This document shows positions 1-64,000 of a DNA stretch of 64,000 nucleotides, piece after piece. The stretch is taken from contig NZ_JACHKT010000003.1 of assembly GCF_014204325.1 (NCBI RefSeq), positions 1-64,000 on the forward strand, given 5' to 3'. Position 1 is the first letter of the stretch. Every line of letters begins with the position of its first letter. Origin of the DNA: Arcicella rosea (GTDB lineage Bacteria; Bacteroidota; Bacteroidia; Cytophagales; Spirosomataceae). The notes under the pieces were generated by a model, which did not search any database, was not told the DNA's origin, and saw nothing but the letters and a program-made list of their open reading frames with translations. A program made the translations under genes and the position numbers.

Positions 1-83
1 AGGCTTTACAAGAAACTTTTCAACTACTTTTAACGCCAGATTTGAGAAATTATCAACAATGTTTAATCATCAGCCCAGTTTAA
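1..83 (+). CDS. 3' end of a gene truncated by the window edge
   Basis: Frame 3 is open from the window edge to a TAA at 81-83 and ends with residues LLTPDLRNYQQCLIISPV, which reads like an ordinary protein C-terminus. A strong rho-independent terminator follows 18 nt later, which supports a real gene ending here. The fragment is too short to name. Confidence 0.45.
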   Translation, partial: ALQETFQLLLTPDLRNYQQCLIISPV

Positions 84-100
84 GGGTTGAGCCAAATATA

Positions 101-137
101 AAAACCACAAGAACTTTAATCCTTGTGGTTTTTTTAC
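101..137 (+). terminator. Rho-independent terminator
   Basis: A perfect 11-bp stem (AAAACCACAAG at 101-111 with CTTGTGGTTTT at 122-132), a 10-nt loop and a T-run to 135. It ends the partial gene at the left edge and separates it from the TPR gene. Confidence 0.9.
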
Positions 138-220
138 ATTTAATACAATCCTTATTAATAAATGGTAATTTCGTATTATTTTCATAATGTATATATAAAT
201 TTCAAAACTACATCCCTGTT

Positions 221-2014
221 ATGGAGAACAAAAAAAACTACTTTGATTTAGGTAAAATTGCCTTTGAAAAAAATGATTTTCATCAAGCTATTGAATGCTT
301 TATTACTGAACTCTTAACTAATGTAAATGACGAAAAAGTATATTATCATTTAGGAATCTCTTATTCAGAAATTAGTGAATATCAAAAAGCTCTTGAAAAT
401 TTGTTGTTGGCAATACAAATTAAATCTGACTTTGTTGAAGCTTGGCACGAATTAGGAACAAACTATCATTTGGGGGGAAATATTGAAAAGGCTATTGAAT
501 GTTTCCAAAAAGCTATTGAAATACAACCAAATTTTGATTTAGCTTGGCTTAATTTAGGAGCTTGTTATAAATTTAATCGTGACTATCCAAGCGCAATCGA
601 ATCTGTACAGAAAGCAGTTAATATCTCTCCTAATTCTGCAATAGGATGGAGTTATTTAGGACATTATCATCATGATATTCAAGAATATTCAAAAGCAATC
701 GAATTTTTTCAGAATGCTTTTTATCTTGATAAAAATCTATCAAGTCTATGGGTTAATTTTGGAATCTGTTTTTTAAAGGTTCACAAATATCAAGATGCAA
801 TAGAGTTTTTAAAAAAAGGGCTAACTGTAGAACCTAATAACGAAACTTTATGGTTTCATATAGGAGCTGCTTATATGAAACTTGAGGAAAAACAAATGGC
901 TTTAAAATTTTATCAAAAAGCTGTTCAAATTAATCCTAAATATATAGATGCTTTGAATGATTTAGGAGTACTTTATCTTACATTAGATAAAAATGATAAA
1001 GCTTTAGAGACATTACAAGTAGCCATTGAAGTTGACCCCAATAATAGTGGAGTTTTGGGTAATTTAGGTAACTGTTATACAAAAATAAAAGAGAACAGAA
1101 AAGCTAAAGATTGTTATACAAAAGCAATTGAAATCAAACCTGATAATGTTTTAGCAAGAGGTAACTTAGCGAAGCTTTTTTATAGATTAGATGATTATTA
1201 TGAAGCTATTTTGTGCTATGAAAAAATTATTGAAATTCAGCCAACTGATATAATAACTTTGCTGTCAATTGGCGAGATATACATGAAATTAAACGATGCT
1301 GAAAACGCATTTGATTATTTTACAAAAGTACTTGAAATCCAACCAAAAAATATTTACGCACTCAATCAAATTGGTTTGTACTATCATTCATGGAATGATT
1401 ATCATAAAGCAGTAGAATTTTTTCAGAAAGCAGTAAATAGTTTTCCCTCTGACATACTTTTTGATGATTTATATATGGAGGTATTTTTGAATTTTAGTGC
1501 CACATTGCTCATGTTAAAAAGATATGACGACTGTATTAAATTTTTAAAAATGGTACTTGAAGTTTTCCCTGATAATTTATCGGCTTTAAAAAATATTAGT
1601 ATTGCCTACGATGAATTGGGGAAGTATTCATCAGCTTTAAAATATTTGAATAAAGCACTTGTTATAGAGAACGATAATCTTGATATTTTACATTGTCTAG
1701 GTACAACATACTTTCAAATGAAAGAATATTCTAACGCACTTATCTATTTTGAAAAAATTATAGTTATTGCTCCTGAATTAGGTAATATTTGGCATAACTT
1801 AGGATTAACTAATTTTAAGTTAAAAAACTACAAATCGGCTTTACATAATTTCAATAAGTCGATTGAATTACAAGTAGAAGTTGAACAATCAGAAGCTATG
1901 ATTAAATACCTATACGATAATTGTAAAAGTAAAAACGGTGAAATTCTTGATAATAAAGAGATTAAAGGTAAGGAAAAAATGAAAGGATGGATTGGCAGGT
2001 TTTTTAGTAAGTAG
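221..2014 (+). CDS. Tetratricopeptide (TPR) repeat protein
   Basis: A 597-aa protein made almost wholly of TPR units of about 34 residues, from about residue 5 to 560. The canonical pattern (W-x2-L/I-G, Y-x3-A, A-I-E-x-x-P) recurs roughly 15 times, for example AIEIQPNFDLAWLNLGACY. TPR solenoids are protein-protein interaction scaffolds. There is no signal peptide, transmembrane segment or catalytic domain, so it is probably cytoplasmic. It resembles the TPR half of O-GlcNAc-transferase-like proteins, but no transferase domain is present. The C-terminal 35 residues are Lys/Glu-rich. It stands alone between a terminator and a convergent gene, so the context gives no clue to the partner. Confidence 0.88.
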   Translation: MENKKNYFDLGKIAFEKNDFHQAIECFITELLTNVNDEKVYYHLGISYSEISEYQKALENLLLAIQIKSDFVEAWHELGTNYHLGGNIEKAIECFQKAIEIQPNFDLAWLNLGACYKFNRDYPSAIESVQKAVNISPNSAIGWSYLGHYHHDIQEYSKAIEFFQNAFYLDKNLSSLWVNFGICFLKVHKYQDAIEFLKKGLTVEPNNETLWFHIGAAYMKLEEKQMALKFYQKAVQINPKYIDALNDLGVLYLTLDKNDKALETLQVAIEVDPNNSGVLGNLGNCYTKIKENRKAKDCYTKAIEIKPDNVLARGNLAKLFYRLDDYYEAILCYEKIIEIQPTDIITLLSIGEIYMKLNDAENAFDYFTKVLEIQPKNIYALNQIGLYYHSWNDYHKAVEFFQKAVNSFPSDILFDDLYMEVFLNFSATLLMLKRYDDCIKFLKMVLEVFPDNLSALKNISIAYDELGKYSSALKYLNKALVIENDNLDILHCLGTTYFQMKEYSNALIYFEKIIVIAPELGNIWHNLGLTNFKLKNYKSALHNFNKSIELQVEVEQSEAMIKYLYDNCKSKNGEILDNKEIKGKEKMKGWIGRFFSK

Positions 2015-2066
2015 CATTTTTTTTAATCTACCCTATTAGAAAAATATAAATATATTTTTCACTATT

Positions 2067-2576
2067 TCATTTACTCAAATCTCTAAAATACCTCAACATT
2101 TGCCCGTAATCCATGCCCATTGCTAGACTTTGAACCGTCATGGCGATGCGTTTAGTTTTTGTTTCAATAGTTTTTGCTGATTCAATCCATTTACTGTAAT
2201 AAAACTGATGACTTTTGGGCATTGCATGAAAAGCTTTTGAGGCGATTGCATCATCTTCTAAGCAAATTAATAGTTCAGGAGAAATCGTTAATTCACTTTT
2301 ATCTTCTTCCAAACTTACTTGTACGCTTGCTCCTTCTGTTTTTCGAATTCCTTTTCGTATTTGTGCATTAATGGGCAAAATAAAGTCGCCCTCACCCATT
2401 GGGATAAGAGCGACCAGCTTTATCAAAAAATCATCTATTTTACCTTTTACTCTAAAACTCACACGAGTATCCGCTTTGATTTGCTGTGCAATATCTACTG
2501 GTACTTCAAAATAAGTCCAACCAGTTTTTTCCCCTTTCTTATCAAACTTTTGAAGTACCGCTGTGAATGTAACCAT
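2067..2576 (-). CDS. DUF1905 / YdeI-OmpD-associated (OmdA) family protein
   Basis: A 169-aa two-part protein. Residues 1 to about 90 match the DUF1905 beta-barrel pattern (a T-G-W-x-Y-F-E-V-P start followed by R-V-x-G-K-I-D). The C-terminal ~65 residues match the helical OmdA region (A-x-x-A-F-x-x-M-P-x-S-H-x-x-Y-x-x-W-I-x-x-A-K-x-x-x-T-K-x-x-R). The fusion is common in Bacteroidota. The second domain is linked in the literature to bacteriocin protection, but the molecular role is unknown. It is convergent with the TPR gene. The spacer beyond its start codon is a word-repeat inverted pair. Confidence 0.8.
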   Translation of the reverse strand: MVTFTAVLQKFDKKGEKTGWTYFEVPVDIAQQIKADTRVSFRVKGKIDDFLIKLVALIPMGEGDFILPINAQIRKGIRKTEGASVQVSLEEDKSELTISPELLICLEDDAIASKAFHAMPKSHQFYYSKWIESAKTIETKTKRIAMTVQSLAMGMDYGQMLRYFRDLSK

Positions 2577-2683
2577 TTTTTTGAGTGATTTTCTATGTGA
2601 TTAGTAATTAGAATTGGCTTTAAATGATATGAAATGTTTATTAAAAAATCTAATCACCAATCACTAATTTCCAATTACACTCT
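2577..2683. repeat. Intergenic inverted word-repeat arms (GTGATTA type)
   Basis: The left arm (about 2583-2618) reads GTGATTA, GTAATTA, GAATTGG. The right arm (about 2645-2680) reads the same words on the other strand (CTAATCACCAATCACTAATT). The spacer is filled from the start codon of the DUF1905 gene to the stop codon of the AsmA gene. Confidence 0.6.
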
Positions 2684-5600
2684 CTACACTGAATCTTTTT
2701 TAGTTGGTTTACTAAATTTGTTGAAAAGCCCATTAATAACACTTTTCTTTTGAGTTTCTAATAGTTTTTTAGCTTTATCAGCAGCTATTTTTTTAATACT
2801 ATCTGCCGTTGCTTTTGCTTTGGCTTCCATGGCTTCTTTGTCTAAAATTTGTGCAGGCAAGGCATCTTTTTTGATATTGAGTTGATCTAATATTTTATCT
2901 TTGTTCTCATTGATTTGTGCCTGTAAAGTAGCTTTTGCAACATCTTTTAAAGAATTGGCAGTACTACTTCCTTTAAAACCAAAAGCTGGATTCTTGAGTG
3001 TTCCTCCCAATTGTAAATCAAATTTTACTCTGTCACTTCCTTGAAGATTTTTACCAGTCCATTTTTGAAATACATTGCCAAAAGCTTCACCAATTTTACC
3101 AGAAGGTACATCCAAGAGTAAATTATAATCCATCGAACCTGTCAAACCATGGCGACCGCTGGCTGTAATTTTATAATCTTCAAATTTAATATCAAAAGGT
3201 TTTACACTAAATGTTCCATCTTTGATTTCAAATTGCATTAATAAATTACTCAATTTAGTTTCTTTCAATTTAGCAATTTTCGTTGTTTCTACCAATTTCT
3301 GAACCAAAGGATTACTTTCTGAAATAGTTGCTTGTAAAACTTTCATCAAGCCATCGCCAGTCAAGGAATTGATTTTTGGCATCATATCTTGTCCTAATTC
3401 TCCACCGATCTGTAATTTAGAAGTAACATTTCCTATTAAATATTGTGCTACTGGCATCAAGGATTTTACGATATTCAAATGTTGATAAGCCTGAGCGATT
3501 TCAATATTTTCAAGGTTTAAGGCGAAGTCAAATAAAGGATGGGCTAAATTGGAAGTATTGTAAGTTCCGCTCGTCGTGAATTTTCCTCCCAAAGATTGAA
3601 AAGCCACGTTTTGCATTTTCACTGCACCATTTCCTACCACTAAAGCACCTTTGATATTCTGCATTTTCATCTGACTATACAGTGCTTCTCCAATGTCCGA
3701 ATCCATCACTAATTCAATATTTTTTGGAATTTCAACTACTTGAAGTGGCTGTGCAGTTCCACCAGCAGTAGTAGTTTTCGGACTATCCGTCATCCACTCA
3801 TTTACGTTGAATTTGTTCGATTTTACATTCATTTTACCTTTTACAGTGCCGTTGTTCAAGGCATAATCCATGTAATTGGTAAATGTTCCATCTGCCACAA
3901 AATCACTTGTTCCTAAGAAACCTTTTGCATTGGTTACTTTGATGGCTGTTGGCGTAAAAGTCATGTCGGCTGAAGTAACTTTTACTCCTTGTGGATATTC
4001 TTTTGAAACAAATTCAAAATTCTGCATCGTTGCTTTTCCAGAAGTAGGCAAACTAGCATAACGTTTTGCCTTCACGTCCGACATTTTTCCTTTGGTTTCT
4101 ATATCTGCATCTATTTTTCCTTTCAAAGTCATGTCAGTCAAAGGATAGATTTTGGTCATTTTTGTTAAATCTATTTTTCCCTTTGCTTTAATATCCCAGT
4201 TGTAATTTTCGAAGTTTTCTATTACACCATTAGCCGTAAAAGGTTCGCCATCTAAAATCATTCTCATTTCAGTAATGGCTAAACGAGTCGAAGCTAAAGC
4301 GGCATTAGTATTTATTAAATTAGCCTTTACATTTAGGTCTTGAATAGGTTGAGGGAATTGGTCAGATTTAATGTATCCATTCACTAAACTCATTACAGCG
4401 TTCACCTGTGGGAAAGATTTTGTCAGTGAATCATAAGTGCCTTTTGCTTTTAAATCCATGCTGTAAAGTCCACGCATTTCTAAGCCTTTCATCGGAAAGA
4501 TTTGCCCTATTTGCTGTAAGTCAACTTTAGCCACAACATCTGCATCCACTTTTGATTTTCCCAAACCTTCTATTAAAGCACGTGCATTGATAGGATTTTT
4601 ACCCAAATTCATGTTGAATTTCTTGATGTTCAATACTGAATTATTCAGGTCGTTTGTGGTATTACTTGCTTTCAAATCAAGGTTAATTCCCGTAACTGCC
4701 GTTGGTAAATCAGGATATTGGAACATGGCATTTTCTACCAATAAATTAAAGGCATAAGTAGGAAATGAAGTAGCATTCATCGTTCCTTTTACAAAACCAT
4801 CAAATTGTACATTTCCATCAGCATCAACATCTTTGAATTTATCAGTATAGATATTTGGGACTAATGAAAGTAAGTTTTTAAAGGTATTTTCTGGCGATGA
4901 ATAAGTAATATCTAAAACAATACTTGAAGTATCGGGCATGGCGACTGAGCCATCAAAATTCAAGGTAAAATCGTTTATTTTCCATGAATTTTTAGCGAAG
5001 GAATACTTGTTTTTACTTTGGTCGATATTGATTTTCATATCAGCAGACAATGTTTTGTCGTGCAAATATTCTGTTCCTCCGTAGTTGATAGAAGCTTTTT
5101 CAACCTGAGTATTGGTCGTCAAATCATAGATTTCAGCACCAATATTTCCTGAACCTTCATGGGTAATATTTTGAAGTAACACAAAAGTGTTTTTCAGTCT
5201 ATCATCATAAGTAATTTGTCCGTTGGTCAATTTCCATGATTCAATTCCGATATTGAAATTACTTTTTGTTTTTGTCTCTTCTTGCTGAACTTGTAGCGAA
5301 TCCGACTTATAAATATCGTAATTGGCAGAGCCATCGGGCAATACTTTAACCAAGATTTTAGGGCTGTCAATTGCAATTGAGTTAATGGCAACTTTATCGC
5401 CAGAAATAATTGATTTTAAGTCGGCAGATAAAGAAAATACCTTCGCTTGTATCAACGTATCACTTGCAAATGGTGAATGTCCAACCACACCAAAGTCTGT
5501 TAAAGAAATGGTTAATGAAGGAAAATGCTTGAAAAAAGATAAATCAAAATCGTTATAGTAAACCTTTGCTTTTACTTTTTTCTGAATTTCCTCATTGACT

Positions 5601-5698
5601 TTTGCTTGAATCGTATCCTTAAAAAAGAAAGGCACTGCAAAAAGAACAACAGCCAATAAAGTAATAATCGAAATTAGAATGATGAATGCTTTTTTCAT
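2684..5698 (-). CDS. AsmA family membrane-anchored protein
   Basis: A 1004-aa protein with one N-terminal transmembrane helix (residues about 4-24) followed by a long beta-rich periplasmic region. It shows AsmA-type features: K-V-Y-Y-N-D-F-D-L-S-F-F near residues 45-56, repeated G-x-G-x-x-x-x-G-x-x strands, and an AsmA-like C-terminal domain with S-G-x-x-G-L-x-G-S-M-D-Y near residue 850. A Lys/Ala-rich, coiled-coil-like tail ends it. AsmA/TamB-type proteins form bridge-like grooves thought to carry phospholipids between the membranes of Gram-negative bacteria, and the length fits. It is probably monocistronic, as both flanking spacers are word-repeat inverted pairs. Confidence 0.87.
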   Translation of the reverse strand: MKKAFIILISIITLLAVVLFAVPFFFKDTIQAKVNEEIQKKVKAKVYYNDFDLSFFKHFPSLTISLTDFGVVGHSPFASDTLIQAKVFSLSADLKSIISGDKVAINSIAIDSPKILVKVLPDGSANYDIYKSDSLQVQQEETKTKSNFNIGIESWKLTNGQITYDDRLKNTFVLLQNITHEGSGNIGAEIYDLTTNTQVEKASINYGGTEYLHDKTLSADMKINIDQSKNKYSFAKNSWKINDFTLNFDGSVAMPDTSSIVLDITYSSPENTFKNLLSLVPNIYTDKFKDVDADGNVQFDGFVKGTMNATSFPTYAFNLLVENAMFQYPDLPTAVTGINLDLKASNTTNDLNNSVLNIKKFNMNLGKNPINARALIEGLGKSKVDADVVAKVDLQQIGQIFPMKGLEMRGLYSMDLKAKGTYDSLTKSFPQVNAVMSLVNGYIKSDQFPQPIQDLNVKANLINTNAALASTRLAITEMRMILDGEPFTANGVIENFENYNWDIKAKGKIDLTKMTKIYPLTDMTLKGKIDADIETKGKMSDVKAKRYASLPTSGKATMQNFEFVSKEYPQGVKVTSADMTFTPTAIKVTNAKGFLGTSDFVADGTFTNYMDYALNNGTVKGKMNVKSNKFNVNEWMTDSPKTTTAGGTAQPLQVVEIPKNIELVMDSDIGEALYSQMKMQNIKGALVVGNGAVKMQNVAFQSLGGKFTTSGTYNTSNLAHPLFDFALNLENIEIAQAYQHLNIVKSLMPVAQYLIGNVTSKLQIGGELGQDMMPKINSLTGDGLMKVLQATISESNPLVQKLVETTKIAKLKETKLSNLLMQFEIKDGTFSVKPFDIKFEDYKITASGRHGLTGSMDYNLLLDVPSGKIGEAFGNVFQKWTGKNLQGSDRVKFDLQLGGTLKNPAFGFKGSSTANSLKDVAKATLQAQINENKDKILDQLNIKKDALPAQILDKEAMEAKAKATADSIKKIAADKAKKLLETQKKSVINGLFNKFSKPTKKDSV

Positions 5699-5927
5699 GG
5701 TTTGGGGAGACTTTAGGATTTTAAGACTAAAAGACTTTAGGATTGACTGTAAGACTTACACTGACTTGAAGACTAGAGGACTTAGGGACTAGAAACATTA
5801 GATTATATAGATTTGAAGACTTTAGTATTAAGTTTCCAAATCCATAGACAAATCCTTAGCCCTTTTAATCATTTGTCCTTAATTTAGTCTTTTAATCTTA
5901 AAGTCTTACAGTCCTAAAGTCTTATCA
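5699..5927. repeat. Intergenic inverted word-repeat arms (8-nt GACTTTAG type)
   Basis: The left arm (about 5703-5792) is a run of octamer-phased words: GACTTTAG, GATTTTAA, GACTAAAA, GACTTTAG, GACTGTAA, GACTAGAG, GACTTAGG. The right arm (about 5850-5925) carries the same words on the opposite strand (CTAAAGTC, TTACAGTC, TTAAAGTC). The arms start at the AsmA start codon and stop at the gmhA stop codon. Confidence 0.7.
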
Positions 5928-6533
5928 TTAAATCACCAACTTTTCAATTAATAAAATCAAAATATGAATTACTTTTATGTGTACTTCTTGGATACGGTCG
6001 GCATAACCGAAATGTGGAACTCTGATTTCTACATCAGCTTGTCCAACTAATTTTCCACCGTCTTTCCCAGTAAGTAACACAATTTTCATGCCTTTGGCTT
6101 TAGCCACTTCGACTGCTTTGATAATATTAGCAGAATTTCCACTTGTAGAAATACCCAACAAAACATCTCCTTTACTTCCTAAACCTTCTACAAAACGAGA
6201 AAAAATATGGTCAAACCCATAATCGTTACTTACGCAAGAAATATGAGAAACATCTGAAATTGCAATGGCAGGCAACGAACGACGGTCGTCACGATAGCGA
6301 CCTGACAACTCTTCTGCAAAGTGCATCGCATCACAGTGGGAACCACCGTTACCACAAGAAATTATTTTGTTCCCAGAACGAATAGCCTCAGCCATTATTT
6401 GGGCAGCAGCTTGAATATCAGCAAGATTTTTTGGATTAGCAATAAAGTTTTGAAGTACTAATTGTGCTTCGTTGAGTTCTTGTGCAATAATATCAATCAC
6501 GAATTTTTCTATGTTTATTTTAATGTCAATCAA
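5928..6533 (-). CDS. gmhA: Phosphoheptose isomerase (D-sedoheptulose-7-phosphate isomerase)
   Basis: A 201-aa SIS-domain protein of normal GmhA length. It converts sedoheptulose 7-phosphate to D-glycero-D-manno-heptose 7-phosphate, the first step to the LPS inner-core heptose. [20 protein letters not shown] (61-80) is the phosphosugar-binding segment. H71, E75, Q182 and H190 match the spacing of the E. coli zinc/active-site set (H61, E65, Q172, H180). The STSGNS sugar-phosphate loop is also present. The second heptose-pathway enzyme is not in this window. The gene stands between word-repeat arms and the terminator of the TPM gene. Confidence 0.93.
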
Positions 6534-6569
6534 AATTACGAAACATTATTATAAATCTTGTAGCAAGGG

Positions 6570-6604
6570 CTGAAATAGAAAAGGCTTCGCCGAAACGAAG
6601 CCTT
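6570..6604 (-). terminator. Terminator of the lemA-TPM operon
   Basis: A 9-bp perfect stem, AAGGCTTCG (6581-6589) with CGAAGCCTT (6596-6604), and a 6-nt loop. An A-rich tract on its left becomes a U-tract for minus-strand transcripts ending at 6624. Confidence 0.65.
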
Positions 6605-6623
6605 CTTATATTCTTGATTATGC

Positions 6624-7421
6624 TTAGTAATCTCCACCAGCACCACCGCCGCCAAAGTCGCCACCGCCAAAACCACCGAAGTCGAAACCTCCTCCGCCAC
6701 TACTTCCTCCGCCAGAGTGTCCGCCACCAAAACCACCACCAGTGAAAATGATTGGGCCGCCCCAACCGCCACTGTTGAAGCCTCCACCACCACCTCTGCC
6801 ACCACGTTTGTTGATTTTAGAGATAATAAACAATACAATCGCTACCAATATAAAAATGATGAAGAAAAAGCCTAAACCACCACCACCATCATCTTTTTCA
6901 TCTGCTTTGAATTCGCCCGAAGCCCTTTTCATCATTTCGGTTGTGGCTTCATCTAAACCTTGATACCACAAACCCGCTTTGAAATTGGGTGATAACGTTT
7001 TATTAATAATTCTTTTGGCAATGGCATCCGTAATGGTTGCTTCCATGCCACGCCCCGTCACGATTCTGATTTTACGAGTTTCAGTCGCCCATAAAAGTAC
7101 TAAACCATTGTTTTTATCTTTCTGACCAACGCCCCAATCTTTCGCAATTTTCATGGCAAAATCATAAGGGTCAGATTCTCCCGTATTTTTTACAATCACA
7201 ATGGTTAATTGTGTGGAAGTTGAATCGGCATAACCTCTGAGTTTTTGCTCTAAAGATTCTCTTTCTGAACTTGATAAAATACTGACATAATCGTTTACTA
7301 ATCTTTGCGGATTAGGTTTTTCAGGAATAGCCTGAGCATTCAAAGTGAATTGGAACGACAATAGCGAAAAGCTAAAGAGTAGCCCAATTACGTAAATGGA
7401 AAATTTCTTAAACATCTTCAT
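6624..7421 (-). CDS. TPM-domain (YgcG family) membrane-anchored protein
   Basis: A 265-aa protein with a signal peptide (residues 1 to about 31, ending NAQA), a TPM domain (about 36-160, with LVNDYVSILS and the conserved W-G-V-G-Q-K-D-K-N-N-G-L-V-L-L region), one transmembrane helix (about 180-200) and a Gly-rich tail (about 205-265) with GGG and GGF repeats. TPM domains occur in YgcG/thylakoid TLP18.3 proteins and have been linked to photosystem repair in plants and membrane-protein quality control in bacteria. The biochemical role here is uncertain. It is the third gene of a lemA-TPM-TPM set, and the co-occurrence with LemA is widespread. The Gly-rich tail produces overlapping artefact ORFs. 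Confidence 0.87.
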   Translation of the reverse strand: MKMFKKFSIYVIGLLFSFSLLSFQFTLNAQAIPEKPNPQRLVNDYVSILSSSERESLEQKLRGYADSTSTQLTIVIVKNTGESDPYDFAMKIAKDWGVGQKDKNNGLVLLWATETRKIRIVTGRGMEATITDAIAKRIINKTLSPNFKAGLWYQGLDEATTEMMKRASGEFKADEKDDGGGGLGFFFIIFILVAIVLFIISKINKRGGRGGGGGFNSGGWGGPIIFTGGGFGGGHSGGGSSGGGGFDFGGFGGGDFGGGGAGGDY

Positions 7422-7460
7422 AAAAAAATCCCTTCCTTCACAGAAAAGGTTTGGACTTAT

Positions 7461-7895
7461 TTAACCAAACGAAATTTCGTCTGGCAGTTCGTTTGTATCA
7501 TCTGTTTGGTAAGGGAAGTATTGTTTCAACTGTTCGCCTGCCAAATGTATCGCTTTGATAAAGCCTTCGGTGAAAAGTCCTTGTGAGAAATGACTTTTCA
7601 ATAATTCTTTGGTCGATTCCCAAAAATCTTCTGGTACTACTTTATCAATTCCTTTATCGCCAATAACCGCAAATTTGCGGTCTTCAATGGCTAAGTAAAA
7701 AAGTACACCGTTTTGTTGTGCCGTGTTGGTCATGCCAATTTCTTGAAATACTTCTTTGGCTCTATCCAACACATCGGGCTTAGTACAATTCTTTTCAATA
7801 TGCAGTCGAATTTCTCCAGAACTATTCAATTCTGCTGCCTGAATTGCCTTTACAATCTGTGCTTTTTGTGCTTCATTAAAAAAGTGCTGAGGCAT
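7461..7895 (-). CDS. TPM-domain protein, soluble type
   Basis: A 144-aa TPM-domain protein without a signal peptide or membrane helix. The frame is open to 8003, but the 36 extra residues (…SLNHNSLNHSIKK…) are translated intergenic word repeats, so I start at the Met at 7893-7895 (MPQHFFNEAQKAQIVKAI). Family features are S-S-G-E-I-R-L-H-I-E, N-G-V-L-F-Y-L-A-I-E-D-R-K-F-A-V-I-G-D-K-G-I, and a final region rich in acidic residues. It lies 39 bp upstream of the membrane-anchored TPM protein and downstream of lemA in the same direction, so the three probably act together. Confidence 0.86.
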   Translation of the reverse strand: MPQHFFNEAQKAQIVKAIQAAELNSSGEIRLHIEKNCTKPDVLDRAKEVFQEIGMTNTAQQNGVLFYLAIEDRKFAVIGDKGIDKVVPEDFWESTKELLKSHFSQGLFTEGFIKAIHLAGEQLKQYFPYQTDDTNELPDEISFG

Positions 7896-8100
7896 GTCTA
7901 TTGAGTGAATTAGTGAATTAGTGAATTGTGAATTAGTGATTTTTTTATTGTGTGATTTTTTTATTGAGTGATTGAGTGAGTTGTGATTGAGTGATTTTTT
8001 CAATGAATGATTTTATAAATATTAAATTCACAATTCACTAATTGATAACTCACAACTAAAAAAAAATCACTAATTCACTCAATCACTAACTCACTCAATA
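7896..8100. repeat. Intergenic inverted word-repeat arms (GTGAATTA/GTGATTGA type)
   Basis: The left arm (7896-8010) is a chain of 7-8 nt words (GTGAATTA, GTGAATT, GTGATTGA, GTGAGTT, GTGATT plus T-runs). The right arm (8026-8100) carries the same words on the other strand (AATCACTAATTCACTCAATC and similar). The array sits inside the lemA-TPM operon, and translation of one frame gives the false N-terminus of the 7461 ORF. Confidence 0.75.
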
Positions 8101-8147
8101 AAAAAGGCGAAAAGCGAAAATTTATCTTGTTTTCTGCTTTTCGCCTT
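8100..8147 (-). terminator. Hairpin terminator or attenuator behind lemA
   Basis: A 12-bp perfect stem, AAGGCGAAAAGC (8104-8115) with GCTTTTCGCCTT (8136-8147), a 20-nt loop, and six A residues at 8100-8105 that read as U on the minus strand. It lies directly downstream of lemA, so it may end or attenuate transcription before the TPM genes. Confidence 0.65.
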
Positions 8148-8166
8148 GTGCGATTTCATCGAAAAA

Positions 8167-8754
8167 CTATTTTCCAAAATCAACCGATGGAGCTTTTGAT
8201 GCACCAGCGTCGGCTTCGAAATAGCCTTTGGTTGTAAATCCAGAGAAGCCAGCAATTAAACTGTTCGGGAAAGTAACAATTTTGTTGTTATAACCTTTAA
8301 CAGTATCATTGAAACGGTCACGCTCTTCTTTGATACGGTTTTCAGTTCCTTCTAATTGCGACTGTAATTCCGAGAAACTCTCAGTAGCTTTCAATTGTGG
8401 ATAACTTTCTGCAACAACCATCAAACGTGATAATGAGCCACTTAACTGACTTTGTGCCGCTTGATATTTCTGCATATTTTCAGGCGTTAAATCCTTAGCA
8501 TCTAATTTGATTTGACTTGCACTTGCACGTGCATTGATTACATCGGTCAGCGTACTTTTTTCAAAGTTAGCTACTCCTTGTACCGTTTTTACTAAATTTG
8601 GAATCAAATCTGCACGACGTTGATAAGCAGTTTGTACTTTCGCCCAAGATGCTTCAACCTCTTGATTTTCGGTTGCCATGCCGTTTCTGACACCAATACC
8701 CCAGAATAACAATAATGCGGCAACACCTAATCCAATAAGAAGTCCTTTTGACAT
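8167..8754 (-). CDS. lemA: LemA family protein
   Basis: A 195-aa protein with an N-terminal membrane anchor (residues 4-22) and a long helical LemA domain. Signature stretches are E-V-E-A-S-W-A-K-V-Q-T-A-Y-Q-R-R-A-D-L-I-P-N-L-V-K-T-V, the A-x-S-Q-L-S-G-S-L-S-R-L block, and S-L-I-A-G-F-x-G-F near the C-terminus. LemA proteins are extracytoplasmic four-helix proteins of unsettled function, frequently encoded next to TPM proteins as here. A TACCTTTG motif 37 nt upstream is a plausible promoter for the operon. Confidence 0.92.
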   Translation of the reverse strand: MSKGLLIGLGVAALLLFWGIGVRNGMATENQEVEASWAKVQTAYQRRADLIPNLVKTVQGVANFEKSTLTDVINARASASQIKLDAKDLTPENMQKYQAAQSQLSGSLSRLMVVAESYPQLKATESFSELQSQLEGTENRIKEERDRFNDTVKGYNNKIVTFPNSLIAGFSGFTTKGYFEADAGASKAPSVDFGK

Positions 8755-8790
8755 AGTTTTAATTATTTAATGTGAATATGTGAAGTAATA

Positions 8791-8798
8791 CAAAGGTA
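8791..8798 (-). promoter_or_regulatory. Candidate -7 promoter element of lemA operon
   Basis: TACCTTTG on the minus strand matches the Bacteroidota sigma-ABfr TAnnTTTG consensus, 37 nt before the lemA start. No good -33 TTG lies at the ideal distance, so confidence is modest. Confidence 0.4.
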
Positions 8799-8914
8799 AA
8801 ATAATTATACCACTCTGTAAAACTGTTTCAAATGTAGATGTTTTTTCAACGCTTACACTACTTCTATGCTGAATATTTGTTTTTTGATTTTGAACGGTCA
8901 AAAACTCTTTTCAG

Positions 8915-10315
8915 TTATTTTTTAATATTCCATTTCCTTACATCAACTATCGCTTTTGGATAATCTACTCCTATCGTTACTTGATATTTTCTTTGTTCTT
9001 CGGCGGTCAACAAAGCTACTGAATGTACTTTTTCAGCAGTGATATTGGCTAAGACTGGCAACCAAAATTTTACGTACTCGCCTTTTGGGTCGTAGTTATG
9101 GGCTTGTTTCAGAATATTAAAATAACGATTTTCTCTTGGGTCGTTGCCAATACCCGCCACATAAAGCCAATTTCCCCAGTTAGAACATACATCATAATCT
9201 ATCAATTGACTTTCAAACCAAGCAGCACCCCAACGCCAATCTATTTGTAAATCTTTTACCAAAAAACTCGCTACATTTTGTCGTCCACGGTTCGACATAA
9301 AGCCTGTTGCCAACAATTCTTTCATATTGGCATCAATCAAGGGAACGCCCGTTTCGCCCAATCGCCATTTTTCAAAAATACTTTTATGCTGTTTCCAAAC
9401 AATCGTTTTGCCTTGAATACCTTTTTCAAAAAAGATTTTGTTGCCATACTTCAAAGCCACAAAACGGAAATAATCACGCCAAAGTAATTCAAAAATTAAC
9501 CAATAAGTAGAATCATTTTGGGTGCGTTCGGCTTCGTATTTTTTTACTTGTTCATAAATATATCTTGGCGAAATACAGCCATTTGCCAGCCAAAGCGAGA
9601 ATTTAGAAGAATAATCCAAACCCAACATTCCATTGCGAGTTTCTTTATATACTTTCAGCAAGTCTTTTTGCCAAAAATATTCCTCCAATCTTTTTAGAGC
9701 TTCGTCTTCGCCACCTTTGTATAATTGTTGATTTGTTTCGGGAAAATCAAGCTTTGGTAATTCTCCAATGTCAATCGTGTTTGAGAAATTAAGATTTTTA
9801 GGAATCGGGAAAGTACTTCTTACTTTGGTCGCTTTTTCTACTTGGTTTCTAAACTGGGTGAAAATATTAGGTAAATTTTCAATTTTCATGGGCAAATCAT
9901 CCAAATGATAGAGCGTAGCTTGCCAGAAAAACTTAATTTTGATGCCTTCTTTTTTCAAAGCAACTTCTACCGAAGTATCTATATCCGTTTCTTCTGAAGT
10001 TACTTCTTCTGAAACAAATACTTCATCAATCAACAACTCTTTCGCTAATTGTGGAATAATTTCTTCAGGATGACCAATCCTGATAATTAAGTTTGAGCCA
10101 ATACTTTGGAGGTTTTTACGAAGGTTTTCAAGCGATTCAACAAGAAATTGAGTACGCAAATTGCCTGTTTTGGGAAAACCCATCGGCATTTCTTGGAAAA
10201 TTCTGGGGTCGAGTACGTAAAGCGGAAATACTTGAGCAGTTTTTTGAGACGCTTTGAACAAAGCTTCATGGTCGTGAACACGTAAATCGTTGCGAAACCA
10301 AAGGAGTATTTTCAT
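8915..10315 (-). CDS. DASH-type cryptochrome / photolyase
   Basis: A 466-aa photolyase-superfamily protein. I start at the internal Met (10313-10315) because MKILLWFRNDLRVHDHEAL is the normal N-terminus and the 17 residues before it look like spacer. It has a Rossmann antenna domain (about 1-130) and a C-terminal FAD-binding helical domain. The FAD region has F-E-L-L-W-R-D-Y-F-R-F-V-A-L-K-Y-G-N and N-R-G-R-Q-N-V-A-S-F-L, characteristic of CRY-DASH. These repair cyclobutane dimers in single-stranded or looped DNA and may act as blue-light receptors. A second, different photolyase-family gene lies at 22790-24289. Confidence 0.9.
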   Translation of the reverse strand: MKILLWFRNDLRVHDHEALFKASQKTAQVFPLYVLDPRIFQEMPMGFPKTGNLRTQFLVESLENLRKNLQSIGSNLIIRIGHPEEIIPQLAKELLIDEVFVSEEVTSEETDIDTSVEVALKKEGIKIKFFWQATLYHLDDLPMKIENLPNIFTQFRNQVEKATKVRSTFPIPKNLNFSNTIDIGELPKLDFPETNQQLYKGGEDEALKRLEEYFWQKDLLKVYKETRNGMLGLDYSSKFSLWLANGCISPRYIYEQVKKYEAERTQNDSTYWLIFELLWRDYFRFVALKYGNKIFFEKGIQGKTIVWKQHKSIFEKWRLGETGVPLIDANMKELLATGFMSNRGRQNVASFLVKDLQIDWRWGAAWFESQLIDYDVCSNWGNWLYVAGIGNDPRENRYFNILKQAHNYDPKGEYVKFWLPVLANITAEKVHSVALLTAEEQRKYQVTIGVDYPKAIVDVRKWNIKK

Positions 10316-10518
10316 AAAATTTAAGATTGCGGAAATCGGCAATAGTTTTTGAAAATGATTGAGCAAAACCTGAAAACAGTATCGGGGAATTGTATATTAA
10401 TAGCTAAATTGTATCAACTAATAATTGGGCTGAAAGTTTTTTGAAGAGAGAGAAAGAGAAAGGTTTTAGTTTTCTAAAGACCTATTAACAGAGAAAGAAT
10501 AAAATTAAAAGAAGAAAT

Positions 10519-10887
10519 ATGAAGCAAATCAATTTGATAACTAAGATTACTAAGAAGCTATTACTTTTATTTATAGCAATGAATATTATGGGATGCTTTA
10601 ATTGTGAAGATCATATAAACGATGAGATTAAACCTATGTTTATAAAGGCAACAATTACTGAGGTTGATACTGTAATAGACAGACCATTAAAACTTAATTT
10701 TTATTCAAAAGAATCAGGAGCAAAGTTTATTTCTTTTGAAAGTTGCGGAGATGACAATATTTATCAATTAAGAGGGAAAATTAATATCGGTGATAGTCTA
10801 ATAAAGAATATAGGAACAGACACATTCAATATAAAGCAACCAACAGGTAAGATACTTACTTTAAAGTATCAATGTTGTATTCAATAG
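10519..10887 (+). CDS. Small predicted lipoprotein, function unknown
   Basis: A 122-aa protein with a signal peptide of type II: a Lys-rich start, hydrophobic residues about 14-23, and a lipobox-like I-M-G-C with Cys at about residue 26. The mature part has four more Cys (…NCED…, …SCGDD…, CC near the end), so disulphides are possible. I do not recognise the family. It opens the accessory stretch from 10.5 to 12.9 kb, where base composition is more AT-rich and repeats surround each gene. Confidence 0.65.
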   Translation: MKQINLITKITKKLLLLFIAMNIMGCFNCEDHINDEIKPMFIKATITEVDTVIDRPLKLNFYSKESGAKFISFESCGDDNIYQLRGKINIGDSLIKNIGTDTFNIKQPTGKILTLKYQCCIQ

Positions 10888-10973
10888 ATATTGAATACTC
10901 TATACTCTCGTGTGTTGACCTATTTTGTGATTTCCGAGAGATGTTTTATGTCATTGAAGACATATTTTGTGAT

Positions 10974-11040
10974 TCCTGAATCATAAGGCGAGCTAGACGC
11001 TCTTTTCATTTTAGGACGTAGGAAAAACCTACGACCAGTT
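10974..11040 (+). repeat. ~70-nt hairpin repeat, copy 1
   Basis: CCTGAATCATAAG, then a short GAGC/GCTC hairpin, then TTTAGGACGTAGG…CCTACGA. It aligns with 12909-12977. The CGTAGG/CCTACG stem is kept while the loop differs (AAAAA versus GGAATG). The spacer 10888-11236 otherwise holds a short direct repeat (TATTTTGTGATT at about 10920 and 10963) and the operator candidate. I see no gene in it; the short minus-strand frame here is just this repeat translated. Confidence 0.6.
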
Positions 11041-11104
11041 CCAGCAAAAGCATATTCAAACAAATACGAATAGACTTTTTGCTTTTCATTTATAATATAC
11101 ACTA

Positions 11105-11128
11105 TTAGTTGTTAAAATTAACAACTAA
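11105..11128. promoter_or_regulatory. 24-bp palindrome, candidate operator
   Basis: TTAGTTGTTAA, two A residues, then TTAACAACTAA: perfect 11-bp half-sites. It lies 26 bp upstream of a TACTTTTG promoter motif and about 110 bp upstream of the 49-aa gene, a position suited to a dimeric repressor site. Confidence 0.45.
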
Positions 11129-11154
11129 TTTTAGAAAATGTCAATATATATTGA

Positions 11155-11162
11155 TACTTTTG
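11155..11162 (+). promoter_or_regulatory. Candidate -7 element for the 49-aa/DUF6169-like pair
   Basis: TACTTTTG matches TAnnTTTG, 75 nt before the ATG at 11237 and just downstream of the palindrome at 11105-11128. The -33 position is not clear. Confidence 0.4.
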
Positions 11163-11236
11163 TTTACGTTAAACAAATTAATCAATTGAGTATTTGTATT
11201 TGGGTTTAGAAATGCTCAATAAAAACATTTACTATC

Positions 11237-11386
11237 ATGGAAAATGTAAAAACTATAAACAAGACAATACCTGAAGACTTCAAGAGAATGATTGAACAAA
11301 AAATTGAAGAAAAGAGGGATTTTGCAAGAAGAGTAAAAGCGGGCGAATTAGATTACTTAAAAACAAATGTTATTAGAACAATATAA
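11237..11386 (+). CDS. Small charged protein (49 aa), first gene of an overlapping pair
   Basis: ATG at 11237 to TAA at 11384-11386. The product starts MENVKTINKTIPEDFKRMIE and is rich in Lys, Glu and Arg with no hydrophobic segment. Its last 20 nt overlap the start of the next gene (ATG at 11367) in another frame, which implies translational coupling. A small charged ORF before a ~160-aa protein recalls toxin-antitoxin layouts, but I recognise neither family well enough to claim this. Confidence 0.6.
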   Translation: MENVKTINKTIPEDFKRMIEQKIEEKRDFARRVKAGELDYLKTNVIRTI

Positions 11387-11846
11387 GCCATACGAAATTA
11401 GATTATTAAAACAAACTCAAGATGAGTTTGTTTTTTCTTTTACAACGGATTATTCCATAGATTATATAGCCACCTTTAAGAGAGCAGATGTACATTTTAA
11501 TGACAAATGCTATCATTCATTTAATATTTATGAATTTGGTTTTTTTAATCAACAAGAATTAGGAACTATTAAAGACTACCGAATTAGAGATACAATTCAT
11601 AAGATATTAGATTTTTTCATGCAAGAAAATGGACATTCTATCATTTATATATGTGATAATCTTGATGAAAATTTAGAAGTGAGGAATTATCTTTTTAAAA
11701 AATGGATTGGCTTTTATAATAATCAAAACTACAATACCTATTTTAAAAAGATAAAGCTTACTTATTATGAAACTTACATTGGTATAATAAGCCCAATTGA
11801 AGACATTGGATTTACAGAGTATATAAAATATCTGGAAATAGTGTAA
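11367..11846 (+). CDS. DUF6169-like protein, function unknown
   Basis: A 159-aa protein, rich in Tyr, Phe and Ile, with no signal peptide. The opening PYEIRLLKQTQDEFVFSFTT, the later FNIYEFGFF, and RDTIHKILDFFMQENGHSII are reminiscent of DUF6169, a Bacteroidota-specific family usually preceded by a tiny overlapping ORF. This assignment is from memory and moderate. C-D-N-L-D-E-N-L-E-V-R-N near residue 91 is the kind of stretch that binds a partner, but no catalytic motif is evident. It overlaps the 49-aa gene by 20 bp and is presumably made with it. Confidence 0.65.
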   Translation: MLLEQYKPYEIRLLKQTQDEFVFSFTTDYSIDYIATFKRADVHFNDKCYHSFNIYEFGFFNQQELGTIKDYRIRDTIHKILDFFMQENGHSIIYICDNLDENLEVRNYLFKKWIGFYNNQNYNTYFKKIKLTYYETYIGIISPIEDIGFTEYIKYLEIV

Positions 11847-12076
11847 AGACAGAAGGTAGTAGCATTTACTGCCCCCAAAGAAAGAGAAATCTTTTTCTCA
11901 ATAACAACCCCTGACCACTAAGTTATAAACTTCGTGGTGAAATAAATAGTAATCTTACACTTCAAATAGTTGGCTCGGTATAGTATTTCGAGTTCACCCT
12001 CCCCTCAACAGCAGTCTTAGAAGAACCTAACCCCTATAAAAACACTCGTATTTTACGAGTCAACATTTATCTTACA
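11847..12076. other. Spacer with small hairpins, no gene
   Basis: It holds a CCACTAAG…CTTCGTGG imperfect hairpin (about 11917-11940) and a perfect ACTCGTA-TTT-TACGAGT hairpin (12044-12060) that ends 16 nt before the next start codon and could influence its translation. I see no coding frame of note. Confidence 0.5.
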
Positions 12077-12814
12077 ATGAAGCCAATATTGCTAATTTTT
12101 GCCCTAATATTTTTAACCTTAAACGCAAAAGGACAATATCCTTTTGAAAAATATCCAGCTATTAAATACCGAGAGTATAAGAACTGGAAATTTTATGATA
12201 AGACAGAAAAGGAAAATAAGTTTCATTGTACCTTGACAATTCCTAAATTCTTTGATAACCAAGATAATTTAACCATTCAACTCACAACTTTTGCGTATGA
12301 TAGCTCTTCGATAAGAGTGTATCGTAATAAAAGATTGCTTAGAAAGAGTTTTGAGCCAATGTTTTTTCATGATGTGAATCTGGAATCTATAAGAGTTGCG
12401 GATATAAATGGCGATAATTTAAAAGACGTTAAAATAATTGCTTGGTATATGGGTTCTGGTACAGCATCAATGAATTTGCGAACAATATATCTCTTTCAAA
12501 ATAAAGAAGGGCATTTTACAAAAATTTCTTTTTCCGACAAAGCCATTGATAGCAGATTAGAGAGAGATTTTGACGGAGATGGAAACTATGAAATTATCAC
12601 GATGACTTTGAAAGGTTATGGAGGACACAGTTACTGGCTTTTTAATCTTTTCAATTACCTCAATGGTGAGCTCGAAAATGTAAACTCAAAAGATAATTAT
12701 CCGATAATGATACAATACCTTAATCGTGAAAATTATCAAATAACAAAGAAAATAAGTAGGAGTAAAATGAAAGCCTTTACGATGAAACTACCAGAGGATT
12801 ATGATAAGAAATAA
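12077..12814 (+). CDS. Secreted protein with FG-GAP/VCBS-like Ca2+ loops
   Basis: A 245-aa protein with a Sec signal peptide (residues 1 to about 20, cleavage likely after NAKG). Two acidic loops, VADINGDNLKD and DFDGDGNYE, have the D-x-D/N-G-D spacing of calcium-binding FG-GAP/VCBS-type repeats, so it is probably a small extracytoplasmic beta-propeller fragment. No T9SS sorting domain is seen. It is more AT-rich than the DUF547 gene beyond it, and a ~70-nt repeat follows, suggesting accessory DNA. Confidence 0.65.
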   Translation: MKPILLIFALIFLTLNAKGQYPFEKYPAIKYREYKNWKFYDKTEKENKFHCTLTIPKFFDNQDNLTIQLTTFAYDSSSIRVYRNKRLLRKSFEPMFFHDVNLESIRVADINGDNLKDVKIIAWYMGSGTASMNLRTIYLFQNKEGHFTKISFSDKAIDSRLERDFDGDGNYEIITMTLKGYGGHSYWLFNLFNYLNGELENVNSKDNYPIMIQYLNRENYQITKKISRSKMKAFTMKLPEDYDKK

Positions 12815-12908
12815 AGCTCCTACTGGTCTTAGGCTCTCCTAAGACCTAAAACAAAGAAGAGCGTCTCGCTCGAAATTGCCTAATCAGAAGATTGAGAAGT
12901 TTTATTAT

Positions 12909-12977
12909 CCCTGAATCATAGAGCAAGCGTGACACTCTTTACAATTTAGTCCGTAGGGGAATGCCTACGACTAGTTT
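12909..12977 (+). repeat. ~70-nt hairpin repeat, copy 2
   Basis: CCCTGAATCATAGAGC…TTTAGTCCGTAGG…GCCTACGACTAGTT, matching 10974-11040 in order and orientation. Two copies bracket the 49-aa/DUF6169-like pair and the FG-GAP-like gene. Confidence 0.6.
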
Positions 12978-12986
12978 TTTCCCCAA

Positions 12987-13745
12987 TCAAAGCCCATTTA
13001 ATCCCCAGTTATAATTCACAAATTGAATTTTGCCATCTGCGGGCATTTTTACTTTGGCGTATTGATTAACAAAGGCTTGTAAAGGCATTTTCTTGGTGAA
13101 ATCGCCTTTGTACCAATCAAAAATACTTGACAGATTTGCTCCTTTGGCTGAGACTACATTTTTCTTGTTATCGTTCAAGAAATCTATGGCTTGGTCGGTT
13201 AATTGTTCGTCGAGTGTGGTGGCGGTAAAGGCTTCATTTCTTAGTTTTGGGCAAGAAATCGCTGCACAAACTAAAGCAAAATGAATGCGTGGTTCATCAA
13301 ATTTTTTACGGATAATACCATTTTCAATATCGTTCAAATCAAATTTCTTCCCCATCAAATTGATGAATTTTATATCCCAAGGAGAATTGATATAAGTAAT
13401 ATTTACTTTCACAATGTCTTTAATACTTTTCAGAGGATAATTTCTTAGAATCAATTGTACCGTAAAAGCATTATAGGCATTAATCCAATAAGCCAATTGC
13501 TCATCTTTCGTCCACGTTTTTTCGTTGGGTGTGTTTTTTGAAAGCATTTCCAAATACTTATTCAGGGCAACAGAATCTTTTTGAAAAGCCTTATAATTCA
13601 CCATGCCGTTGGTGTTTACATACTTTTTCAGCAAAGTAGTCCAAGCATCATGACTCACAGGCTTTGCATCCGAATTTGGCACATTTGAATTAAAACAACT
13701 CGCAGAAACAGTAAAAATTGTGGCAAGAATAATGAGTAATTTCAT
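12987..13745 (-). CDS. DUF547 domain-containing exported protein
   Basis: A 252-aa protein with a signal peptide (residues 1 to about 17; the A-S-C may be a lipobox). It carries the DUF547 core: W-T-K-D-E-Q-L-A-Y-W-I-N-A-Y-N-A-F-T-V, then L-R-N-Y-P-L-x-S-I, F-D-L-N-D-I-E-N-G-I-I-R, and P-R-I-H-F-A-L-V-C-A-A-I-S-C-P. The last block contains a conserved His and paired Cys. DUF547 is widespread in Gram-negatives and in plant ternary-complex factors; its activity is unknown. The gene is monocistronic, with TCATGCC palindromes upstream. Confidence 0.88.
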   Translation of the reverse strand: MKLLIILATIFTVSASCFNSNVPNSDAKPVSHDAWTTLLKKYVNTNGMVNYKAFQKDSVALNKYLEMLSKNTPNEKTWTKDEQLAYWINAYNAFTVQLILRNYPLKSIKDIVKVNITYINSPWDIKFINLMGKKFDLNDIENGIIRKKFDEPRIHFALVCAAISCPKLRNEAFTATTLDEQLTDQAIDFLNDNKKNVVSAKGANLSSIFDWYKGDFTKKMPLQAFVNQYAKVKMPADGKIQFVNYNWGLNGL

Positions 13746-13821
13746 AGTTTTGGGGGATTATTAAAATACTCTTTCATGATAAAGAGTAAAACAAATGTAA
13801 TAAAATTGGTTTATTCATAAT

Positions 13822-13868
13822 ACTCATGACATGACTCATTAAAATATTCTGTCAGTCATGCCATGAGT
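13822..13868. repeat. ACTCATGGCATGA palindromic repeat, copy 1
   Basis: ACTCATGACATGACTCATTA … TGTCAGTCATGCCATGAGT. The ends are inverted copies of ACTCATGRCATGAC. Related copies are at 19051-19090, 39964-39996 and 59708-59770. This one sits between two minus-strand genes and could form a terminator-like stem. Confidence 0.6.
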
Positions 13869-13879
13869 TATTTTTTTCT

Positions 13880-15049
13880 TTAAATCCCCTTCAATAATCC
13901 ATCCATCAACACATCAATATCATTGGCATCGTTATAAACGTGTGGTGCTAGTCGGATGGCTTCGCCTCTGAACGAGACAAATACTTTACGTTCTTGCAAA
14001 GCTTTTTGTATGGTTAGATAATCAGCTTTGGGCGGAATCCTGATACCTACCAAATGATTACTTCTGTAGGGTTTTTCATCTACCCAATAGCCTTTTTCTT
14101 GTAAAAGCTTCAAAGGTTCTTTCAACAATTCATCACAATATTGATTAATTGAATCAACGCCCCAAGTATTGATTTGAATAAGAGCCGCCGCTAACATTGG
14201 GTTCAAAATAAAATTACTTTTTTCGCCCATGTTGTATCTATCAGACTTACTTCTATACTGCGTTTGATAATTCATCAAGCTTTTAAAATCTTCTGAACCT
14301 ACTCGATTAATCCAGTTGCGTTCTAAAGGCGTTCCTTCATCAAAATAAGCCCCAAAATAGGCTACTCCTGCCGAATAAGGCCCTAAAAGCCATTTATATC
14401 CGGGATTGATAATGGCATCAGGTTGTACTTTTTGTACATCAAAAGGCATCGCTCCGATACTTTGCGTACCGTCTAAAACAAGTAATGCACCTACCGAACG
14501 ACATTGCTTTCCGATGATTTCAGTATCAAACAAAGTGCCATCTGCCCAATGGGTTGGCGACACTACTACCAAACAAGTATTAGCCGTGATGGCTTCTAGC
14601 AACCTTTCATTCCAGATTTTTCCACGATTTTCCAATCCTTCAGGCGGAGGCACTACTTTCATAATCAAACCTTTATCTGCACAAACTTCTTCCCAAGCAT
14701 AAACATCCGAAGGGAATTCTTCACTGACCATGATGATTTCTTGTCCTGCTTGTAAATTAGGTTTTCGGTAAAGATTTTTTGCCACAATCGCCATGCCGTA
14801 AGAAGATGAGGGAAGAATAACGATGCGTTCTGGTTCGGGACAATTAATCAATGTTGAATAGGCTTCTTTGACGGGTTCTACCGATTCAAAAAAACTTTGC
14901 GAAGTAATATATTGTGGTTGCGATTTGCGTAAAATTCCTTGAATACCAGCTTCTTCTACCGATTTTAGATTAGGTGCCATCGTGGCACAATTGATATAAT
15001 GTGTGCCTTCTTCGAGGCTAAAAAGATGTTTTTGGCAGGATAAATTCAT
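13880..15049 (-). CDS. PLP-dependent aminotransferase class V-fold enzyme
   Basis: A 389-aa protein with the class V (cysteine desulfurase / isopenicillin-N epimerase-like) fold. V-S-P-T-H-W-A-D-G and L-V-L-D-G-T-Q-S-I-G (Asp that pairs with the PLP pyridine N) are followed by I-I-N-P-G-Y-K-W-L-L-G-P-Y, whose Lys forms the Schiff base. The conserved R-x-A-P-H-x-Y-N-D-x-x-D near the end fits kynureninase/epimerase-like relatives. There is no scaffold partner (IscU or Suf) nearby, so I do not call it a cysteine desulfurase. It is divergent from dnaG. Confidence 0.85.
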   Translation of the reverse strand: MNLSCQKHLFSLEEGTHYINCATMAPNLKSVEEAGIQGILRKSQPQYITSQSFFESVEPVKEAYSTLINCPEPERIVILPSSSYGMAIVAKNLYRKPNLQAGQEIIMVSEEFPSDVYAWEEVCADKGLIMKVVPPPEGLENRGKIWNERLLEAITANTCLVVVSPTHWADGTLFDTEIIGKQCRSVGALLVLDGTQSIGAMPFDVQKVQPDAIINPGYKWLLGPYSAGVAYFGAYFDEGTPLERNWINRVGSEDFKSLMNYQTQYRSKSDRYNMGEKSNFILNPMLAAALIQINTWGVDSINQYCDELLKEPLKLLQEKGYWVDEKPYRSNHLVGIRIPPKADYLTIQKALQERKVFVSFRGEAIRLAPHVYNDANDIDVLMDGLLKGI

Positions 15050-15115
15050 GTTGCTGATGTTGATTTGAAATTGTTCAAAAATACAAATTCTTAACGATTT
15101 TTAACTCATAAATGC

Positions 15116-15144
15116 TTTGTTCAAAGCAAAAAGATGTAATTTTG
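15116..15144 (+). promoter_or_regulatory. Promoter-like TTTG-N17-TAATTTTG before dnaG
   Basis: TTTG at 15116-15119 and TAATTTTG at 15137-15144 match the Bacteroidota -33/-7 pattern, but the -7 box ends only 4 nt before the dnaG ATG. If it is used, the transcript would be leaderless or would start at the second codon. Confidence 0.35.
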
Positions 15145-15148
15145 AATT

Positions 15149-17248
15149 ATGCGAATAGATGAAGCCACCATAGAACGAATCCGACAAAGTGCTGATATTG
15201 CCGATGTAATTGGCGATTATGTTTCTTTGAAGAAAAAAGGTGCAAACCTTTGGGCTTGCTGTCCTTTTCATGGCGAAAAGTCTCCTTCCTTTTCTGTTTC
15301 GCCAGCAAAAGGAATTTATAAATGTTTTGGTTGTGGAAAAGCGGGTGATTCTATCCGTTTTATCATGGATATTGAAGGTTTGGGATATGGAGAAGCCCTT
15401 CGACATTTAGCCAAAAAGTACGGCATCGAAATCCAAGAGACACAACTTTCCGACGAACAACAATTAGCCCAAAATGAGCGTGAAAGCTTATTAATTGCCC
15501 TTAATTACGCCAAGAATTATTACCAAAATAATCTTTTTCAACACGAAGAAGGGCAGTCAATTGCTTATCCTTATTTCAAAGAAAGAGGTTTTTCAGATAA
15601 AACCATTCGTACTTTTGAATTAGGATATAGCCTTGAAAACTGGGATGCTTTTACTAAAGAAGCCCTGAAAAATGGTTATAATTTAGATATTTTGGTGAAG
15701 GCTGGGCTGACGATTTTGAAGCAAAATGAGCAAGAAAATCCTCAGCAAAACCAAAAAACATTCGACCGTTTTAGAAATAGAGTAACATTTCCTATCCATA
15801 ATGTTTCGGGAAAAGTAATTGCTTTTGGAGCAAGAATTCTGAAAAATGATAAATCACAGGCAAAGTATTTGAACTCGCCTGAAACAGAAGTTTATCATAA
15901 ATCGAATGTACTTTATGGCATTTTTCAAGCCAAAAATGAAATCAGAACAAAGGATGTTTGTTATTTGGTAGAAGGTTATACCGATGTTATTTCTTTGCAT
16001 CAAGCAGGAATCGAAAACGTAGTAGCGTCTTCGGGTACTTCTTTGACGATAGAACAGATTCGATTAATCGCTCGCTTCTCGCAAAATATCACTGTGTTAT
16101 ATGATGGCGACCCTGCGGGCATCAAGGCATCTTTGCGAGGAATGGACATGATTTTGGAAGAAGGACTGAATGTGAAATTAGTCGTTTTTCCAGAAGGCGA
16201 AGACCCAGATAGTTATGTTCAGAAAATAGGCTCTGATGCTTTTGTAGAATATATCCACAAAAACGCCAGCGATTTTATTACTTTCAAAGCAGAATTATTC
16301 CTCAAAGAAGCTGGGAGTGACCCTTTCAAAAGAGCAGAGTTGATAAAAGACATGGTGGGGAGTATTTCTAAAATCCCTGATTCCATCACAAGGTCTGTTT
16401 TCTTTCAAAAAACAGCGAGTTTAATGCAGATTGATGAAGCAATTTTGATTACAGAAAGTAACAAAATTGCCTTTGAAAGAAGTAAACAGCGAGAAAAAGA
16501 CAGTCAAAGAGATGCTAATCGTCAGCGATTGCAAAATGATTTACCTGCTGGCGTAACACTTAGCCAACCAACTTCGCAACCGAATGTAAATTTTGATGAT
16601 TTACCAAGTTTTTCGGAGGAAGATGAATTTTCGGGTTTCCCAACTGATTTTGTTCCAAATAATAAGGTTCCAGTAAGTAACGTACCAGCTAATATTCCAC
16701 CAGCTAATAAGGTAATTCCAACGGGAATTGCTTTGCAAGAAAGGGAATGTGTGCGATTATTGGTGAGTCATGGTATAAAAGAAGTAGATCCAGGTGTTGC
16801 ACCGGGTGTTACTTTAATGCAATATATTTTATCAGAAATTGATGGCATGAATTTTATAACGCCAATTTATGATAATATTTTACAGCTATGTCGTGAGAAA
16901 TTCATTCAAGGAATTGTATTAGATGCTAAGTTTTTTATCGCACATAGTAACCCCATTATTCAACAAGAAGCCATCAATTTAGTAACCGAACGATATGCAG
17001 CTTCGGAAGCTTGGTTGAAACACGAAATCATTGTGCCGACCGAAGACGATAAGTTGGCAGATTTAGCTTTTCAGAATATTTTACGCTTGAAAAAAGCATA
17101 TAACGAACAGCAAATGAAGGATTTGATGCAAAAACTTGCCAAAACTTCGGATGCTGATGAACAAACACATTTGTTAGGATTATTTATGGAAGCCAAGCAA
17201 ATAGAAAAAGAAATCGCCAAAGAATTAGGAACGGTTGTAGGTAGATAG
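15149..17248 (+). CDS. dnaG: DNA primase
   Basis: A 699-aa protein with the full DnaG architecture. The N-terminal zinc-binding domain has ligands C38, H41, C59 and C62 (CCPFHGEKSPSF, KCFGCGKAGD). The RNA polymerase core follows, with TOPRIM motifs V-E-G-Y-T-D-V-I-S-L and L-Y-D-G-D-P-A-G-I-K-A-S. A low-complexity linker (about 440-530) leads to the DnaB-binding C-terminal domain. It makes RNA primers for replication. It is longer than the E. coli enzyme (581 aa) because of the linker and C-terminal region, which is normal for Bacteroidota. sixA follows after 16 bp on the same strand. Confidence 0.97.
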   Translation: MRIDEATIERIRQSADIADVIGDYVSLKKKGANLWACCPFHGEKSPSFSVSPAKGIYKCFGCGKAGDSIRFIMDIEGLGYGEALRHLAKKYGIEIQETQLSDEQQLAQNERESLLIALNYAKNYYQNNLFQHEEGQSIAYPYFKERGFSDKTIRTFELGYSLENWDAFTKEALKNGYNLDILVKAGLTILKQNEQENPQQNQKTFDRFRNRVTFPIHNVSGKVIAFGARILKNDKSQAKYLNSPETEVYHKSNVLYGIFQAKNEIRTKDVCYLVEGYTDVISLHQAGIENVVASSGTSLTIEQIRLIARFSQNITVLYDGDPAGIKASLRGMDMILEEGLNVKLVVFPEGEDPDSYVQKIGSDAFVEYIHKNASDFITFKAELFLKEAGSDPFKRAELIKDMVGSISKIPDSITRSVFFQKTASLMQIDEAILITESNKIAFERSKQREKDSQRDANRQRLQNDLPAGVTLSQPTSQPNVNFDDLPSFSEEDEFSGFPTDFVPNNKVPVSNVPANIPPANKVIPTGIALQERECVRLLVSHGIKEVDPGVAPGVTLMQYILSEIDGMNFITPIYDNILQLCREKFIQGIVLDAKFFIAHSNPIIQQEAINLVTERYAASEAWLKHEIIVPTEDDKLADLAFQNILRLKKAYNEQQMKDLMQKLAKTSDADEQTHLLGLFMEAKQIEKEIAKELGTVVGR

Positions 17249-17264
17249 ACATTAATTAATCAAC

Positions 17265-17768
17265 ATGACAAAGACATTATATTTGGTTCGCCATGCCAAA
17301 GCTTCAGATTCAGTAAGTCCCGATATTGTTCGTCCACTTACCTCCAGTGGGATGATTGATACCGCTAGAATGGGCAGAAATTTATCTACCAAAATCAGCA
17401 CAATTGATTTAATCATTACTTCAAATGCCGAACGCACCCAAATGACAACAAAAGTGCTTTGTGAACAATTGGGTATTCCAGAAGAGAAAGTGTATGTATT
17501 GAGTGATTTATACGAAAGCTCGCCAAAACATTATTTAGATGCAGTGAATGCCATTCCCGCCAATCTTAACCATGTGATGATTGTGGGGCATAATCCAAGT
17601 ATTAGTTATTTTGCAGAGTACTTAACACATGCAGATATTGGTGCAATGCCAACTTGTGCAGTAGTTGGGATGAAAATAGAAAATCAGGCTTGGGCAGAAG
17701 TAGGGAAGAAATCAGGAGATTTGATTTTCTATGATTCTCCAGAAAGTATTTTGGGGTATAATAGTTAG
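17265..17768 (+). CDS. SixA-like histidine phosphatase
   Basis: A 167-aa histidine-phosphatase-superfamily protein. LVRHAKAS at residues 7-14 is the RHG motif in its SixA form (catalytic H10, R9). T-S-N-A-E-R-T and I-V-G-H-N-P-S supply the second Arg and the second catalytic His. SixA proteins remove phosphate from phosphohistidine, for instance on phosphotransferase or phosphorelay HPt domains. The substrate here is not predictable. It follows dnaG by 16 bp and ends with a strong terminator, so dnaG-sixA form a transcription unit. Confidence 0.88.
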   Translation: MTKTLYLVRHAKASDSVSPDIVRPLTSSGMIDTARMGRNLSTKISTIDLIITSNAERTQMTTKVLCEQLGIPEEKVYVLSDLYESSPKHYLDAVNAIPANLNHVMIVGHNPSISYFAEYLTHADIGAMPTCAVVGMKIENQAWAEVGKKSGDLIFYDSPESILGYNS

Positions 17769-17773
17769 TATAA

Positions 17774-17809
17774 AAAAAGCGGTCAAAATTAGTTTTTTGA
17801 CCGCTTTTT
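17774..17809 (+). terminator. Terminator of dnaG-sixA
   Basis: A 15-bp perfect stem, AAAAAGCGGTCAAAA (17774-17788) with TTTTGACCGCTTTTT (17795-17809), loop TTAGTT. The same hairpin with an A-U to G-C stem swap and an identical loop is at 22032-22069. Confidence 0.92.
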
Positions 17810-17840
17810 GTTCGATGTCAGGCTCTGAGAGTGTTGACAT

Positions 17841-17944
17841 AACTAGCACAAGTTTTAAACAAAGCCTCACTTGTGTTAAACTTTAATTCAGTTTCAAACT
17901 GAATTAAAACAAACGTCCAAAACTCAGTCTTGAACGAGATGAGA
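17841..17944 (+). repeat. ~103-nt three-hairpin repeat, copy A
   Basis: It folds into three adjacent hairpins: TAGCACAAGT/ACTTGTGTTA; a perfect TTTAATTCAGTTT/AAACTGAATTAAA stem; and CGTCCAAAAC/GTCTTGAACG. It is followed by an accessory gene. Copy B is at 18938-19040 and fragment C at 18293-18320. Confidence 0.75.
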
Positions 17945-18034
17945 TAATTTCAGAGAATGAATATTGTCAATCCTGTATAGGAATTATTGAACAGTTTAAT
18001 CAAATGTTTCCAAACATAAAATTAATATTAGTAG

Positions 18035-18280
18035 ATGGAGCAAAATAATGAATTAATATTTGACGTGATAAGCGGAGATGATGAAGTTATACTTGAGGCT
18101 ATTTTTAAGTATAATAATATGCATAAAACAGATTTCACAGTTTTAGAATTTAATTATGATGAAGTAGTATTTGCTAAAATTAAAGTCACAAAATATAAAA
18201 TATCTGATATTTTTAGATTAGGATATTTTTTTTATTCTTGTGAGGAAAAGAAACGCCAAAAAGGTGAGATAGATTGGTGA
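18035..18280 (+). CDS. Small acidic orphan protein, function unknown
   Basis: An 81-aa acidic protein (many Asp and Glu; starts MEQNNELIFDVISGDDEVIL). There is no signal peptide or membrane segment and I do not recognise the family. It is strongly AT-rich. Its place between three-hairpin repeats, next to another small acidic gene, resembles orphan immunity-gene islands of Bacteroidota; that is inference. Confidence 0.55.
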   Translation: MEQNNELIFDVISGDDEVILEAIFKYNNMHKTDFTVLEFNYDEVVFAKIKVTKYKISDIFRLGYFFYSCEEKKRQKGEIDW

Positions 18281-18292
18281 TATTTCTACCAT

Positions 18293-18320
18293 AATTAGCA
18301 CAAGTGTTAAGCAAAGCGTC
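18293..18320 (+). repeat. Three-hairpin repeat, truncated copy C
   Basis: AATTAGCACAAGTGTTAAGC and onward match the first 28 nt of copies A and B (left arm and loop of hairpin 1), then the match stops. It lies between the two orphan genes, so every gap in this small array carries repeat sequence. Confidence 0.6.
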
Positions 18321-18355
18321 AAAATATCTAGGAGTTTTCTAAGACAATAAAACTT

Positions 18356-18832
18356 ATGAATGATAAACTGTATTCAAGATTGTACGAAATTAGATACGTA
18401 TTGGATGATAATATAGAGGAATATAAAGCTTTATTCGAGGAGATGTACGACAACAAAGACTCAACAACATTTAGAAAATTTTGTTCCGTTTTACTTGATG
18501 AAAGCCCATCGGGGAATACGTCTGATATTTATGCAATGTGGAAAGAGTATGTTGAAAATTATTTTGATGTTACCACTAATGTAGGCACTTATATATATGA
18601 ACTTTTATTAAATGTCGATGCCTTTATACCTCAGGCTGAATTCATATTGCAAATGTCAATAATTAGAATATTGAACAATAAAAATAATATACCTATATTT
18701 TTAGAAATCATACCAACAATTCATTCTGAACATCATTCGAACTACATAATTATAAAAAAACTAATTGAAAACATTAAAAGTGAAGGAAGGTCTACTTTTT
18801 GGTTAGATACAATACTTGATGGTATGCCATAA
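18356..18832 (+). CDS. Orphan acidic helical protein, possibly immunity-like
   Basis: A 158-aa acidic, probably all-helical cytosolic protein (starts MNDKLYSRLYEIRYVLDDNI). No signal peptide, catalytic motif or recognised domain is visible. Size, acidity and genomic setting are like those of polymorphic-toxin immunity proteins, but no toxin gene is adjacent. It is flanked by repeat fragment C upstream and a full copy B downstream. Confidence 0.6.
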   Translation: MNDKLYSRLYEIRYVLDDNIEEYKALFEEMYDNKDSTTFRKFCSVLLDESPSGNTSDIYAMWKEYVENYFDVTTNVGTYIYELLLNVDAFIPQAEFILQMSIIRILNNKNNIPIFLEIIPTIHSEHHSNYIIIKKLIENIKSEGRSTFWLDTILDGMP

Positions 18833-18937
18833 TGTTTTTTATAACATTTTCTTCCTGTTGTAAAAGCCCTCGCATGTCGTAGTGTTTAACTACGTCAGTG
18901 TGTCAGGCGTTCTTAGAACGCAACCGAGTCCGTTCCA

Positions 18938-19040
18938 AACTAGCGTAAGTGTTAAGCAAAGCGTCACTTGTGCTAAACTTTAATTCAGTTTCAAACTGAA
19001 TTAAAGCAAACGTCCAAGACACAGTCTTGAACGAGATAAG
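18938..19040 (+). repeat. ~103-nt three-hairpin repeat, copy B
   Basis: The same order of three hairpins as copy A (about 85% alike by eye). Hairpin 1 differs by G-U-compatible changes (TAGCGTAAGT with ACTTGTGCTA), hairpin 2 is identical, and hairpin 3 is improved (CAAGAC/GTCTTG). It precedes a TCATGCC palindrome. Confidence 0.75.
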
Positions 19041-19050
19041 TGTCCTTATT

Positions 19051-19090
19051 TCATGACTCAGTAAAGTGAAACATCCTATCAGTCATGCCA
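19051..19090. repeat. ACTCATGGCATGA palindromic repeat, copy 2 (degenerate)
   Basis: TCATGACTCAGTAAAGTG … ATCCTATCAGTCATGCCA. It aligns with 13822-13868 in the same orientation but lacks the outer ends. Confidence 0.5.
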
Positions 19091-19098
19091 TTATCGGC

Positions 19099-20073
19099 TT
19101 ACTTCAACCCATATTTCAAATCCAAACTATCTCTTAAAGGTAAATCTGTTACGTTATGTTTTGTCCAATAGTCAGTTATGATTGTTTTCTTTAAAGTAGC
19201 TTTGGTTGTCAAAGACTTTCCTTTGCTGATGTTTGTCTCTGTCCAACCCATAATTTTATACGGAAATGCTTCTTGAAAAATAATTGCTACAGAACGCTTC
19301 TTTTCAGGATAATCAAGACTAAATACTTTCAGTTTTTTCTCGCTAAAATCCGTTCCAGCATAATCTTTTAAGCTTGCATTTGCTTGAAGTACTGCGGGCA
19401 ATTGATGTCTCAATCGACAATAAGTAAAACTTGGAATAATTTTAATTTCACCCGTTGGTAAACTTTCAGGATTAAGTCGAATTTTATTCCAAATTTCATC
19501 TTCTAATAGTACTCTTTCTAAAGCTATATCCTCTTGTACTTCTTTTTCAAAATAGCTTTTTCCTTCTATTTGATAAGCTCTGTTTCGATTATTCAACTGT
19601 AAATAAGCCATTCCGCACCATTCTTGTACAGAAGTAGCTACTTTTAAAGCATGAGGAAAAGCTTTAGTATCAACTGGCGAAAACACAGAAGTCATCACAG
19701 AATAATCATAAATTCCAGTCAGAAACTTTTCGATAAAATTTACTTTTAATACATTCGTAGCAGCTTCTTTATTATCAGATTCTAGTTTTACTTGTTTATC
19801 CGTTCTGAAATCTTCGGTAACAAAAACTAACACAGCTTCTCCCGGGCAAATTTGTCCGTAACGGTCTTTTTCTAAAGTATAACTATTGATTTCGGCTTTG
19901 CCTTTATACCAATAATCAGCAAAAGCTTTGTCTGAAGCCGTCGGCATTGCCAGAGAAGTAAGTATTGCTTTGGCTGGTTCTTGTTGATAAACGGTTGCAC
20001 CTTTTGCAAAAGCAAAAACAACCGCTAATGTAACCCAAATGGCTAAAAAATTATTTCTGATGAAGTGATTCAT
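19099..20073 (-). CDS. Conserved exported protein, function unknown
   Basis: A 324-aa protein with an N-terminal hydrophobic signal or anchor (about residues 8-24). Recognisable blocks are A-D-Y-W-Y-K-G-K-A-E-I-N-S-Y and V-L-V-F-V-T-E-D-F-R. Similar Bacteroidota proteins often carry the database label 'septum formation inhibitor Maf', but no Maf motif is visible, so I treat that label as an annotation error (from memory). The mature part looks beta-rich. It stands alone on the minus strand, divergent from the amidohydrolase gene. Confidence 0.7.
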   Translation of the reverse strand: MNHFIRNNFLAIWVTLAVVFAFAKGATVYQQEPAKAILTSLAMPTASDKAFADYWYKGKAEINSYTLEKDRYGQICPGEAVLVFVTEDFRTDKQVKLESDNKEAATNVLKVNFIEKFLTGIYDYSVMTSVFSPVDTKAFPHALKVATSVQEWCGMAYLQLNNRNRAYQIEGKSYFEKEVQEDIALERVLLEDEIWNKIRLNPESLPTGEIKIIPSFTYCRLRHQLPAVLQANASLKDYAGTDFSEKKLKVFSLDYPEKKRSVAIIFQEAFPYKIMGWTETNISKGKSLTTKATLKKTIITDYWTKHNVTDLPLRDSLDLKYGLK

Positions 20074-20214
20074 ACAATGTAAATTTCAAAGATTGAAATG
20101 AGATTCAATTTACACATTTTAGATAAATTCCGTATCTTAGAAAAAGAATAAAACAAGTGTCGCTTTTCGATAGCCATTAATCTAAATTATCAACATTCAT
20201 CAAACATTTAAACC

Positions 20215-21840
20215 ATGAAAAAACATTTATCAAGTTTCCTTACTTGCTGTTTATTAATCTTTTCTTTAAAATCTAACGCACAAATTGAAAAAGCTCCGCC
20301 ACGAGCAGAAGGTGAAGGACAATTCAACCGCATGATTATCAGAGGAGTAAATCTAGTCAACGGAACAGGCTCGCCCATGCAAGGACCTTGTGACATAGTT
20401 GTCGAGAAAAATAAAATTGTAGAAATAAAAGTAGTAGGTTATCCAGGCGTTCCGATTGACCCAAAAAGTCGCCCGAAACTGAATGCAGGCGATAAAGAAT
20501 TAGATTGTACAGGCATGTATATGTTGCCCGGTTTTGTAGATATGCACGGACATATCGGTGGAAAATCGCAAGGAACACCCGCAGAATATGTTTATAAATT
20601 ATGGCTTGGACATGGTATCACTACCATTCGTGACCCATCGGCTGGAAATGGTTTAGATTGGGTTTTAGAACAAAAAGCAAAGTCATTAAAAAATGAAATT
20701 ACTGCACCAAGAATTTTAGCTTATACCGCATTTGGAATGGGTGCAAAAGAAACTATTTCAACCGCAGAACAAGCAAAAGCTTGGGTAGAGGAAAATGCTA
20801 AAAAAGGAGCTGACGGTATTAAGTTTTTCGGAGCAAGACCAGAAGTAATTGAAACAGCTATCAAAAGAAATAAAGAATTAGGCTTACGTTCGGCTTATCA
20901 TCATGCACAAGTAGATGTGGCACGTTGGAATGTGTTGAATTCTGCCAGAGCTGGACTTACTTCAATGGAACATTGGTACGGTTTACCAGAAGCACTTTTT
21001 GAAAGCCAAACGATTCAGGATTATCCAGCTGATTATAATTATAGCAATGAACAAAATCGTTTTGAAGAAGCAGGAAAATTGTGGAAACAAGCTGCAAAGC
21101 CCGGTTCAAAACGTTGGAATGAAGTAATGGACGAATTGCTAAAGTTGGATTTCACCATCGACCCAACTTTTAATATTTATGAAGCCAACCGTGAATTAAT
21201 GTTAGCTCGCCGTGCAGAATGGCATGAAGAATACACCATGCCACAATTATGGCGTTTTTATCAGCCTTCACGTATTTCGCATGGTTCGTATTGGCAAGAA
21301 TGGGGAACAGAGCAAGAAGTACAATGGAAAGAAAATTATAAACTTTGGATGGCATTTATCAATGAATATAAAAATAGAGGAGGAAGAGTAACGGCTGGAT
21401 CGGATTCAGGCTTTATTTTTCAGTTGTATGGTTTCGCTTACATCCGTGAATTGGAATTGTTGAGAGAAGCAGGTTTTCATCCTTTAGAAGTAATTCGAGC
21501 GGCAAGTTTAAAAGGAGCGGAGGCTTTGGGAATGGCTGATAAAATTGGAAGTATAGAAGTAGGAAAATTGGCTGATATGGTAATTTTAGAAGAAAATCCA
21601 CTAAAAAATCTAAAGAATCTTTACGGAACAGGAGCAATCAGGTTAACAGAAAACAATGAAGTAGTGCGTGTTGGTGGTGTAAAATACACGATTAAAGACG
21701 GTGTAATTTATGATGCTAAAAAATTATTAGAAGACGTTCGTAAAATTGTAGCAGATGCGAAGAAAAAAGAAAACTTCGAGATTTTTCAACCGGGATTAGA
21801 GAAAAAGACTGGTTCAAAAATTCAGGGGAATAAGGAGTAA
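20215..21840 (+). CDS. Secreted amidohydrolase family protein
   Basis: A 541-aa metal-dependent hydrolase with a signal peptide (residues 1 to about 22, ending SNAQ). The amidohydrolase barrel has the N-terminal metal motif F-V-D-M-H-G-H (H-x-H), a candidate bridging Lys in G-I-K-F-F-G-A, a His in S-A-Y-H-H-A and the Asp in T-A-G-S-D-S-G. The C-terminal I-G-S-I-E-V-G-K-L-A-D-M-V-I-L is the beta-sandwich return typical of the family. The substrate may be a dipeptide or imide, as in other exported amidohydrolases, but the sequence does not say. It is monocistronic. Confidence 0.88.
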   Translation: MKKHLSSFLTCCLLIFSLKSNAQIEKAPPRAEGEGQFNRMIIRGVNLVNGTGSPMQGPCDIVVEKNKIVEIKVVGYPGVPIDPKSRPKLNAGDKELDCTGMYMLPGFVDMHGHIGGKSQGTPAEYVYKLWLGHGITTIRDPSAGNGLDWVLEQKAKSLKNEITAPRILAYTAFGMGAKETISTAEQAKAWVEENAKKGADGIKFFGARPEVIETAIKRNKELGLRSAYHHAQVDVARWNVLNSARAGLTSMEHWYGLPEALFESQTIQDYPADYNYSNEQNRFEEAGKLWKQAAKPGSKRWNEVMDELLKLDFTIDPTFNIYEANRELMLARRAEWHEEYTMPQLWRFYQPSRISHGSYWQEWGTEQEVQWKENYKLWMAFINEYKNRGGRVTAGSDSGFIFQLYGFAYIRELELLREAGFHPLEVIRAASLKGAEALGMADKIGSIEVGKLADMVILEENPLKNLKNLYGTGAIRLTENNEVVRVGGVKYTIKDGVIYDAKKLLEDVRKIVADAKKKENFEIFQPGLEKKTGSKIQGNKE

Positions 21841-21857
21841 TTATTATTCATTAATAA

Positions 21858-22101
21858 ATAAACATGAGTCATCCCGAATTTTTCTTTGGAATAATAAGCT
21901 TTGGAGATTTGTATGTATTATTATCTAGTCCTTACTTTTCTTGTCTTGAAACAAGAAAAGTAACAAAAGAAATTCAAGAATTCCTAAACTCGCTCTGCTC
22001 AAACAGTAGGAATTCGTTATTCATCAATCATAAAAAAGCGGTCGAAATTAGTTTTTCGACCGCTTTTTTATGATTCCAAATTCGGGATGACTCATGTTTA
22101 T
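21858..22101. mobile_element. 244-bp MITE-like element with perfect 24-bp inverted ends
   Basis: The ends (21858-21881 and 22078-22101) are exact reverse complements of 24 nt, core CATGAGTCATCCCGAATTT. The interior is a chain of hairpins: ACTTTTCTTG/CAAGAAAAGT (about 21934-21960), GAATTCCTA/TAGGAATTC (about 21979-22016) and a terminator-type stem (22032-22069). It has no transposase gene; the short frame inside it is not convincing as a gene. Related CAAGAAAAGTAACAAAAG sequences are common in Bacteroidota spacers (recollection). Confidence 0.65.
22032..22069. terminator. Bidirectional terminator hairpin inside the 244-bp element
   Basis: A 16-bp perfect stem (AAAAAAGCGGTCGAAA with TTTCGACCGCTTTTTT), loop TTAGTT. 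It has A- and T-tracts on both sides, so it can serve both the amidohydrolase gene and def, which converge here. It is a near twin of the hairpin at 17774-17809. Confidence 0.88.
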
Positions 22102-22119
22102 AAAAAGTACTGTAAACAA

Positions 22120-22698
22120 TTACTTCGGAAATTTCATTTTGTAATCTACTTTGATATTTCCTTTTGTAATATTAGCCAACTTGTTTTTCAGCATTCTCTT
22201 TTTCACAGGACTTAAGTGGTCGGTGAAAAGAATTCCATCGATATGGTCGTATTCGTGTTGTATAATACGTGCGGCCAAACCTTCGTACTCTTCAATATGT
22301 TCGTTGAAATCAACATCGACATACTTGATTTTCACAAATTCAGGACGATAAACATCTTCACGGATATTTGGAATCGACAAACAGCCTTCTTCAAAAGCCC
22401 ATTCGTCGCCGTCTTCTTCTAAAATTTCAGCATTGATAAATACTTTTTTGAAATCTACCAAAGAAGGGTCTTTGTCTCGTTCGTCTAAATCTTCGCCTTC
22501 GTTAAACGGGCGACCGTCCACCACAAACATTCTGAGAGCCAAGCCAATTTGCGGAGCAGCCAAACCTACACCAGAAGCATTGTACATGGTTTCAAACATA
22601 TCTTCTGATAATTTCTTAACATCAATTGAGCCTTTTTCTATATCAACGGCAACTTTTCTGAGAACGGAATCACCGTAGGCAACTATAGGATAAATCAT
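22120..22698 (-). CDS. def: Peptide deformylase
   Basis: A 192-aa enzyme with all three PDF motifs: GVGLAAPQIG (43-52), EGCLS (104-108, metal ligand C106) and QHEYDHIDG (147-155, ligands H148 and H152, catalytic E149). It removes the N-formyl group from nascent proteins. The acidic insert between motifs 1 and 2 (about 66-82) is normal for Bacteroidota. The gene follows the photolyase gene on the same strand after 91 bp and has its own TAACTTTG promoter motif, so it is probably transcribed independently. Confidence 0.96.
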   Translation of the reverse strand: MIYPIVAYGDSVLRKVAVDIEKGSIDVKKLSEDMFETMYNASGVGLAAPQIGLALRMFVVDGRPFNEGEDLDERDKDPSLVDFKKVFINAEILEEDGDEWAFEEGCLSIPNIREDVYRPEFVKIKYVDVDFNEHIEEYEGLAARIIQHEYDHIDGILFTDHLSPVKKRMLKNKLANITKGNIKVDYKMKFPK

Positions 22699-22771
22699 TT
22701 TCTGTATTTTCTGAATTCGGCAAAACTCACCGATTGGTTATGTATGTGATTCGCTTTCGCAAATCTTTCCA

Positions 22772-22779
22772 CAAAGTTA
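22772..22779 (-). promoter_or_regulatory. Candidate -7 element of def
   Basis: TAACTTTG on the minus strand, 73 nt upstream of the def start and just past the photolyase stop codon. No ideal -33 match is seen. Confidence 0.35.
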
Positions 22780-22789
22780 CAGAAAAGGT

Positions 22790-24289
22790 TTATTTTTTCT
22801 TTCTTCGTTGTAAGCCTTCCTTTGTTGGAATGGTATGTTTTTCTAAAATTTGCTTTTTTGAGGCTTTTACTTCATCTGTTTTGTGGTGTCCCCATATTCG
22901 TTCTTTCGCAATTTTGGTATTTTCTTCAAAATTGATAAGTGGCAAAGGATAATCTATGTTGAGATGAAAACCGTAAAAATCTTGTTCTAAGGTCGTCATT
23001 TTCCAAGGTTCATGGAGGTACGCCAAAGGACAATTCTTTAATTCAGGAAGCCATTGTTTGATAAAAATACCTTCGGGGTCATGTTCTTGCGACTGTTTGA
23101 TAGGATTATACATCCGAACCGTATTAATGCCCGTAACACCAGCTTGCATCTGGATTTGTGGATAATGAATGCCAGGCTCGAAATCTAAAAACAATCTTGC
23201 CAGATGCAAAGCTCCTTCTTTCCAATGCTGAAAAAGTTGATGAGTAAGTACCGAAACCAACATCGCCCGCATCCTAAAATTAAGATAACCTGTTCCAATC
23301 AAACAACGCATACAAGCATCTACTAACGGGAAACCCGTTCTACCTTCAGCCCAAGCTTTAAAAAAATCATCATTTTCAGCAATCAGAAGTGAATCGTAGC
23401 CACGGTTGAGATTTTCAAACTCCATTCGGTCTTCCATTTCAAACTTTTGGATAAAATGACAATGCCATCGCAATCTTGAACCAAAATTATCCAATTGCCA
23501 CTTGAGCGTTGGATTTGCCTTTGAAGCCTTTGTTTGAGCTTGATAAATTTGTCGAACACTGATACAACCCCAAGCAATATAAGGCGAAAGCCGACTACAT
23601 CCTTTGCGAGAAGCCAAAGGTTTTGAGAGCGATTTTGCATAATTTTTTACTCTTTCGTTCAGAAAGGAATGAAGATAACGATGAGCAAAACTTTCTCCTC
23701 CGGGCTGTTGTGCCTTATTGAAAGTATAGTCTTTGAAAAGTATTGCAGGATTGTTAATTGCTTGAATAGACAAATCTTCTGGTAATCTCAAATTCGATTC
23801 AATATTACTGAAATCAGCTTCTGCCAATGGCTTACTCATGTACTGATGCCATTCTTTTACCCAGTTTTCACGATTGCGTTTGCCTCTCACTACACCATTA
23901 TGCTGAAATTCCTGCCAAGTAATTTGCTCTTGTTTACAGAAAGTACCTACCGCTTTGTCACGGTCATAAGTAATTTTAAGCCCCGTTTCTTGATGTGAAA
24001 AAATTTTATGAATCGTTTCTTTTTTGTGCAAAGTTTCCAAGTAGGAGCTTACTTCTCCGTGAATAATTTTAATAGAAAGTTGCGGATGGATACTTTGTAA
24101 TTGTTGGTTCAAATCCTGTAAAGCCTCCCAAACAAACTGCCAATGTCGAGCAGAATAATGGGCATCTTGCATCAGCGAAGGTTCAAAGCAATAGAGCATC
24201 AAAAGCGGTTTATTATCCGCTAATGCTTCTTTCAAGGCTTCGTTGTCTCTCAAACGAAGGTCACGTTTAAACCACAAGATATTTATCAC
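22790..24289 (-). CDS. Cryptochrome/deoxyribodipyrimidine photolyase family protein
   Basis: A 499-aa photolyase-superfamily protein starting with the standard antenna-domain strand [19 protein letters not shown]. The FAD-binding helical half has [18 protein letters not shown] (here L-R-W-H-C-H-F) and [13 protein letters not shown]. These fit a CPD-photolyase-like protein common in Bacteroidota; the Q-A-G-V-T-G-I-N segment replaces the usual N-W region seen in class I enzymes and in the cry-DASH of this window. It ends in a basic RRKKK. The likely role is light-driven DNA repair, and the lesion type is not certain. Confidence 0.85.
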
Positions 24290-24334
24290 TTATTTTGATA
24301 GGACATTTGAGTACTTTATAAATCTTGAAAGGAG

Positions 24335-24342
24335 TATATTTG
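24335..24342 (+). promoter_or_regulatory. Candidate -7 element of tatD-ppa
   Basis: TATATTTG matches TAnnTTTG, 67 nt before the tatD start in the divergent spacer shared with the photolyase gene. The nearest TTTG (24306-24309) is 25 nt upstream, somewhat far. Confidence 0.35.
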
Positions 24343-24408
24343 TTTTGAGAATGAGTTTTAATTTGTAGAATCACTCATACTTATTTTAAACGCAAAGCTG
24401 AATTTCCA

Positions 24409-25083
24409 ATGCACATCTATCTCAACATCCACACACATCATCCTTCCACAGAAAAAGATACTTTGAGTATTGTTAATGCTCAAACCGTTTCGGGTTGGAT
24501 GGATATGGCTGTGGGGAAATTTTCGGTTGGTTTGCACCCGTGGTATATCAAGCCTGAAAGTATTGATGAGGATTTTGCTCAATTAGAAAAATTAGCTCGC
24601 CAACCAAACGTTTTAGCCATTGGCGAATGTGGCTTGGATAGATTGATAGCTTTAGATTTGAGATTTCAAGAAGAAGTATTTATCAGACAAATTCGTTTGG
24701 CAGAAAGCTTGCAAAAACCTGTGATTATTCATTGTGTAAAGGCTTTTTCAGAACTGATTGCTTTGAAAAAAAAGTTAAAATCCAGTATTCCAATGATAGT
24801 CCATGGCTTTAATAATAATGCCCAAATTGCCGAAGAATTAATTAAACATCAATTTTATCTTTCTTTCGGAACGGCTATATTAAATTCTGAATCGAATGCC
24901 AGCAAAATCATCTCAACTATGCCAATTCAGCAGTTATTTTTAGAAACAGACGACAAAAATTGCTTTATTTCGACTATATTTGCCCATGCTTCAAACTATT
25001 TAAACCAGCCTGTTGAAGTTTTACAAGAACAAATATTACAAAATTTCAAAAAAGTAGTAAGTGTCGATTTGAGCGTGGTATGA
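24409..25083 (+). CDS. TatD family metal-dependent hydrolase
   Basis: A 224-aa protein, shorter than classic TatD (about 260 aa), as is common for Bacteroidota homologues. The metal-binding set is recognisable: N-I-H-T-H (H8, H10), V-G-L-H-P-W, I-G-E-C-G-L-D (E73), I-I-H-C-V-K (H108), V-H-G-F (H132) and L-E-T-D-D (D181). TatD proteins are DNases or phosphodiesterase-like hydrolases that act in DNA quality control. The stop codon overlaps the next start (ATGA), so it is translationally coupled to ppa. Confidence 0.87.
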   Translation: MHIYLNIHTHHPSTEKDTLSIVNAQTVSGWMDMAVGKFSVGLHPWYIKPESIDEDFAQLEKLARQPNVLAIGECGLDRLIALDLRFQEEVFIRQIRLAESLQKPVIIHCVKAFSELIALKKKLKSSIPMIVHGFNNNAQIAEELIKHQFYLSFGTAILNSESNASKIISTMPIQQLFLETDDKNCFISTIFAHASNYLNQPVEVLQEQILQNFKKVVSVDLSVV

Positions 25084-25790
25084 AAAAAAAATCAAGAGTC
25101 AAAAAACCGGTTGCGAAAGAGATTAAAACGGGTATTCCTCACACACCACTGTCCATCCACTACCAACCAATTAGTATGCAAAGAAACTTTTATAAAGCCC
25201 ATCCATGGCATGGCATCCAGATTGGAGAGAACATGCCGAAAGTAGTTACTGCTTTCATCGAGATTGTATCAACAGATACTGTAAAGTATGAAATCGACAA
25301 AGAGACTGGTTATTTGAAAATCGACCGTCCTCAAAAATTCTCTAACATCGTTCCTGCCTTGTACGGCTTCCTTCCTCAAACTTATTGTGGCGAAAGTACA
25401 GCACAGTATGCTCGTGAGCAATCTGGAAAAGCGATTGAATCAGGCGATGGTGACCCATTGGATATTTTAGTTCTTTCTGAACGTACTATCACACATGGAG
25501 ATATTATTTGTCAGGCGATTCCTATCGGTGGAATTAGAATGATTGATAAAGGAGAAGCAGATGATAAAATCATCGCTGTTTTGAAAGGCGATTCATTATA
25601 TGGTGCTTGGACAGACATCTCTCAGTGTCCTCAACCAATTATTGACCGTTTGGTTCACTATTTCTTAACGTACAAGAATATTCCAGGAGAAGAAAAAGTA
25701 GCGGTTGATATTGATGAGGTTTACGGTGCAGAAGTAGCTCACCAAATCATTTTGAAATCAAGAGAAGATTACCGTAACTTGGTAGGATAA
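25080..25790 (+). CDS. ppa: Inorganic pyrophosphatase
   Basis: A 236-aa family I soluble pyrophosphatase, cytoplasmic, hydrolysing PPi to phosphate. SGDGDPLDILVL (121-132) carries the Asp cluster that binds Mg2+. The family pattern continues with K-Y-E-I-D-K-E-T-G, Y-G-F-L-P-Q-T-Y-C and D-D-K-I-I-A-V. The A-W-T-D-I-S-Q-C-P segment is typical of Bacteroidota. The core begins at M33 (25176), so residues 1-32 (Lys-rich) are either a lineage-specific extension or a misread start; the ATGA overlap with tatD favours the long form. Confidence 0.92.
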   Translation: MKKKSRVKKPVAKEIKTGIPHTPLSIHYQPISMQRNFYKAHPWHGIQIGENMPKVVTAFIEIVSTDTVKYEIDKETGYLKIDRPQKFSNIVPALYGFLPQTYCGESTAQYAREQSGKAIESGDGDPLDILVLSERTITHGDIICQAIPIGGIRMIDKGEADDKIIAVLKGDSLYGAWTDISQCPQPIIDRLVHYFLTYKNIPGEEKVAVDIDEVYGAEVAHQIILKSREDYRNLVG

Positions 25791-25796
25791 TATTTA

Positions 25797-25912
25797 ATTT
25801 GAAGATTTGGAGATTTGAAAATTTGAAAATAATGTAGTGGATGCCTGATGTTATAATCTTTCCCCACAAGTACAATCTTCAAATTTTCAAATTACCAAAT
25901 TTTCAAATTAAG
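25797..25912. repeat. Intergenic inverted word-repeat arms (8-nt AGATTTGA type)
   Basis: The left arm (25797-25834) reads AAGATTTGG, AGATTTGA, AAATTTGA. The right arm (25872-25912) is the reverse complement vocabulary (AATCTTCAAATTTTCAAATT). The right arm runs through the rimO stop codon, so the spacer is filled from one gene to the other. Confidence 0.65.
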
Positions 25913-27218
25913 AAACCACTTCCCCGTACAAATCAAATTCCTCTGCACGATTTACTTTTACGTTGGCAAAATCGCCCAAACGCACATATTGCGTAGCAGG
26001 AACTAATACTTCGTTATCCACTTCTGGCGAGTCGAATTGTGTTCTTCCGATAAAATATCCACCTTCTTTTCTGTCGAATAATACTTTGTAAGTATTCCCG
26101 ATTCTGTTTTGGTTCAATTCCATCGAAATATCTTGTTGTAAAGCCATAATTTCGTCGGCACGCTCTTGTTTTACTTCCGCAGGTACATCATCTTCAAATG
26201 AATGTGAATGCGTATCGTCTTCGTGCGAATAGGTGAAAACACCCAAACGGTCGAAACGCATTTTTTCAACAAATTGATAAGTTTCTTCAAAATCTGCTTC
26301 GGTTTCTCCCGGATGCCCAGAAATTAAAGTCGTTCTCAAAGCAATTTCAGGTACTTTATCACGAATGGCATTGATTAAATCTTCAGTTTTTTCACGAGTA
26401 ATTCCACGACGCATTCTTTTCAATACTTCCGAAGAACCACTTTGTAAAGGCATATCCAAGTACTTGCAAATGTTTGGATATTTTGCCATTGTGTCCAACA
26501 CATCCATCGGGAAACCTGCTGGATAAGCATATTGCAAACGAATCCAATCAAGTCCTTCGATGTCGGCAAATTGCTCTAATAATTCAGAAAGATTACGCTT
26601 TTTATAAATATCTAATCCGTAATAAGTTAAATCTTGGGCAATTAGAATCAATTCTTTTGTGCCACGTTTTACTAAAGATTTTGCTTCAACGACCAAATCT
26701 TCAATAGAACGAGAAACATGTCCGCCACGCATCAAAGGAATAGCACAGAATGAACAAGGACGGTCGCAACCTTCCGCAATTTTCAAATATGCATAATGCG
26801 TTGGCGTAGTCAATAAACGCTCGCCAATCAATTCGTGCTTGTAGTCTGCTTTTAGTGTTTTTAGCAAACGAGGTAATTCGTTTGTGCCAAAAAAAGCATC
26901 AACGGCTGGAATTTCAGCCTCTAATTCATCTTTATAGCGATGCGACAAACAGCCCGTAACGTACAATTTATCAATAATGCCAGATTCTTTGGCATCTACG
27001 TATCTCAAAATTGTATCAATAGATTCTTGTTTGGCATTATCAATAAATCCACAAGTATTTACAATCACAACGTTGGCATCGTCCTTTTTAGATTCATGCG
27101 TAACATTCATGCCATTGCCTTTCAATTGCGTATAAATTACTTCTGAATCCACCAAGTTTTTACTACAACCCAGCGTTACGATATTTACTTTATTCTTACG
27201 TAATGTTTTAGTTTTCAT
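25908..27218 (-). CDS. rimO: Ribosomal protein S12 methylthiotransferase
   Basis: A 436-aa MiaB/RimO-family radical-SAM enzyme; it adds a methylthio group to the conserved Asp of ribosomal protein S12. The N-terminal 4Fe-4S ligands are C18, C56 and C90 and the radical-SAM triad is C151-x3-C155-x2-C158 (GCDRPCSFCAIP). A C-terminal TRAM domain follows. The opening V-T-L-G-C-S-K-N-L-V-D-S-E is RimO-type rather than MiaB-type. I start at the Met at 27216-27218; the 23 residues before it do not belong to the family. Confidence 0.95.
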   Translation of the reverse strand: MKTKTLRKNKVNIVTLGCSKNLVDSEVIYTQLKGNGMNVTHESKKDDANVVIVNTCGFIDNAKQESIDTILRYVDAKESGIIDKLYVTGCLSHRYKDELEAEIPAVDAFFGTNELPRLLKTLKADYKHELIGERLLTTPTHYAYLKIAEGCDRPCSFCAIPLMRGGHVSRSIEDLVVEAKSLVKRGTKELILIAQDLTYYGLDIYKKRNLSELLEQFADIEGLDWIRLQYAYPAGFPMDVLDTMAKYPNICKYLDMPLQSGSSEVLKRMRRGITREKTEDLINAIRDKVPEIALRTTLISGHPGETEADFEETYQFVEKMRFDRLGVFTYSHEDDTHSHSFEDDVPAEVKQERADEIMALQQDISMELNQNRIGNTYKVLFDRKEGGYFIGRTQFDSPEVDNEVLVPATQYVRLGDFANVKVNRAEEFDLYGEVVS

Positions 27219-27435
27219 TTCAAGAAGCCCAAATGCTGATGGGAAATTTTTAATTAGCCTGCAATTTACAACAAAATTTTTCAGCATTCAGCTTTGAAGA
27301 GAAGCCTTCGCTTTTTTCTTTTGAAGTGATGGCGTAGAAACGTTTAAATCAATTGTAGAATTTACTTTTATTTCTATTGAAAGCTCTAACTTTGTTGTTC
27401 AAAAATAAAGAATCATACTTTTTGTGACTGAATTG

Positions 27436-27481
27436 GCTTGTTAATTTTCAAATTAACATATCCTCAAATTTTCAAATTATT
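27436..27481. repeat. Word-repeat arm (AATTTGA type), one-sided
   Basis: TTAATTTTCAAATTAAC and CCTCAAATTTTCAAATTA are right-arm words of the family at 25797-25912. They end 4 nt before the start codon of the small gene at 27485. The matching left arm is not evident in 27219-27435, where I see no gene. Confidence 0.5.
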
Positions 27482-27484
27482 TAT

Positions 27485-27700
27485 ATGGATTTCAATTTCA
27501 AACAATATCATGTACGTTCAATCAACGCCGCTTCAGCAGAAGAGCGTGCAGCCATCAATCAAGAATTAAAAGATTTTTATGCTTCCTTGAATGAAGAAGA
27601 TAAAAAAACTTTCAATGCTCAATTACAAACTTTTATTGCCAGAGAAATGGGACGCTTGAAAACGGATTATGAGGCGATTAAGCAGGGAACGCAGAATTAG
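27485..27700 (+). CDS. Small conserved-looking helical protein
   Basis: A 71-aa hydrophilic protein, predicted mostly helical (MDFNFKQYHVRSINAASAEE…AIKQ). Codon use is like neighbouring housekeeping genes and the frame is clean, so I accept it. There is no signal peptide, membrane segment or known motif. A TAACTTTG motif at 27387-27394 could be its promoter. It is convergent with the 27780 gene and separated from it by a word-repeat hairpin. Confidence 0.65.
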   Translation: MDFNFKQYHVRSINAASAEERAAINQELKDFYASLNEEDKKTFNAQLQTFIAREMGRLKTDYEAIKQGTQN

Positions 27701-27779
27701 CTGTCGGCTTTGAGCTTTTTTCTTAATATAATGTTCAATAAAAAAAGCTCAAAGCTCACGGCTCAGAGCTTAAAAGCTA
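27699..27779. repeat. Intergenic inverted word-repeat arms (7-nt GCTNTGA type), terminator-like
   Basis: Left words: GCTGTCG, GCTTTGA, GCTTTTTT. Right arm, read on the minus strand: GCTTTTAA, GCTCTGA, GCCGTGA, GCTTTGA, GCTTTTTTT. The pair folds into a stem (CTTTGAGCTTTTTT with AAAAAAGCTCAAAG) that can terminate both convergent genes. It fills the spacer from stop codon to stop codon. Confidence 0.7.
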
Positions 27780-28586
27780 TTAAAAATCATAACTAACTGA
27801 TACTCCTGATACATTGGCTCTTGAAGATGGAATTCGTGGCTTTATTAAGGAATCAGATGAGCCGAAGTTAATTCGTTCATAACGAACTTTGATGGTTAAT
27901 TTTTTAATTTTTGCACCAATTTCAACAGCAGGAGAAAGTTGTCCTTTTAAATCTATTTCTGAATTAGGTGAATTGAGATTTTTTTCGTCTAACTTTAACT
28001 TAGAAATAAGGGGATAACTTCCTGAGATTCTTAGTGTAAGTTTTACTTTAGACTTGGTCGAGTAATTCAATTTTGCTCCAAAAGATGGTGAAAGAAATTT
28101 ATATTTTTCTTCTACTAATAAAGGACTTCCTTCTGTGCCATAGTCGGTAGTACGATTCCAAATCTTCCCTTCTAATCCTAAAAAAGGCTCAATACTTATG
28201 TTTGAACTATCTCTTAATTTAAAAGGTATTCCAACATCTGCGTTGATAAAGCCACCACTGTATGTAGTTTTTGGCGTTGCAGTTACAACACCTTGATTAG
28301 TACCGAATTTATCGTAACTAGCATAAAAAGCCGCTGGATTTGATGGAGTCAAAACACTTGCTCCGATTGTTTTGAAGAATGCTGAACTAAGTGTGATATT
28401 TACTTTTTTACTTGGCTGAAGTTTAAGGTCGATGCCAAATTGACCAACCGTATTTTTCTCTAACCAGTCAATATTTTTGATTGAACCTGTTGGAGAAATA
28501 GTAATAAATTTGAGACTATCAGATTGAGCCCTTACACCTAAAGATGTAGCGCATAAGATGATGGTTAAATGTATAAATCGTTTCAT
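27780..28586 (-). CDS. Predicted outer-membrane beta-barrel protein
   Basis: A 268-aa exported protein. The Met at 28584-28586 is the best start because a proper signal peptide follows (MKRFIHLTIILCATSLGVRA); the longer frame puts it 17 residues inside. The mature part alternates polar and hydrophobic residues in many short strands and ends in an aromatic residue (V-S-Y-D-F), the usual C-terminal signature of outer-membrane barrels. No named family is recognised. Confidence 0.68.
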   Translation of the reverse strand: MKRFIHLTIILCATSLGVRAQSDSLKFITISPTGSIKNIDWLEKNTVGQFGIDLKLQPSKKVNITLSSAFFKTIGASVLTPSNPAAFYASYDKFGTNQGVVTATPKTTYSGGFINADVGIPFKLRDSSNISIEPFLGLEGKIWNRTTDYGTEGSPLLVEEKYKFLSPSFGAKLNYSTKSKVKLTLRISGSYPLISKLKLDEKNLNSPNSEIDLKGQLSPAVEIGAKIKKLTIKVRYERINFGSSDSLIKPRIPSSRANVSGVSVSYDF

Positions 28587-28807
28587 AGGACAAGGGCAAT
28601 GATGAAATCTCATTTTCTCAATTATATTCAAACGCAAAATTAATTTTTAAATTGTCAAAATCACGACAATTTAAAATAGTTTTCCCCTGAAAAAATCTTA
28701 AAAAGTCTTAAAATAAGTTGTTAAATAGCGATGAACTTTAAGTTCAAAGCAACAGATTTTGATAATTGATTCCTAAAATCGAGTAAGTAATAAACCTTCA
28801 AATATCA

Positions 28808-30193
28808 TTAATCCTTATCAACAATAGCTTCAATTACTTGCTGAATATTTGTAGGAACATTAGACAAAAAATCATAACCCGTCAAGCGTTCTAATTCATC
28901 TACTGATATTCTATATTTTTTCCAATCTTCCGCTCCTACTGAATTCAGATTGGGCATATTTACTGCAATTACTCTCGTTGTTGTGTTAACTCTCACAGCA
29001 TCTTTGTCGCCAACTGGCAATACTACAATTACTTTCCAAATAGTGGCTGGTACTACAACATTATTATTTTTGCCAATAGTTTTTGTTGTGCCATTTGTTC
29101 CTGTTCCACCTTGTCCGAGCGTTCCTGCTAAAATGTATAATTCATTTCCCTGTTCAAGCAATGTTCTTGTGTATTCTTCTAAATGCTTCCAAATTCCTCT
29201 ATTATTTTCAGGAGCTTGTGGCACCATATTCGTCATGAAAAAAGTTTCTTGGTTTTCTTCAGGGCTGCCATCTCTGTCATCTGAAGGACATAAATGACCT
29301 CTATCAAAGCCTGTATCTGAATAATCTCTCGGATTTACTTGATACCAACCATCTGGCAATGTATTATCGGTACGAAAATTATTCTGACGAGCCGCATCAC
29401 CTTTCCAAGCCTTACTTAAATGCCATGAAACCCAATTCGCAATGTTTTTACTTTTATTATAGGAAAGTGAATAAGATGCTTTTGTCATCAAAAAATTATT
29501 GGGTGAAGAAGTATTTGAAACAGCTTTTGAAGGATTCCCCAAAGCAAGATTGTCATCACGTGTGGGTTTTGAAATCAAAACTATGGGTTCTTGAACAGTA
29601 GTAGAAGTATTGGGCGATTTAACAGTGTTTGAATAAGTAACAACACTAATATCATCAATATTTAAGCGGTTTTCTGTACCATCGGTTTTTCTGATTTCTA
29701 TTCTACTTGGCTTTTTAGTAATTACTTCAAATGTTGCTATTTTTAGTTTTTTATTCGTTGCTTTTATCGCTTTTCCCATTTTCATCCAAGTCTTTCCAGC
29801 GTTGGTTGAAACCCAGAGTTCAAAGCTAGCTTCTTCATCGGTTTGATAAATTCCGTACTTCAGTTTTACTTGCTGAATGCCCGTAGGAATATCAAAATTC
29901 ATTGTCAGTTTAGCCTTTTCTTTCATTCTGACCGACTTTTCTCCATTTTTAGCGTCGTTATCAGAACCTCCAATCATCGCATTATCGAATGTCCATTCTC
30001 CTGATGAAGTACTTACAACATCAATTGCGTAGCTGTTTTTTGAAGCCGTTTCAAACTTTTCAGGAAAATTTTGAGCAACTTTTGTAATAGGTTCTTGAAA
30101 AGATTTTTCAACAGCATACGATGAAGGAACTGACATCGTAAACAAAGACATCATTACGCCAAGGAAAGTTGGAATGGAAGTTTTTCTGAACAT
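28808..30193 (-). CDS. Secreted DNA/RNA non-specific endonuclease
   Basis: A 461-aa exported protein: signal peptide (about 1-28, ending SYA), a beta-sandwich-like region (about 60-190; …YGIYQTDEEASFELWVS…), a Thr/Ser/Asn linker, and a C-terminal NUC1 endonuclease domain (about 225-445). The DRGHLCPS motif near residues 297-304 holds the catalytic His, and N-N-R-G-I-W-K about 35 residues later supplies the Mg2+-binding Asn. It belongs to the Serratia nuclease family and probably degrades extracellular DNA or RNA for nutrients. There is no T9SS domain. It is a single gene. Confidence 0.9.
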   Translation of the reverse strand: MFRKTSIPTFLGVMMSLFTMSVPSSYAVEKSFQEPITKVAQNFPEKFETASKNSYAIDVVSTSSGEWTFDNAMIGGSDNDAKNGEKSVRMKEKAKLTMNFDIPTGIQQVKLKYGIYQTDEEASFELWVSTNAGKTWMKMGKAIKATNKKLKIATFEVITKKPSRIEIRKTDGTENRLNIDDISVVTYSNTVKSPNTSTTVQEPIVLISKPTRDDNLALGNPSKAVSNTSSPNNFLMTKASYSLSYNKSKNIANWVSWHLSKAWKGDAARQNNFRTDNTLPDGWYQVNPRDYSDTGFDRGHLCPSDDRDGSPEENQETFFMTNMVPQAPENNRGIWKHLEEYTRTLLEQGNELYILAGTLGQGGTGTNGTTKTIGKNNNVVVPATIWKVIVVLPVGDKDAVRVNTTTRVIAVNMPNLNSVGAEDWKKYRISVDELERLTGYDFLSNVPTNIQQVIEAIVDKD

Positions 30194-30221
30194 TGTTTTT
30201 GGGAAAAAAATTGTGTGGAAA

Positions 30222-30400
30222 TCGACTTTGGATAATTGTGATTGTTTTCAATTGTGATTGAGTGAATTGTGAATTAGTGATTGTTTTATAATTGTGATTG
30301 AGTGAGTTGTGAATTAATGATTGTTTTCAATTGTGGTTGATTATACTCAAATTTAAAATAATCACTAACTCACTAATTCACAACTCACTCAATCACTCAA
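30222..30400. repeat. Intergenic inverted word-repeat arms (GTGATTGA/GTGAATTA type)
   Basis: The left arm (30228-30345) contains TTGTGATTGAGTGAATTGTG and near copies at about 60-nt spacing. The right arm (30352-30400) is AATCACTAACTCACTAATTC and onward. The arms end exactly at the kdsA stop codon (30401). The vocabulary is the same as at 7896-8100 and around the four-helix-bundle gene at 34.4-34.9 kb. Confidence 0.75.
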
Positions 30401-31210
30401 TTACACCACCGCTTGGCGTACTCGAACGAGTTTTTCTAATAATTCTTCCAATTTATCTAAAGGCAACATATTTGCTCCATCAGATTTTGCGATTGCTGGA
30501 TTTGGATGCGTTTCGATAAAAATTCCATCAGCACCAACTGCAATGGCTGCTTTGGCAATGGTTTCAATCATTTTTGGTTGTCCGCCAGTTACGCCCGAAG
30601 TTTGGTTGGGTCTTTGTAAAGAGTGCGTGCAATCCATCACCACAGGTACTCCATGTGCTTGCATTTCAGGGATGTTACGATAATCCACGACTAAATCGCC
30701 ATAACCAAAAGAATTTCCACGGTCTGTTAAAAATACTTGTGCCGAAGGATTTTCGTGAAGGATTTTTTCAACAGCAAACTTCATGGAAACGCCTGCCATA
30801 AATTGCCCTTTTTTGATATTTACCGCTTTGCCAGTACGAGCAGCCGCAGCCAATAAGTCTGTTTGGCGACATAAAAAAGCAGGAATTTGCAACACATCAA
30901 CGTACTTCGCTGCCATTTCCGCTTCTTGAGATTCGTGAATATCCGTAACCGTAGGCAAATCGTAATGATTGCCAATTTCTTGTAAAATTTCCAAAGCAGT
31001 AATATCGCCAATCCCTGTAAAAGAGTCTAATTTAGTACGATTTGCCTTGCGATACGAACCTTTAAAAATGTAAGGAATGCCAAATTGGTCAGTAATTCCT
31101 TTAATTTTTTCGGCAATTTCAAAAGCCAAATCACGGCTTTCAATGGCACAACTTCCTGCCATCAAGAAGAAATTATTGTTTTCGGTATGTTTTAATTTTG
31201 GGATGTTCAT
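30401..31210 (-). CDS. kdsA: 3-deoxy-8-phosphooctulonate (KDO-8-P) synthase
   Basis: A 269-aa enzyme that condenses phosphoenolpyruvate with arabinose 5-phosphate to give KDO 8-phosphate for LPS. Landmarks are A-G-S-C-A-I-E-S-R-D near the start, I-F-K-G-S-Y-R-K-A-N-R-T, L-C-R-Q-T-D-L-L, D-R-G-N-S-F-G-Y and D-C-T-H-S-L-Q-R-P-N. The length is normal. Cys in G-S-C-A raises the possibility of a metal-dependent form, which I cannot settle. It follows murB by 12 bp; both supply the cell envelope. Confidence 0.96.
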   Translation of the reverse strand: MNIPKLKHTENNNFFLMAGSCAIESRDLAFEIAEKIKGITDQFGIPYIFKGSYRKANRTKLDSFTGIGDITALEILQEIGNHYDLPTVTDIHESQEAEMAAKYVDVLQIPAFLCRQTDLLAAAARTGKAVNIKKGQFMAGVSMKFAVEKILHENPSAQVFLTDRGNSFGYGDLVVDYRNIPEMQAHGVPVVMDCTHSLQRPNQTSGVTGGQPKMIETIAKAAIAVGADGIFIETHPNPAIAKSDGANMLPLDKLEELLEKLVRVRQAVV

Positions 31211-31222
31211 TCTTGAGATGTT

Positions 31223-32239
31223 TTATATATAATTTACTTCTGGACTCAATTTAATACCAAATTTATCCAGTACTGATTGCTGTACTTTTTCGGCTAGTTT
31301 CTTGATTTCGTTGCCATTTCCTCCACCATAATTCACTAAAACCAAAGCCTGACGAGCATGAACGCCAATTTGTCCATCTCTAAAACCTTTCCACCCCGCT
31401 TGCTCTATTAACCACCCTGCTGGTACTTTTACGGTCGTTTCGTTGATTGGGTAACTTGGTAAAGTAGGAAAAGATTCGATTAAGGTTTTGTATTGTCCAA
31501 GTGGAATTTCTGGATTTTTGAAAAAACTTCCCGAATTACCAATTTCGGCTGGGTCTGGCAATTTACTTCTACGAATTGAAATGACGGCATCGCTTATGGC
31601 TTTGATTGAAAGTGCTGTCACATTCATTTCTGCTAACGTTTTTTGAATATCACCATAAGCAGTTTTGAAAGTTGCTATTTTATTCAAATGAAAAGTAACG
31701 GATGTTGTTACATATTTTCCTTTCAAAGAATGTTTAAAAATACTTTCCCGATAACCAAACTGACAAGCTGCTAAACTGAATGTTTCTATTTCAAGCGTTT
31801 CCAGATTAAGTGCTTGCAATTCCTGAAAAACATCTTTGATTTCTACGCCATAAGCACCAATATTTTGCATCGGTGCAGCACCAACAGTTCCTGGAATTAA
31901 AGAAAGATTTTCAATACCTGCATAATTGTTTTCAACACAATACATTACAAAATGATGCCAAATTTCGCCTGCTCCCGCTTTAATATAGACTGTATTTTCG
32001 TCTTCAAAAACTTTTTCAACTCCTTTTAAGGCAATTTTTATCACCAATCCTTCGTAATTCTTGGTAAGTAGCAAATTACTTCCGCCTCCTAAAAACAATT
32101 TATCAAGGTTCTTGAAATCAGGATTTTGGAGAATATCTTTCAGTTCTTCAACAGTATTTACTTCAACAAAATATTGTGCAGAAGCTTCCAGACCAAAAGT
32201 ATTGAAGGGTTTTAAAGAAATATTTTGTTGAATATTCAT
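31223..32239 (-). CDS. murB: UDP-N-acetylenolpyruvoylglucosamine reductase
   Basis: A 338-aa FAD enzyme, second step of UDP-MurNAc synthesis. I start at the Met at 32237-32239 (MNIQQNISLKPFNTFG), the standard MurB opening; the upstream 18 residues belong to the leader. N-T-F-G, G-G-G-S-N-L-L, L-I-P-G-T-V-G-A-A-P-M-Q-N-I-G-A-Y-G and Y-R-x-S-x-F are family motifs, and G-S-F-F-K-N-P holds the catalytic Ser of type I MurB. It is transcribed with kdsA from a good promoter 52 nt upstream. Confidence 0.95.
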   Translation of the reverse strand: MNIQQNISLKPFNTFGLEASAQYFVEVNTVEELKDILQNPDFKNLDKLFLGGGSNLLLTKNYEGLVIKIALKGVEKVFEDENTVYIKAGAGEIWHHFVMYCVENNYAGIENLSLIPGTVGAAPMQNIGAYGVEIKDVFQELQALNLETLEIETFSLAACQFGYRESIFKHSLKGKYVTTSVTFHLNKIATFKTAYGDIQKTLAEMNVTALSIKAISDAVISIRRSKLPDPAEIGNSGSFFKNPEIPLGQYKTLIESFPTLPSYPINETTVKVPAGWLIEQAGWKGFRDGQIGVHARQALVLVNYGGGNGNEIKKLAEKVQQSVLDKFGIKLSPEVNYI

Positions 32240-32290
32240 GGGGTTTTTAGAAATCAAAAAATCAGAATTAAGGATACTCAATAGCGGAAA

Positions 32291-32319
32291 CAAAGTTACA
32301 ATGAAAAAGGATATTTCAA
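32291..32319 (-). promoter_or_regulatory. Promoter of murB-kdsA
   Basis: On the minus strand, TTG (32317-32319), an 18-nt spacer, then TAACTTTG (32291-32298), a close match to the Bacteroidota -33/-7 consensus. The expected 5' leader is about 45 nt. Confidence 0.6.
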
Positions 32320-32336
32320 GTTTTTGTCAAAAATTG

Positions 32337-32344
32337 TATCTTTG
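32337..32344 (+). promoter_or_regulatory. Candidate -7 element of the SPOR lipoprotein gene
   Basis: TATCTTTG matches TAnnTTTG, 54 nt before the ATG at 32398, back to back with the murB promoter. The -33 box is imperfect (TTTC). Confidence 0.42.
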
Positions 32345-32397
32345 ATGAATACTTCTTTTCAAGCCACCAAAAGTCTATCTGAAAAACACAATTTTAT

Positions 32398-32973
32398 ATG
32401 CAACGCTTTCTTTTTATTTGTTTGTCCATATTTTTAGTAACCCTAAGTGCTTGTTCCCCCAAGGTCGTTTCTAGCAAAAGTTCCACTACTTCTGCTAGTA
32501 CAAAGTCATCTCACAAAAAAATAGATAAAATTTACGAAGAAGATTTATCGCAATATTTGCCAAAATATAAACAGCTAAACGAGGCAAATGATACGCTGAA
32601 TGCTCCGAAAAAAAATACAAAAAAGGCTTATTTAACCGAAGAGCCAATGCACATCAACAAAAAGCTAGATGCTATTTTAGATACGATTTCGCTAAAGAAC
32701 AAAAGTATTCGTTACGCAAATGGTTTCAGAATTCAGATTTATGTAGGAAATGACAGAAAAGCCGCTGATGATGCCAAGATTTATACTTACCAAACATATC
32801 CAGAAATATATCCCTATCTTAGCTATCAGCAACCGATTTATAAAGTAAAAATTGGCGATTTTTTAAATAGAATGGATGCAGAAAGGTACTTTTTAACAAT
32901 AAAAGATTACTATCCTTCTGCAATGATTTTGCCTGATAGAGTAGAGATTAAAAGAGGAATATTAGTGAAATAG
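32398..32973 (+). CDS. Lipoprotein with C-terminal SPOR domain
   Basis: A 191-aa protein with a lipoprotein signal (MQRFLFICLSIFLVTLSAC, Cys at residue 19), a Ser/Thr/Lys-rich linker (about 22-45) and a C-terminal SPOR-like domain (about 107-185). F-R-I-Q-I-Y-V-G-N opens the domain and Y-K-V-K-I-G-D-F-L-N-R-M-D-A-E-R-Y is its second half. SPOR domains bind denuded glycan strands of peptidoglycan, often at division sites. The gene is next to murB but divergent, with its own promoter motif. Confidence 0.83.
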   Translation: MQRFLFICLSIFLVTLSACSPKVVSSKSSTTSASTKSSHKKIDKIYEEDLSQYLPKYKQLNEANDTLNAPKKNTKKAYLTEEPMHINKKLDAILDTISLKNKSIRYANGFRIQIYVGNDRKAADDAKIYTYQTYPEIYPYLSYQQPIYKVKIGDFLNRMDAERYFLTIKDYYPSAMILPDRVEIKRGILVK

Positions 32974-32979
32974 TGTAAG

Positions 32980-33016
32980 AATTTGGTTTATTAGTTTTGG
33001 GGTTTAGTATTTTTGT
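32980..33016. repeat. Possible word-repeat arm (GTTTATTA/GTTTTGG type)
   Basis: GAATTTG, GTTTATTA, GTTTTGG, GGTTTA, GTATTTTT are phased like the left arms elsewhere, beginning just after the stop codon at 32973. No inverted partner is evident in the rest of the 247-bp spacer, which otherwise shows nothing. Confidence 0.35.
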
Positions 33017-33220
33017 GAGCATCAGCTTTTGCAAAATTTAACTCAAAATATGTGACTTTTATTAAGTAATGACCTTGAAAAGTCTATTTAAACGGTACAA
33101 AACCTCAATATTCTTGATAAATATTAATTACATTTGAAGGATTTGAATGTAGAGAAATATTATTATCTCATATAATTTCAACCAAAAAAGAATACTTATC
33201 CAAATAACAATTATTTAACC

Positions 33221-34366
33221 ATGGAAAAAATCAAAGTCGGCGTAGTCGGAACTGGGTTTATTGGGCCTGCTCATATTGAGGCATTAAGAAGACTTCCAAA
33301 TGTAGAAGTAACAGCACTTTGTGAAGTAAATATTGAATTAGCGACTGCCAAGGCTGCACAATTGGGAATCGAGCGTCCTTGTACGTTTGAACAACTGTTG
33401 GCGATGGAAGATATTGCTTGTGTGCATATTTGTACGCCTAACTTCTTGCACTACTCACAATCAAAAGCAGCTTTATTGGCTGGCAAGCACGTAGTTTGTG
33501 AAAAACCATTAGCAAAAGATTTACATGAAGCAGAAGAATTGGTTGCTTTAGCAAAAGAAACTGGTTTGGTGAATGCGGTTCACTTCAACTTACGCTATTA
33601 TCCTTTGGTTCGCCAAATGAAAACGATGCGTGAAAAAGGTGATTTAGGAGATGTTTACTCCGTAATTGGTTCTTATTTACAAGACTGGTTATTCTATGAA
33701 ACTGATTATAACTGGCGTTTAGAACCAGATAAATCTGGCGATTCTCGTGCGATTGCAGATATTGGTTCACACTTAATGGACATTATCGAGTACATCACTG
33801 GCTTGAAAACGGTTGAAGTAATGGCGGATTTCAATACCATTCACAAAACTCGTAAAAAGCCATTGAAACCAGTAGAAACGTATTCGGGCAAAATGCTTCA
33901 ACCAGAAGATTATGCAGATGTAACAATTACTACTGAAGACCATGCCAACGTTTTATTACGTTTTGATAATGGAAACCGTGGTTCGGTAACAGTTTCTCAA
34001 GTTTCGGCTGGACGTAAAAACCAATTGAAATTAGAAATTTCTGGAGGCAAGAAAACATTTGCGTTCAACTCAGAAGCACCAAACGAAATCTGGATTGGTA
34101 ATCGTGATGGCTACAACCAATCATTAATGCGTGACCCTTCTTTGGCGTACCCAGAAGCAAGTGCATTGATGACATTCCCAGGTGGACACAATGAAGGCTT
34201 CCCTGATACTTCAAAACAATTATTCAAAGAAGTATATGCAGCCGTTGCCGCTGGCAAACAACCAGAAAATCCAAGCTATCCAACTTTTGCAGACGGTTAT
34301 AGAGAATTATTAATCTGCGAAAGAATCCTCGATAGCCACAGAAGCCAAAGCTGGGTGAAGGTATAA
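33221..34366 (+). CDS. Gfo/Idh/MocA family oxidoreductase
   Basis: A 381-aa NAD(P)-dependent oxidoreductase. The Rossmann nucleotide loop V-G-V-V-G-T-G-F-I-G-P-A-H is at residues 7-19. Catalytic-domain motifs are V-C-E-K-P-L-A-K-D (the E-K-P Lys) and I-G-S-H-L-M-D (His). It probably oxidises a sugar or inositol derivative. The next metabolic gene, a sugar isomerase/epimerase 550 bp away on the same strand, suggests one catabolic step pair, now separated by the four-helix-bundle cassette. Confidence 0.92.
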   Translation: MEKIKVGVVGTGFIGPAHIEALRRLPNVEVTALCEVNIELATAKAAQLGIERPCTFEQLLAMEDIACVHICTPNFLHYSQSKAALLAGKHVVCEKPLAKDLHEAEELVALAKETGLVNAVHFNLRYYPLVRQMKTMREKGDLGDVYSVIGSYLQDWLFYETDYNWRLEPDKSGDSRAIADIGSHLMDIIEYITGLKTVEVMADFNTIHKTRKKPLKPVETYSGKMLQPEDYADVTITTEDHANVLLRFDNGNRGSVTVSQVSAGRKNQLKLEISGGKKTFAFNSEAPNEIWIGNRDGYNQSLMRDPSLAYPEASALMTFPGGHNEGFPDTSKQLFKEVYAAVAAGKQPENPSYPTFADGYRELLICERILDSHRSQSWVKV

Positions 34367-34370
34367 TATT

Positions 34371-34417
34371 TAGTGAATGAGTGATTGGTGATTGAGTGAT
34401 TGACTTAATCACCAATC
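34371..34417 (+). repeat. GTGATTG word hairpin, left of the four-helix-bundle gene
   Basis: GATTGGTGATT (34383-34393) pairs perfectly with AATCACCAATC (34407-34417), 13-nt loop. The words GTGAATGA, GTGATTG, GTGATTGA repeat in it. It starts 5 nt after the oxidoreductase stop codon. Confidence 0.7.
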
Positions 34418-34434
34418 TTATTTTACGCCTTAAA

Positions 34435-34827
34435 ATGATGAATACTAACAATTATCTTCCAAAAGATGAGTTTGCTGAACTTATATTTGGACGCATAAAA
34501 GCATTTGGATTACGCTGTATGCCTTTATGTGATGACTTATTTTTAAAAACTGCTTCTGCTAAGAATATCGCCAGACAACTTATTCGTTCATCATCTTCTG
34601 CTGTTGCCAACTACAGAGCAGTAAGAAGGGCGAGGAGTAAAAATGAATTCTATGCAAAAATCAGCATAGTCATTGAAGAATTGGATGAAAGTATATTTTG
34701 GTTAGAATATTCCATAGATGCAAAGTTTTATGAAGATATAAAAGTTAGAAGTCTGATTAATGAAGGTTACGAAATTTTAAAAATCCTCGCTAAAGCCAGA
34801 AAAACAGTTAGCGTAAATAATAAATAG
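34435..34827 (+). CDS. Four-helix-bundle protein (S23 / IVS-type, TIGR02436-like)
   Basis: A 130-aa protein from the Met at 34435 (a second Met follows at once; the 13 residues before are translated spacer). The family pattern is clear: F-A-E-L-I-F-G-R-I-K-A-F-G near the start, then A-R-Q-L-I-R-S-S-S-S-A-V-A-N-Y-R-A-V-R-R-A-R-S-K-N-E-F-Y-A-K-I in two stretches, and V-I-E-E-L-D-E-S-I-F-W-L-E. Members lie in 23S rRNA intervening sequences and in dispersed genomic sites, and the fold is shared with the Avd protein of diversity-generating retroelements. The function is unknown. The gene sits between two word-repeat hairpins and splits a sugar-metabolism gene pair. Confidence 0.87.
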   Translation: MMNTNNYLPKDEFAELIFGRIKAFGLRCMPLCDDLFLKTASAKNIARQLIRSSSSAVANYRAVRRARSKNEFYAKISIVIEELDESIFWLEYSIDAKFYEDIKVRSLINEGYEILKILAKARKTVSVNNK

Positions 34828-34852
34828 TAGATAAAATTTGGTAAAGTTTTAA

Positions 34853-34911
34853 TGAGTTGTTGATTGAAATTTTAAAATCACTCAATCACAACTCACTCAA
34901 TCATTCAATAA
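34853..34911 (+). repeat. GTGATTG word hairpin, right of the four-helix-bundle gene
   Basis: TGAGTTGTTGATTGA (34853-34867) pairs with TCAATCACAACTCA (34882-34895) with one bulge. Further words (CTCAATCATTCAAT) run to 6 nt before the next start codon. The words match the left hairpin and can also pair with it across the gene. Confidence 0.7.
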
Positions 34912-34916
34912 ACACA

Positions 34917-35969
34917 ATGAAAACAATCAAAGGACCTGCTATATTTTTAGCACAATTTTTAGATAACGTTGCTCCTTTCAATACCCTTGATTCTATTACT
35001 TCTTGGGTAGCTGACTTAGGATATAAAGGAGTACAAATCCCTACTTGGGATGCTCGTGCAATTGATTTACAATTAGCCGCAGAATCAAAAACCTACTGTG
35101 ACGAATTGAAAGGTAAATTAGCTGATAAAGGTATCGAAATCACTGAACTTTCTACGCACTTACAAGGACAGTTGGTAGCAGTAAACCCTGCTTACGATGT
35201 AATGTTTGATGGTTTTGCTCCAGATTCAGTAAAAGGAAATCCTAAAGCTCGTACCGAATGGGCAGTGCAACAATTGAAGTATGCAGCAAAAGCGTCTCAA
35301 AACTTAGGTTTAAAAGCTCATGCTACTTTCTCTGGTGCTTTGATGTGGCATACGGTTTATCCTTGGCCACAACGCCCTGCGGGTTTGGTTGATCAAGGCT
35401 TTACAGAATTAGGAAACCGTTGGTTGCCAATTTTGGATGCTTTTGAAGACGTTGGCGTTGACCTTTGCTACGAAATTCACCCAGGCGAAGATTTACATGA
35501 TGGTGTTACTTTTGAAATGTTCTTAGAAAAAGTAGGTGGTCACAAACGTGCAAACTTGCTTTATGATCCATCGCACTTTGTATTGCAATGTTTAGATTAT
35601 TTACAATACATTGATTTCTATCACGAAAGAATCAAAATGTTCCACGTAAAAGATGCTGAATTTAATCCTACTGGAAAACAAGGTGTTTATGGTGGTTATC
35701 AATCATGGGTAAATCGTGCTGGACGCTTCCGTTCTTTGGGCGATGGACAAGTGGATTTTGGTTCTGTTTTCTCGAAATTAACACAATACGGCTACGATGG
35801 CTGGGCAGTGTTAGAATGGGAATGTGCTATCAAAGACCCTGTTCAAGGTGCAACAGAAGGAGCTCCATTTATTGATTCTCACATCATCCAAGCGACATCT
35901 AAAGTATTTGATGATTTTGCTGGCGGTGGTGCTGATATTGAATTGAATAAGAAGATTTTGGGAATTTAA
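34917..35969 (+). CDS. Sugar phosphate isomerase/epimerase (xylose isomerase-like TIM barrel)
   Basis: A 350-aa protein. I start at the Met at 34917 (MKTIKGPAIFLAQF); the longer frame reads the word repeats as SLNHNSLNHSI. The AP-endonuclease-2-like TIM barrel has metal-binding candidates in L-C-Y-E-I-H-P-G-E-D (Glu), L-L-Y-D-P-S-H-F (Asp, His), M-F-H-V-K-D-A-E (His) and A-V-L-E-W-E (Glu). The substrate is unknown. It probably works with the Gfo/Idh/MocA oxidoreductase upstream. Confidence 0.9.
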   Translation: MKTIKGPAIFLAQFLDNVAPFNTLDSITSWVADLGYKGVQIPTWDARAIDLQLAAESKTYCDELKGKLADKGIEITELSTHLQGQLVAVNPAYDVMFDGFAPDSVKGNPKARTEWAVQQLKYAAKASQNLGLKAHATFSGALMWHTVYPWPQRPAGLVDQGFTELGNRWLPILDAFEDVGVDLCYEIHPGEDLHDGVTFEMFLEKVGGHKRANLLYDPSHFVLQCLDYLQYIDFYHERIKMFHVKDAEFNPTGKQGVYGGYQSWVNRAGRFRSLGDGQVDFGSVFSKLTQYGYDGWAVLEWECAIKDPVQGATEGAPFIDSHIIQATSKVFDDFAGGGADIELNKKILGI

Positions 35970-36014
35970 TTCGATTTGGGATTGTGGATTTCGGATTTCT
36001 GAAATATAGATTTT
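35970..36014. repeat. Word-repeat left arm (7-nt GATTTSG type)
   Basis: GATTTGG, GATTGTG, GATTTCG, GATTTCT, starting 3 nt after the isomerase stop codon. The inverted partner is at 36611-36667, so this pair encloses about 600 bp holding a terminator and the REP-like cluster. Confidence 0.6.
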
Positions 36015-36022
36015 AGTAAAAG

Positions 36023-36054
36023 AAAACCTCATAAGCGAGCTTATGAGGTTTTTA
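36023..36054 (+). terminator. Terminator of the isomerase gene
   Basis: AAAACCTCATAAG (36023-36035), loop CGAG, CTTATGAGGTTTT (36040-36052), then T. A 13-bp perfect stem. Confidence 0.88.
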
Positions 36055-36137
36055 TGTTTATGCACAGTTTTTTTAATGACAACTTTCTGCATTACATAAG
36101 TACTAATATCGCATTGCTGAGGAGGCAAATACAGAAG

Positions 36138-36260
36138 CCCCACAGCCCTGCAAGGGCGGCATCCATCAACAATGGGTAACGCCCATTGAAGAAGGCGAAA
36201 ATGAAAACCCCACAGCCCTGTAAGGGCGGCATCCATCAACAATGGGTAACGCCCATTGAA
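36138..36260 (+). repeat. REP-like palindromic units, two direct copies
   Basis: Units 36138-36190 and 36208-36260 are 53 nt, 70 nt apart, and differ at one base. Each has hairpin 1 (AGCCCTGCAAGGGC), the link ATCCATCAA, and hairpin 2 (CAATGGG-TAACG-CCCATTG). They face the units at 36314-36525. Confidence 0.8.
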
Positions 36261-36313
36261 AAACGTGAACCATCATATTCACATGAACGTCTTCCATATC
36301 TCGTAATCATAAG

Positions 36314-36525
36314 CCACAGGGCGTTACCCTGTGCTATGGAATTTCGCCCTTTCAGGGCTGGGGTTCGTAGCTGGTAGGGTAGCGGTAGCACAAGGCTTTG
36401 CCATGTGTTGATAGATTTCGCCCTTTCAGGGCTGGGGTTCGTAGCTGGTAGGGTAGCGGTAGCACAAGGCTTTGCCATGTGTTGATAGATTTCGCCCTTT
36501 CAGGGCTGAGGTTCGTAGCTGGGAG
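36314..36525 (-). repeat. REP-like palindromic units, three inverted copies with a 74-bp tandem period
   Basis: On the minus strand the units read CCCCAGCCCTGAAAGGGCG, a link, and a variable second hairpin. The second-hairpin stems covary: CACAGGG/CCCTGTG here and CACAAGGC/GCCATGTG, against CAATGGG/CCCATTG in the left copies. TTTCGCCCTTTCAGGGCTGG recurs exactly 74 nt apart (36342, 36416, 36490). Confidence 0.8.
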
Positions 36526-36610
36526 TAATATATTTTTTATTTTTATAAAAAAATACTGTTTTAATTGTAAAAATTATAATATAATTTATGGATTTATTAT
36601 GATACATTTT

Positions 36611-36667
36611 GCTAATCGGATCATAAATCTTGATATATAAAATCCACATTCCAAAATCACAAATCCC
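36611..36667. repeat. Word-repeat right arm (7-nt GATTTSG type)
   Basis: Read on the minus strand: GGGATTTGTGATTTTGGAAT, GTGGATTTTA and so on, the words of 35970-36014. It ends directly at the ATG of the 36668 gene. The stretch 36526-36610 shows nothing but A/T-rich DNA. Confidence 0.6.
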
Positions 36668-37102
36668 ATGCGACTTTTCCAATCCGAATCCGAAATAGAA
36701 TCCTTAATCGAAAAATTCAATACTTGTACTTTGCCAGCTGAGGATTGGACACATGAAGCACATTTAGCGATGGGTCTTTGGTATTTGCGTCAATACAACC
36801 TTACGCAGGCGATGCACTTAGTCCGACAAAGAATTATCTTATTCAATAGTTCGGTGGGTGGTCCAATTAATTTTGAAAGAGGTTATCATGAAACACTTAC
36901 TTGGTTTTGGTTGAAAACAGTTGAGGCTTTTTTAGAGAGATTTGGGCTAGAAAAAGCATTACTTGAAACTTGTAATGCTTTTTTGAGTAGCGAATATGCC
37001 TTACGTGACAGAGCTTTGTTATTTTACCAAAAAGAAGAAGTAATGTCGTTGGAAGCACGGACATTTTTGATGATACCTACCAATACTTCCCGCCCTTTTT
37101 GA
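36668..37102 (+). CDS. Conserved hypothetical helical protein
   Basis: A 144-aa cytosolic protein, probably all-helical. The W-T-H-E-A-H-L-A-M-G-L-W-Y-L-R block and the later G-Y-H-E-T-L-T-W-F-W have conserved-looking His and Trp residues that could bind a metal or ligand. I recall similar hypothetical proteins with W-x-H-x-x-H in other phyla but no assigned function. Its last 26 bp overlap the convergent glycosyltransferase gene end. Confidence 0.68.
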   Translation: MRLFQSESEIESLIEKFNTCTLPAEDWTHEAHLAMGLWYLRQYNLTQAMHLVRQRIILFNSSVGGPINFERGYHETLTWFWLKTVEAFLERFGLEKALLETCNAFLSSEYALRDRALLFYQKEEVMSLEARTFLMIPTNTSRPF

Positions 37103-37835
37103 GTATGAGTTTTACCCCTCGAATCGTGATTTGAATATGTGCCATTATTGCTCCGAATAAGCCGAAATGCTTTTTTAGTACTTCGTAGCGGTCGATTAAG
37201 GAGCGTTTAAGCTGTTTGTTGGAAATACCACCAACCAAGTATTTTGCCACTACTGTATCCAAAAACTGTACTTTTTTTGCTCTTTTCAAACATTCAATTT
37301 CCCAATCAATATCAGCACTGAGGTTGTTTTCTAAGTAAAAAGGAGCGATAGATTTACGAGCGATAAAAGCTTGATGACAAACTAACATGCCTAAATTCAT
37401 GTCTTGCCATTTGAGATTTCTGGGCAAACGATGAGGTGTAATTTCCGAACGCAAGCCTTGTATTATACCATTTTCTTCTACAAAATACGTATCTCCATAA
37501 AACACATCAGCATTGGTTTCAGCCAAAGATTTCATAAAACTTGCCACAACTTTACTATCATTAATTTCGTCGCCAGCGTTCATAAACCAAACAAATTCGC
37601 CCGAAGCCAAACGTAAACCTTTATTCATAGCATCGTACAAACCTTTGTCGGGTTCAGAAACCAACAGATTTACTCTTTCGCTATATACTTTCGCAATTTC
37701 TAAAGTTGAATCTTTCGATTTTCCATCAATAATAATGTACTCAAAATCTTGATTTGACTGAGCCAGAATACTTTCAATGGTTCTTTTTAGGAATTTTTCA
37801 GCATTATAAGTAATGGTAATGATACTTAATTTCAT
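37077..37835 (-). CDS. Glycosyltransferase family 2
   Basis: A 252-aa GT-A enzyme, last gene of the polysaccharide cluster. Motifs: S-I-I-T-I-T-Y-N-A-E (1-14 region), I-I-D-G-K-S-K-D-S-T, S-E-P-D-K-G-L-Y-D-A-M-N-K-G, then F-V-W-F-M-N-A-G-D-E, where the D-x-D-like metal site is replaced by the A-G-D typical of WcaA/colanic-type enzymes. It has no membrane segment. Its start overlaps the upstream GT4 gene by 4 bp. It probably adds one sugar to a lipid-linked repeat unit. Confidence 0.92.
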   Translation of the reverse strand: MKLSIITITYNAEKFLKRTIESILAQSNQDFEYIIIDGKSKDSTLEIAKVYSERVNLLVSEPDKGLYDAMNKGLRLASGEFVWFMNAGDEINDSKVVASFMKSLAETNADVFYGDTYFVEENGIIQGLRSEITPHRLPRNLKWQDMNLGMLVCHQAFIARKSIAPFYLENNLSADIDWEIECLKRAKKVQFLDTVVAKYLVGGISNKQLKRSLIDRYEVLKKHFGLFGAIMAHIQITIRGVKLILKKGGKYW

Positions 37836-39094
37836 AATAATGATTCATATAAAGCTTGGTACTGTTTTGCTACTACTTCTTCTGCATAATTGTCAATTAC
37901 TTTTTGTCTAGCATTTTGACAAAGTAATTGATAATCGGCTTGAAATAATGTCCAGAAAATACCTTTTGCAAGCTCTTCAGCAGATTTAAAAGTGGCTAAA
38001 TATCCATTTTTTTGATGCTCAATCATTTCAGGAATGCCACCAGTTTCAAAACCCACAACTGGTGTTCCGCAAGCCAAAGATTCCATAATGGTGTTCGGTA
38101 AATTATCTTCTAAAGAAGAAACTACAAAAACAGAAGCGGAAGAATACGCCAAAGCGATTTCGGATAAATCTGAAAGTTTGCCTAAAATATTTACTTTAAA
38201 AGGAAGATTTTCAAAATCACTGGCATTCGCTTGTCCGAAAATAATCAGCTCAACTGCTTTATCATCAACCGAATACTCCTTTTTTAAAATCGCTAAAGCT
38301 TCTTTAAAATAGACAAATCCTTTCCGAATATCACTGATTTTAGCTGCGGCAAAAAGTATATAACGTTTGTTAGTATCTAACTGAAAATGTTGTTGAGCAA
38401 TTGATTTTTCGGTCGGCTTGAACAATGAAGTATCAATTGGATTTGGAATTGAAACAATTTTCTTACCTTCTAATAAAGTACTCGTCATTGCCTTTTCTGC
38501 CAACCAATTACTACAAGCAACGATGGTGATATTGGCATTTTGTAAAATTGTTTTCTTGGCTTTCCAGACTTGATTTGACAAATCTGTAGGAGAAGGATTT
38601 TTCAAAAATTCTGTGCAATTTCCACAGCTTTGTTGATAATGAGTACAGTCTCTTGAATAATGACAACCACCCGTAAAAAGCCACATATCGTGCAAAGTCC
38701 AAACAATTGGCTTTTGCGTTTCGATAAGTTTTTGGATAGCATCAAGCGAAAGAAAACCAAAATTAATCCAATGTAAATGAATAATATCAGTCTTTTGAAT
38801 CAATGAATGTTGACTAATATCAATACCGATTTTTGCTTGCGAAAAAATAAATCTTACTGCTTTGGACTTTTCATAAAAAGCAAATTGATAGCGGTCGAAA
38901 GCGAATCTGGCAAGAGCTACTTTTTTCAAAAACCAATTCGGAGCAATTGTTTCTACATTTGGAGCTTCACTTTTTTGGTCTTGCACAAGCATTTTTGATT
39001 CTAAGCCATTGTCATTTAAGGCTTTATTCAGACGAAATGCTGCGATAGATGCTCCGCCAAAAGTATCAAAAGTGCTTAAAATCGTGATTTTCAT
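37832..39094 (-). CDS. Glycosyltransferase family 4
   Basis: A 420-aa GT-B enzyme. T-F-D-T-F-G-G-A-S-I-A-A-F-R-L opens the acceptor domain. A Cys-rich segment (W-L-F-T-G-G-C-H-Y-S-R-D-C, then C-G-N-C) is typical of one GT4 subgroup. The donor-site signature is S-L-A-C-G-T-P-V-V-G-F-E-T-G-G-I-P-E, with the E-x7-E pair. It is coupled to the GT2 gene (4-bp overlap) and to the FkbM gene (1-bp gap). Confidence 0.92.
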   Translation of the reverse strand: MKITILSTFDTFGGASIAAFRLNKALNDNGLESKMLVQDQKSEAPNVETIAPNWFLKKVALARFAFDRYQFAFYEKSKAVRFIFSQAKIGIDISQHSLIQKTDIIHLHWINFGFLSLDAIQKLIETQKPIVWTLHDMWLFTGGCHYSRDCTHYQQSCGNCTEFLKNPSPTDLSNQVWKAKKTILQNANITIVACSNWLAEKAMTSTLLEGKKIVSIPNPIDTSLFKPTEKSIAQQHFQLDTNKRYILFAAAKISDIRKGFVYFKEALAILKKEYSVDDKAVELIIFGQANASDFENLPFKVNILGKLSDLSEIALAYSSASVFVVSSLEDNLPNTIMESLACGTPVVGFETGGIPEMIEHQKNGYLATFKSAEELAKGIFWTLFQADYQLLCQNARQKVIDNYAEEVVAKQYQALYESLL

Positions 39095-39095
39095 A

Positions 39096-39902
39096 TTATG
39101 GACGATAGCCGAAAATATTTAACTGCAAATCCATCAAATCATTGCCTTTGTAGCGATGATTGACAAGCGGTTTTGAACGGTCTTGAGCAGAATTTATAAA
39201 GTAACGGAAGCCATTTTTTGCCAAAATATTCAGAATTTCGCCTAATTCCTGTGCTTGTTCAGGAAAAGCGTGATATTCAATAAAGATATTTTTTACTTGC
39301 TTTAGCGAGTTGGCACAATCTTTCAAAACAGCCGTTTCAGCTCCTTCTATATCCATTTTTAGCATATCTACCGAAGGCGTTTTATCAAGTACATCTTTTA
39401 AACGAAAAGAAGCAACTTTTACTTTTTCACCTTCACCATAAATCGACGCTCCGTCTGAACCTTCAGAGGCAAATTCAATGCCTTCGTCATCAATCCAAAC
39501 GGCTTTGTTGATTACTTCTACATCCGAAAACCCATTTTTACTGAGATTTGATTGTAGAATTTTGGCAATTTTAGCATCCGCTTCAAAAGCTGTGATTTGT
39601 GCATTTGGATACTCTCTTTTGAAAAAAGCACAGCTTGAACCAATATTTGCACCGCAGTCTAAAATCACTGGCTTTGCAGAATTGGTATTGAATTTATAAA
39701 ATTGTTCAACGAAAATTTCTTGAAACTGAAACAAGAAAGACATACAGTCAGGTACTTGAAAGGTCATTCCTTGAAATGTTACTTCACGAGCTTCGTAGCG
39801 TTTTACATCTCCGTACTTTCTGAAAAGCTTGAGTAATTCACGACTTTCAGGCGTTCTGAAAGCATGATATGGGCCTTTTAATATGTATTTTAAAACAAAC
39901 AT
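39096..39902 (-). CDS. FkbM family methyltransferase
   Basis: A 268-aa SAM-dependent methyltransferase. The SAM motif I is V-I-L-D-C-G-A-N-I-G-S-S-C-A-F-F. I-T-A-F-E-A-D binds the ribose, and D-M-L-K-M-D-I-E-G-A-E is the FkbM block. Enzymes of this family O-methylate sugars or polyketides. In this cluster it probably caps or decorates a sugar of the surface glycan. The word-repeat/palindrome spacer precedes it, so it may have separate expression from the four genes upstream. Confidence 0.9.
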   Translation of the reverse strand: MFVLKYILKGPYHAFRTPESRELLKLFRKYGDVKRYEAREVTFQGMTFQVPDCMSFLFQFQEIFVEQFYKFNTNSAKPVILDCGANIGSSCAFFKREYPNAQITAFEADAKIAKILQSNLSKNGFSDVEVINKAVWIDDEGIEFASEGSDGASIYGEGEKVKVASFRLKDVLDKTPSVDMLKMDIEGAETAVLKDCANSLKQVKNIFIEYHAFPEQAQELGEILNILAKNGFRYFINSAQDRSKPLVNHRYKGNDLMDLQLNIFGYRP

Positions 39903-40034
39903 TTTAAGATGGTCATCAGCGGTCGGCTCTTGGCTTTCAGCTTTTTTTGATATTTTACATATTACTCATGGCATGATTCTAAGTCATGCCATGAGTTTTC
40001 AATCAATTTGTCAACTCAATTTTAATTCAACAGC
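39903..40034. repeat. Word-repeat arms (7-nt GCNNTCR type) enclosing a perfect palindrome
   Basis: Left words GTCATCA, GCGGTCG, GCTCTTG, GCTTTCA, GCTTTTTT (39908-39943). Right words, minus strand: GCTGTCG, GTCATCG, GCTGTCA, GCAATCA, running from 40020 into the 3' end of the next gene. Between them ACTCATGGCATGA (39964-39976), loop TTCTAAG, TCATGCCATGAGT (39984-39996), copy 3 of that palindrome family. Confidence 0.7.
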
Positions 40035-41267
40035 TTAACCCTGATTGCTGACAGCCGATGACCGACAGCTCTCAAAAGCTCTTTGATAATTTTTAATTAC
40101 CACATGAATATTTACTTCGTCACGGATGATTTGTCCAGAATTTAGTCCCATTTGGCGAGTTTTTGCTGGGTCAGACAAAAGTACGGCTAATTTCTTAAAT
40201 AAATCATCAGCATTACCATCCTCAAAAATAAAGCCGTTATAGCCATCTCTTACCAATTTTTTCTCTGTTCCATCTGCCACCGCACAAACGACAGGTTTAT
40301 CGAAACACATGGCGTCGTTGATTGACAAACCGCCCATTCCTGCCAAAACATACACCAGCGAAGCATTGAAGTATTGTCCGAGTTCGGTCATTTTATAAAC
40401 TCCACCCGTAAAAATCACTTGTTTTTCAATGCCCAAAGAAATGGCTTGCTGTTTGAGATTTTGTTCTTCTGGACCAGTACCAACAACTACTAATTCTGCC
40501 GTTGGGAATTGCACCAAAAGTTTACTGAAAACCTCAATCAGCATATCTACTCTTTTCCATTTTACCAATCTACCAACGTGTAAAAGTCGCAGTGGATTTT
40601 CGGGCAAAACAGTATTTACACCTTCAATTTTAGCTTTGTCTGCCAAAATCAAATCAGTATCTGGCGAATTGTAAATTACAAAGATTTTCTCTTTCGGAAC
40701 GCCATAACTGCCAAATACTTCGTAAGCTTCTTCGGTATAATCTACATGAGCATCTACCAAATTGAAAGCTCTTTTATACGAATATTTCAGTAAAGTATAT
40801 TTCAATTTAAACGCCAAACTGTCTGGTTTTAAATTGGTTTGCATCGTTTCAGACGCTACACCACCGTTGGCATAAAAATCAAGGGCTTCTTTGAATTTTG
40901 GGATATTGAATGGAATTTCCTTGAGTATCAATTTAATCCCCATACTTCGTATTTTCCAAAGTAACATCGGATTATAGACAAAAGCCAAGATATATGGCCA
41001 AATAGTAACGATTACATCTGGGCGTTCAGCTTCGATGGTTTCAATAAAGTTTTTGAAGAAAGGTTTGCCCCAAAGTGTTTTGTACTCTTCTAAGAAATGT
41101 ACTTTGAATTCAATGCCATCTAAGGTTTGATGTACACCCGAACCAACGGTTTTTCCACCACTTTTTGGAGCGATTACAACAATTTCTTGTCCTTCAATAC
41201 GATTCAAGCGATTGAGAACTAAGTTATAATAATGTGGCAAGCCACCAAAAGTAAATAATATTTTCAT
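40035..41267 (-). CDS. Glycosyltransferase family 4
   Basis: A 410-aa GT-B enzyme starting MKILFTFGGLPHYYNLVLN. The donor half has L-L-H-V-G-R-L-V-K-W-K-R, V-V-V-G-T-G-P-E-E and M-C-F-D-K-P-V-V-C-A-V-A-D-G-T-E-K in place of the more common G-x-P-V sequence, with D-G-Y-N-G-F. The last eleven residues (…CRSSAVSNQG) are encoded by the word-repeat arm that extends from the spacer, so the true family C-terminus may have been altered. Confidence 0.9.
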   Translation of the reverse strand: MKILFTFGGLPHYYNLVLNRLNRIEGQEIVVIAPKSGGKTVGSGVHQTLDGIEFKVHFLEEYKTLWGKPFFKNFIETIEAERPDVIVTIWPYILAFVYNPMLLWKIRSMGIKLILKEIPFNIPKFKEALDFYANGGVASETMQTNLKPDSLAFKLKYTLLKYSYKRAFNLVDAHVDYTEEAYEVFGSYGVPKEKIFVIYNSPDTDLILADKAKIEGVNTVLPENPLRLLHVGRLVKWKRVDMLIEVFSKLLVQFPTAELVVVGTGPEEQNLKQQAISLGIEKQVIFTGGVYKMTELGQYFNASLVYVLAGMGGLSINDAMCFDKPVVCAVADGTEKKLVRDGYNGFIFEDGNADDLFKKLAVLLSDPAKTRQMGLNSGQIIRDEVNIHVVIKNYQRAFESCRSSAVSNQG

Positions 41268-41269
41268 GT

Positions 41270-41304
41270 TTTTTTAGTGACTAGTCGTTGGTGATTAGTC
41301 TTTT
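41270..41304. repeat. Word-repeat arm (7-nt GTGATTA/GTCGTTG type), one-sided
   Basis: AGTGACTA, GTCGTTG, GTGATTA, GTCTTTTT immediately after the start codon of the GT4 gene (41267). A weak partner (CTATCCAATCACTTTTTTCA at about 41326) runs into the 3' end of the flippase gene. Confidence 0.5.
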
Positions 41305-41322
41305 TCTTGACTATATGAATAA

Positions 41323-42822
41323 CTATCCAATCACTTTTTTCAATAACGATTTTACCGTTCTATTCAAATCTTCTGATATTTCAAAAAACAAAACGCCTCC
41401 GCCAAAGAGTATCGTAATGCAAATTGATTTTATGGCGATGTTCACAAAATTCATCCAAATATCACCTTCAAAACTTGGAATAAAAAGCGTAATCCCATAA
41501 GTGAAAAAGCCTAATAAAAGCGTTTTTACGGTCGCTAAATTGAATGGTTGAAGATTAAGTTTATATTTGATAAAAAAGAATTTCACCAAATTATATACTA
41601 CTACCGAAACCAACATTGCCAAAGCCGCACCATTGTAACCATAAATTGGAATAAAAATTAAATTCACCAATAAGAGTACTACGAAGCGGATGATATAAAA
41701 ACCAAAATCATATTTATAGTAAGGCGAATTCTTGAGAATTTCAGAGTTTAATCCTGTCGCCATGTCGAAAACACTGTAAAGTCCAACCATTAAAACCACA
41801 AATTTCCCCTGACTATATACTGCCGCATTTGGAATAATTTGAAAAACAGCATCAATATTTGTCCAAATTCCTAAGAACAAAAATCCGCCGACAATCAATA
41901 AATTCAAAGCAGATTTTTGATAAATTTCTTCGATGTGTTCAAGATTATTATTCTTCCAAGATTCCGCCAAAAGTGGCTCTGTGATTGAAGCAATGGCGTT
42001 TCTAGGAATAGCAATCACCATTCCGATACTTGAAGCAATAAAGAAAATTGCAGTACTATCTAAACCTCCTTTGTAGGCAGGAAGCATCAATTTTTCGATA
42101 TTAGGTAAAATCGTAGCCGTTGCTCCACCAAGGATAGTCCAAAGTCCGTACATATACATTTCTTTGAAAATCGGTTGTTTCAAGAAACTAAAATCAAAAC
42201 GAAGGTAAAGTTTCCCCAAGATTTTGATGTAGATTAACAAGAAACAAATGTTCAAGAAATAAACCAAAATAATGCCATTGAGCAATTGGTCGAAAGTAAT
42301 GAACTTAAAGCCAAATAATAAAGCTAAAATCGAATTAGATGATTTCAGGAAAATTTCTCTGAGAATAGTTGGTACAACAATCCGAAGATGAACTTTGCTG
42401 TAAGTTTCTAAAGTAGTAGCATAAAGCAGAAAAAAAGTAATTAAAGGCAAGTACCAGTAATATTGAATCAGTAATGGAGAATTATCCATATAAACCGACT
42501 GAAAAACACCTTTTAAACCTACATAAGCTATTAAAAATAGTAAAAAACCTACGAATGGTGCTAACAATAAATAGCCGAAAAAACCATTATGTTGGCGTTC
42601 AGGGTCGGCAAATCGACTAAAAAATCTTACGCCAACATGGGGTGTTCCTAAATTTGAAAATGCTGCAAATACTTGAGGAAAACTAATTAAAGCCGTATAT
42701 AAACCTAATTGCTGAGGTGAAAGAAATTTACTGTAAAGAAACAAAACATTGACCGTTCCAATTACTACTCCGACGTATGTAACTATAGAACTTTTAATGC
42801 TTTGACGTATGACGATGCCCAT
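41323..42822 (-). CDS. Oligosaccharide flippase (Wzx-like, MATE/MOP superfamily)
   Basis: A 499-aa integral membrane protein with about 12-14 transmembrane helices throughout. It starts with I-R-Q-S-I-K-S-S-I-V-T-Y-V-G-V-V-I-G and has the F-x-x-F-x-x-P-x-x-x-G pattern of polysaccharide flippases. It would move undecaprenyl-linked repeat units to the periplasmic side. No polymerase (Wzy) is recognisable in the cluster. Its start shares one base with the stop of the TylF-like gene. Confidence 0.92.
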   Translation of the reverse strand: MGIVIRQSIKSSIVTYVGVVIGTVNVLFLYSKFLSPQQLGLYTALISFPQVFAAFSNLGTPHVGVRFFSRFADPERQHNGFFGYLLLAPFVGFLLFLIAYVGLKGVFQSVYMDNSPLLIQYYWYLPLITFFLLYATTLETYSKVHLRIVVPTILREIFLKSSNSILALLFGFKFITFDQLLNGIILVYFLNICFLLIYIKILGKLYLRFDFSFLKQPIFKEMYMYGLWTILGGATATILPNIEKLMLPAYKGGLDSTAIFFIASSIGMVIAIPRNAIASITEPLLAESWKNNNLEHIEEIYQKSALNLLIVGGFLFLGIWTNIDAVFQIIPNAAVYSQGKFVVLMVGLYSVFDMATGLNSEILKNSPYYKYDFGFYIIRFVVLLLVNLIFIPIYGYNGAALAMLVSVVVYNLVKFFFIKYKLNLQPFNLATVKTLLLGFFTYGITLFIPSFEGDIWMNFVNIAIKSICITILFGGGVLFFEISEDLNRTVKSLLKKVIG

Positions 42823-43562
42823 TATGATTTAATTGCGATTCTACCAGTATAATCTATACGATTTAACAGTAAAGTATTGTGAGAAAAATATTCATCTACA
42901 GCTTTTTTGCATCCTTCCCAATGTCCGTAATCATCGATAATCAAAACACCTTTCTGTACTAAAATAGGATAGAGATATTTCAATTCATGAGCAGTTGATT
43001 CATACCAATCTGTATCAAGCCTAAGAAGAGCAATTTTTTCTGAGATACTTTTAGGAATAGTTTCTTCTACTTTACCTTTTATAAATTGAATGTTTTTAAG
43101 CGGATATTGCGTCAGAGTCATATTGTTCTGAACATCTTGTAAATCCGCTAAACACCAAACTGAATTTTGTTTATTCTCGATATTTTGCTTAAGCAAACTA
43201 TCAGCACCCCCCCCTTTGAAATCAACATCATTCTCTGTTGGTTCAGACATTCCCTCAAAAGTATCATAAAGTAAAATTTTTCTATCTTTTACTTTTAATG
43301 ACAACAAAGTGAGTGCTATCATCATCGAGCTACCTCCTCTCCAAACACCACATTCAACAAAATCGCCTTCAATATTGTTGTGAACGGTGTATCTTACAGC
43401 ATTATAAAGAGCATACATTCGCTCGATGCTTGTCATTGTATAAGGTTTACATTGTTTATAGATACTTAAAAAAACAGAATCTTGAACAAAATCTTCATCT
43501 TTCTGAATTTTTGAAATTTTTAAACCAAACGGCTTCAATATGTATTTACTGATAATCGACAT
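42822..43562 (-). CDS. TylF/MycF family methyltransferase
   Basis: A 246-aa SAM-dependent enzyme of the macrocin O-methyltransferase family. D-F-V-E-C-G-V-W-R-G-G-S-S-M is SAM motif I, L-Y-D-T-F-E-G-M-S-E-P is the family hallmark, and L-R-L-D-T-D-W-Y-E-S-T plus I-D-D-Y-G-H-W carry the metal/catalytic Asp residues. It O-methylates a deoxysugar hydroxyl. It fits the glycan cluster as a second sugar methyltransferase. Confidence 0.92.
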   Translation of the reverse strand: MSIISKYILKPFGLKISKIQKDEDFVQDSVFLSIYKQCKPYTMTSIERMYALYNAVRYTVHNNIEGDFVECGVWRGGSSMMIALTLLSLKVKDRKILLYDTFEGMSEPTENDVDFKGGGADSLLKQNIENKQNSVWCLADLQDVQNNMTLTQYPLKNIQFIKGKVEETIPKSISEKIALLRLDTDWYESTAHELKYLYPILVQKGVLIIDDYGHWEGCKKAVDEYFSHNTLLLNRIDYTGRIAIKS

Positions 43563-43566
43563 ATAA

Positions 43567-44667
43567 TTATTTTTCTAAAATTTCTCTTAAAGTTTGTACT
43601 CGTTTACTCATTTCATAATTTTCTTCAATATGTTTACGAGCAGCTCTGCCCATCCTTCCTGCAAGGGCTGGGTCTTCAATTAGTTTAATCATATATTCTG
43701 CCATAGATGCCCAATCTCCCTCTTCTACTAAAAAACCTGTTTCACCATGAACAACAGCATCTTTGATACCTGCATGACGAGTGCTTACAATAGGTAAGCC
43801 TGTAGCTGAGGCTTCAAGGACTGACACTGGTGTACCTTCTGAATCCCCATTAGAAGCAATCATAGAATGTTGTAGAAAGACTCTTGCAGACTTTAAAGAT
43901 TCTGCTATTTCATGAGGTAATTTTGCTCCTCTGAAATCAATTAAGCTATCAACTTCTAATTCTTTTGCTAATGTTTTAGCTTCACTTAAAAGTTCACCTT
44001 CACCAATCATTATCATTTTAACATCAGAAATAGATTCTGTAACCTTTTTAAAGGCTCTTATTGTCGAAAAAGGTGATTTTTTTTCAGTAAATCTTCCTAC
44101 CGTAATAAAAACATTATCATTTTCTTCTGGTTTTCCTAGAGTAAACTTATTTGTATCAACAAAACAAGAATTAAAAATAGTAGTGTCTGGATTAGCTCCA
44201 AATCCAATAAGTTTTTCTCTCATATCTTTGGATACTGCTATTATACCTTTCACACTTTTAAACATTTTCTTATACAATGGCAAAAACTTTGAAAGTGTAA
44301 CTTTTTCATTAGCATCAAATCCGTGAAAATGCACGACCAAGCCTACATTAGCCTTGTTACATGCATCAACCAATATGGCCCCCATTGGACCATATTGAGC
44401 TAAAACAACATCAATATTATTTTCAATAAGATAGTTTGAAAGAAAAAAAGTATAAATTTTATGATAAACCTTTGGAAACAGCCTCCTTAACCCACCTCTT
44501 ATTAATAGATAATTAAAAGGAAATGGCAAAAAAGATTTATCAACTTGGTTTAAAGAAGGATACCACCCTTCATATATTGTTATTGTAGGTTGAAGTTGCT
44601 CTATTTGATCTCGAATAAAGGTCTCACTAAATCGAAATTTATTAGGATATGCAAAGCAGAGATTCAT
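43567..44667 (-). CDS. Glycosyltransferase family 4
   Basis: A 366-aa GT-B enzyme. The donor domain has F-I-T-V-G-R-F-T-E-K-K-S-P, M-I-G-E-G-E-L, D-F-R-G-A-K-L-P-H-E-I-A and V-L-E-A-S-A-T-G-L-P-I-V-S-T-R-H-A-G-I, with the E-x7-E type pair. It is more AT-rich at third positions than GT genes downstream. It lies 3 bp after the SAM methyltransferase gene and 4 bp before the TylF-like gene, in the same operon. Confidence 0.92.
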   Translation of the reverse strand: MNLCFAYPNKFRFSETFIRDQIEQLQPTITIYEGWYPSLNQVDKSFLPFPFNYLLIRGGLRRLFPKVYHKIYTFFLSNYLIENNIDVVLAQYGPMGAILVDACNKANVGLVVHFHGFDANEKVTLSKFLPLYKKMFKSVKGIIAVSKDMREKLIGFGANPDTTIFNSCFVDTNKFTLGKPEENDNVFITVGRFTEKKSPFSTIRAFKKVTESISDVKMIMIGEGELLSEAKTLAKELEVDSLIDFRGAKLPHEIAESLKSARVFLQHSMIASNGDSEGTPVSVLEASATGLPIVSTRHAGIKDAVVHGETGFLVEEGDWASMAEYMIKLIEDPALAGRMGRAARKHIEENYEMSKRVQTLREILEK

Positions 44668-44670
44668 ATA

Positions 44671-45375
44671 TTACTTCTTTTTAGCAACAAGTATAAATGT
44701 ACAAGCATCTTTGTTTCTAGTAGCTTGAGCAGTAGTTTTATCAAAAAAAATAATTAAAGGTTGCACCAATAAAGCTAAAACTGGACGTAGGAATTTGGGA
44801 AGTTTAAACATTATTCCGTCTTGAAACAACTGCAAGCCCATGGCCGAACGTCCTATAATTCCTCGAAAGTAAATGATTTCAAAACCTGATTCAGAGACTA
44901 CCTTTTGTAATCCTGTAGATGTCCAACGCCAAAAATCTGTAGGGTCTGGGTGAAACATCCAGTACCCGTGTGTACTTAATATTAGTTTTCCATCTTTTTT
45001 TAACACTCTTTGTGCTTCAGCCAAATATGATGTTGGATTTACAACATGCTCCAGCACTTGTGTAGATAAGACTATGTCTAAAGCATTGTCTGATAAATCT
45101 ATTCTGCCTTCAGGTGATATATGTATGTCTGCAATAGTATTTTCTGGCAAATCAACCCCTATATATTTTTCTACAAAGGGTTTTATTATAACCTCATAAG
45201 GTTTATTCCCACAACCATAGTCTGCCAGAATTAATTTATGAGAATTATTAGCTATAAAAAGATGTGTTACTTCTTCTATTTTTTGGCGAAGTTGGCGTAA
45301 ATAATAGTATCTGGTTGCCATTTTGCCAAAAATAGAAGGATATAGGCGTTCAAAACCTGCTTCTCTTTCGTTCAT
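44671..45375 (-). CDS. Class I SAM-dependent methyltransferase (cluster leader)
   Basis: A 234-aa methyltransferase-11-type protein: L-A-D-Y-G-C-G-N-K-P-Y (SAM loop), I-G-V-D-L-P and V-L-S-T-Q-V-L-E-H-V. The C-terminal third is hydrophobic near residues 195-213, possibly membrane-associating. It is the first gene of the eight-gene minus-strand glycan cluster and shares the 64-bp divergent spacer with the LamG gene. Confidence 0.87.
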   Translation of the reverse strand: MNEREAGFERLYPSIFGKMATRYYYLRQLRQKIEEVTHLFIANNSHKLILADYGCGNKPYEVIIKPFVEKYIGVDLPENTIADIHISPEGRIDLSDNALDIVLSTQVLEHVVNPTSYLAEAQRVLKKDGKLILSTHGYWMFHPDPTDFWRWTSTGLQKVVSESGFEIIYFRGIIGRSAMGLQLFQDGIMFKLPKFLRPVLALLVQPLIIFFDKTTAQATRNKDACTFILVAKKK

Positions 45376-45381
45376 TTAAAA

Positions 45382-45411
45382 TTGTTTTAAAATACAAAAT
45401 TACTAATTTTG
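45382..45411 (+). promoter_or_regulatory. Promoter of the LamG/T9SS gene (divergent from glycan cluster)
   Basis: TTG (45382-45384), a 19-nt spacer, then TAATTTTG (45404-45411), 28 nt before the ATG. On the other strand a second TAATTTTG (45395-45402) could serve the glycan cluster, so the two promoters would overlap back to back. Confidence 0.6.
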
Positions 45412-45439
45412 AGAGTATTAAAAAACTTCAAGCCCTAAT

Positions 45440-46651
45440 ATGAAAAAAGTAAACAATATTCTACTTTTATTAATTTTATTTTCTACCTCTGCAATAGGGC
45501 AAATCAATCTAAAAAATGGTTTAGTTGGTTGCTACCCTTTCAACGCAAATGCAAAAGACGAATCTGGAAATAATAATAATGGAATTGTAAACGGTGCTGT
45601 CTTGACAGTAGATAGATTTGGTAATCCTAATAGTGCATATCGTTTCGATGGTTATAGTTTTATCGACCTTCCAGATAATAAGTTTTCATTTGATAATTAT
45701 TCTTATGCCATGTGGGTTTTTGTAAGTGACATACCCACTAGTGGAAACTCATATAGAATGATTGCTATTGGAGGAGCGTGTGGAGACCAAACACTAGCTT
45801 TAAGCTATAATTATTTCAATGCCGTAGGCTTTGATTTTGGTGTTTATAATAAGCCCGCCCTTGCTAATACCCCATTAGCAATAGGCACACTTCCTGAAAT
45901 TGGCAAATGGTATCATCTCACTGCTGTAAGAGATGATTTAACTTTAAATTTATATATTAATGGGGTACTTGCCAAAAGCGTTTCTTCAAATAATACAAAA
46001 CCATATTATGGATGTGATGCTGTTGAAAAGGCTAGGTTTGGAATAAGAAATGGGGGAGTACAAGGATTTAAAGGTGCATTAGACGACATTCACCTTTACA
46101 ACCGCCCACTTAATGCTGCCGAAGTAAAAGCTCTTTATGATGGCAATACACCTCCAACAATTACAATTACCTCTAACAGTGCTTCACCATGTGGAGGTGA
46201 TAAAATAACTTTTACTGCTAATGGCGGTAATGCTACCTCTAAATATTTATGGAAAATAGATGACGTAACCCAAACATCAAGCTCAAAAAATTTGGATTAT
46301 ACCCCCACTAAAAAAACTGGAGATTATCAAATAAAAGTAGCTGTAGAAGTAACTGATGGAGAGCCTTGTTTCCCACAAGACCCATCAAAAAAAGAAGAAA
46401 TTTTTACTGTAAAAGATTGTGTAGAATCGGATAAAATATTGATACCAAATGCCTTTAGCCCCAATAGCGATGGCGTTAATGATACTTGGGAGATACATGG
46501 AATTAAAAATAATCCTGATGTAATTGTAGAGATATATGACCGTTGGGGTGAGTTAATTTTCTATTCTAAGGGATATTCAACTCCGTGGGATGGTACTTAC
46601 AAAAACAGTCCACTCAACGAGGGTTACTTATGCTTATGTGGTAAAATCTAG
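45440..46651 (+). CDS. LamG-domain T9SS cargo protein with a frameshifted C-terminal sorting domain
   Basis: A 403-aa exported protein: signal peptide (1 to about 21), a LamG/concanavalin-type fold (about 25-232, C-Y-P-F-N-A-N-A-K-D-E-S-G-N…A-L-D-D-I-H-L-Y-N-R), a PKD-like segment (about 238-325) and a gliding-motility (type-B) CTD starting I-P-N-A-F-S-P-N-S-D-G-V-N-D-T-W. The CTD should end in a strand pair, but the frame breaks at the GGTT of 46622-46625. With one T removed, translation continues as GTYAYVVKSSN…ILLVR to a stop at 46692-46694. In the given frame the product lacks the last strand and would probably not be secreted. Confidence 0.88.
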   Translation: MKKVNNILLLLILFSTSAIGQINLKNGLVGCYPFNANAKDESGNNNNGIVNGAVLTVDRFGNPNSAYRFDGYSFIDLPDNKFSFDNYSYAMWVFVSDIPTSGNSYRMIAIGGACGDQTLALSYNYFNAVGFDFGVYNKPALANTPLAIGTLPEIGKWYHLTAVRDDLTLNLYINGVLAKSVSSNNTKPYYGCDAVEKARFGIRNGGVQGFKGALDDIHLYNRPLNAAEVKALYDGNTPPTITITSNSASPCGGDKITFTANGGNATSKYLWKIDDVTQTSSSKNLDYTPTKKTGDYQIKVAVEVTDGEPCFPQDPSKKEEIFTVKDCVESDKILIPNAFSPNSDGVNDTWEIHGIKNNPDVIVEIYDRWGELIFYSKGYSTPWDGTYKNSPLNEGYLCLCGKI

Positions 46652-46674
46652 CAATGATTTGATATTTAAAGGTG

Positions 46675-46700
46675 CTATCTTGCTAGTAAGATAGTTTTTT
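46675..46700 (+). terminator. Terminator overlapping the lost C-terminal codons
   Basis: CTATCTT (46675-46681), loop GCTAGT, AAGATAG (46688-46694), then TTTTTT. The stem coincides with the last codons of the unshifted LamG-gene frame. Confidence 0.7.
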
Positions 46701-46727
46701 ATTGTAATATTTTTCCATCAATCACTA

Positions 46728-48044
46728 ATGAAAATTTCTGAAGACAAGCCTTTTTTGAGTTCCTTTGAGCTTAAAATTTTTGGTGTTTTTTTTATTATAC
46801 TTTTTGTCTTTTATACATTATTGATTACTCTTTGGAATTATACTCAAATTTCAGATTTCAAAAATTATTATGATGAGGGCGTTTTGTTTTTAGCAACTGG
46901 AGAAATGTCTCCGCAATTTCTTTTCTTTCAAGCACCTGGACATCCGTTTTTAATCAGTAAAGTTTTTAACATCTTTCATTCCGTTAATCCAGCAATCATA
47001 CAATTTCTTAATATTTGTCAATATCTCACGGCAATTATTCTAACCCATTTTAGTTTCAAAACGCAATTTTCTTGGATAAAATATATCGGAACAGTTAGTC
47101 TTTCTATCTGTGTATCCTATTTAAGCTTGATGGGTTTTCTGGCGGCTGAGTTTAATTTTCTATTCTTTTTTGTAATCGGTAATTTTCTATTAATCAGGTA
47201 TTTGCAAAATGAAAATACTTTTGGTACTTTACGAAGAACTTTATTGATTTTAGCCATTGCATTTACTTTTGGCTTGGCACAGTTTGTTCGTCCTTTGAGT
47301 TTCTATTATTTATTGTTTTTCGGTTTAGGGCTTTTTTACCTGAAAGTAATTAGTGAAAAATCATTAATTAATATCAGCAAAGCAACACTAGGGCAGTATG
47401 GACTTGTCTTTAGTTTATTCTTGTTTCTTTCAATGAATCTATACAGAAACATTTCAGGGAAATGGGCTTATCAGCCTCCACAAAACGGAATTTGGAGTAT
47501 TTATGTCGGTTTCAACGCCAAAGCGAAAGGAAGTTATAATGCTGAAGACATTACAAAATTTAAAAAAATTGCCGATCCACTTCATTGGAATGGTGAAGCT
47601 TTGCGAGCAATATTAAAACCAATGACGATTGAAAGAGTAAAAACCAATTGGCAAGCAAACATTCGTCAATCGTTACAGCGAGCCATTCGTTTGTTAGTAC
47701 CTTATTTTACTTCTTATTGGTTTTTTGCAAAGAGCAGTCCGCCAGATAGAAACCCTATTTGGAATTTATTGATGAAGGCGATTTTTCTTTTATCAACTTT
47801 TACAGTTTTAATTAGTTATTTTAGTAATGCGATTTATCTTTTTAAATTGTTCAGAAAGAAACAGTTAATTGCCATTGAAGTATTTGCTTTTTGTACTTTA
47901 ATAAGTACTTTTTTATATATTTTAATTCATGTGTTTTGTTTAGAAATCCAGCCAAGATATGCTGCTCATTTGGTATTTATCAACCTTTGGATTTTGCCTT
48001 TAAGCCTAGAAAATTTCATAAAACCAAACCAGAAATTTCAATGA
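46728..48044 (+). CDS. Multispanning membrane protein, GT-C (GT39/83-like) glycosyltransferase candidate
   Basis: A 438-aa protein with about 10-11 transmembrane segments. After the first helix a periplasmic loop with S-D-F-K-N-Y-Y-D-E-G-V and then F-Q-A-P-G-H-P-F resembles the D-E and P-G/H-P features of GT-C sugar transferases that use polyprenyl-phosphate donors. The C-terminal E-I-Q-P-R-Y-A-A-H motif is also typical (R-Y). It might glycosylate surface components or, less likely, act as a polymerase for the cluster upstream. It overlaps the OmpA gene by 4 bp (ATGA). Confidence 0.7.
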   Translation: MKISEDKPFLSSFELKIFGVFFIILFVFYTLLITLWNYTQISDFKNYYDEGVLFLATGEMSPQFLFFQAPGHPFLISKVFNIFHSVNPAIIQFLNICQYLTAIILTHFSFKTQFSWIKYIGTVSLSICVSYLSLMGFLAAEFNFLFFFVIGNFLLIRYLQNENTFGTLRRTLLILAIAFTFGLAQFVRPLSFYYLLFFGLGLFYLKVISEKSLINISKATLGQYGLVFSLFLFLSMNLYRNISGKWAYQPPQNGIWSIYVGFNAKAKGSYNAEDITKFKKIADPLHWNGEALRAILKPMTIERVKTNWQANIRQSLQRAIRLLVPYFTSYWFFAKSSPPDRNPIWNLLMKAIFLLSTFTVLISYFSNAIYLFKLFRKKQLIAIEVFAFCTLISTFLYILIHVFCLEIQPRYAAHLVFINLWILPLSLENFIKPNQKFQ

Positions 48045-49795
48045 ATCGTCTTAGCTCGCTCTTATTTTTTACGGTGTTGTGCCTATGCAATACTGCTGTG
48101 AATTTTGCCCAAGTACGCCGTTCGTTAGGCCCACCAGTGAATCATCCAAGCTTTAATGAATACGCTCCTTCCATCAGTGCCAACAACAAAACCATGATTT
48201 TTGAAACCGATCGTGCTGGCGAAGGAAAATGGGAATTGTATTACACTACAAAAAATGAAAAAAATAGATGGACGCCACCAAAACCCATCGTGAATATCAA
48301 TAAAATCGGGAAGGACAATGACTTGATTGGTGGACCATCTATTAGCTACGATGGAAAAACGCTTTTCTTTTTTGCTTCTTTTGAAGGTGGACAAGGCGAT
48401 ATGGATATTTATCATTCTACTTGGAACGGCACAGATTGGTCAGAGCCAAAAACGTTTGATAATAATATCAATACCAAAGCTTACGAAGGTTTTCCTTCGG
48501 TTTCTGCTGATGGAAAATCGATGTATTTTATCCGTGATAATTTCTCGAAAAGAAAAGACAAAGCTTTGTGTTACACCATTTGGGTTTCAAAAAAACAAGA
48601 AGATGATACTTGGGGAGTAGCCGAAAAATTACCAGCACCCATCAATATGGATTGCGAGAAAGCTCCTAGAATTATGGCAGATAATCGTACGTTGATTTTT
48701 AGTTCTGTGAGAAAAGATGGAGTCGGTGGTTTTGATTTATATCAATCTTTTCAGGAAGATGATGGCTCTTGGAGTACTCCAATCAATCTTGAATACATCA
48801 ATACTGAAGAAGACGACCAATTTGCTTCTGTTTCGGCCGCTGGTGATTTAATGTATTATCATACTGCTGGCGATATTTATACCGTAACCATTCCTGATAA
48901 ATACCGAAAATATAAATTAGTAACCGTTGACGGAAAAGTAATTGATGCCATTACCAAACAACCAATTGCCATAAAATTGACTTCAAAAAGTACTAATCCA
49001 AAAGAAAGAGCCATCAATACTGTTGTAGATGCTAACGGTTTGTTTTCTATGATTTATAGAGTTGGAAGTAAGTATGATGTAACGACTTCGCCATTGGCAG
49101 ATTATTTGCCTTATCGTGGTAAAATGGACATGAGTACTGCCAAAGAAACGGATAATATTGAGAAAAATATTGAATTGATTCCAAAGAAATTAGTTTTCCA
49201 GTTTCAATTACTTGATAAAGACACGAAGGCAATTTTGAAAGACCCAAAAGTAAAAGTAATGGATGCTGAAACGAAACAATTACTAGAAGTAAAAGTGGAT
49301 AAAGACATTGCCAATGTTACGCTTGAAATTGGCAAGCTTTACAAATTTGCTGCCAATACTTTAGGCTATTCGTTTTTCTCTCGCTCATTCAAGCCTGATA
49401 CTGTGGATGCTTTTAAAGATAGATTGAAGAAAATACCTTTAGCGGTTTTGAAGAAAGATGTTGTTGTGCAATTACAAGATATTACTTTTGAAACTGGTAA
49501 AGCTGAATTAAAACCTGAATCTGGAGAAGAGTTAGACCGTTTGGTGGCTTTGTTGGATGGCAATAAAACGATAAAAGTAGAAATCTCAGCTCATACAGAT
49601 GATGTTGGAAATGATGATGCCAACTTGAAGCTTTCAGAAAAAAGAGCAAAGGCGGTGGTAGATTACTTAACGACCAAAGGCATTAAAGCCGACAGAATGA
49701 TTGCAAAAGGCTATGGCGAAACGCAACCACTTGTCCCTAATGATACTGATGAAAATAAAGCAAAAAATCGTAGAGTACAGTTTAAAATCAATTAG
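48041..49795 (+). CDS. OmpA family protein with PD40 beta-propeller repeats
   Basis: A 584-aa protein. I start at 48041, overlapping the upstream stop (ATGA), because MNRLSSLLFFTVLCLCNTAV is a signal peptide. The N-terminal half has PD40-type blades (E-Y-A-P-S-I-S-A-N-N-K-T-M-I-F-E-T-D-R, then G-G-P-S-I-S-Y-D-G-K-T-L-F-F). A carboxypeptidase-regulatory-like beta domain follows (about 300-390). The C-terminal OmpA domain (about 470-584) has S-A-H-T-D-D-V-G and L-S-E-K-R-A-K-A-V-V-D-Y-L, which bind peptidoglycan. It anchors the outer membrane; similar proteins accompany gliding/T9SS machinery. Confidence 0.92.
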   Translation: MNRLSSLLFFTVLCLCNTAVNFAQVRRSLGPPVNHPSFNEYAPSISANNKTMIFETDRAGEGKWELYYTTKNEKNRWTPPKPIVNINKIGKDNDLIGGPSISYDGKTLFFFASFEGGQGDMDIYHSTWNGTDWSEPKTFDNNINTKAYEGFPSVSADGKSMYFIRDNFSKRKDKALCYTIWVSKKQEDDTWGVAEKLPAPINMDCEKAPRIMADNRTLIFSSVRKDGVGGFDLYQSFQEDDGSWSTPINLEYINTEEDDQFASVSAAGDLMYYHTAGDIYTVTIPDKYRKYKLVTVDGKVIDAITKQPIAIKLTSKSTNPKERAINTVVDANGLFSMIYRVGSKYDVTTSPLADYLPYRGKMDMSTAKETDNIEKNIELIPKKLVFQFQLLDKDTKAILKDPKVKVMDAETKQLLEVKVDKDIANVTLEIGKLYKFAANTLGYSFFSRSFKPDTVDAFKDRLKKIPLAVLKKDVVVQLQDITFETGKAELKPESGEELDRLVALLDGNKTIKVEISAHTDDVGNDDANLKLSEKRAKAVVDYLTTKGIKADRMIAKGYGETQPLVPNDTDENKAKNRRVQFKIN

Positions 49796-49798
49796 GTT

Positions 49799-49842
49799 AA
49801 AAACAGAAAAGACTTCGCTGAAACGAAGTCTTTTCTGTTTTT
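49799..49842 (+). terminator. Terminator of the OmpA operon
   Basis: A 19-bp perfect stem (49799-49817 with 49824-49842; AAAAGACTTCG/CGAAGTCTTTT core), loop CTGAAA. It has A- and T-tracts, so it can work in both directions for the convergent gene at 49858. Confidence 0.93.
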
Positions 49843-49857
49843 AAATTTCTCTACAAA

Positions 49858-50313
49858 TTATTTCTTCCCGCCAAAATGATAGCCAACACCTAGCCAAGCT
49901 CTGAAAACGCCACTTGTTCCGTCATAATTCACATAGGGACTGAGTTCAAAATTGACACTTACTTTTGGTGCTTTCTCAAAAGGATAAGCACGCATTCCCA
50001 CACTTCCGAAATAACCTTTTACAATGTCTTGATTATCAATAATAGACGCCACAATTCCAAAGTTTACTCCACCGCCAGCATAAATAAAGGCATTTTTAGT
50101 ATAACCAAGATTCACCATCAAAGCGGGTTCTGTATTCAATGAAGCTGTAAATGAATTCATCTGAAAACGAAAATCCATCCAAACTACTTTAGTAGGATTG
50201 GTAGCAATCGACAATTGACTATTGAAAGGATAATAGCTAATCGCTTGAGCTTTCGTAGTATGGTTAATAAATTGGAAAGTAAGAATTAATGCAAGTAACT
50301 TAAGTAGTTTCAT
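49858..50313 (-). CDS. Small predicted outer-membrane beta-barrel protein
   Basis: A 151-aa exported protein: signal peptide about 1-22 (ending TKA), then short alternating strands (…WMDFRFQMNS…, …FIYAGGGVNFG…, …VNFELSPYVN…), ending in W-L-G-V-G-Y-H-F-G-G-K-K. The size fits an eight-stranded barrel. I do not recognise a family. It stands alone, convergent with the OmpA gene. Confidence 0.65.
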   Translation of the reverse strand: MKLLKLLALILTFQFINHTTKAQAISYYPFNSQLSIATNPTKVVWMDFRFQMNSFTASLNTEPALMVNLGYTKNAFIYAGGGVNFGIVASIIDNQDIVKGYFGSVGMRAYPFEKAPKVSVNFELSPYVNYDGTSGVFRAWLGVGYHFGGKK

Positions 50314-50464
50314 GAATTTGATTATTAGGTTTTATCGATTTGAGCAATTAGCTTTCGGCTTATTATTTTGTTATGATATTTTAATTGTTTACTTCTGAGA
50401 ACAACATCTCATAAACAATGTCATTTCATTTAAAGAGAATTTGTCGTTTGAAACTCCGCATTCT

Positions 50465-52012
50465 TCAGTATCCTAATTCATTCAAAGCGGCTTTTGCTTT
50501 ATTATCAATAGAATTTTTGTACTCGTGTTTTTTGTAAGAAATAGCTTTTTCAAAATAACTTTTGGCTTTTACTTTATCACCTTTTGCTTGGTAAATATAA
50601 CCTAATTGTAAAGCCGAACTAGCACCAAAAGAAACAATTTGCTGTGCTGATAAAATAATTGCACGTTCATAAAAAGGAATTGCTTGTAGAATATTGTTTG
50701 ACAATTGAAAAATTCTTCCTTTTCGGTAGTTAAATTCCATTTGGTCTTGAATTTGTTCAAAATTACTTTCAGAATACTTCTCCAGAATCATCAAAGCTTT
50801 ATCATAAAAACCGCCATCACAAGCCAAACGAGCTTTCATCAATACTTTTTGGCTAATCTGTTTTTTAGGATTTGATGCTAAAAAGTTATCTGCAAATTTA
50901 GTTGCAGCCTTGTCAGCTTCAACAATATTTTCGCCTTTCAATTTTACTTTTTCTAAAAAAGCTTTTCCTTTGGCATCTTCATTATTCAACCAGTAAGTTA
51001 AAAAGATTTTATAGTAAGTATCTTTTACAAAGTTAAAACCTTTGTAATGCGTCAAAAAAGTTTGAAAGCCTTTTGAAGCCAATTGATACTGTCCTTTCTG
51101 TAATAAAATATCTGCTTTCAGATATTCAAGAAATGGAAAAGATAAATACTCAGTACTTTCTGGGCGATTTTCAAGAATATCGAAAGCAATTTCACTTTTT
51201 CCTTCTTTCATAAAAGTAGTTACGCCGAAAAACTGGAAGAGTAAATTATCTTGATGTTGGTGAATGAATTGCTGAAATTCATTGAGTTTTTTAGGATTAA
51301 ATTTCAGGATGTAAGCATGAACGACATACTCTAAAAATTGTGCTTCTTCTTTAAAAACACTGTCTTTATGAATCACATTTTGTAGTTCATTTAAACCGAG
51401 TTTGATATTCCCTTTTAGTCCAATTAGTTTAATAATCCATTGATAATTTTCTGGTGTTGAACCAATTAAGATATGCAATAAACCAAGTGATTTTTGATTT
51501 GGTAAAAAATTAGGAAATTCTTTAGCATTGGCATCCAAGAGCTTGTAGGCTTTGATAATTTCCCAACTTCCTTTGGTTTCATGTCCGAATTTTAATTTTA
51601 CAAAGGCTGAATGCAAATGAAGTTCTGCCAATAAAAAACGGAAGTAAGGCGATTTTTTATCAAGATTTTCAATCAAATCCATGCGTTCGTCTTGATGATT
51701 GATAAACTTTTCATAGAGCGTTTTATCTTCCGTAATCATCAATTCTATTAAATCGGCATAACTGTTTAGATAAGTATTTACGCCATTTACCGATTTATCA
51801 TGGGCTAAAATACTTCTTCCACTGGCAATTTTCATTTTCAAGATTTCAGAATATGCTTTTTGCATGGCGTTATTCATTTCGAAATCTGAGGCTTTTCCAG
51901 AAGTATTTAGCAACAAAAAAATCATCCAAAAAGTAAGGAGTATTTTCTTTGAAGCGTATTTTCTCAACCAAAGCTGAATCTTTTCAATATGGTTTGGAGG
52001 ATTTTGTGTCAT
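50465..52012 (-). CDS. TPR-containing exported protein
   Basis: A 515-aa protein with an N-terminal hydrophobic segment (about 23-40) acting as signal or anchor and a long helical body. The C-terminal region has clear TPR units (…EFNYRKGRIFQLSNNILQAI…, and A-L-Q-L-G-Y-I-Y-Q-A-K-G-D-K-V-K-A-K-S-Y-F-E-K-A). The central part (about 70-330) is less regular. It is probably a periplasmic or membrane-bound scaffold. No enzymatic motif is visible. It is a single gene. Confidence 0.75.
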   Translation of the reverse strand: MTQNPPNHIEKIQLWLRKYASKKILLTFWMIFLLLNTSGKASDFEMNNAMQKAYSEILKMKIASGRSILAHDKSVNGVNTYLNSYADLIELMITEDKTLYEKFINHQDERMDLIENLDKKSPYFRFLLAELHLHSAFVKLKFGHETKGSWEIIKAYKLLDANAKEFPNFLPNQKSLGLLHILIGSTPENYQWIIKLIGLKGNIKLGLNELQNVIHKDSVFKEEAQFLEYVVHAYILKFNPKKLNEFQQFIHQHQDNLLFQFFGVTTFMKEGKSEIAFDILENRPESTEYLSFPFLEYLKADILLQKGQYQLASKGFQTFLTHYKGFNFVKDTYYKIFLTYWLNNEDAKGKAFLEKVKLKGENIVEADKAATKFADNFLASNPKKQISQKVLMKARLACDGGFYDKALMILEKYSESNFEQIQDQMEFNYRKGRIFQLSNNILQAIPFYERAIILSAQQIVSFGASSALQLGYIYQAKGDKVKAKSYFEKAISYKKHEYKNSIDNKAKAALNELGY

Positions 52013-52107
52013 TGGATGCGTTGATTATTGTACAAACGGAAATTATACAATCTTATTTAAGAAAATTGTTGGCTAGCAGACTAATCCTAAACGATTTTAT
52101 CAACATC

Positions 52108-52142
52108 AAAAAAGCCCATAACGTTGAGGTTACGGGCTTTTT
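52108..52142. terminator. Terminator between the TPR and zinc-ribbon genes
   Basis: AAAAAGCCC-A-TAAC (52109-52122), loop GTTGAG, GTTA-C-GGGCTTTTT (52129-52142). One A/C mismatch in a 13-bp stem. The A-tract on the left gives the U-tract for the minus-strand gene ending at 52163. Confidence 0.82.
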
Positions 52143-52162
52143 GTCTTGCAAACCAAAAGGGC

Positions 52163-52921
52163 TTATTTCTTAGAGATGAAAACGATGTCTTCAACGTCTG
52201 CCAAAATACGACCACAGTGTTCGCAAACAATGATTCTTTTCTTGTCTTTGATGTCAGCCTGACGTTGTGGTGGAACTGCACTAAAACAACCTCCACAAGC
52301 ACCACGTTTTACTAAAACAACTGCTAAACCGTTTGGATAATTTCCACGCAATTTATCGTAAGGGCGTAATAAACGTTCTTCCACAAATTTCACAGCCTTA
52401 TCACGGTTGTTCATTAATTTTTGTTCGTCTTCTTCGCTTTCAGCAATCAAAACATTTAATTCTTTCTTTTTTGCATCAAGGTCTTTTTTACGAGTATTCA
52501 AACGAGTTTCTGTTTCAGAAACGTCGTCTTTTTTATTCAAAATCTTGAATTCAAATTCACGAGTACGTTTGTCAGCCAATTCCATTTCAAGTTGTTGCAA
52601 TTCAATTTCTTTAGAGATTGCATCATATTCACGGTTATTGCGGACATTCATTTGTTGGTCTTTATACTTATTTACCAACTTTTCAGCTTCTTTCTTCGCA
52701 TTACGGTTTTTTGTAATGTCTTCTTCCAAAATAGCGATTTCTTTGTTGAATTTGCTAATACGGGTTTCAATACCAGCAACTTCATCTTCCAAATCACGTA
52801 CTTCTTCGGGTAAATCGCCTCGCATCTTTTTGATGCCATCCAAGGCTGAATCTATGTTTTGAAGCTTCAAAAGAGCTTCTAATTTCTGAGCAATGGTTGT
52901 TTCGGTTGCTACTGCTGCCAT
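52163..52921 (-). CDS. Coiled-coil protein with C-terminal C4 zinc ribbon
   Basis: A 252-aa cytosolic protein. Residues about 10-195 form a long antiparallel coiled coil (heptad-rich, Glu/Lys/Leu). The C-terminal zinc ribbon has R-G-A-C-G-G-C-F-S and I-V-C-E-H-C-G-R-I-L (C-x2-C…C-x2-C). The architecture matches the CT398/HP0958 family of zinc-ribbon coiled-coil proteins, some of which bind nucleic acid. It lies just downstream of the Nif3-like gene on the same strand, a pairing common in Bacteroidota. Confidence 0.88.
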   Translation of the reverse strand: MAAVATETTIAQKLEALLKLQNIDSALDGIKKMRGDLPEEVRDLEDEVAGIETRISKFNKEIAILEEDITKNRNAKKEAEKLVNKYKDQQMNVRNNREYDAISKEIELQQLEMELADKRTREFEFKILNKKDDVSETETRLNTRKKDLDAKKKELNVLIAESEEDEQKLMNNRDKAVKFVEERLLRPYDKLRGNYPNGLAVVLVKRGACGGCFSAVPPQRQADIKDKKRIIVCEHCGRILADVEDIVFISKK

Positions 52922-52965
52922 TGGTTTTATTCGGTTTTATCTGTGTAACCGCTATCGGTATTAAG

Positions 52966-53045
52966 TTATTAGTTGAGATGGACTAATTATCCTGCATTTT
53001 CAAGGAAAGATAATTAATCAATTTGAACCAATCACGAATCACTGA
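52966..53045. repeat. Word-repeat arms (7-nt GTGATTC/GTTATCA type)
   Basis: Right-arm words on the minus strand: GTTATCA, GTGATTC, GTGATTG, GTTCAAA (53008-53050). A weaker left arm (GTTATTA, GTTGAGA) is at 52966-52980. It separates the Nif3-like and zinc-ribbon genes. Confidence 0.45.
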
Positions 53046-53053
53046 TAACAAAA

Positions 53054-54151
53054 TCAAAAATACTGTACAGGGTTTGTATTGACCTGACTTTTGAGAACCG
53101 CAAAATTACTAAATTTTTCAGACAAATACCTAACAATTAACTCCTTTGTATAAACTTCTGACTCATAATGTCCTATATCACAGATAATAATTTGATTTTC
53201 GGCATCAAAAAACTCATGATACTTATAATCTGCGGTAATAAAAACGTCTGCTCCTTGACTAATGGCATCTTTCAATAAGAATCCGCCAGCTCCTCCGCAA
53301 AGAGCAATTTTCTTAATTTCTTTGCCTAATAATGGCGTGTGTCGAATTATTTTTAATGCCATTTTACTTTTCAGCATCGTTAAGAAATCAATTTCAGATA
53401 AAGATTCTGTTAATGTTGCCACTACGCCAGAACCAACTTCTTGATTTTCGTTTTCAAGAACACTGACATAATAGGCTACTTCTTCATAAGGATGAGCCGA
53501 TTTTAAGGCTTTGATAATTTTAAATTCTTGATGAGCATCAAAAATTACTTCAATTCTATTTTCTGTTACTTCTTCGGCTTCGTTTAAAGTACCAATCACT
53601 GGATTCGCATTCCCCGATGGTGTAAATCTTCCCTTTCCTTCTACCGAAAAACTACAATTTTTATATTCGCCGATTTGTCCAGCACCAGCTTCATGAAGTG
53701 CTTCTAGCAATTTGGGAGCATTTTCTGTTGGCACAAACGTGACTAATTTCTTCAAGATTTGCTTTTTAGGGGAAAGGATGCGGACATTTTCCAAGCCCAA
53801 TTTTTCAGCAATCATAAAGTTTACGCCACCTTTTACGCTATCCAAATTGGTATGTGTTGCATAAATGGCAATATCATTTTTGATAGCGAGCATTACCGCT
53901 CGTTCTACATAATTTTTTCCATTGAAACGTTTTAAACCTTTGAAGACAATAGGATGATGTGCCACAATCAAATTACAATCTCTTTTGATGGCTTCATGGA
54001 TGATTTCTTCGGTACAATCAAGCGTGACAAGTACTCCTGAAACGGTAGTTTGTGGTGAACCAACAATTAAACCAGCATTATCATAACTTTCTTGATAAGC
54101 CAGAGGGGCGAGTTGCTCTAAATAATTGGTAATATCTTTGATGCTTGGCAT
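53054..54151 (-). CDS. Nif3-like dinuclear metal-centre protein
   Basis: A 365-aa protein of the Nif3/YbgI/DUF34 family in its long form, with a CutA1-like insert (about 130-235). Metal-binding features are I-V-A-H-H-P-I-V (H-H), A-T-H-T-N-L-D (His, Asp), and near the end C-D-I-G-H-Y-E-S-E (His, Glu). It opens I-T-N-Y-L-E-Q-L-A-P-L-A-Y-Q-E-S-Y-D-N-A-G-L-I-V-G. Members form toroidal hexamers. A GTP-cyclohydrolase-like role has been proposed for some, but the reaction here is unknown. It is probably co-transcribed with the zinc-ribbon gene. Confidence 0.93.
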   Translation of the reverse strand: MPSIKDITNYLEQLAPLAYQESYDNAGLIVGSPQTTVSGVLVTLDCTEEIIHEAIKRDCNLIVAHHPIVFKGLKRFNGKNYVERAVMLAIKNDIAIYATHTNLDSVKGGVNFMIAEKLGLENVRILSPKKQILKKLVTFVPTENAPKLLEALHEAGAGQIGEYKNCSFSVEGKGRFTPSGNANPVIGTLNEAEEVTENRIEVIFDAHQEFKIIKALKSAHPYEEVAYYVSVLENENQEVGSGVVATLTESLSEIDFLTMLKSKMALKIIRHTPLLGKEIKKIALCGGAGGFLLKDAISQGADVFITADYKYHEFFDAENQIIICDIGHYESEVYTKELIVRYLSEKFSNFAVLKSQVNTNPVQYF

Positions 54152-54192
54152 GAGTAATAACGATTGAAAATTGGATACAGCCTCAAAAATAG

Positions 54193-54222
54193 AAAAGGAG
54201 CAACAATATATTGCCCCTTTTT
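54193..54222. terminator. Terminator of the head-GIN gene
   Basis: AAAAGGAGCAA (54193-54203), loop CAATATA, TTGCCCCTTTTT (54211-54222); one mismatch in an 11-bp stem. The A-tract side serves the minus-strand gene ending at 54245. Confidence 0.7.
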
Positions 54223-54244
54223 CGATTTGGTTTAGAAATTAAAT

Positions 54245-54964
54245 TTAATCTCGTTCAACCACACTGCCTCCAGAAGTACTTCTTTCAAGCGTTGGATTTC
54301 CTCTATAACGTACATTACTTGCTCCAGAAGCTGATACTCTTAGGAATCTTATCGTATTTACTCTTACTCTGCTTGCTCCTGAAACATCTAAATTTTGTTC
54401 ATCCGTAATAAAATTGAAATTATTTACTTGTGATGAACCAGAAACAGTACCAATAATTTTTTCTCCGTCGCCATACATTGATAATTGTGAAGCACCAGAA
54501 ATATCAAAAACTAGGTTTTGTACGTCTAAGTCTGTTTTTAATTGCGAAGCACCCGACAAGTAAATGTTCAGATTTCGTAATGAAAAACCTTCAATGTATG
54601 AATTACTTGCTCCAGAAAAATCGACCATTCTTAAACTTGGCATGGTGATATTTATCACAACATTATATCTACGATTTCTATAATTCACATATTCGGCAAA
54701 CAAAGTACCGTTACGAACATACACATCTAATTCTTCAAGGTCTGCTTCGTCGCCAATGACTTCAATGCGATAAGAATTTCCTTGAATTACATTTACTTTA
54801 AAAGCATTTCTCAGTTTTATTTGGTCGAAATTTTTGAAGTTATAATAATCATGCTGTTCATAATAAGCTGGCATAGGGTCTTCGATATGAACAAAACATG
54901 AAGAAAGAGCTGAAAGCATAAATATTGAAATAGCAATTATTAAAGATTTTTGCGAGGTTTTCAT
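54245..54964 (-). CDS. Head-GIN domain (DUF2807) lipoprotein
   Basis: A 239-aa lipoprotein: signal peptide with lipobox A-L-S-S-C (Cys at about 23), then a right-handed beta-helix-like domain. The hallmark repeated phrase S-G-A-S (V-D-F-S-G-A-S-N, I-Y-L-S-G-A-S-Q, D-I-S-G-A-S-Q, V-S-G-S-S-Q, D-V-S-G-A-S-R, V-S-A-S-G-A-S-N) occurs six times and marks each turn. Head-GIN proteins are common cell-surface or periplasmic proteins of Bacteroidota, and binding or adhesion is suspected. It is monocistronic. Confidence 0.9.
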   Translation of the reverse strand: MKTSQKSLIIAISIFMLSALSSCFVHIEDPMPAYYEQHDYYNFKNFDQIKLRNAFKVNVIQGNSYRIEVIGDEADLEELDVYVRNGTLFAEYVNYRNRRYNVVINITMPSLRMVDFSGASNSYIEGFSLRNLNIYLSGASQLKTDLDVQNLVFDISGASQLSMYGDGEKIIGTVSGSSQVNNFNFITDEQNLDVSGASRVRVNTIRFLRVSASGASNVRYRGNPTLERSTSGGSVVERD

Positions 54965-55087
54965 AAAATTGACAGTTTAAGTTTTATGTTTGTGAAGTAT
55001 AGACAATAGGAAGAGTTTTGTCCCCTACATAGTTTATCAGAATAAGCTTTAATTAACAAACCATTAACATTTTACCCTTAGAAACTT

Positions 55088-55525
55088 ATGAAAGTACGTC
55101 CAAGTGTAGCCATTATAGAAAATGAAAAGGTATTATTGATGCGTTATCGTTACGGCGATACGGATGTTTTTAATTTACCCGGTGGAAATGTAGATGCTGG
55201 CGAAACGCTTACAGATACACTTATCAGAGAATTACAAGAAGAATTAGGCATACAAATTGCCGTTGGAGCAATGCTGGTAGCTGGCGAAGTAATTTTGCCA
55301 CAACAAAAAACAGATGTATTACACTGTGTTTTCAAAGCAAGCATTATAGCAGGAATCCCTGCACTAAATGCCAAAGAAACCTCTGCATTAGAAGTCCTTT
55401 GGCAACCAATTACTTCATTAAATCAATTGGCGATGTACCCGAATGTAGGAGATGATTTACAAGTAATTTTATCAGAAAATAAAGGTTTTGAATATCTGGG
55501 AAGATTAGACCAAGTTTGGTATTGA
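55088..55525 (+). CDS. NUDIX hydrolase
   Basis: A 145-aa protein with a complete Nudix box: G33-x5-E39-x7-R47-E48-L-Q-E51-E52-L-G54-I55 (GGNVDAGETLTDTLIRELQE region). It hydrolyses a nucleoside diphosphate linked to another group, needing Mg2+. The substrate (for example an ADP-sugar, ADP-ribose or oxidised nucleotide) is not evident. The family-wide F-N-L-P-G-G start of the box is intact. It is a single gene, divergent from the head-GIN gene. Confidence 0.9.
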   Translation: MKVRPSVAIIENEKVLLMRYRYGDTDVFNLPGGNVDAGETLTDTLIRELQEELGIQIAVGAMLVAGEVILPQQKTDVLHCVFKASIIAGIPALNAKETSALEVLWQPITSLNQLAMYPNVGDDLQVILSENKGFEYLGRLDQVWY

Positions 55526-55538
55526 TAAGTATTTAGTT

Positions 55539-55603
55539 AAACCTATAAGGATTAATATAATGAACTAAAAATAAGAGATTTAACCTCAAATCCTTATAGG
55601 TTT
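55539..55603. terminator. Long inverted repeat between NUDIX and SDR genes
   Basis: AAACCTATAAGGATT (55539-55553) is exactly complementary to AATCCTTATAGGTTT (55589-55603), with a 35-nt loop. It lies between convergent genes and could act as a terminator for both, though it lacks a long T-run. Confidence 0.55.
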
Positions 55604-55651
55604 AAATTCTCAATTTATTTTTTCTTAATACTGACTTCGGATAAACCAAGA

Positions 55652-56440
55652 TTACATACAAGTCAATCTTCCACCATCCACAGGCAAATTCACTCCATTG
55701 ATATAAGCAGCGGCAGGACTACACAAAAAAGCTACCGCTGCTCCGAACTCTTCTGCTTCGCCGAATCTTCCTGCTGGAATATCCGATTGAAATACTTTTT
55801 CCATTTCCTCTTTAGCCAAACCTACGGCATTGGCTCTGGCATTTACCACAAAGTCTAAACGTGCTGTTTTGGTATAACCGGGCAAAACATTGTTGACGGT
55901 AATACCGAATTGCCCTAATTCGTTTGCCAAGGTTTTTGACCAAGAAGCCACCGCTCCACGAGTAGTATTCGATACGCCCAAGCCATTGATGGGTTGTTTT
56001 ACCGAAGTAGAAATCACATTAATGATTCTACCAAAACCTGCTGATTTCATACTGGGTACGCAGGCTTGCACCAAAATATGATTACAAATTAAATGATTAG
56101 AAAATGCCTGTGTAAATTCTTCAATCTTAGCCTCTAAAATCGCTCCGCCTGCTGGGCCGCCCGTATTATTCACCAAAATATGAACGCTTGGATTTGCCTC
56201 AAGATGTTTTTCAATCCCCGCTTTTACTTCTTCTGGTTTTGAAAAATCTGCGACAAAATAAGTATGTTGCTGCCCTTTTGAACTATCCAAGCTTTTAAGA
56301 GTTTCCTTGAGTGAGTCTTCGTTTCGAGCAACCAAAGTTACGTTTGCTCCAAGTAAAGCTAATTCAATAGCCGAAGCTCGCCCAAGTCCTTGCGTACTGC
56401 CACATACGATGGCGTTTTTATCAGTTAAATCTAAATTCAT
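55652..56440 (-). CDS. SDR family oxidoreductase with atypical active site
   Basis: A 262-aa short-chain dehydrogenase. The Rossmann start is A-I-V-C-G-S-T-Q-G-L-G-R-A (8-20), with N-N-T-G-G-P as the N-A-G-equivalent strand. The usual catalytic Ser…Tyr-x3-Lys is replaced: V-I-S-T-S-V-K-Q-P-I-N-G-L-G-V-S-N-T-T-R has S and R where Tyr and Lys are expected. The subgroup (3-oxoacyl reductase-like SDRs without Tyr) is known, and its activity is uncertain. The NAD(P)-binding region looks intact, so it may bind cofactor and act differently, or not catalyse. Confidence 0.88.
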   Translation of the reverse strand: MNLDLTDKNAIVCGSTQGLGRASAIELALLGANVTLVARNEDSLKETLKSLDSSKGQQHTYFVADFSKPEEVKAGIEKHLEANPSVHILVNNTGGPAGGAILEAKIEEFTQAFSNHLICNHILVQACVPSMKSAGFGRIINVISTSVKQPINGLGVSNTTRGAVASWSKTLANELGQFGITVNNVLPGYTKTARLDFVVNARANAVGLAKEEMEKVFQSDIPAGRFGEAEEFGAAVAFLCSPAAAYINGVNLPVDGGRLTCM

Positions 56441-56488
56441 GTTTTGAAGAAATTAAATATATTACACTACTTTTACTCGTGGATATGA

Positions 56489-56522
56489 TTATCTCATAAA
56501 CTCTAAACTCATAAACTTTCAA
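56489..56522. repeat. Word-repeat arm (GTTTATGA/GTTTAGA type), one-sided
   Basis: On the minus strand: GTTGAAA, GTTTATGA, GTTTAGA, GTTTATGA, GATAAT. It is placed just upstream of the methyltransferase start codon. A left partner is not visible. Confidence 0.45.
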
Positions 56523-56543
56523 CGACTATTCACCAACAAAGAT

Positions 56544-57257
56544 ATGCCAGATTTATCATTTAGAAGTACAGAAAAAGAACTGATTGACGACTTAGATTTA
56601 GATAACGATGCACTCCGTCAGAATTTGGAAGAATTGGCAATCATCAATCAATACTTGGGTGGAAACCAAGTAACAATTAGTGGATTAGCAACTGTGCTAA
56701 AGGCTTCAAACCCAACAAAAAATACTTATAAAATAGCAGATTTGGGCTGTGGCGGAGGAGATATGTTGATGGTAATAGCTAAATGGGCAAGGAAAAAGCA
56801 ATTAAAAACAACTCTGATTGGCATTGATGCCAACGATTTTATGATTGAATTTGCCCAAAAAAGAACGGCTCAATTTCCAGAAATAACCTATTTACATCAA
56901 AATATTTTTGCGAAAGCATTTCAAGAACATTCTTTTGATATTGTTATGATGACACTCTTTTGTCATCATTTTGACGATGAAAGTTTAGTCAAATTACTCC
57001 AACAACTCAAACAGCAAAGTCGTATAGCAATTGTGATTAACGATATACACCGACATTGGTTTGCCTATCATTCCATCGCTTGGATTACCAAATTATTCTT
57101 AAAATCATACTTAGTAAAAAACGACGCTAAGCTTTCAGTGTGGCGAGCCTTCCGAAAATCAGATTTAGAAAACATCATTCAACAGGCAGGTTTCACTCGT
57201 TTTTCTATCAAATGGAAATGGGCTTTTCGTTGGGAAGTGGTTTTGTTTTGTGAGTAA
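56544..57257 (+). CDS. Class I SAM-dependent methyltransferase
   Basis: A 237-aa methyltransferase: K-I-A-D-L-G-C-G-G-G-D-M-L (SAM loop), L-I-G-I-D-A-N (acidic ribose ligand), V-M-M-T-L-F-C-H-H-F. Similar proteins in Bacteroidota, starting with a P-x-L-x-x-R-S-x-E-x-E-x-x-D-D segment, often sit beside type III polyketide synthase and FAD oxidoreductase genes (from memory); neither is here. It is probably a small-molecule or polyketide methyltransferase, at present an isolated gene. The ATPase/nuclease pair follows on the same strand after 93 bp. Confidence 0.82.
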   Translation: MPDLSFRSTEKELIDDLDLDNDALRQNLEELAIINQYLGGNQVTISGLATVLKASNPTKNTYKIADLGCGGGDMLMVIAKWARKKQLKTTLIGIDANDFMIEFAQKRTAQFPEITYLHQNIFAKAFQEHSFDIVMMTLFCHHFDDESLVKLLQQLKQQSRIAIVINDIHRHWFAYHSIAWITKLFLKSYLVKNDAKLSVWRAFRKSDLENIIQQAGFTRFSIKWKWAFRWEVVLFCE

Positions 57258-57350
57258 GAAAGTAGTTTGTTACTAGATATGCAATCAATTCCTATTTTAT
57301 GTACATTTACATCCCGAATAAGAATATTTTTAGTTAAAATAACCTTTGTG

Positions 57351-58763
57351 ATGCAAAAAATTGTAGTCAAAAATTTTAGACAAATTACCTCCGCAGAAAT
57401 TGAGATTAAAAATATCTTATTCCTCATCGGAGAACAAGCCAGTGGAAAAAGTACTCTAGCTAAGTTAATCTACTTTTTCAAATCGTTGAAGGAAGATTAT
57501 TTTAATTTGATTTATGAAAATGCGAAAGAATCAAATGAAGTTTTAGCTACTCAATTTGTGAATAAAATTCAAGATAAGTTTAAAGTTTATTTTGGATATA
57601 CTTCTGAGTTAGAAAATGATTTTGAAATAGTATTTTACTACAATATCCATACAGTAGATGTAAAACAAAATCCATTTTTGAAACTATGCAAAAAGAATAA
57701 TAGTTTAAACGTTGAGTTTGAGGGAAAGTATTTTAATAAGATAAATAAACAAACAGGATTACTTATTAAAGAGATTAATGCCTTTGCCAATAGTCAGACT
57801 AAGCCAAGTGAAAACAATTATATTGTGTTGGAAAGAGCCAAAACAAGAATGATTAATGGAATATCAAAAAAAGTGAATATTTTATTTCATGATGATTATG
57901 TTCCTATGTTTTTTCCAGCAGGGCGAAATATTACGGTATCATATCCTGAACAATTTCAAACCTTATTTTTTGGAAATTTATATAATACACCGAAATCAAA
58001 TGAAGAAACACCTAAATCTGCTGACATGCACTTGATGAAGGCTTTTATATTACATTCTAAATTTTTGTATGATTATTTTAAAAGTAATAATTTCGATTTA
58101 CTGATTAATAATAATGAGCAAGAGTTTATTTCAAATAGAATATTATCTTTTTTCAAAATAAATGCAGAGTACATTTTACAAGGTAAATACGACAATTCGG
58201 ATGGAGTAGAGAAAATAGTATATAATTCCTTGTTAAACAAATCAGTGACATTAAATGCAGCTTCCTCAGGTCAGCAAGAAGCAATTCGAGTTATACAAGA
58301 TTTATTTTATTTATTGTATGAAAATCAAAAATCATTCAGAATAATAGAAGAACCAGAAGCTCATTTGTACCCGAAAGCCCAAAAGAAGTTAATGGAATTA
58401 TTAGCTTTAGTAATTAATAAAACTCAAAGTCAAGTTATTATTACAACTCACAGTCCCTATGTACTAAGCATTTTGAATAATTTATTGATGTACTCAGAAG
58501 TTACCAAAAATAGACCTACCGCAATTAGTAGTATTGTAAATCACTTTGGTACTGGAAATTTAGATGAACAAAAGAATGAACGTATTAATATTTTACCTGA
58601 TGAGGTAAGAGCTTATGCACTTTCATTCAATGATCAAATATATTGTCACTCAATTATTGATGCAGAAACAGGACTGATTGGAGAAAATTATTTAGACTCT
58701 ATTACAGAAGAATTAAATAATGATTTTGATACACTTTATTCCTTAAATTTCTCAAAAAATTAG
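57351..58763 (+). CDS. AAA/ABC-type ATPase (OLD-like, AAA_21), candidate defence protein
   Basis: A 470-aa ATPase from the Met at 57351 (MQKIVVKNFRQITSAEIEIK, a standard family opening; an upstream frame extends 28 residues without similarity). Walker A is GEQASGKST (27-35), an ABC-like signature is SSGQQ (305-309), Walker B is IIEEPEAHLYP (331-341) and the switch His is in TTHSP (H367). There is no TOPRIM domain as in OLD or GajA. The adjacent gene, 3 bp on, encodes a PD-(D/E)XK-like protein. Paired ATPase-nuclease modules of this type are common in anti-phage defence. The gene is markedly AT-rich. Confidence 0.85.
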   Translation: MQKIVVKNFRQITSAEIEIKNILFLIGEQASGKSTLAKLIYFFKSLKEDYFNLIYENAKESNEVLATQFVNKIQDKFKVYFGYTSELENDFEIVFYYNIHTVDVKQNPFLKLCKKNNSLNVEFEGKYFNKINKQTGLLIKEINAFANSQTKPSENNYIVLERAKTRMINGISKKVNILFHDDYVPMFFPAGRNITVSYPEQFQTLFFGNLYNTPKSNEETPKSADMHLMKAFILHSKFLYDYFKSNNFDLLINNNEQEFISNRILSFFKINAEYILQGKYDNSDGVEKIVYNSLLNKSVTLNAASSGQQEAIRVIQDLFYLLYENQKSFRIIEEPEAHLYPKAQKKLMELLALVINKTQSQVIITTHSPYVLSILNNLLMYSEVTKNRPTAISSIVNHFGTGNLDEQKNERINILPDEVRAYALSFNDQIYCHSIIDAETGLIGENYLDSITEELNNDFDTLYSLNFSKN

Positions 58764-58766
58764 GCT

Positions 58767-59372
58767 ATGAAAGAACAGTTTATAAATGATTTGACTGACA
58801 GATTCCCTGAACATAGTTTTACTAAAACATCTTCCAAAAAAACACCTCTTTATATTTACGAAGTTAGTGGATTGAGTAATTTAGAGCACACTATCAAGTT
58901 TACCATTATGACAGAGAGTGAACCTCAAGAGCGGAATCTCAAGGTCATTAATATGCTAAATCAAAACCCTATTACACATATTTGTATTGACGGTGATTTT
59001 ATCAATTACGGTCAGGAAAAATATGACTATAACAGTACTAATAAAAAAGATGGCAGACCCGACTGTATAGTCTTTGATGAAAAGACTTTTTTATTTGTAG
59101 AATTGAAATTGAATCAGGAAGATACAAGTTTTGATAAAGAAAAATCAAAATGGAATCGTTTTTTCGATGGAGTGACACAAATAGAGAATTTTGTCTCTTT
59201 CCTTAGAGATAACAACTTTGAAATAAAAGATTACTTTCCAAATATCAATGCTATTCTTTGTATGCGTTTTGAACCAAAATTTTCAAGTAATACGGCACGA
59301 AATCGAGAAAAATACGCCCGCTCTCTGAAGCTAGGGTTTGAGATTAAGGCACTTAACTATTTTGAGTTTTAA
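58767..59372 (+). CDS. PD-(D/E)XK-like nuclease candidate, partner of the ATPase
   Basis: A 201-aa cytosolic protein with no obvious family. The core G-R-P-D-C-I-V-F-D-E-K-T-F-L-F-V-E-L-K-L-N gives P-D99-x12-E112-L-K114, the spacing of the PD-(D/E)XK nuclease active site (D…ExK), with strands on both sides. Two basic/aromatic helices follow (…KWNRFFDGVTQIENFVSFL…). It starts 3 bp after the ATPase stop codon, so the two are translated together. The function (for instance cutting invader DNA when triggered by the ATPase) is inference. Confidence 0.72.
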   Translation: MKEQFINDLTDRFPEHSFTKTSSKKTPLYIYEVSGLSNLEHTIKFTIMTESEPQERNLKVINMLNQNPITHICIDGDFINYGQEKYDYNSTNKKDGRPDCIVFDEKTFLFVELKLNQEDTSFDKEKSKWNRFFDGVTQIENFVSFLRDNNFEIKDYFPNINAILCMRFEPKFSSNTARNREKYARSLKLGFEIKALNYFEF

Positions 59373-59462
59373 TATTATTAACTGCTTACACATTCTCATG
59401 GTACAATTAAACAACAATAAATCTTCCATAAACTTTTCAATGAAATTCCTAACTCATAAATT

Positions 59463-59678
59463 CGGAGCTTCAGCTCACCCAAACTGTATCGTAACTCAAA
59501 TTTTCTGTATTACGATACAGTTTTAGTGAGTCGTAATACAGAAAATCGGAGTTAAAGCTCGCTCAAACTGTATTGAAGCTCAGAGAATCCGAGTCAGTAC
59601 TCAGAAATGCTGACTTGTTACTCAGAAAAAGTGAGCTTTAATGCACGAATACAGAGTTAAAGCTCATTCAAACTGTGT
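59463..59678 (+). repeat. Repeat array with three 27-nt copies and overlapping hairpins
   Basis: Direct copies at 59463-59489, 59547-59573 and 59652-59678 (CGGAGTTAAAGCTC-NN-TCAAACTGTAT type), spaced 84 and 105 nt. Between them are inverted copies of TTAAAGCTCAC (59631-59641) and the word ACTCAGAAA twice. The spacer 59373-59878 otherwise contains only the palindrome at 59708. Confidence 0.7.
59481..59546 (+). other. Two mutually exclusive hairpins
   Basis: Hairpin 1: AAACTGTATCGTAA (59481-59494) with TTACGATACAGTTT (59510-59523), 14 bp. Hairpin 2: ATTTTCTGTATTACGA (59500-59515) with TCGTAATACAGAAAAT (59531-59546), 16 bp. Both are perfect and both need 59510-59515, so only one can form at a time, as in attenuators or switches. 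Confidence 0.6.
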
Positions 59679-59707
59679 TATGATAGGGGAGTCTGTGGGA
59701 GTGTTCC

Positions 59708-59770
59708 CTCATGGCATGACAGACAGAATACCTTGATGCCCTAAATAACCTAATGAGTCGTGGCATGAGT
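59708..59770. repeat. ACTCATGGCATGA palindromic repeat, copy 4
   Basis: CTCATGGCATGACAGACAGA … TAATGAGTCGTGGCATGAGT. It is the reverse orientation of copy 1 (13822-13868), with about 20 nt of extra sequence in the middle. Confidence 0.6.
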
Positions 59771-59878
59771 ATTTTAGTGTATTTGCCCAACTTATAGAAC
59801 AGGATTATCGGATATAAGTATTAGCTTTAATTTGTTTAAAAACAATCAGCTTTTCATCTTTAATCATCTTCTTCGGTA

Positions 59879-62227
59879 ATGAGAAAAATATTGATTCTCC
59901 TCTTCGTTAGTGTTCAGTTGTTGGCTCAAAAGCCTGTTCTTCTTCCAAGAAGTACACCCGAAGCAGAAGGCATTTCGTCTGAAGCCATCATCAATTTTTT
60001 GGAGGCTGCCTCAAAAAGTAAACACGAATTTCATAGTTTCATGTTACTTCGTCATGGAAAAGTAGTGGCAGAATCTTGGTGGAATCCTTACCATAATGAT
60101 TTGAAACATACCATGTATTCGGTCAGTAAAAGCTTTACGGCTACGGCGATTGGTTTTGCTGTTTCGGAAAAGAAAATTACTGTTGAAGATAAAGTGATTT
60201 CATTTTTCCCAGAAGATATGCCTACACAAGTAAGCCCATACTTGGCTGAATTGAAGATTAAAGATTTGTTGACGATGAGTGTGGGTCATCAAACTGACCC
60301 GACGGGTGAAATTGGGGCTAAAAATGAAAATTGGGTGAAGGCATTTTTGCGTACTCAGATTGTAAATAAACCGGGTTCAAAATTTCTGTATAATTCTGCC
60401 GCTACTTATATGCTTTCGGCAATTGTGCAGAAAGTAACTGGACAAAAAGTAATTGATTATTTACAACCAAGATTATTTGAACCTTTGGGAATTACGGGAA
60501 TTGACTGGGAAGTTGATCCAAAAGGCATTAATACTGGTGGTTGGGGAATCCGTTTGAAAACCGAAGATATGGCGAAATTCGGGCAATTGTTTCTGCAAAA
60601 AGGATTGTGGAAAGGCAAGCAAATTTTACCTGCTGCTTGGGTAGAAGAAGCAAGTACCATGAAAATCATGCAAGACCCCAATGCTACACAAGCTAAAAAA
60701 GATTCAAGCGATTGGCTACAAGGATATTGCTATCAGATGTGGCGTAGTAGAAATAATGCTTACAGAGGCGACGGTGCCAATGGTCAATTTATCATTGTGT
60801 TGCCCGAAAAAGATGCGGTAATGATTGTAACAGCCGAAGCACCTGATATGCAAGGAGAATTTAATTTACTTTGGAAGTACATTTATCCAGCATTGGGAGA
60901 TAAAAAATTACCTGCAAATCCAGCAATGCTTGCCAAATTGAAAGAAAAAACCGCTTCGTTGGCTTTGCCGATTCCGAATAAAAATGTTAGTTCAAGTACC
61001 GAATCAAAAGTATCAGGTAAAACTTTTGGAATGGTTACTGGCGATAGAAGTTTTGAAAATGTAAAATTCGATTTCGATAATGGTGTTTGTAAAGTAAGTT
61101 TTAAAACAGATTCAACAACACACCAAATACCGTTTGGTGCAAGTAAATGGGAATTGTCTGAAACTACCAAATTTGGACCATATTTAGTGGCAGCGGCAAA
61201 AGCCAATAGGGTAGGGCTTCCAGCTTTTAAAGTAGCAGGAAGCTATACTTGGAAAGACGAAAATACGCTTGAATTAACGCTTCGTTATATCGAAAGTCCA
61301 CATACTGAAACGATAGTTTGTACTTTCGATGACGATAATGTTTCGATAGATTTTCAAAGTATTTTCAATATCAACCGTAAAAGAACGATTTCAAAAGGCA
61401 TTGTATTCACGCCAAAAGCCAATGCACCGAAATTGATTGTCAGAGGTGATGATATGGGTTACTCTCATTCTGGCAATGAAGCCTTGATAAAATCGTATAA
61501 AGAAGGTATTGAAACCTCGATAGAAGTAATTGTAGCTTCGCCTTGGTTTCCAGAAGCGGTGAAATTATTAGCTGAAAACAAAAGAGTAGATATTGGTTTG
61601 CATTTTGCCATTACGAGCGAGTGGGATAATGTAAAATGGCGACCACTCACAGAAGCCAAAAGTTTAAGAAATGCCGATGGATACTTCTATCCGATGCTTT
61701 TCCACAACAATAATTATCCAAAACAAGCAGTGCTAGATAATGATTGGAAAATAGAAGACATTGAAAAAGAGCTAAAAGCTCAGATTGAAATGGCATTGAA
61801 GTATATTCCAAGACTGAGCCACGTTTCTGGACACATGGGAAGTACCGCTTTTACACAAGAAGTAAAAGATATGGCAAGAAGAGTAGCCAAAGAATATAAG
61901 CTGACGATGGTGGATGTTGACTCGATGAAAGACCTAAAAGTAGCTTATACGGGTTTTGATTTCAATAACAAAAATACCGAACAAAAAATAGAAGGATTTA
62001 TCGGAATGTTGGATAAATTGGAAGAGGGCAAAGCTTATGTTTTTGTAGAACATCCAGGTTTGGATAATGACGAACTTCGAGCGATTTCACACATTGGTTA
62101 TGAAGATGTAGCACAAGGTCGTCAAGATGTAACGACGATTTTTACGAGTGAAAAAGTAAGAACAGCGATTCTTAAAAAAGGCATACAATTAGTAAGTTAT
62201 AAAGAAGTAATAGCGGGAAGTAAATAA
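59879..62227 (+). CDS. Exported beta-lactamase-fold serine hydrolase fused to a YdjC/ChbG-like deacetylase
   Basis: A 782-aa protein with a signal peptide (1 to about 16). Domain 1 (about 22-340) is a class-C-beta-lactamase-like hydrolase: S81-V-S-K84 (catalytic Ser/Lys), Y171-N-S, and D-G-A-N-G-Q where the K-T-G element would be. A middle beta domain (about 375-505) resembles the accessory barrel of such esterases. Domain 2 (about 518-778) is YdjC-like: L-I-V-R-G-D524-D525-M-G-Y, I-G-L-H-F-A-I-T-S-E-W and S-H-V-S-G-H-M-G provide the metal-binding Asp/His set. ChbG proteins deacetylate chito-oligosaccharides. The fusion suggests joint action on an acetylated, esterified glycan. Confidence 0.85.
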   Translation: MRKILILLFVSVQLLAQKPVLLPRSTPEAEGISSEAIINFLEAASKSKHEFHSFMLLRHGKVVAESWWNPYHNDLKHTMYSVSKSFTATAIGFAVSEKKITVEDKVISFFPEDMPTQVSPYLAELKIKDLLTMSVGHQTDPTGEIGAKNENWVKAFLRTQIVNKPGSKFLYNSAATYMLSAIVQKVTGQKVIDYLQPRLFEPLGITGIDWEVDPKGINTGGWGIRLKTEDMAKFGQLFLQKGLWKGKQILPAAWVEEASTMKIMQDPNATQAKKDSSDWLQGYCYQMWRSRNNAYRGDGANGQFIIVLPEKDAVMIVTAEAPDMQGEFNLLWKYIYPALGDKKLPANPAMLAKLKEKTASLALPIPNKNVSSSTESKVSGKTFGMVTGDRSFENVKFDFDNGVCKVSFKTDSTTHQIPFGASKWELSETTKFGPYLVAAAKANRVGLPAFKVAGSYTWKDENTLELTLRYIESPHTETIVCTFDDDNVSIDFQSIFNINRKRTISKGIVFTPKANAPKLIVRGDDMGYSHSGNEALIKSYKEGIETSIEVIVASPWFPEAVKLLAENKRVDIGLHFAITSEWDNVKWRPLTEAKSLRNADGYFYPMLFHNNNYPKQAVLDNDWKIEDIEKELKAQIEMALKYIPRLSHVSGHMGSTAFTQEVKDMARRVAKEYKLTMVDVDSMKDLKVAYTGFDFNNKNTEQKIEGFIGMLDKLEEGKAYVFVEHPGLDNDELRAISHIGYEDVAQGRQDVTTIFTSEKVRTAILKKGIQLVSYKEVIAGSK

Positions 62228-62323
62228 TTGTTGGAAAACTATATGCCTTTAGCATCAAAAAAGCAGTGTTTTAAACTAAAATTATCAATTTTGACGAATT
62301 ATTGAAAAGGCTAATAGTTTAAA

Positions 62324-63187
62324 ATGAAAAATTTCCTAGCAGGATTATTCTTTGCGATGCTTTGGGCTTCCGCTTCAGCAGCCACCAAAATAGGGCTTTT
62401 ATCGGCTCAACCCTTTGTGATTGGTACTTGTAGATTTTTCTTGGCGGGCATATTAATGATGGTTTATAGCCATCTCGTCAAGAAAAATCCATTACCAAAT
62501 GCCAAAGAATGGAAACAAATTGCCATTTATGGTTTCTTGAATGTTACTGTTTATTTGGGCTGTTTTGTGGTAGCACTCAAATACGTTTCTGCGGGAATCG
62601 GTAGTTTGGCTGTAGCGACCAATCCATTAATTATCAGTATTTTATCTGCTTTTTGGTTAGGTCGTTCGGTAAAACGTACTGAGATATTGGGTTTAGCTTT
62701 GGGGATTTTAGGTGTGGCAATCGCTACTTATCCACTTTTTCAACAAAGTTATGCAAATGTTGAAGGGCTACTCATTCTTTCAGCAAGTATGATTGCCTAT
62801 TCTGTAGGAACAGTTTATTATTCATCGCAAGAATGGCATTTACCTTTGTTTACCATTAATGCTTGGCAAGTACTCTTAGGAGGGTTTTTCCTCTTGCCAG
62901 TTACCTACTTCTTTACCGATTGGTCAAAGAATGTTTATGATGTTAATTTTAGCATATCTGTACTTTGGTTGGCTATTCCAGTATCCATTGGGGCAGTGCA
63001 ATTGTGGTTATATCTCCTCAAAATAGACCCCGTCAAAGCCTCACTTTGGCTTTTCCTCAATCCCATTTTTGGTTTTATTTATGCGGCTGTTATTTTGAAT
63101 GAACCCATCAGTACTTTCACTTATATCGGTACTTCTTTTGTGATTGCGGGTTTGTATTTGGCACAACGAGAAAAACTAAATTCCTAA
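62324..63187 (+). CDS. EamA/DMT-family transporter
   Basis: A 287-aa inner-membrane protein with ten predicted helices in two EamA repeats (about 1-135 and 145-283). It starts L-A-G-L-F-F-A-M-L-W-A-S-A-S-A-A-T-K-I, the usual opening, and has L-N-P-I-F-G-F-I-Y-A in the ninth/tenth helix region of repeat two. It exports or takes up a small metabolite; the substrate is not predictable. It lies 96 bp after the fusion gene on the same strand and has no own clear promoter. Confidence 0.92.
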   Translation: MKNFLAGLFFAMLWASASAATKIGLLSAQPFVIGTCRFFLAGILMMVYSHLVKKNPLPNAKEWKQIAIYGFLNVTVYLGCFVVALKYVSAGIGSLAVATNPLIISILSAFWLGRSVKRTEILGLALGILGVAIATYPLFQQSYANVEGLLILSASMIAYSVGTVYYSSQEWHLPLFTINAWQVLLGGFFLLPVTYFFTDWSKNVYDVNFSISVLWLAIPVSIGAVQLWLYLLKIDPVKASLWLFLNPIFGFIYAAVILNEPISTFTYIGTSFVIAGLYLAQREKLNS

Positions 63188-63246
63188 ATACATTAGAATT
63201 CACTGCTATTTTCTTGTATTTTGGTATTTATAATCCTTAATACTTT

Positions 63247-64000
63247 ATGATTTTATCTGCCTTACTGTTCAGAAATTTATTTAAAATACTCTTTGCTTCT
63301 GTTTCTTTATTTGCCTGTAATTTGATAGACAAAACAGCCAATTTATTTGATGATAATTCTTGGAAAGACCTTACTTGCGACACAGCCCAGTACGTTAGTG
63401 AATTAAAGATTTATACTTTAGCACAACCATATTATTTAGCCGATACTTTGCTGAAACAAGCCTTGAAACCAAGAAATATTTACGTGGCTTTGGCAGATGC
63501 TACTGGTAATATTCAAACAATGGCTTTGCAAGCTGCTGGAGAAGAGGCTGCTCAATTACTTGAAACAAAGGCTTTTCCTACTTTGAACACTTCTTGGGAA
63601 GAACAAGCTTACCTTTGGGCTTTGGTTAAACAGCCCAATTATTTATATCATCGTTGGGAAAATTTATTGATTGATGAACGTAAGATATTTCTGGAAAAAA
63701 GAGATTCAATCGTAGCGATTATGAAAGAGAAACATCGTTCTATCAAAGTAATTTCTGATTTACGTTCTACAAGTCGTCAGTTACTTTATTTAGGAAAAAA
63801 AAGAACAGCGACGCCACTTTCTATGCACAATTTTGGCTTGGCGGCTGACGTAGCCATTTATACTCGTCGTAAAAGAATTTCAAATAATCTTACATTGTAT
63901 CGCCCATTGGATAGTTTAACAGAAGCTTATGGATTGACTTGGGGAGGGAATTTTGTAGGTTTTGTTGATTCTGGACATTTTCAATTGTATAAAAATGGGG
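63247..64000 (+). CDS. M15 family D-Ala-D-Ala carboxypeptidase/endopeptidase-like protein (3' truncated by window)
   Basis: ATG at 63247, frame open to the window edge (251 codons shown). It has an N-terminal signal/anchor (residues about 7-22, with S-L-F-A-C as possible lipobox), a helical middle, then an M15-type catalytic domain: D-L-R-S-T-S-R-Q, S-M-H194-N-F-G-L-A-A-D201 (zinc ligands H and D, H-x6-D) and D-S-G-H244-F. This is the VanY/L-Ala-D-Glu endopeptidase set, so it cleaves peptidoglycan stem peptides. The C-terminus lies outside the window. Confidence 0.85.
   Translation, partial: MILSALLFRNLFKILFASVSLFACNLIDKTANLFDDNSWKDLTCDTAQYVSELKIYTLAQPYYLADTLLKQALKPRNIYVALADATGNIQTMALQAAGEEAAQLLETKAFPTLNTSWEEQAYLWALVKQPNYLYHRWENLLIDERKIFLEKRDSIVAIMKEKHRSIKVISDLRSTSRQLLYLGKKRTATPLSMHNFGLAADVAIYTRRKRISNNLTLYRPLDSLTEAYGLTWGGNFVGFVDSGHFQLYKNG

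Follow-up and report, generated by a model that had tools for sequence, protein, structure and literature searches.

The window analysed here, a 64,000-nt stretch of an Arcicella rosea contig, contains a series of intergenic spacers built from near-identical words of 7-8 nt that run along one strand and return on the other; the question raised by this locus is what these spacers are. They are probably copies of small, transposase-less mobile elements lying at stop-start junctions, with the four-helix-bundle intervening sequence protein (IVP) as their cognate protein. The elements are best read as kin of the rRNA intervening sequences (IVSs) and as analogous to the REP/RAYT system.

Nine two-sided word spacers and three one-sided arms had been listed in the initial annotation of the 64-kb window; arm pairing and period were scored against 500 dinucleotide shuffles per two-sided locus, and seven of the nine are clearly non-random. 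IVP-less hairpins between co-directional genes are formed by GACTTTAG words at 5699-5927 (pairing p<0.002, period p=0.004), by GTGATTGA/GTGAATTA words at 7896-8166 (both p<0.002), where the flanking genes are taken to be lemA and a TPM-domain gene, and by GTGATTGA words at 30194-30400 (pairing p<0.002, period p=0.05); the last of these, used as a query, gives 86 additional matches across the genome, a count that includes its own reverse strand. Two more IVP-less hairpins, each with p<0.002 for both scores, consist of AATTTGAA words between convergent genes (25791-25907) and of GCTTTGA/GCTCAAA words preceded by a 71-codon ORF and followed by an opposite-strand gene (27701-27779). The right arm of the IVP-less hairpin at 39903-40060 (pairing p<0.002, period p=0.028) lies inside the 3' end of a coding sequence (gene 40035-41267); at the orthologous site of two congeners (L083 and L084) both genes overlap by 13 nt instead. 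The remaining hairpin is split by a REP-type block: its left arm, GATTTGGGATTGTGGATTTCGG, at 35961-36020 pairs with the right arm at 36601-36668, both on the forward strand (score 20, p<0.002 for pairing alone, not period). As a separate observation, the repeats beside a Y1_Tnp gene (C22) match a separate block at 36.1-36.5 kb.

The other listed spacers fared less well. The hairpin of GTGATTAG words at 2577-2683 is weak (pairing p=0.012, period p=0.020), and the same spacer in two congeners measures about 51 and 29 nt (ends placed by tblastn) and has no words; the spacer at 52922-53053 is not supported (pairing p=0.83, period p=0.23, 500 shuffles). Among the one-sided arms, 56441-56543 displays period alone (p=0.038; pairing p=0.97), 41268-41322 displays neither (p=0.26 and 0.22, 500 shuffles), and the arm at 27436, considered as a partner of the 27701 hairpin from the far side of its ORF, does not pair with it (p=0.92). 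No Rfam family reaches its gathering threshold over the word spacers.

The most informative arm pair of the window was absent from that list. It encloses the four-helix-bundle gene at 34.4 kb, to which the word spacers had been tentatively linked, and the link holds, as this gene encodes an IVP and lies between paired word arms. The gene (34435-34827, forward strand, 130 aa from its ATG, with an in-frame GTG ahead of it at 34396) matches the 'intervening sequence protein' models PF05635 at 35.9 bits (cut-off 33.8) and TIGR02436 at 56.8 bits (cut-off 24). The left arm, of GTGAATGA/GTGATTGG/GTGATTGA words with a TRF period of 8, begins directly after the upstream stop codon (34367-34434, forward strand) and pairs with 34828-34925 at a score of 28 (p<0.002, 500 shuffles); the right arm region, of TCACTCAA words, spans 34828-34916 on the same strand, and the likely ATG of the following gene is at 34917. 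The genome contains four further IVP genes, and all five sit between arms that pair beyond 500 shuffles; three of the five presumably lie at sdhA|sdhB, hisH|hisA and argG|argC. PDB relatives of the protein are five-chain entries, and no known nuclease or transposase is encoded by the element. No published role for IVP or 'four helix bundle' genes, which 76 of the 81 genomes sampled from this family possess, was found in the literature, and no link between IVP genes and heptad arms appears in titles and abstract openings, a body of text in which subscription papers are mostly not covered.

IVP genes are enclosed by arms here, at many loci of the genus and in other groups. The sample comprised 102 IVP ORFs, 24 from the genus and 78 from named genomes; genus loci were admitted as ORFs of 85-180 aa with an N-E-G/A motif (24 ORFs from 52 listed matches), and the window IVP, which has no such motif, was tested separately from the genus set. 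In the named genomes (80 loci, less two without a clear IVP ORF and two of the remaining 78 with short flanks) the flanks of 76 IVP loci have a period of 7, the best lag of the 152 flanks being 7 in 99, 14 in 19, 8 in 11 and another value in 23. When the left arm is compared with the reverse complement of the right arm, the median score is 19 versus 11 for mismatched loci; 40/76 loci lie above the 95th percentile of mismatched pairs (13/76 above the 99th) and 36/76 fall short of it, with the own right arm being the best in its row at 26/76. In the set from other groups, 24 loci could be scored (six of 30 had no ORF matching the N-E-G/A motif); 12 of them pair beyond 200 shuffles, and 38 of the 48 flanks have a best lag of 7, 8 or 14.

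Both neighbours lie on the same strand for 86 of the 102 IVP ORFs; nine are arranged otherwise and seven have no called neighbour. The stop-to-start placement that had been proposed for the arms is measurable at 74 of these 86 co-directional loci, where the arm begins at a median position of -2 nt relative to the upstream stop codon's end and stops 6 nt short of the downstream ATG; 12 of the 86 have no measurable arm pair. Together with the existence of hairpin-free orthologous sites, this bears out the idea of an element class with spacer-precise boundaries. Folding predictions place the stop and start nearer to one another: the predicted stop-to-start path is 15.5, versus 30 with shuffled arms and 496 for the linear sequence (82/86 loci, four being too long or short-flanked). 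The stop codon is itself in heptad register, as G occurs at +7, +14, +21 and +28 of TAG in 35, 33, 35 and 28 of 48; unbroken heptad runs in these 48 number five in 14, six in seven and none in 13, and five heptads is the most frequent length among runs of at least two. When each site is represented by a single locus (18 loci), the register holds 39/131 Gs versus 11-21 in the other phases, and the excess of TAG falls from p=3e-5 to 0.025; the register comes partly from shared descent. Hairpin spacers at large have neither a stop-codon register nor a TAG excess (18 TAG among 60 stops, p=0.35).

Scoring spacers for phase and inverted pairing beyond the window, as had been proposed, shows that the hairpins are not confined to it: in 464 kb of this genome with 256 spacers of 50-600 bp, 17 reach z>2 in both tests, a number that varies by a few between runs because z is based on 30-40 shuffles. 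Shuffled spacers of the same composition pass in 0/5,120 cases here and in 2/30,750 in a control over 20 genomes, and chance AT-rich sequence is rejected as an explanation. The period is 7 in nine of the 17 and 8 in eight, in keeping with the claim of a shared phase with locus-specific words. Hairpin spacers also avoid divergent gaps, of which 1/195 holds one.

Two further claims, that the spacers are not one transposon family copied around and that one process makes a different word at each locus, are not supported in the form given. Each word marks a dispersed family: the GACTTTAG arm has at least 43 further matches in this genome, in about 23 or more places besides its own, and among the matches listed it has array matches in one of seven congeners, with at least two in G001 (40 first-look candidates were scored per genome in these word-query searches, so all such counts are lower bounds). 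The spacers therefore comprise several families that differ in their word. Word class is tied more closely to the IVP protein than to the insertion site. Among pairs of loci at different sites a word class is shared by 10/23 at IVP identity of at least 0.6 and by 36/1108 below 0.5, and among same-site pairs with different IVPs by 6/46; these pairs share ancestry and taxa, and 20 of the 102 loci (arm score below 12 or short flanks) do not enter the comparison. On the IVP tree, reduced to a single locus at each site (22 rows) and with 13 of 82 loci in singleton word classes set aside, 10 word changes are required versus 14.3 when shuffled, and 0/500 shuffles are as low.

Filled and empty versions of one junction are found at sdhA|sdhB across eight congeners: two are empty with a TAATG overlap, three carry an IVP of type a with GTGATTAG arms, two an IVP of type b with GGATTTAG arms, and one a solo IVP-less hairpin of TTAGCGA words. 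Two of the five IVP copies at this site are broken, and the word types GTATTAAG and TGTATAA occur at the same junction. ATAAATA flanks both sides of the G001 insertion and is imperfect or absent in the others; a target-site duplication, as a MITE of a DNA transposon would have, is convincing in G001 alone. Despite its empty sdhA|sdhB site, G002 contains at least nine GTGATTAG-type matches. Word turnover at one place also occurs: the 7896 spacer forms a hairpin in all eight congeners, each with a pairing p<=0.004; its words fall into at least four types as judged by eye, and it is shorter than an IVP gene throughout. The hisH|hisA pair was not seen adjacent in congeners and, because of this, tells nothing about an empty site; 5699 and 30194 are likewise uninformative there.

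In the mechanism proposed for these mobile elements, the full form would consist of a left arm built from G-containing words of 7-8 nt, the IVP gene and a reverse-complement right arm, inserted where one gene's stop codon gives way to the start codon of the following gene, chiefly within operons. Many copies would have lost the IVP gene or never had it, leaving solo hairpins comparable to non-autonomous relatives. Pairing of the arms in the polycistronic mRNA would loop out the IVP gene; a ribosome ending gene A would then meet the start of gene B nearby, and the insertion would for this reason be tolerated. By analogy with a RAYT and its own REPs, we infer that the IVP protein would recognise and bind its own heptad words and mobilise or maintain the family, and that the elements would have moved in this way. 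No transposition was observed.

Among the nearest known systems are the 23S rRNA IVSs carrying the S23/IVP ORF, for example a 428-nt element described as selfish and acquired by horizontal transfer (PMC4990558). It shares with the present elements a PF05635 protein by Pfam name, a size of a few hundred nt and an ORF within an inserted RNA segment; carriage of the ORF in a paired stem is computed here, and not every locus passes. IVSs, which RNase III excises, occupy rRNA helices; the elements described here lie at stop-start junctions of protein operons, with 86/102 sampled IVP ORFs between co-directional ORFs as above, and have arms of phased heptad words and many copies without an ORF. REP/REPIN repeats, which go with RAYT (TnpA-REP) proteins, are likewise dispersed intergenic inverted repeats with several families per genome, each seemingly specific to its own protein, the IVP here replacing the RAYT; they differ in being palindromes of 20-40 bp rather than tandem units of 7-8 nt, in that element position here is tied to stop and start codons, and in that no Y1 transposase adjoins the word arms at the loci inspected. 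Direct repeats of the TAACTGA heptamer have been reported in Beggiatoaceae, Cyanobacteria and Bacteroidetes and are 7-nt intergenic units with related heptamers mixed in, often ending just before start codons; unlike the present arms they comprise one word mainly on one strand, with one indirect repeat, and the main text contains none of the terms 'four helix', 'S23' or 'intervening' and no IVP link (PMC4679880).

A bolder reading can be offered tentatively, as a possibility that the present data favour less: the elements may represent an unrecognised transposase-less class found in several phyla, in which a ring-forming four-helix-bundle protein would read its own heptad word on RNA or single-stranded DNA with one word per subunit, arrays would be extended or copied in register with a host gene's UAG stop codon, and the insertion would be rendered harmless by the folding of stop and start towards each other in the mRNA; TAACTGA arrays would then be solo arms, and rRNA IVSs a special case. 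The preferred account of mobile elements with a cognate IVP ties IVP genes to intergenic heptamer arrays that had been reported without a cause, and gives the IVP a testable role involving protein-specific word arms, an insertion site at translation signals and an insertion hidden in mRNA structure. If true, it would add a new element class to bacterial genomes and explain part of the hairpin-filled spacers, and fragmented rRNA would be one case of a wider system.

Other explanations assign the words a different driver. Classical REP/RAYT elements driven by a Y1 transposase are scarcely credible as the source: Y1_Tnp matches do occur in 8/8 congeners (six in this genome, 47 in total), but at the nine of 20 Y1_Tnp loci inspected heptad word arms are absent beside the gene, and any repeats nearby belong to different types, for instance GC-rich palindromes. 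A retroelement on the pattern of diversity-generating retroelements, its heptads written by an Avd-like IVP together with a trans-acting reverse transcriptase, is very improbable; IVP and Avd, an accessory protein of diversity-generating retroelements, are described as homologous four-helix bundles (PMC10053308), and one locus (L030) matches the Avd model at 41.2 bits, but this is below the cut-off of 80, and neither this genome (99.99% complete) nor four of the seven other congeners, some of them incomplete, has an RVT_1 match. A regulatory device, in which the heptads are translational regulator sites near start codons and the IVP a regulator kept for its benefit, is quite improbable. In its favour, MacGregor proposed TAACTGA repeats as binding sites of a translational regulator, these sets lying mostly upstream of start codons with the most populous category stopping 1 nt short of the start codon (PMC4679880); the right arms here share their place and orientation, that of L050 holds TAACTGA itself, and different genera have the same insertion site. 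Against such a device stand the diverse neighbours (40 distinct sites among 86 co-directional IVP loci), the empty orthologous sites in congeners and the broken IVP copies at sdhA|sdhB.

It is also unlikely, on present evidence, that the IVP genes are mere guests in ordinary intergenic hairpins that slippage and template switching create and turn over and that serve as terminators or mRNA processing sites. The words track the IVP protein across different sites, the arms are bounded by the stop codon and the position just before the start, and the empty sdhA|sdhB sites offer no hairpin in which a guest could land. Several observations nevertheless suit that explanation: the 7896 spacer is a hairpin with different words and no IVP in all eight genomes, and when 20 genomes and the window were counted again 40 of 41 hairpin spacers had no adjoining IVP gene (46 passed in another run). 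Convergent gaps are over-represented among hairpin spacers (15/154 versus 30/716 co-directional). Counting against the preferred account as well, hairpin density is not significantly predicted by IVP number over 20 genomes of the family (Spearman 0.34, p=0.14), and G077, G055, G083 and G066, with 5-10 IVPs each, have zero hairpin spacers in their 80-kb samples. Hairpin spacers amount to 6/416 in the 10 genomes with three or fewer IVPs and to 36/609 in the 10 with five or more.

The gene at 34.4 kb encodes a member of PF05635 ('23S rRNA-intervening sequence protein') and TIGR02436 ('four helix bundle protein'), here termed IVP. The link between this gene and the word arrays suggested in the initial annotation was borne out: the gene itself lies between two arms, or runs of phased 7-8 nt words, built from the word most frequent in the window (score 28, p<0.002). 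The window, bases 1-64000 of contig 3 in a 5.31-Mb draft genome, has a G+C content of 34.6% and a gene content that looks Bacteroidota-like. Its genome has five IVP genes; the other four are flanked by arms of the GAGCTTT, GTGATTAG, GACTTTAG and GAGTTTAT types, and at each of them arm pairing exceeds that of 500 shuffles. Judged from the translated neighbours, three of the genes sit at junctions that we take to be sdhA|sdhB, hisH|hisA and argG|argC (stop of one gene to start of the next). Three IVP-arm words reappear in window spacers lacking an IVP gene: GACTTTAG at 5699 and GCTTTGA at 27701, with a weaker case of CATAAACTC at 56489.

Nine window spacers had been described as two-sided hairpins of words; measured against dinucleotide shuffles seven are clear, that at 2577 is weak and that at 52966 fails, and of the proposed one-sided arms only 56489 retains a weak period. 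Phase and pairing also recur together more widely: 17 of 256 spacers (50-600 bp, from the window and 400 kb of the same genome, with borders set by a simple ATG-ORF caller rather than annotation) pass both the 7/8-periodicity and pairing tests, compared with 0 of 5,120 shuffles. One word hairpin is split by a GC-rich palindromic repeat block at 36100-36522 (TTTCAGGGCTGGGG type; a 74-bp unit in 2.5 copies by TRF), inside which 36315-36359 matches RF01687, Acido-Lenti-1 RNA, at 37.1 bits versus 37 in Rfam; palindromic repeats of the same kind are found next to the RAYT-like Y1_Tnp gene of locus L108 (contig 22).

The clearest case of empty and filled orthologous sites is sdhA|sdhB in eight congeners. 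The junction is empty in G002 and G006, where stop overlaps start (TAATG); it holds IVP type a with GTGATTAG arms in G003, G007 and the genome under study, IVP type b with GGATTTAG arms in G001 and G005, and a gene-less TTAGCGA-word hairpin of 121 nt, including the stop codon, in G004. Two of these IVP genes, those in G005 and G007, are broken. At the GFO_IDH_MocA / AP_endonuc_2 junction, the IVP gene and arms are present in this genome, G001 and G005; other genes occupy it in G003, G004, G006 and G007, with a one-sided arm remnant recognized by eye in G003 and G007, and in G002 the two bordering genes were not found adjacent. Small gene pairs resembling, by eye, DUF433/DUF5615-type toxin-antitoxin systems lie at this genome's IVP junction in three congeners (L078, L079, L080); the junction therefore seems to receive small elements of more than one kind. 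The 7896 spacer, too short for an IVP gene, shows pairing in each of the eight genomes (p<=0.004), the p value of the period ranging from <0.002 to 0.078, and its words fall by eye into four or more types; in its G003 orthologue (L085) one arm is a near-perfect array of ~14 CTATAAGT units facing a far shorter right arm, so that one arm can expand alone. Two congeners have a 13-nt gene overlap where this genome has the hairpin at 39903-40060; its right arm sits in the terminal coding sequence of a gene, and word arrays can thus alter a protein's C-terminus. The genes bordering 5699-5927 and those bordering 30194-30400 were not found adjacent to each other in the congeners, and solo hairpins may therefore mark points of rearrangement.

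A search of named genomes retained 80 IVP loci from at least 586, with a clear ORF in 78 and both flanks in 76. The best autocorrelation lag is 7 in 99 of 152 flanks, 14 in 19 and 8 in 11; mean autocorrelation is well over shuffles at lags 7 and 14 and near them at other lags. Scored against the reverse-complemented right arm, the left arm reaches a median of 19 at the same locus versus 11 at other loci (n=76), the own-arm match lying above the 95th percentile of mismatched pairs in 40 loci and above the 99th in 13. Nine genomes from other groups, labelled Gloeocapsopsis, Thiohalocapsa, Treponema, Gracilibacteria and Hydrogenedentota, or as MAGs of Thiobacillus, Methanophagales, Clostridia and Chlorobiota whose labels binning may falsify, gave 24 scorable loci of 30 fetched; since these genomes were reached via nine of the 80 loci, at least 8 of the 24 repeat loci already counted. 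Pairing exceeds 200 shuffles in 12 of the 24, two of them (L319, L332) in stretches unlike words, and 38 of 48 flanks peak at lag 7, 8 or 14. Locus L071 (G007, contig 171) has three tandem IVP matches in ~3 kb, at 3951, 5416 and 6675.

Both neighbours lie on the IVP strand in 86 of 102 IVP ORFs; in the 74 of these 86 with a measurable arm pair, arms start at a median of -2 nt from the point where the upstream stop codon ends, and they finish 6 nt upstream of the downstream ATG. The upstream stop is TAG in 48 of the 86, and G recurs at +7, +14, +21 and +28 from the TAG's G in 35, 33, 35 and 28 of the 48 loci, which lets the stop codon be read as the first array unit in most TAG loci; unbroken runs comprise five heptads in 14 loci and six in 7, and 13 loci have none. 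Shared descent accounts for part of this register, since a single site, by its sequence presumably fadB|fadA, gives 21 of the 82 loci with arms. When each site is represented once, the register is kept in 18 TAG loci (39 of 131 Gs in phase versus 11-21 in other phases) and the TAG excess falls to p=0.025; the general set of hairpin spacers shows neither.

Word type tracks the IVP protein. Two IVP clades ~42% identical that occupy the same junction in Flavobacterium and related bacteria bear different words, of the TGTATAA type (L125, L131) and the GTATTAAG type (L136, L137, L142, L144 and others); L130 lies at a different junction, and its IVP shares 81-86% identity with those of L125 and L131, as well as their word. 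After removal of same-site near-duplicates, word class is common to 10 of 23 different-site pairs with IVP identity >=0.6 and 36 of 1108 under 0.5, and same-site pairs with different IVPs share it in 6 of 46; the pairs are non-independent, and close proteins go with close taxa. Mapped onto a tree of the IVPs that takes a single locus from each site (22 rows), there are 10 word-class changes (500 shuffles: mean 14.3, minimum 11). The GACTTTAG arm as query has at least 43 further matches in this genome, at ~23 places besides its own; among 40 candidates scored per genome in seven congeners, array matches occur in G001 alone (two). Nine GTGATTAG-type matches in G002, whose sdhA|sdhB is empty, speak against a strict word-protein rule. 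The hairpin may also have come first, with the IVP gene as a guest. Counter to the IVP-linked reading, hairpin density tracks IVP number only weakly across 20 genomes of the family (rho 0.34, p=0.14), although pooled counts differ, hairpin spacers numbering 6 of 416 in the ten genomes with at most three IVPs versus 36 of 609 in the ten with at least five.

For the element as a unit of arms and gene, survival would probably depend on the stem re-joining the reading of the operon across the insertion. In predicted RNA folds of 82 of the 86 loci the stop-to-start path has a median of 15.5 steps, compared with 30 for shuffled arms and 496 nt when linear, and is shorter than all four shuffles in 41 of the 82. 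Hairpin spacers occupy 30 of 716 gaps between co-directional genes, 15 of 154 between convergent genes and 1 of 195 between divergent genes, as expected if hairpins are tolerated after stop codons and not over promoters; those in convergent gaps may have a terminator role. Repeating the count against fresh shuffles yielded 41 hairpin spacers versus 46; one adjoins an IVP ORF, the window's own. No RVT_1 protein was found in this genome, and no transposase inside the element. Of three PDB sequences found, one is a designed protein and two (2gsc, 2rld) are relatives in five-chain entries; alongside the modal run of five heptads, the five chains suggest, as a guess, one word per IVP subunit.

A limited search of titles and abstract openings found no published link of IVP genes with heptamer arms. 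The nearest known kind is the rRNA intervening sequence with an S23/IVP ORF (PMC4990558), and the nearest known repeats the TAACTGA heptamers (PMC4679880), which resemble the arms in their 7-nt unit and position ahead of start codons; four-helix-bundle and S23 proteins are unmentioned in the latter source under the terms searched. TAACTGA is present in the right arm of L050. In Flavobacterium columnare, a four helix bundle gene between the guanylate kinase and nicotinate adenylyltransferase genes is listed in one paper within a phage region (PMC5524665); it could instead be an IVP element at an operon junction.
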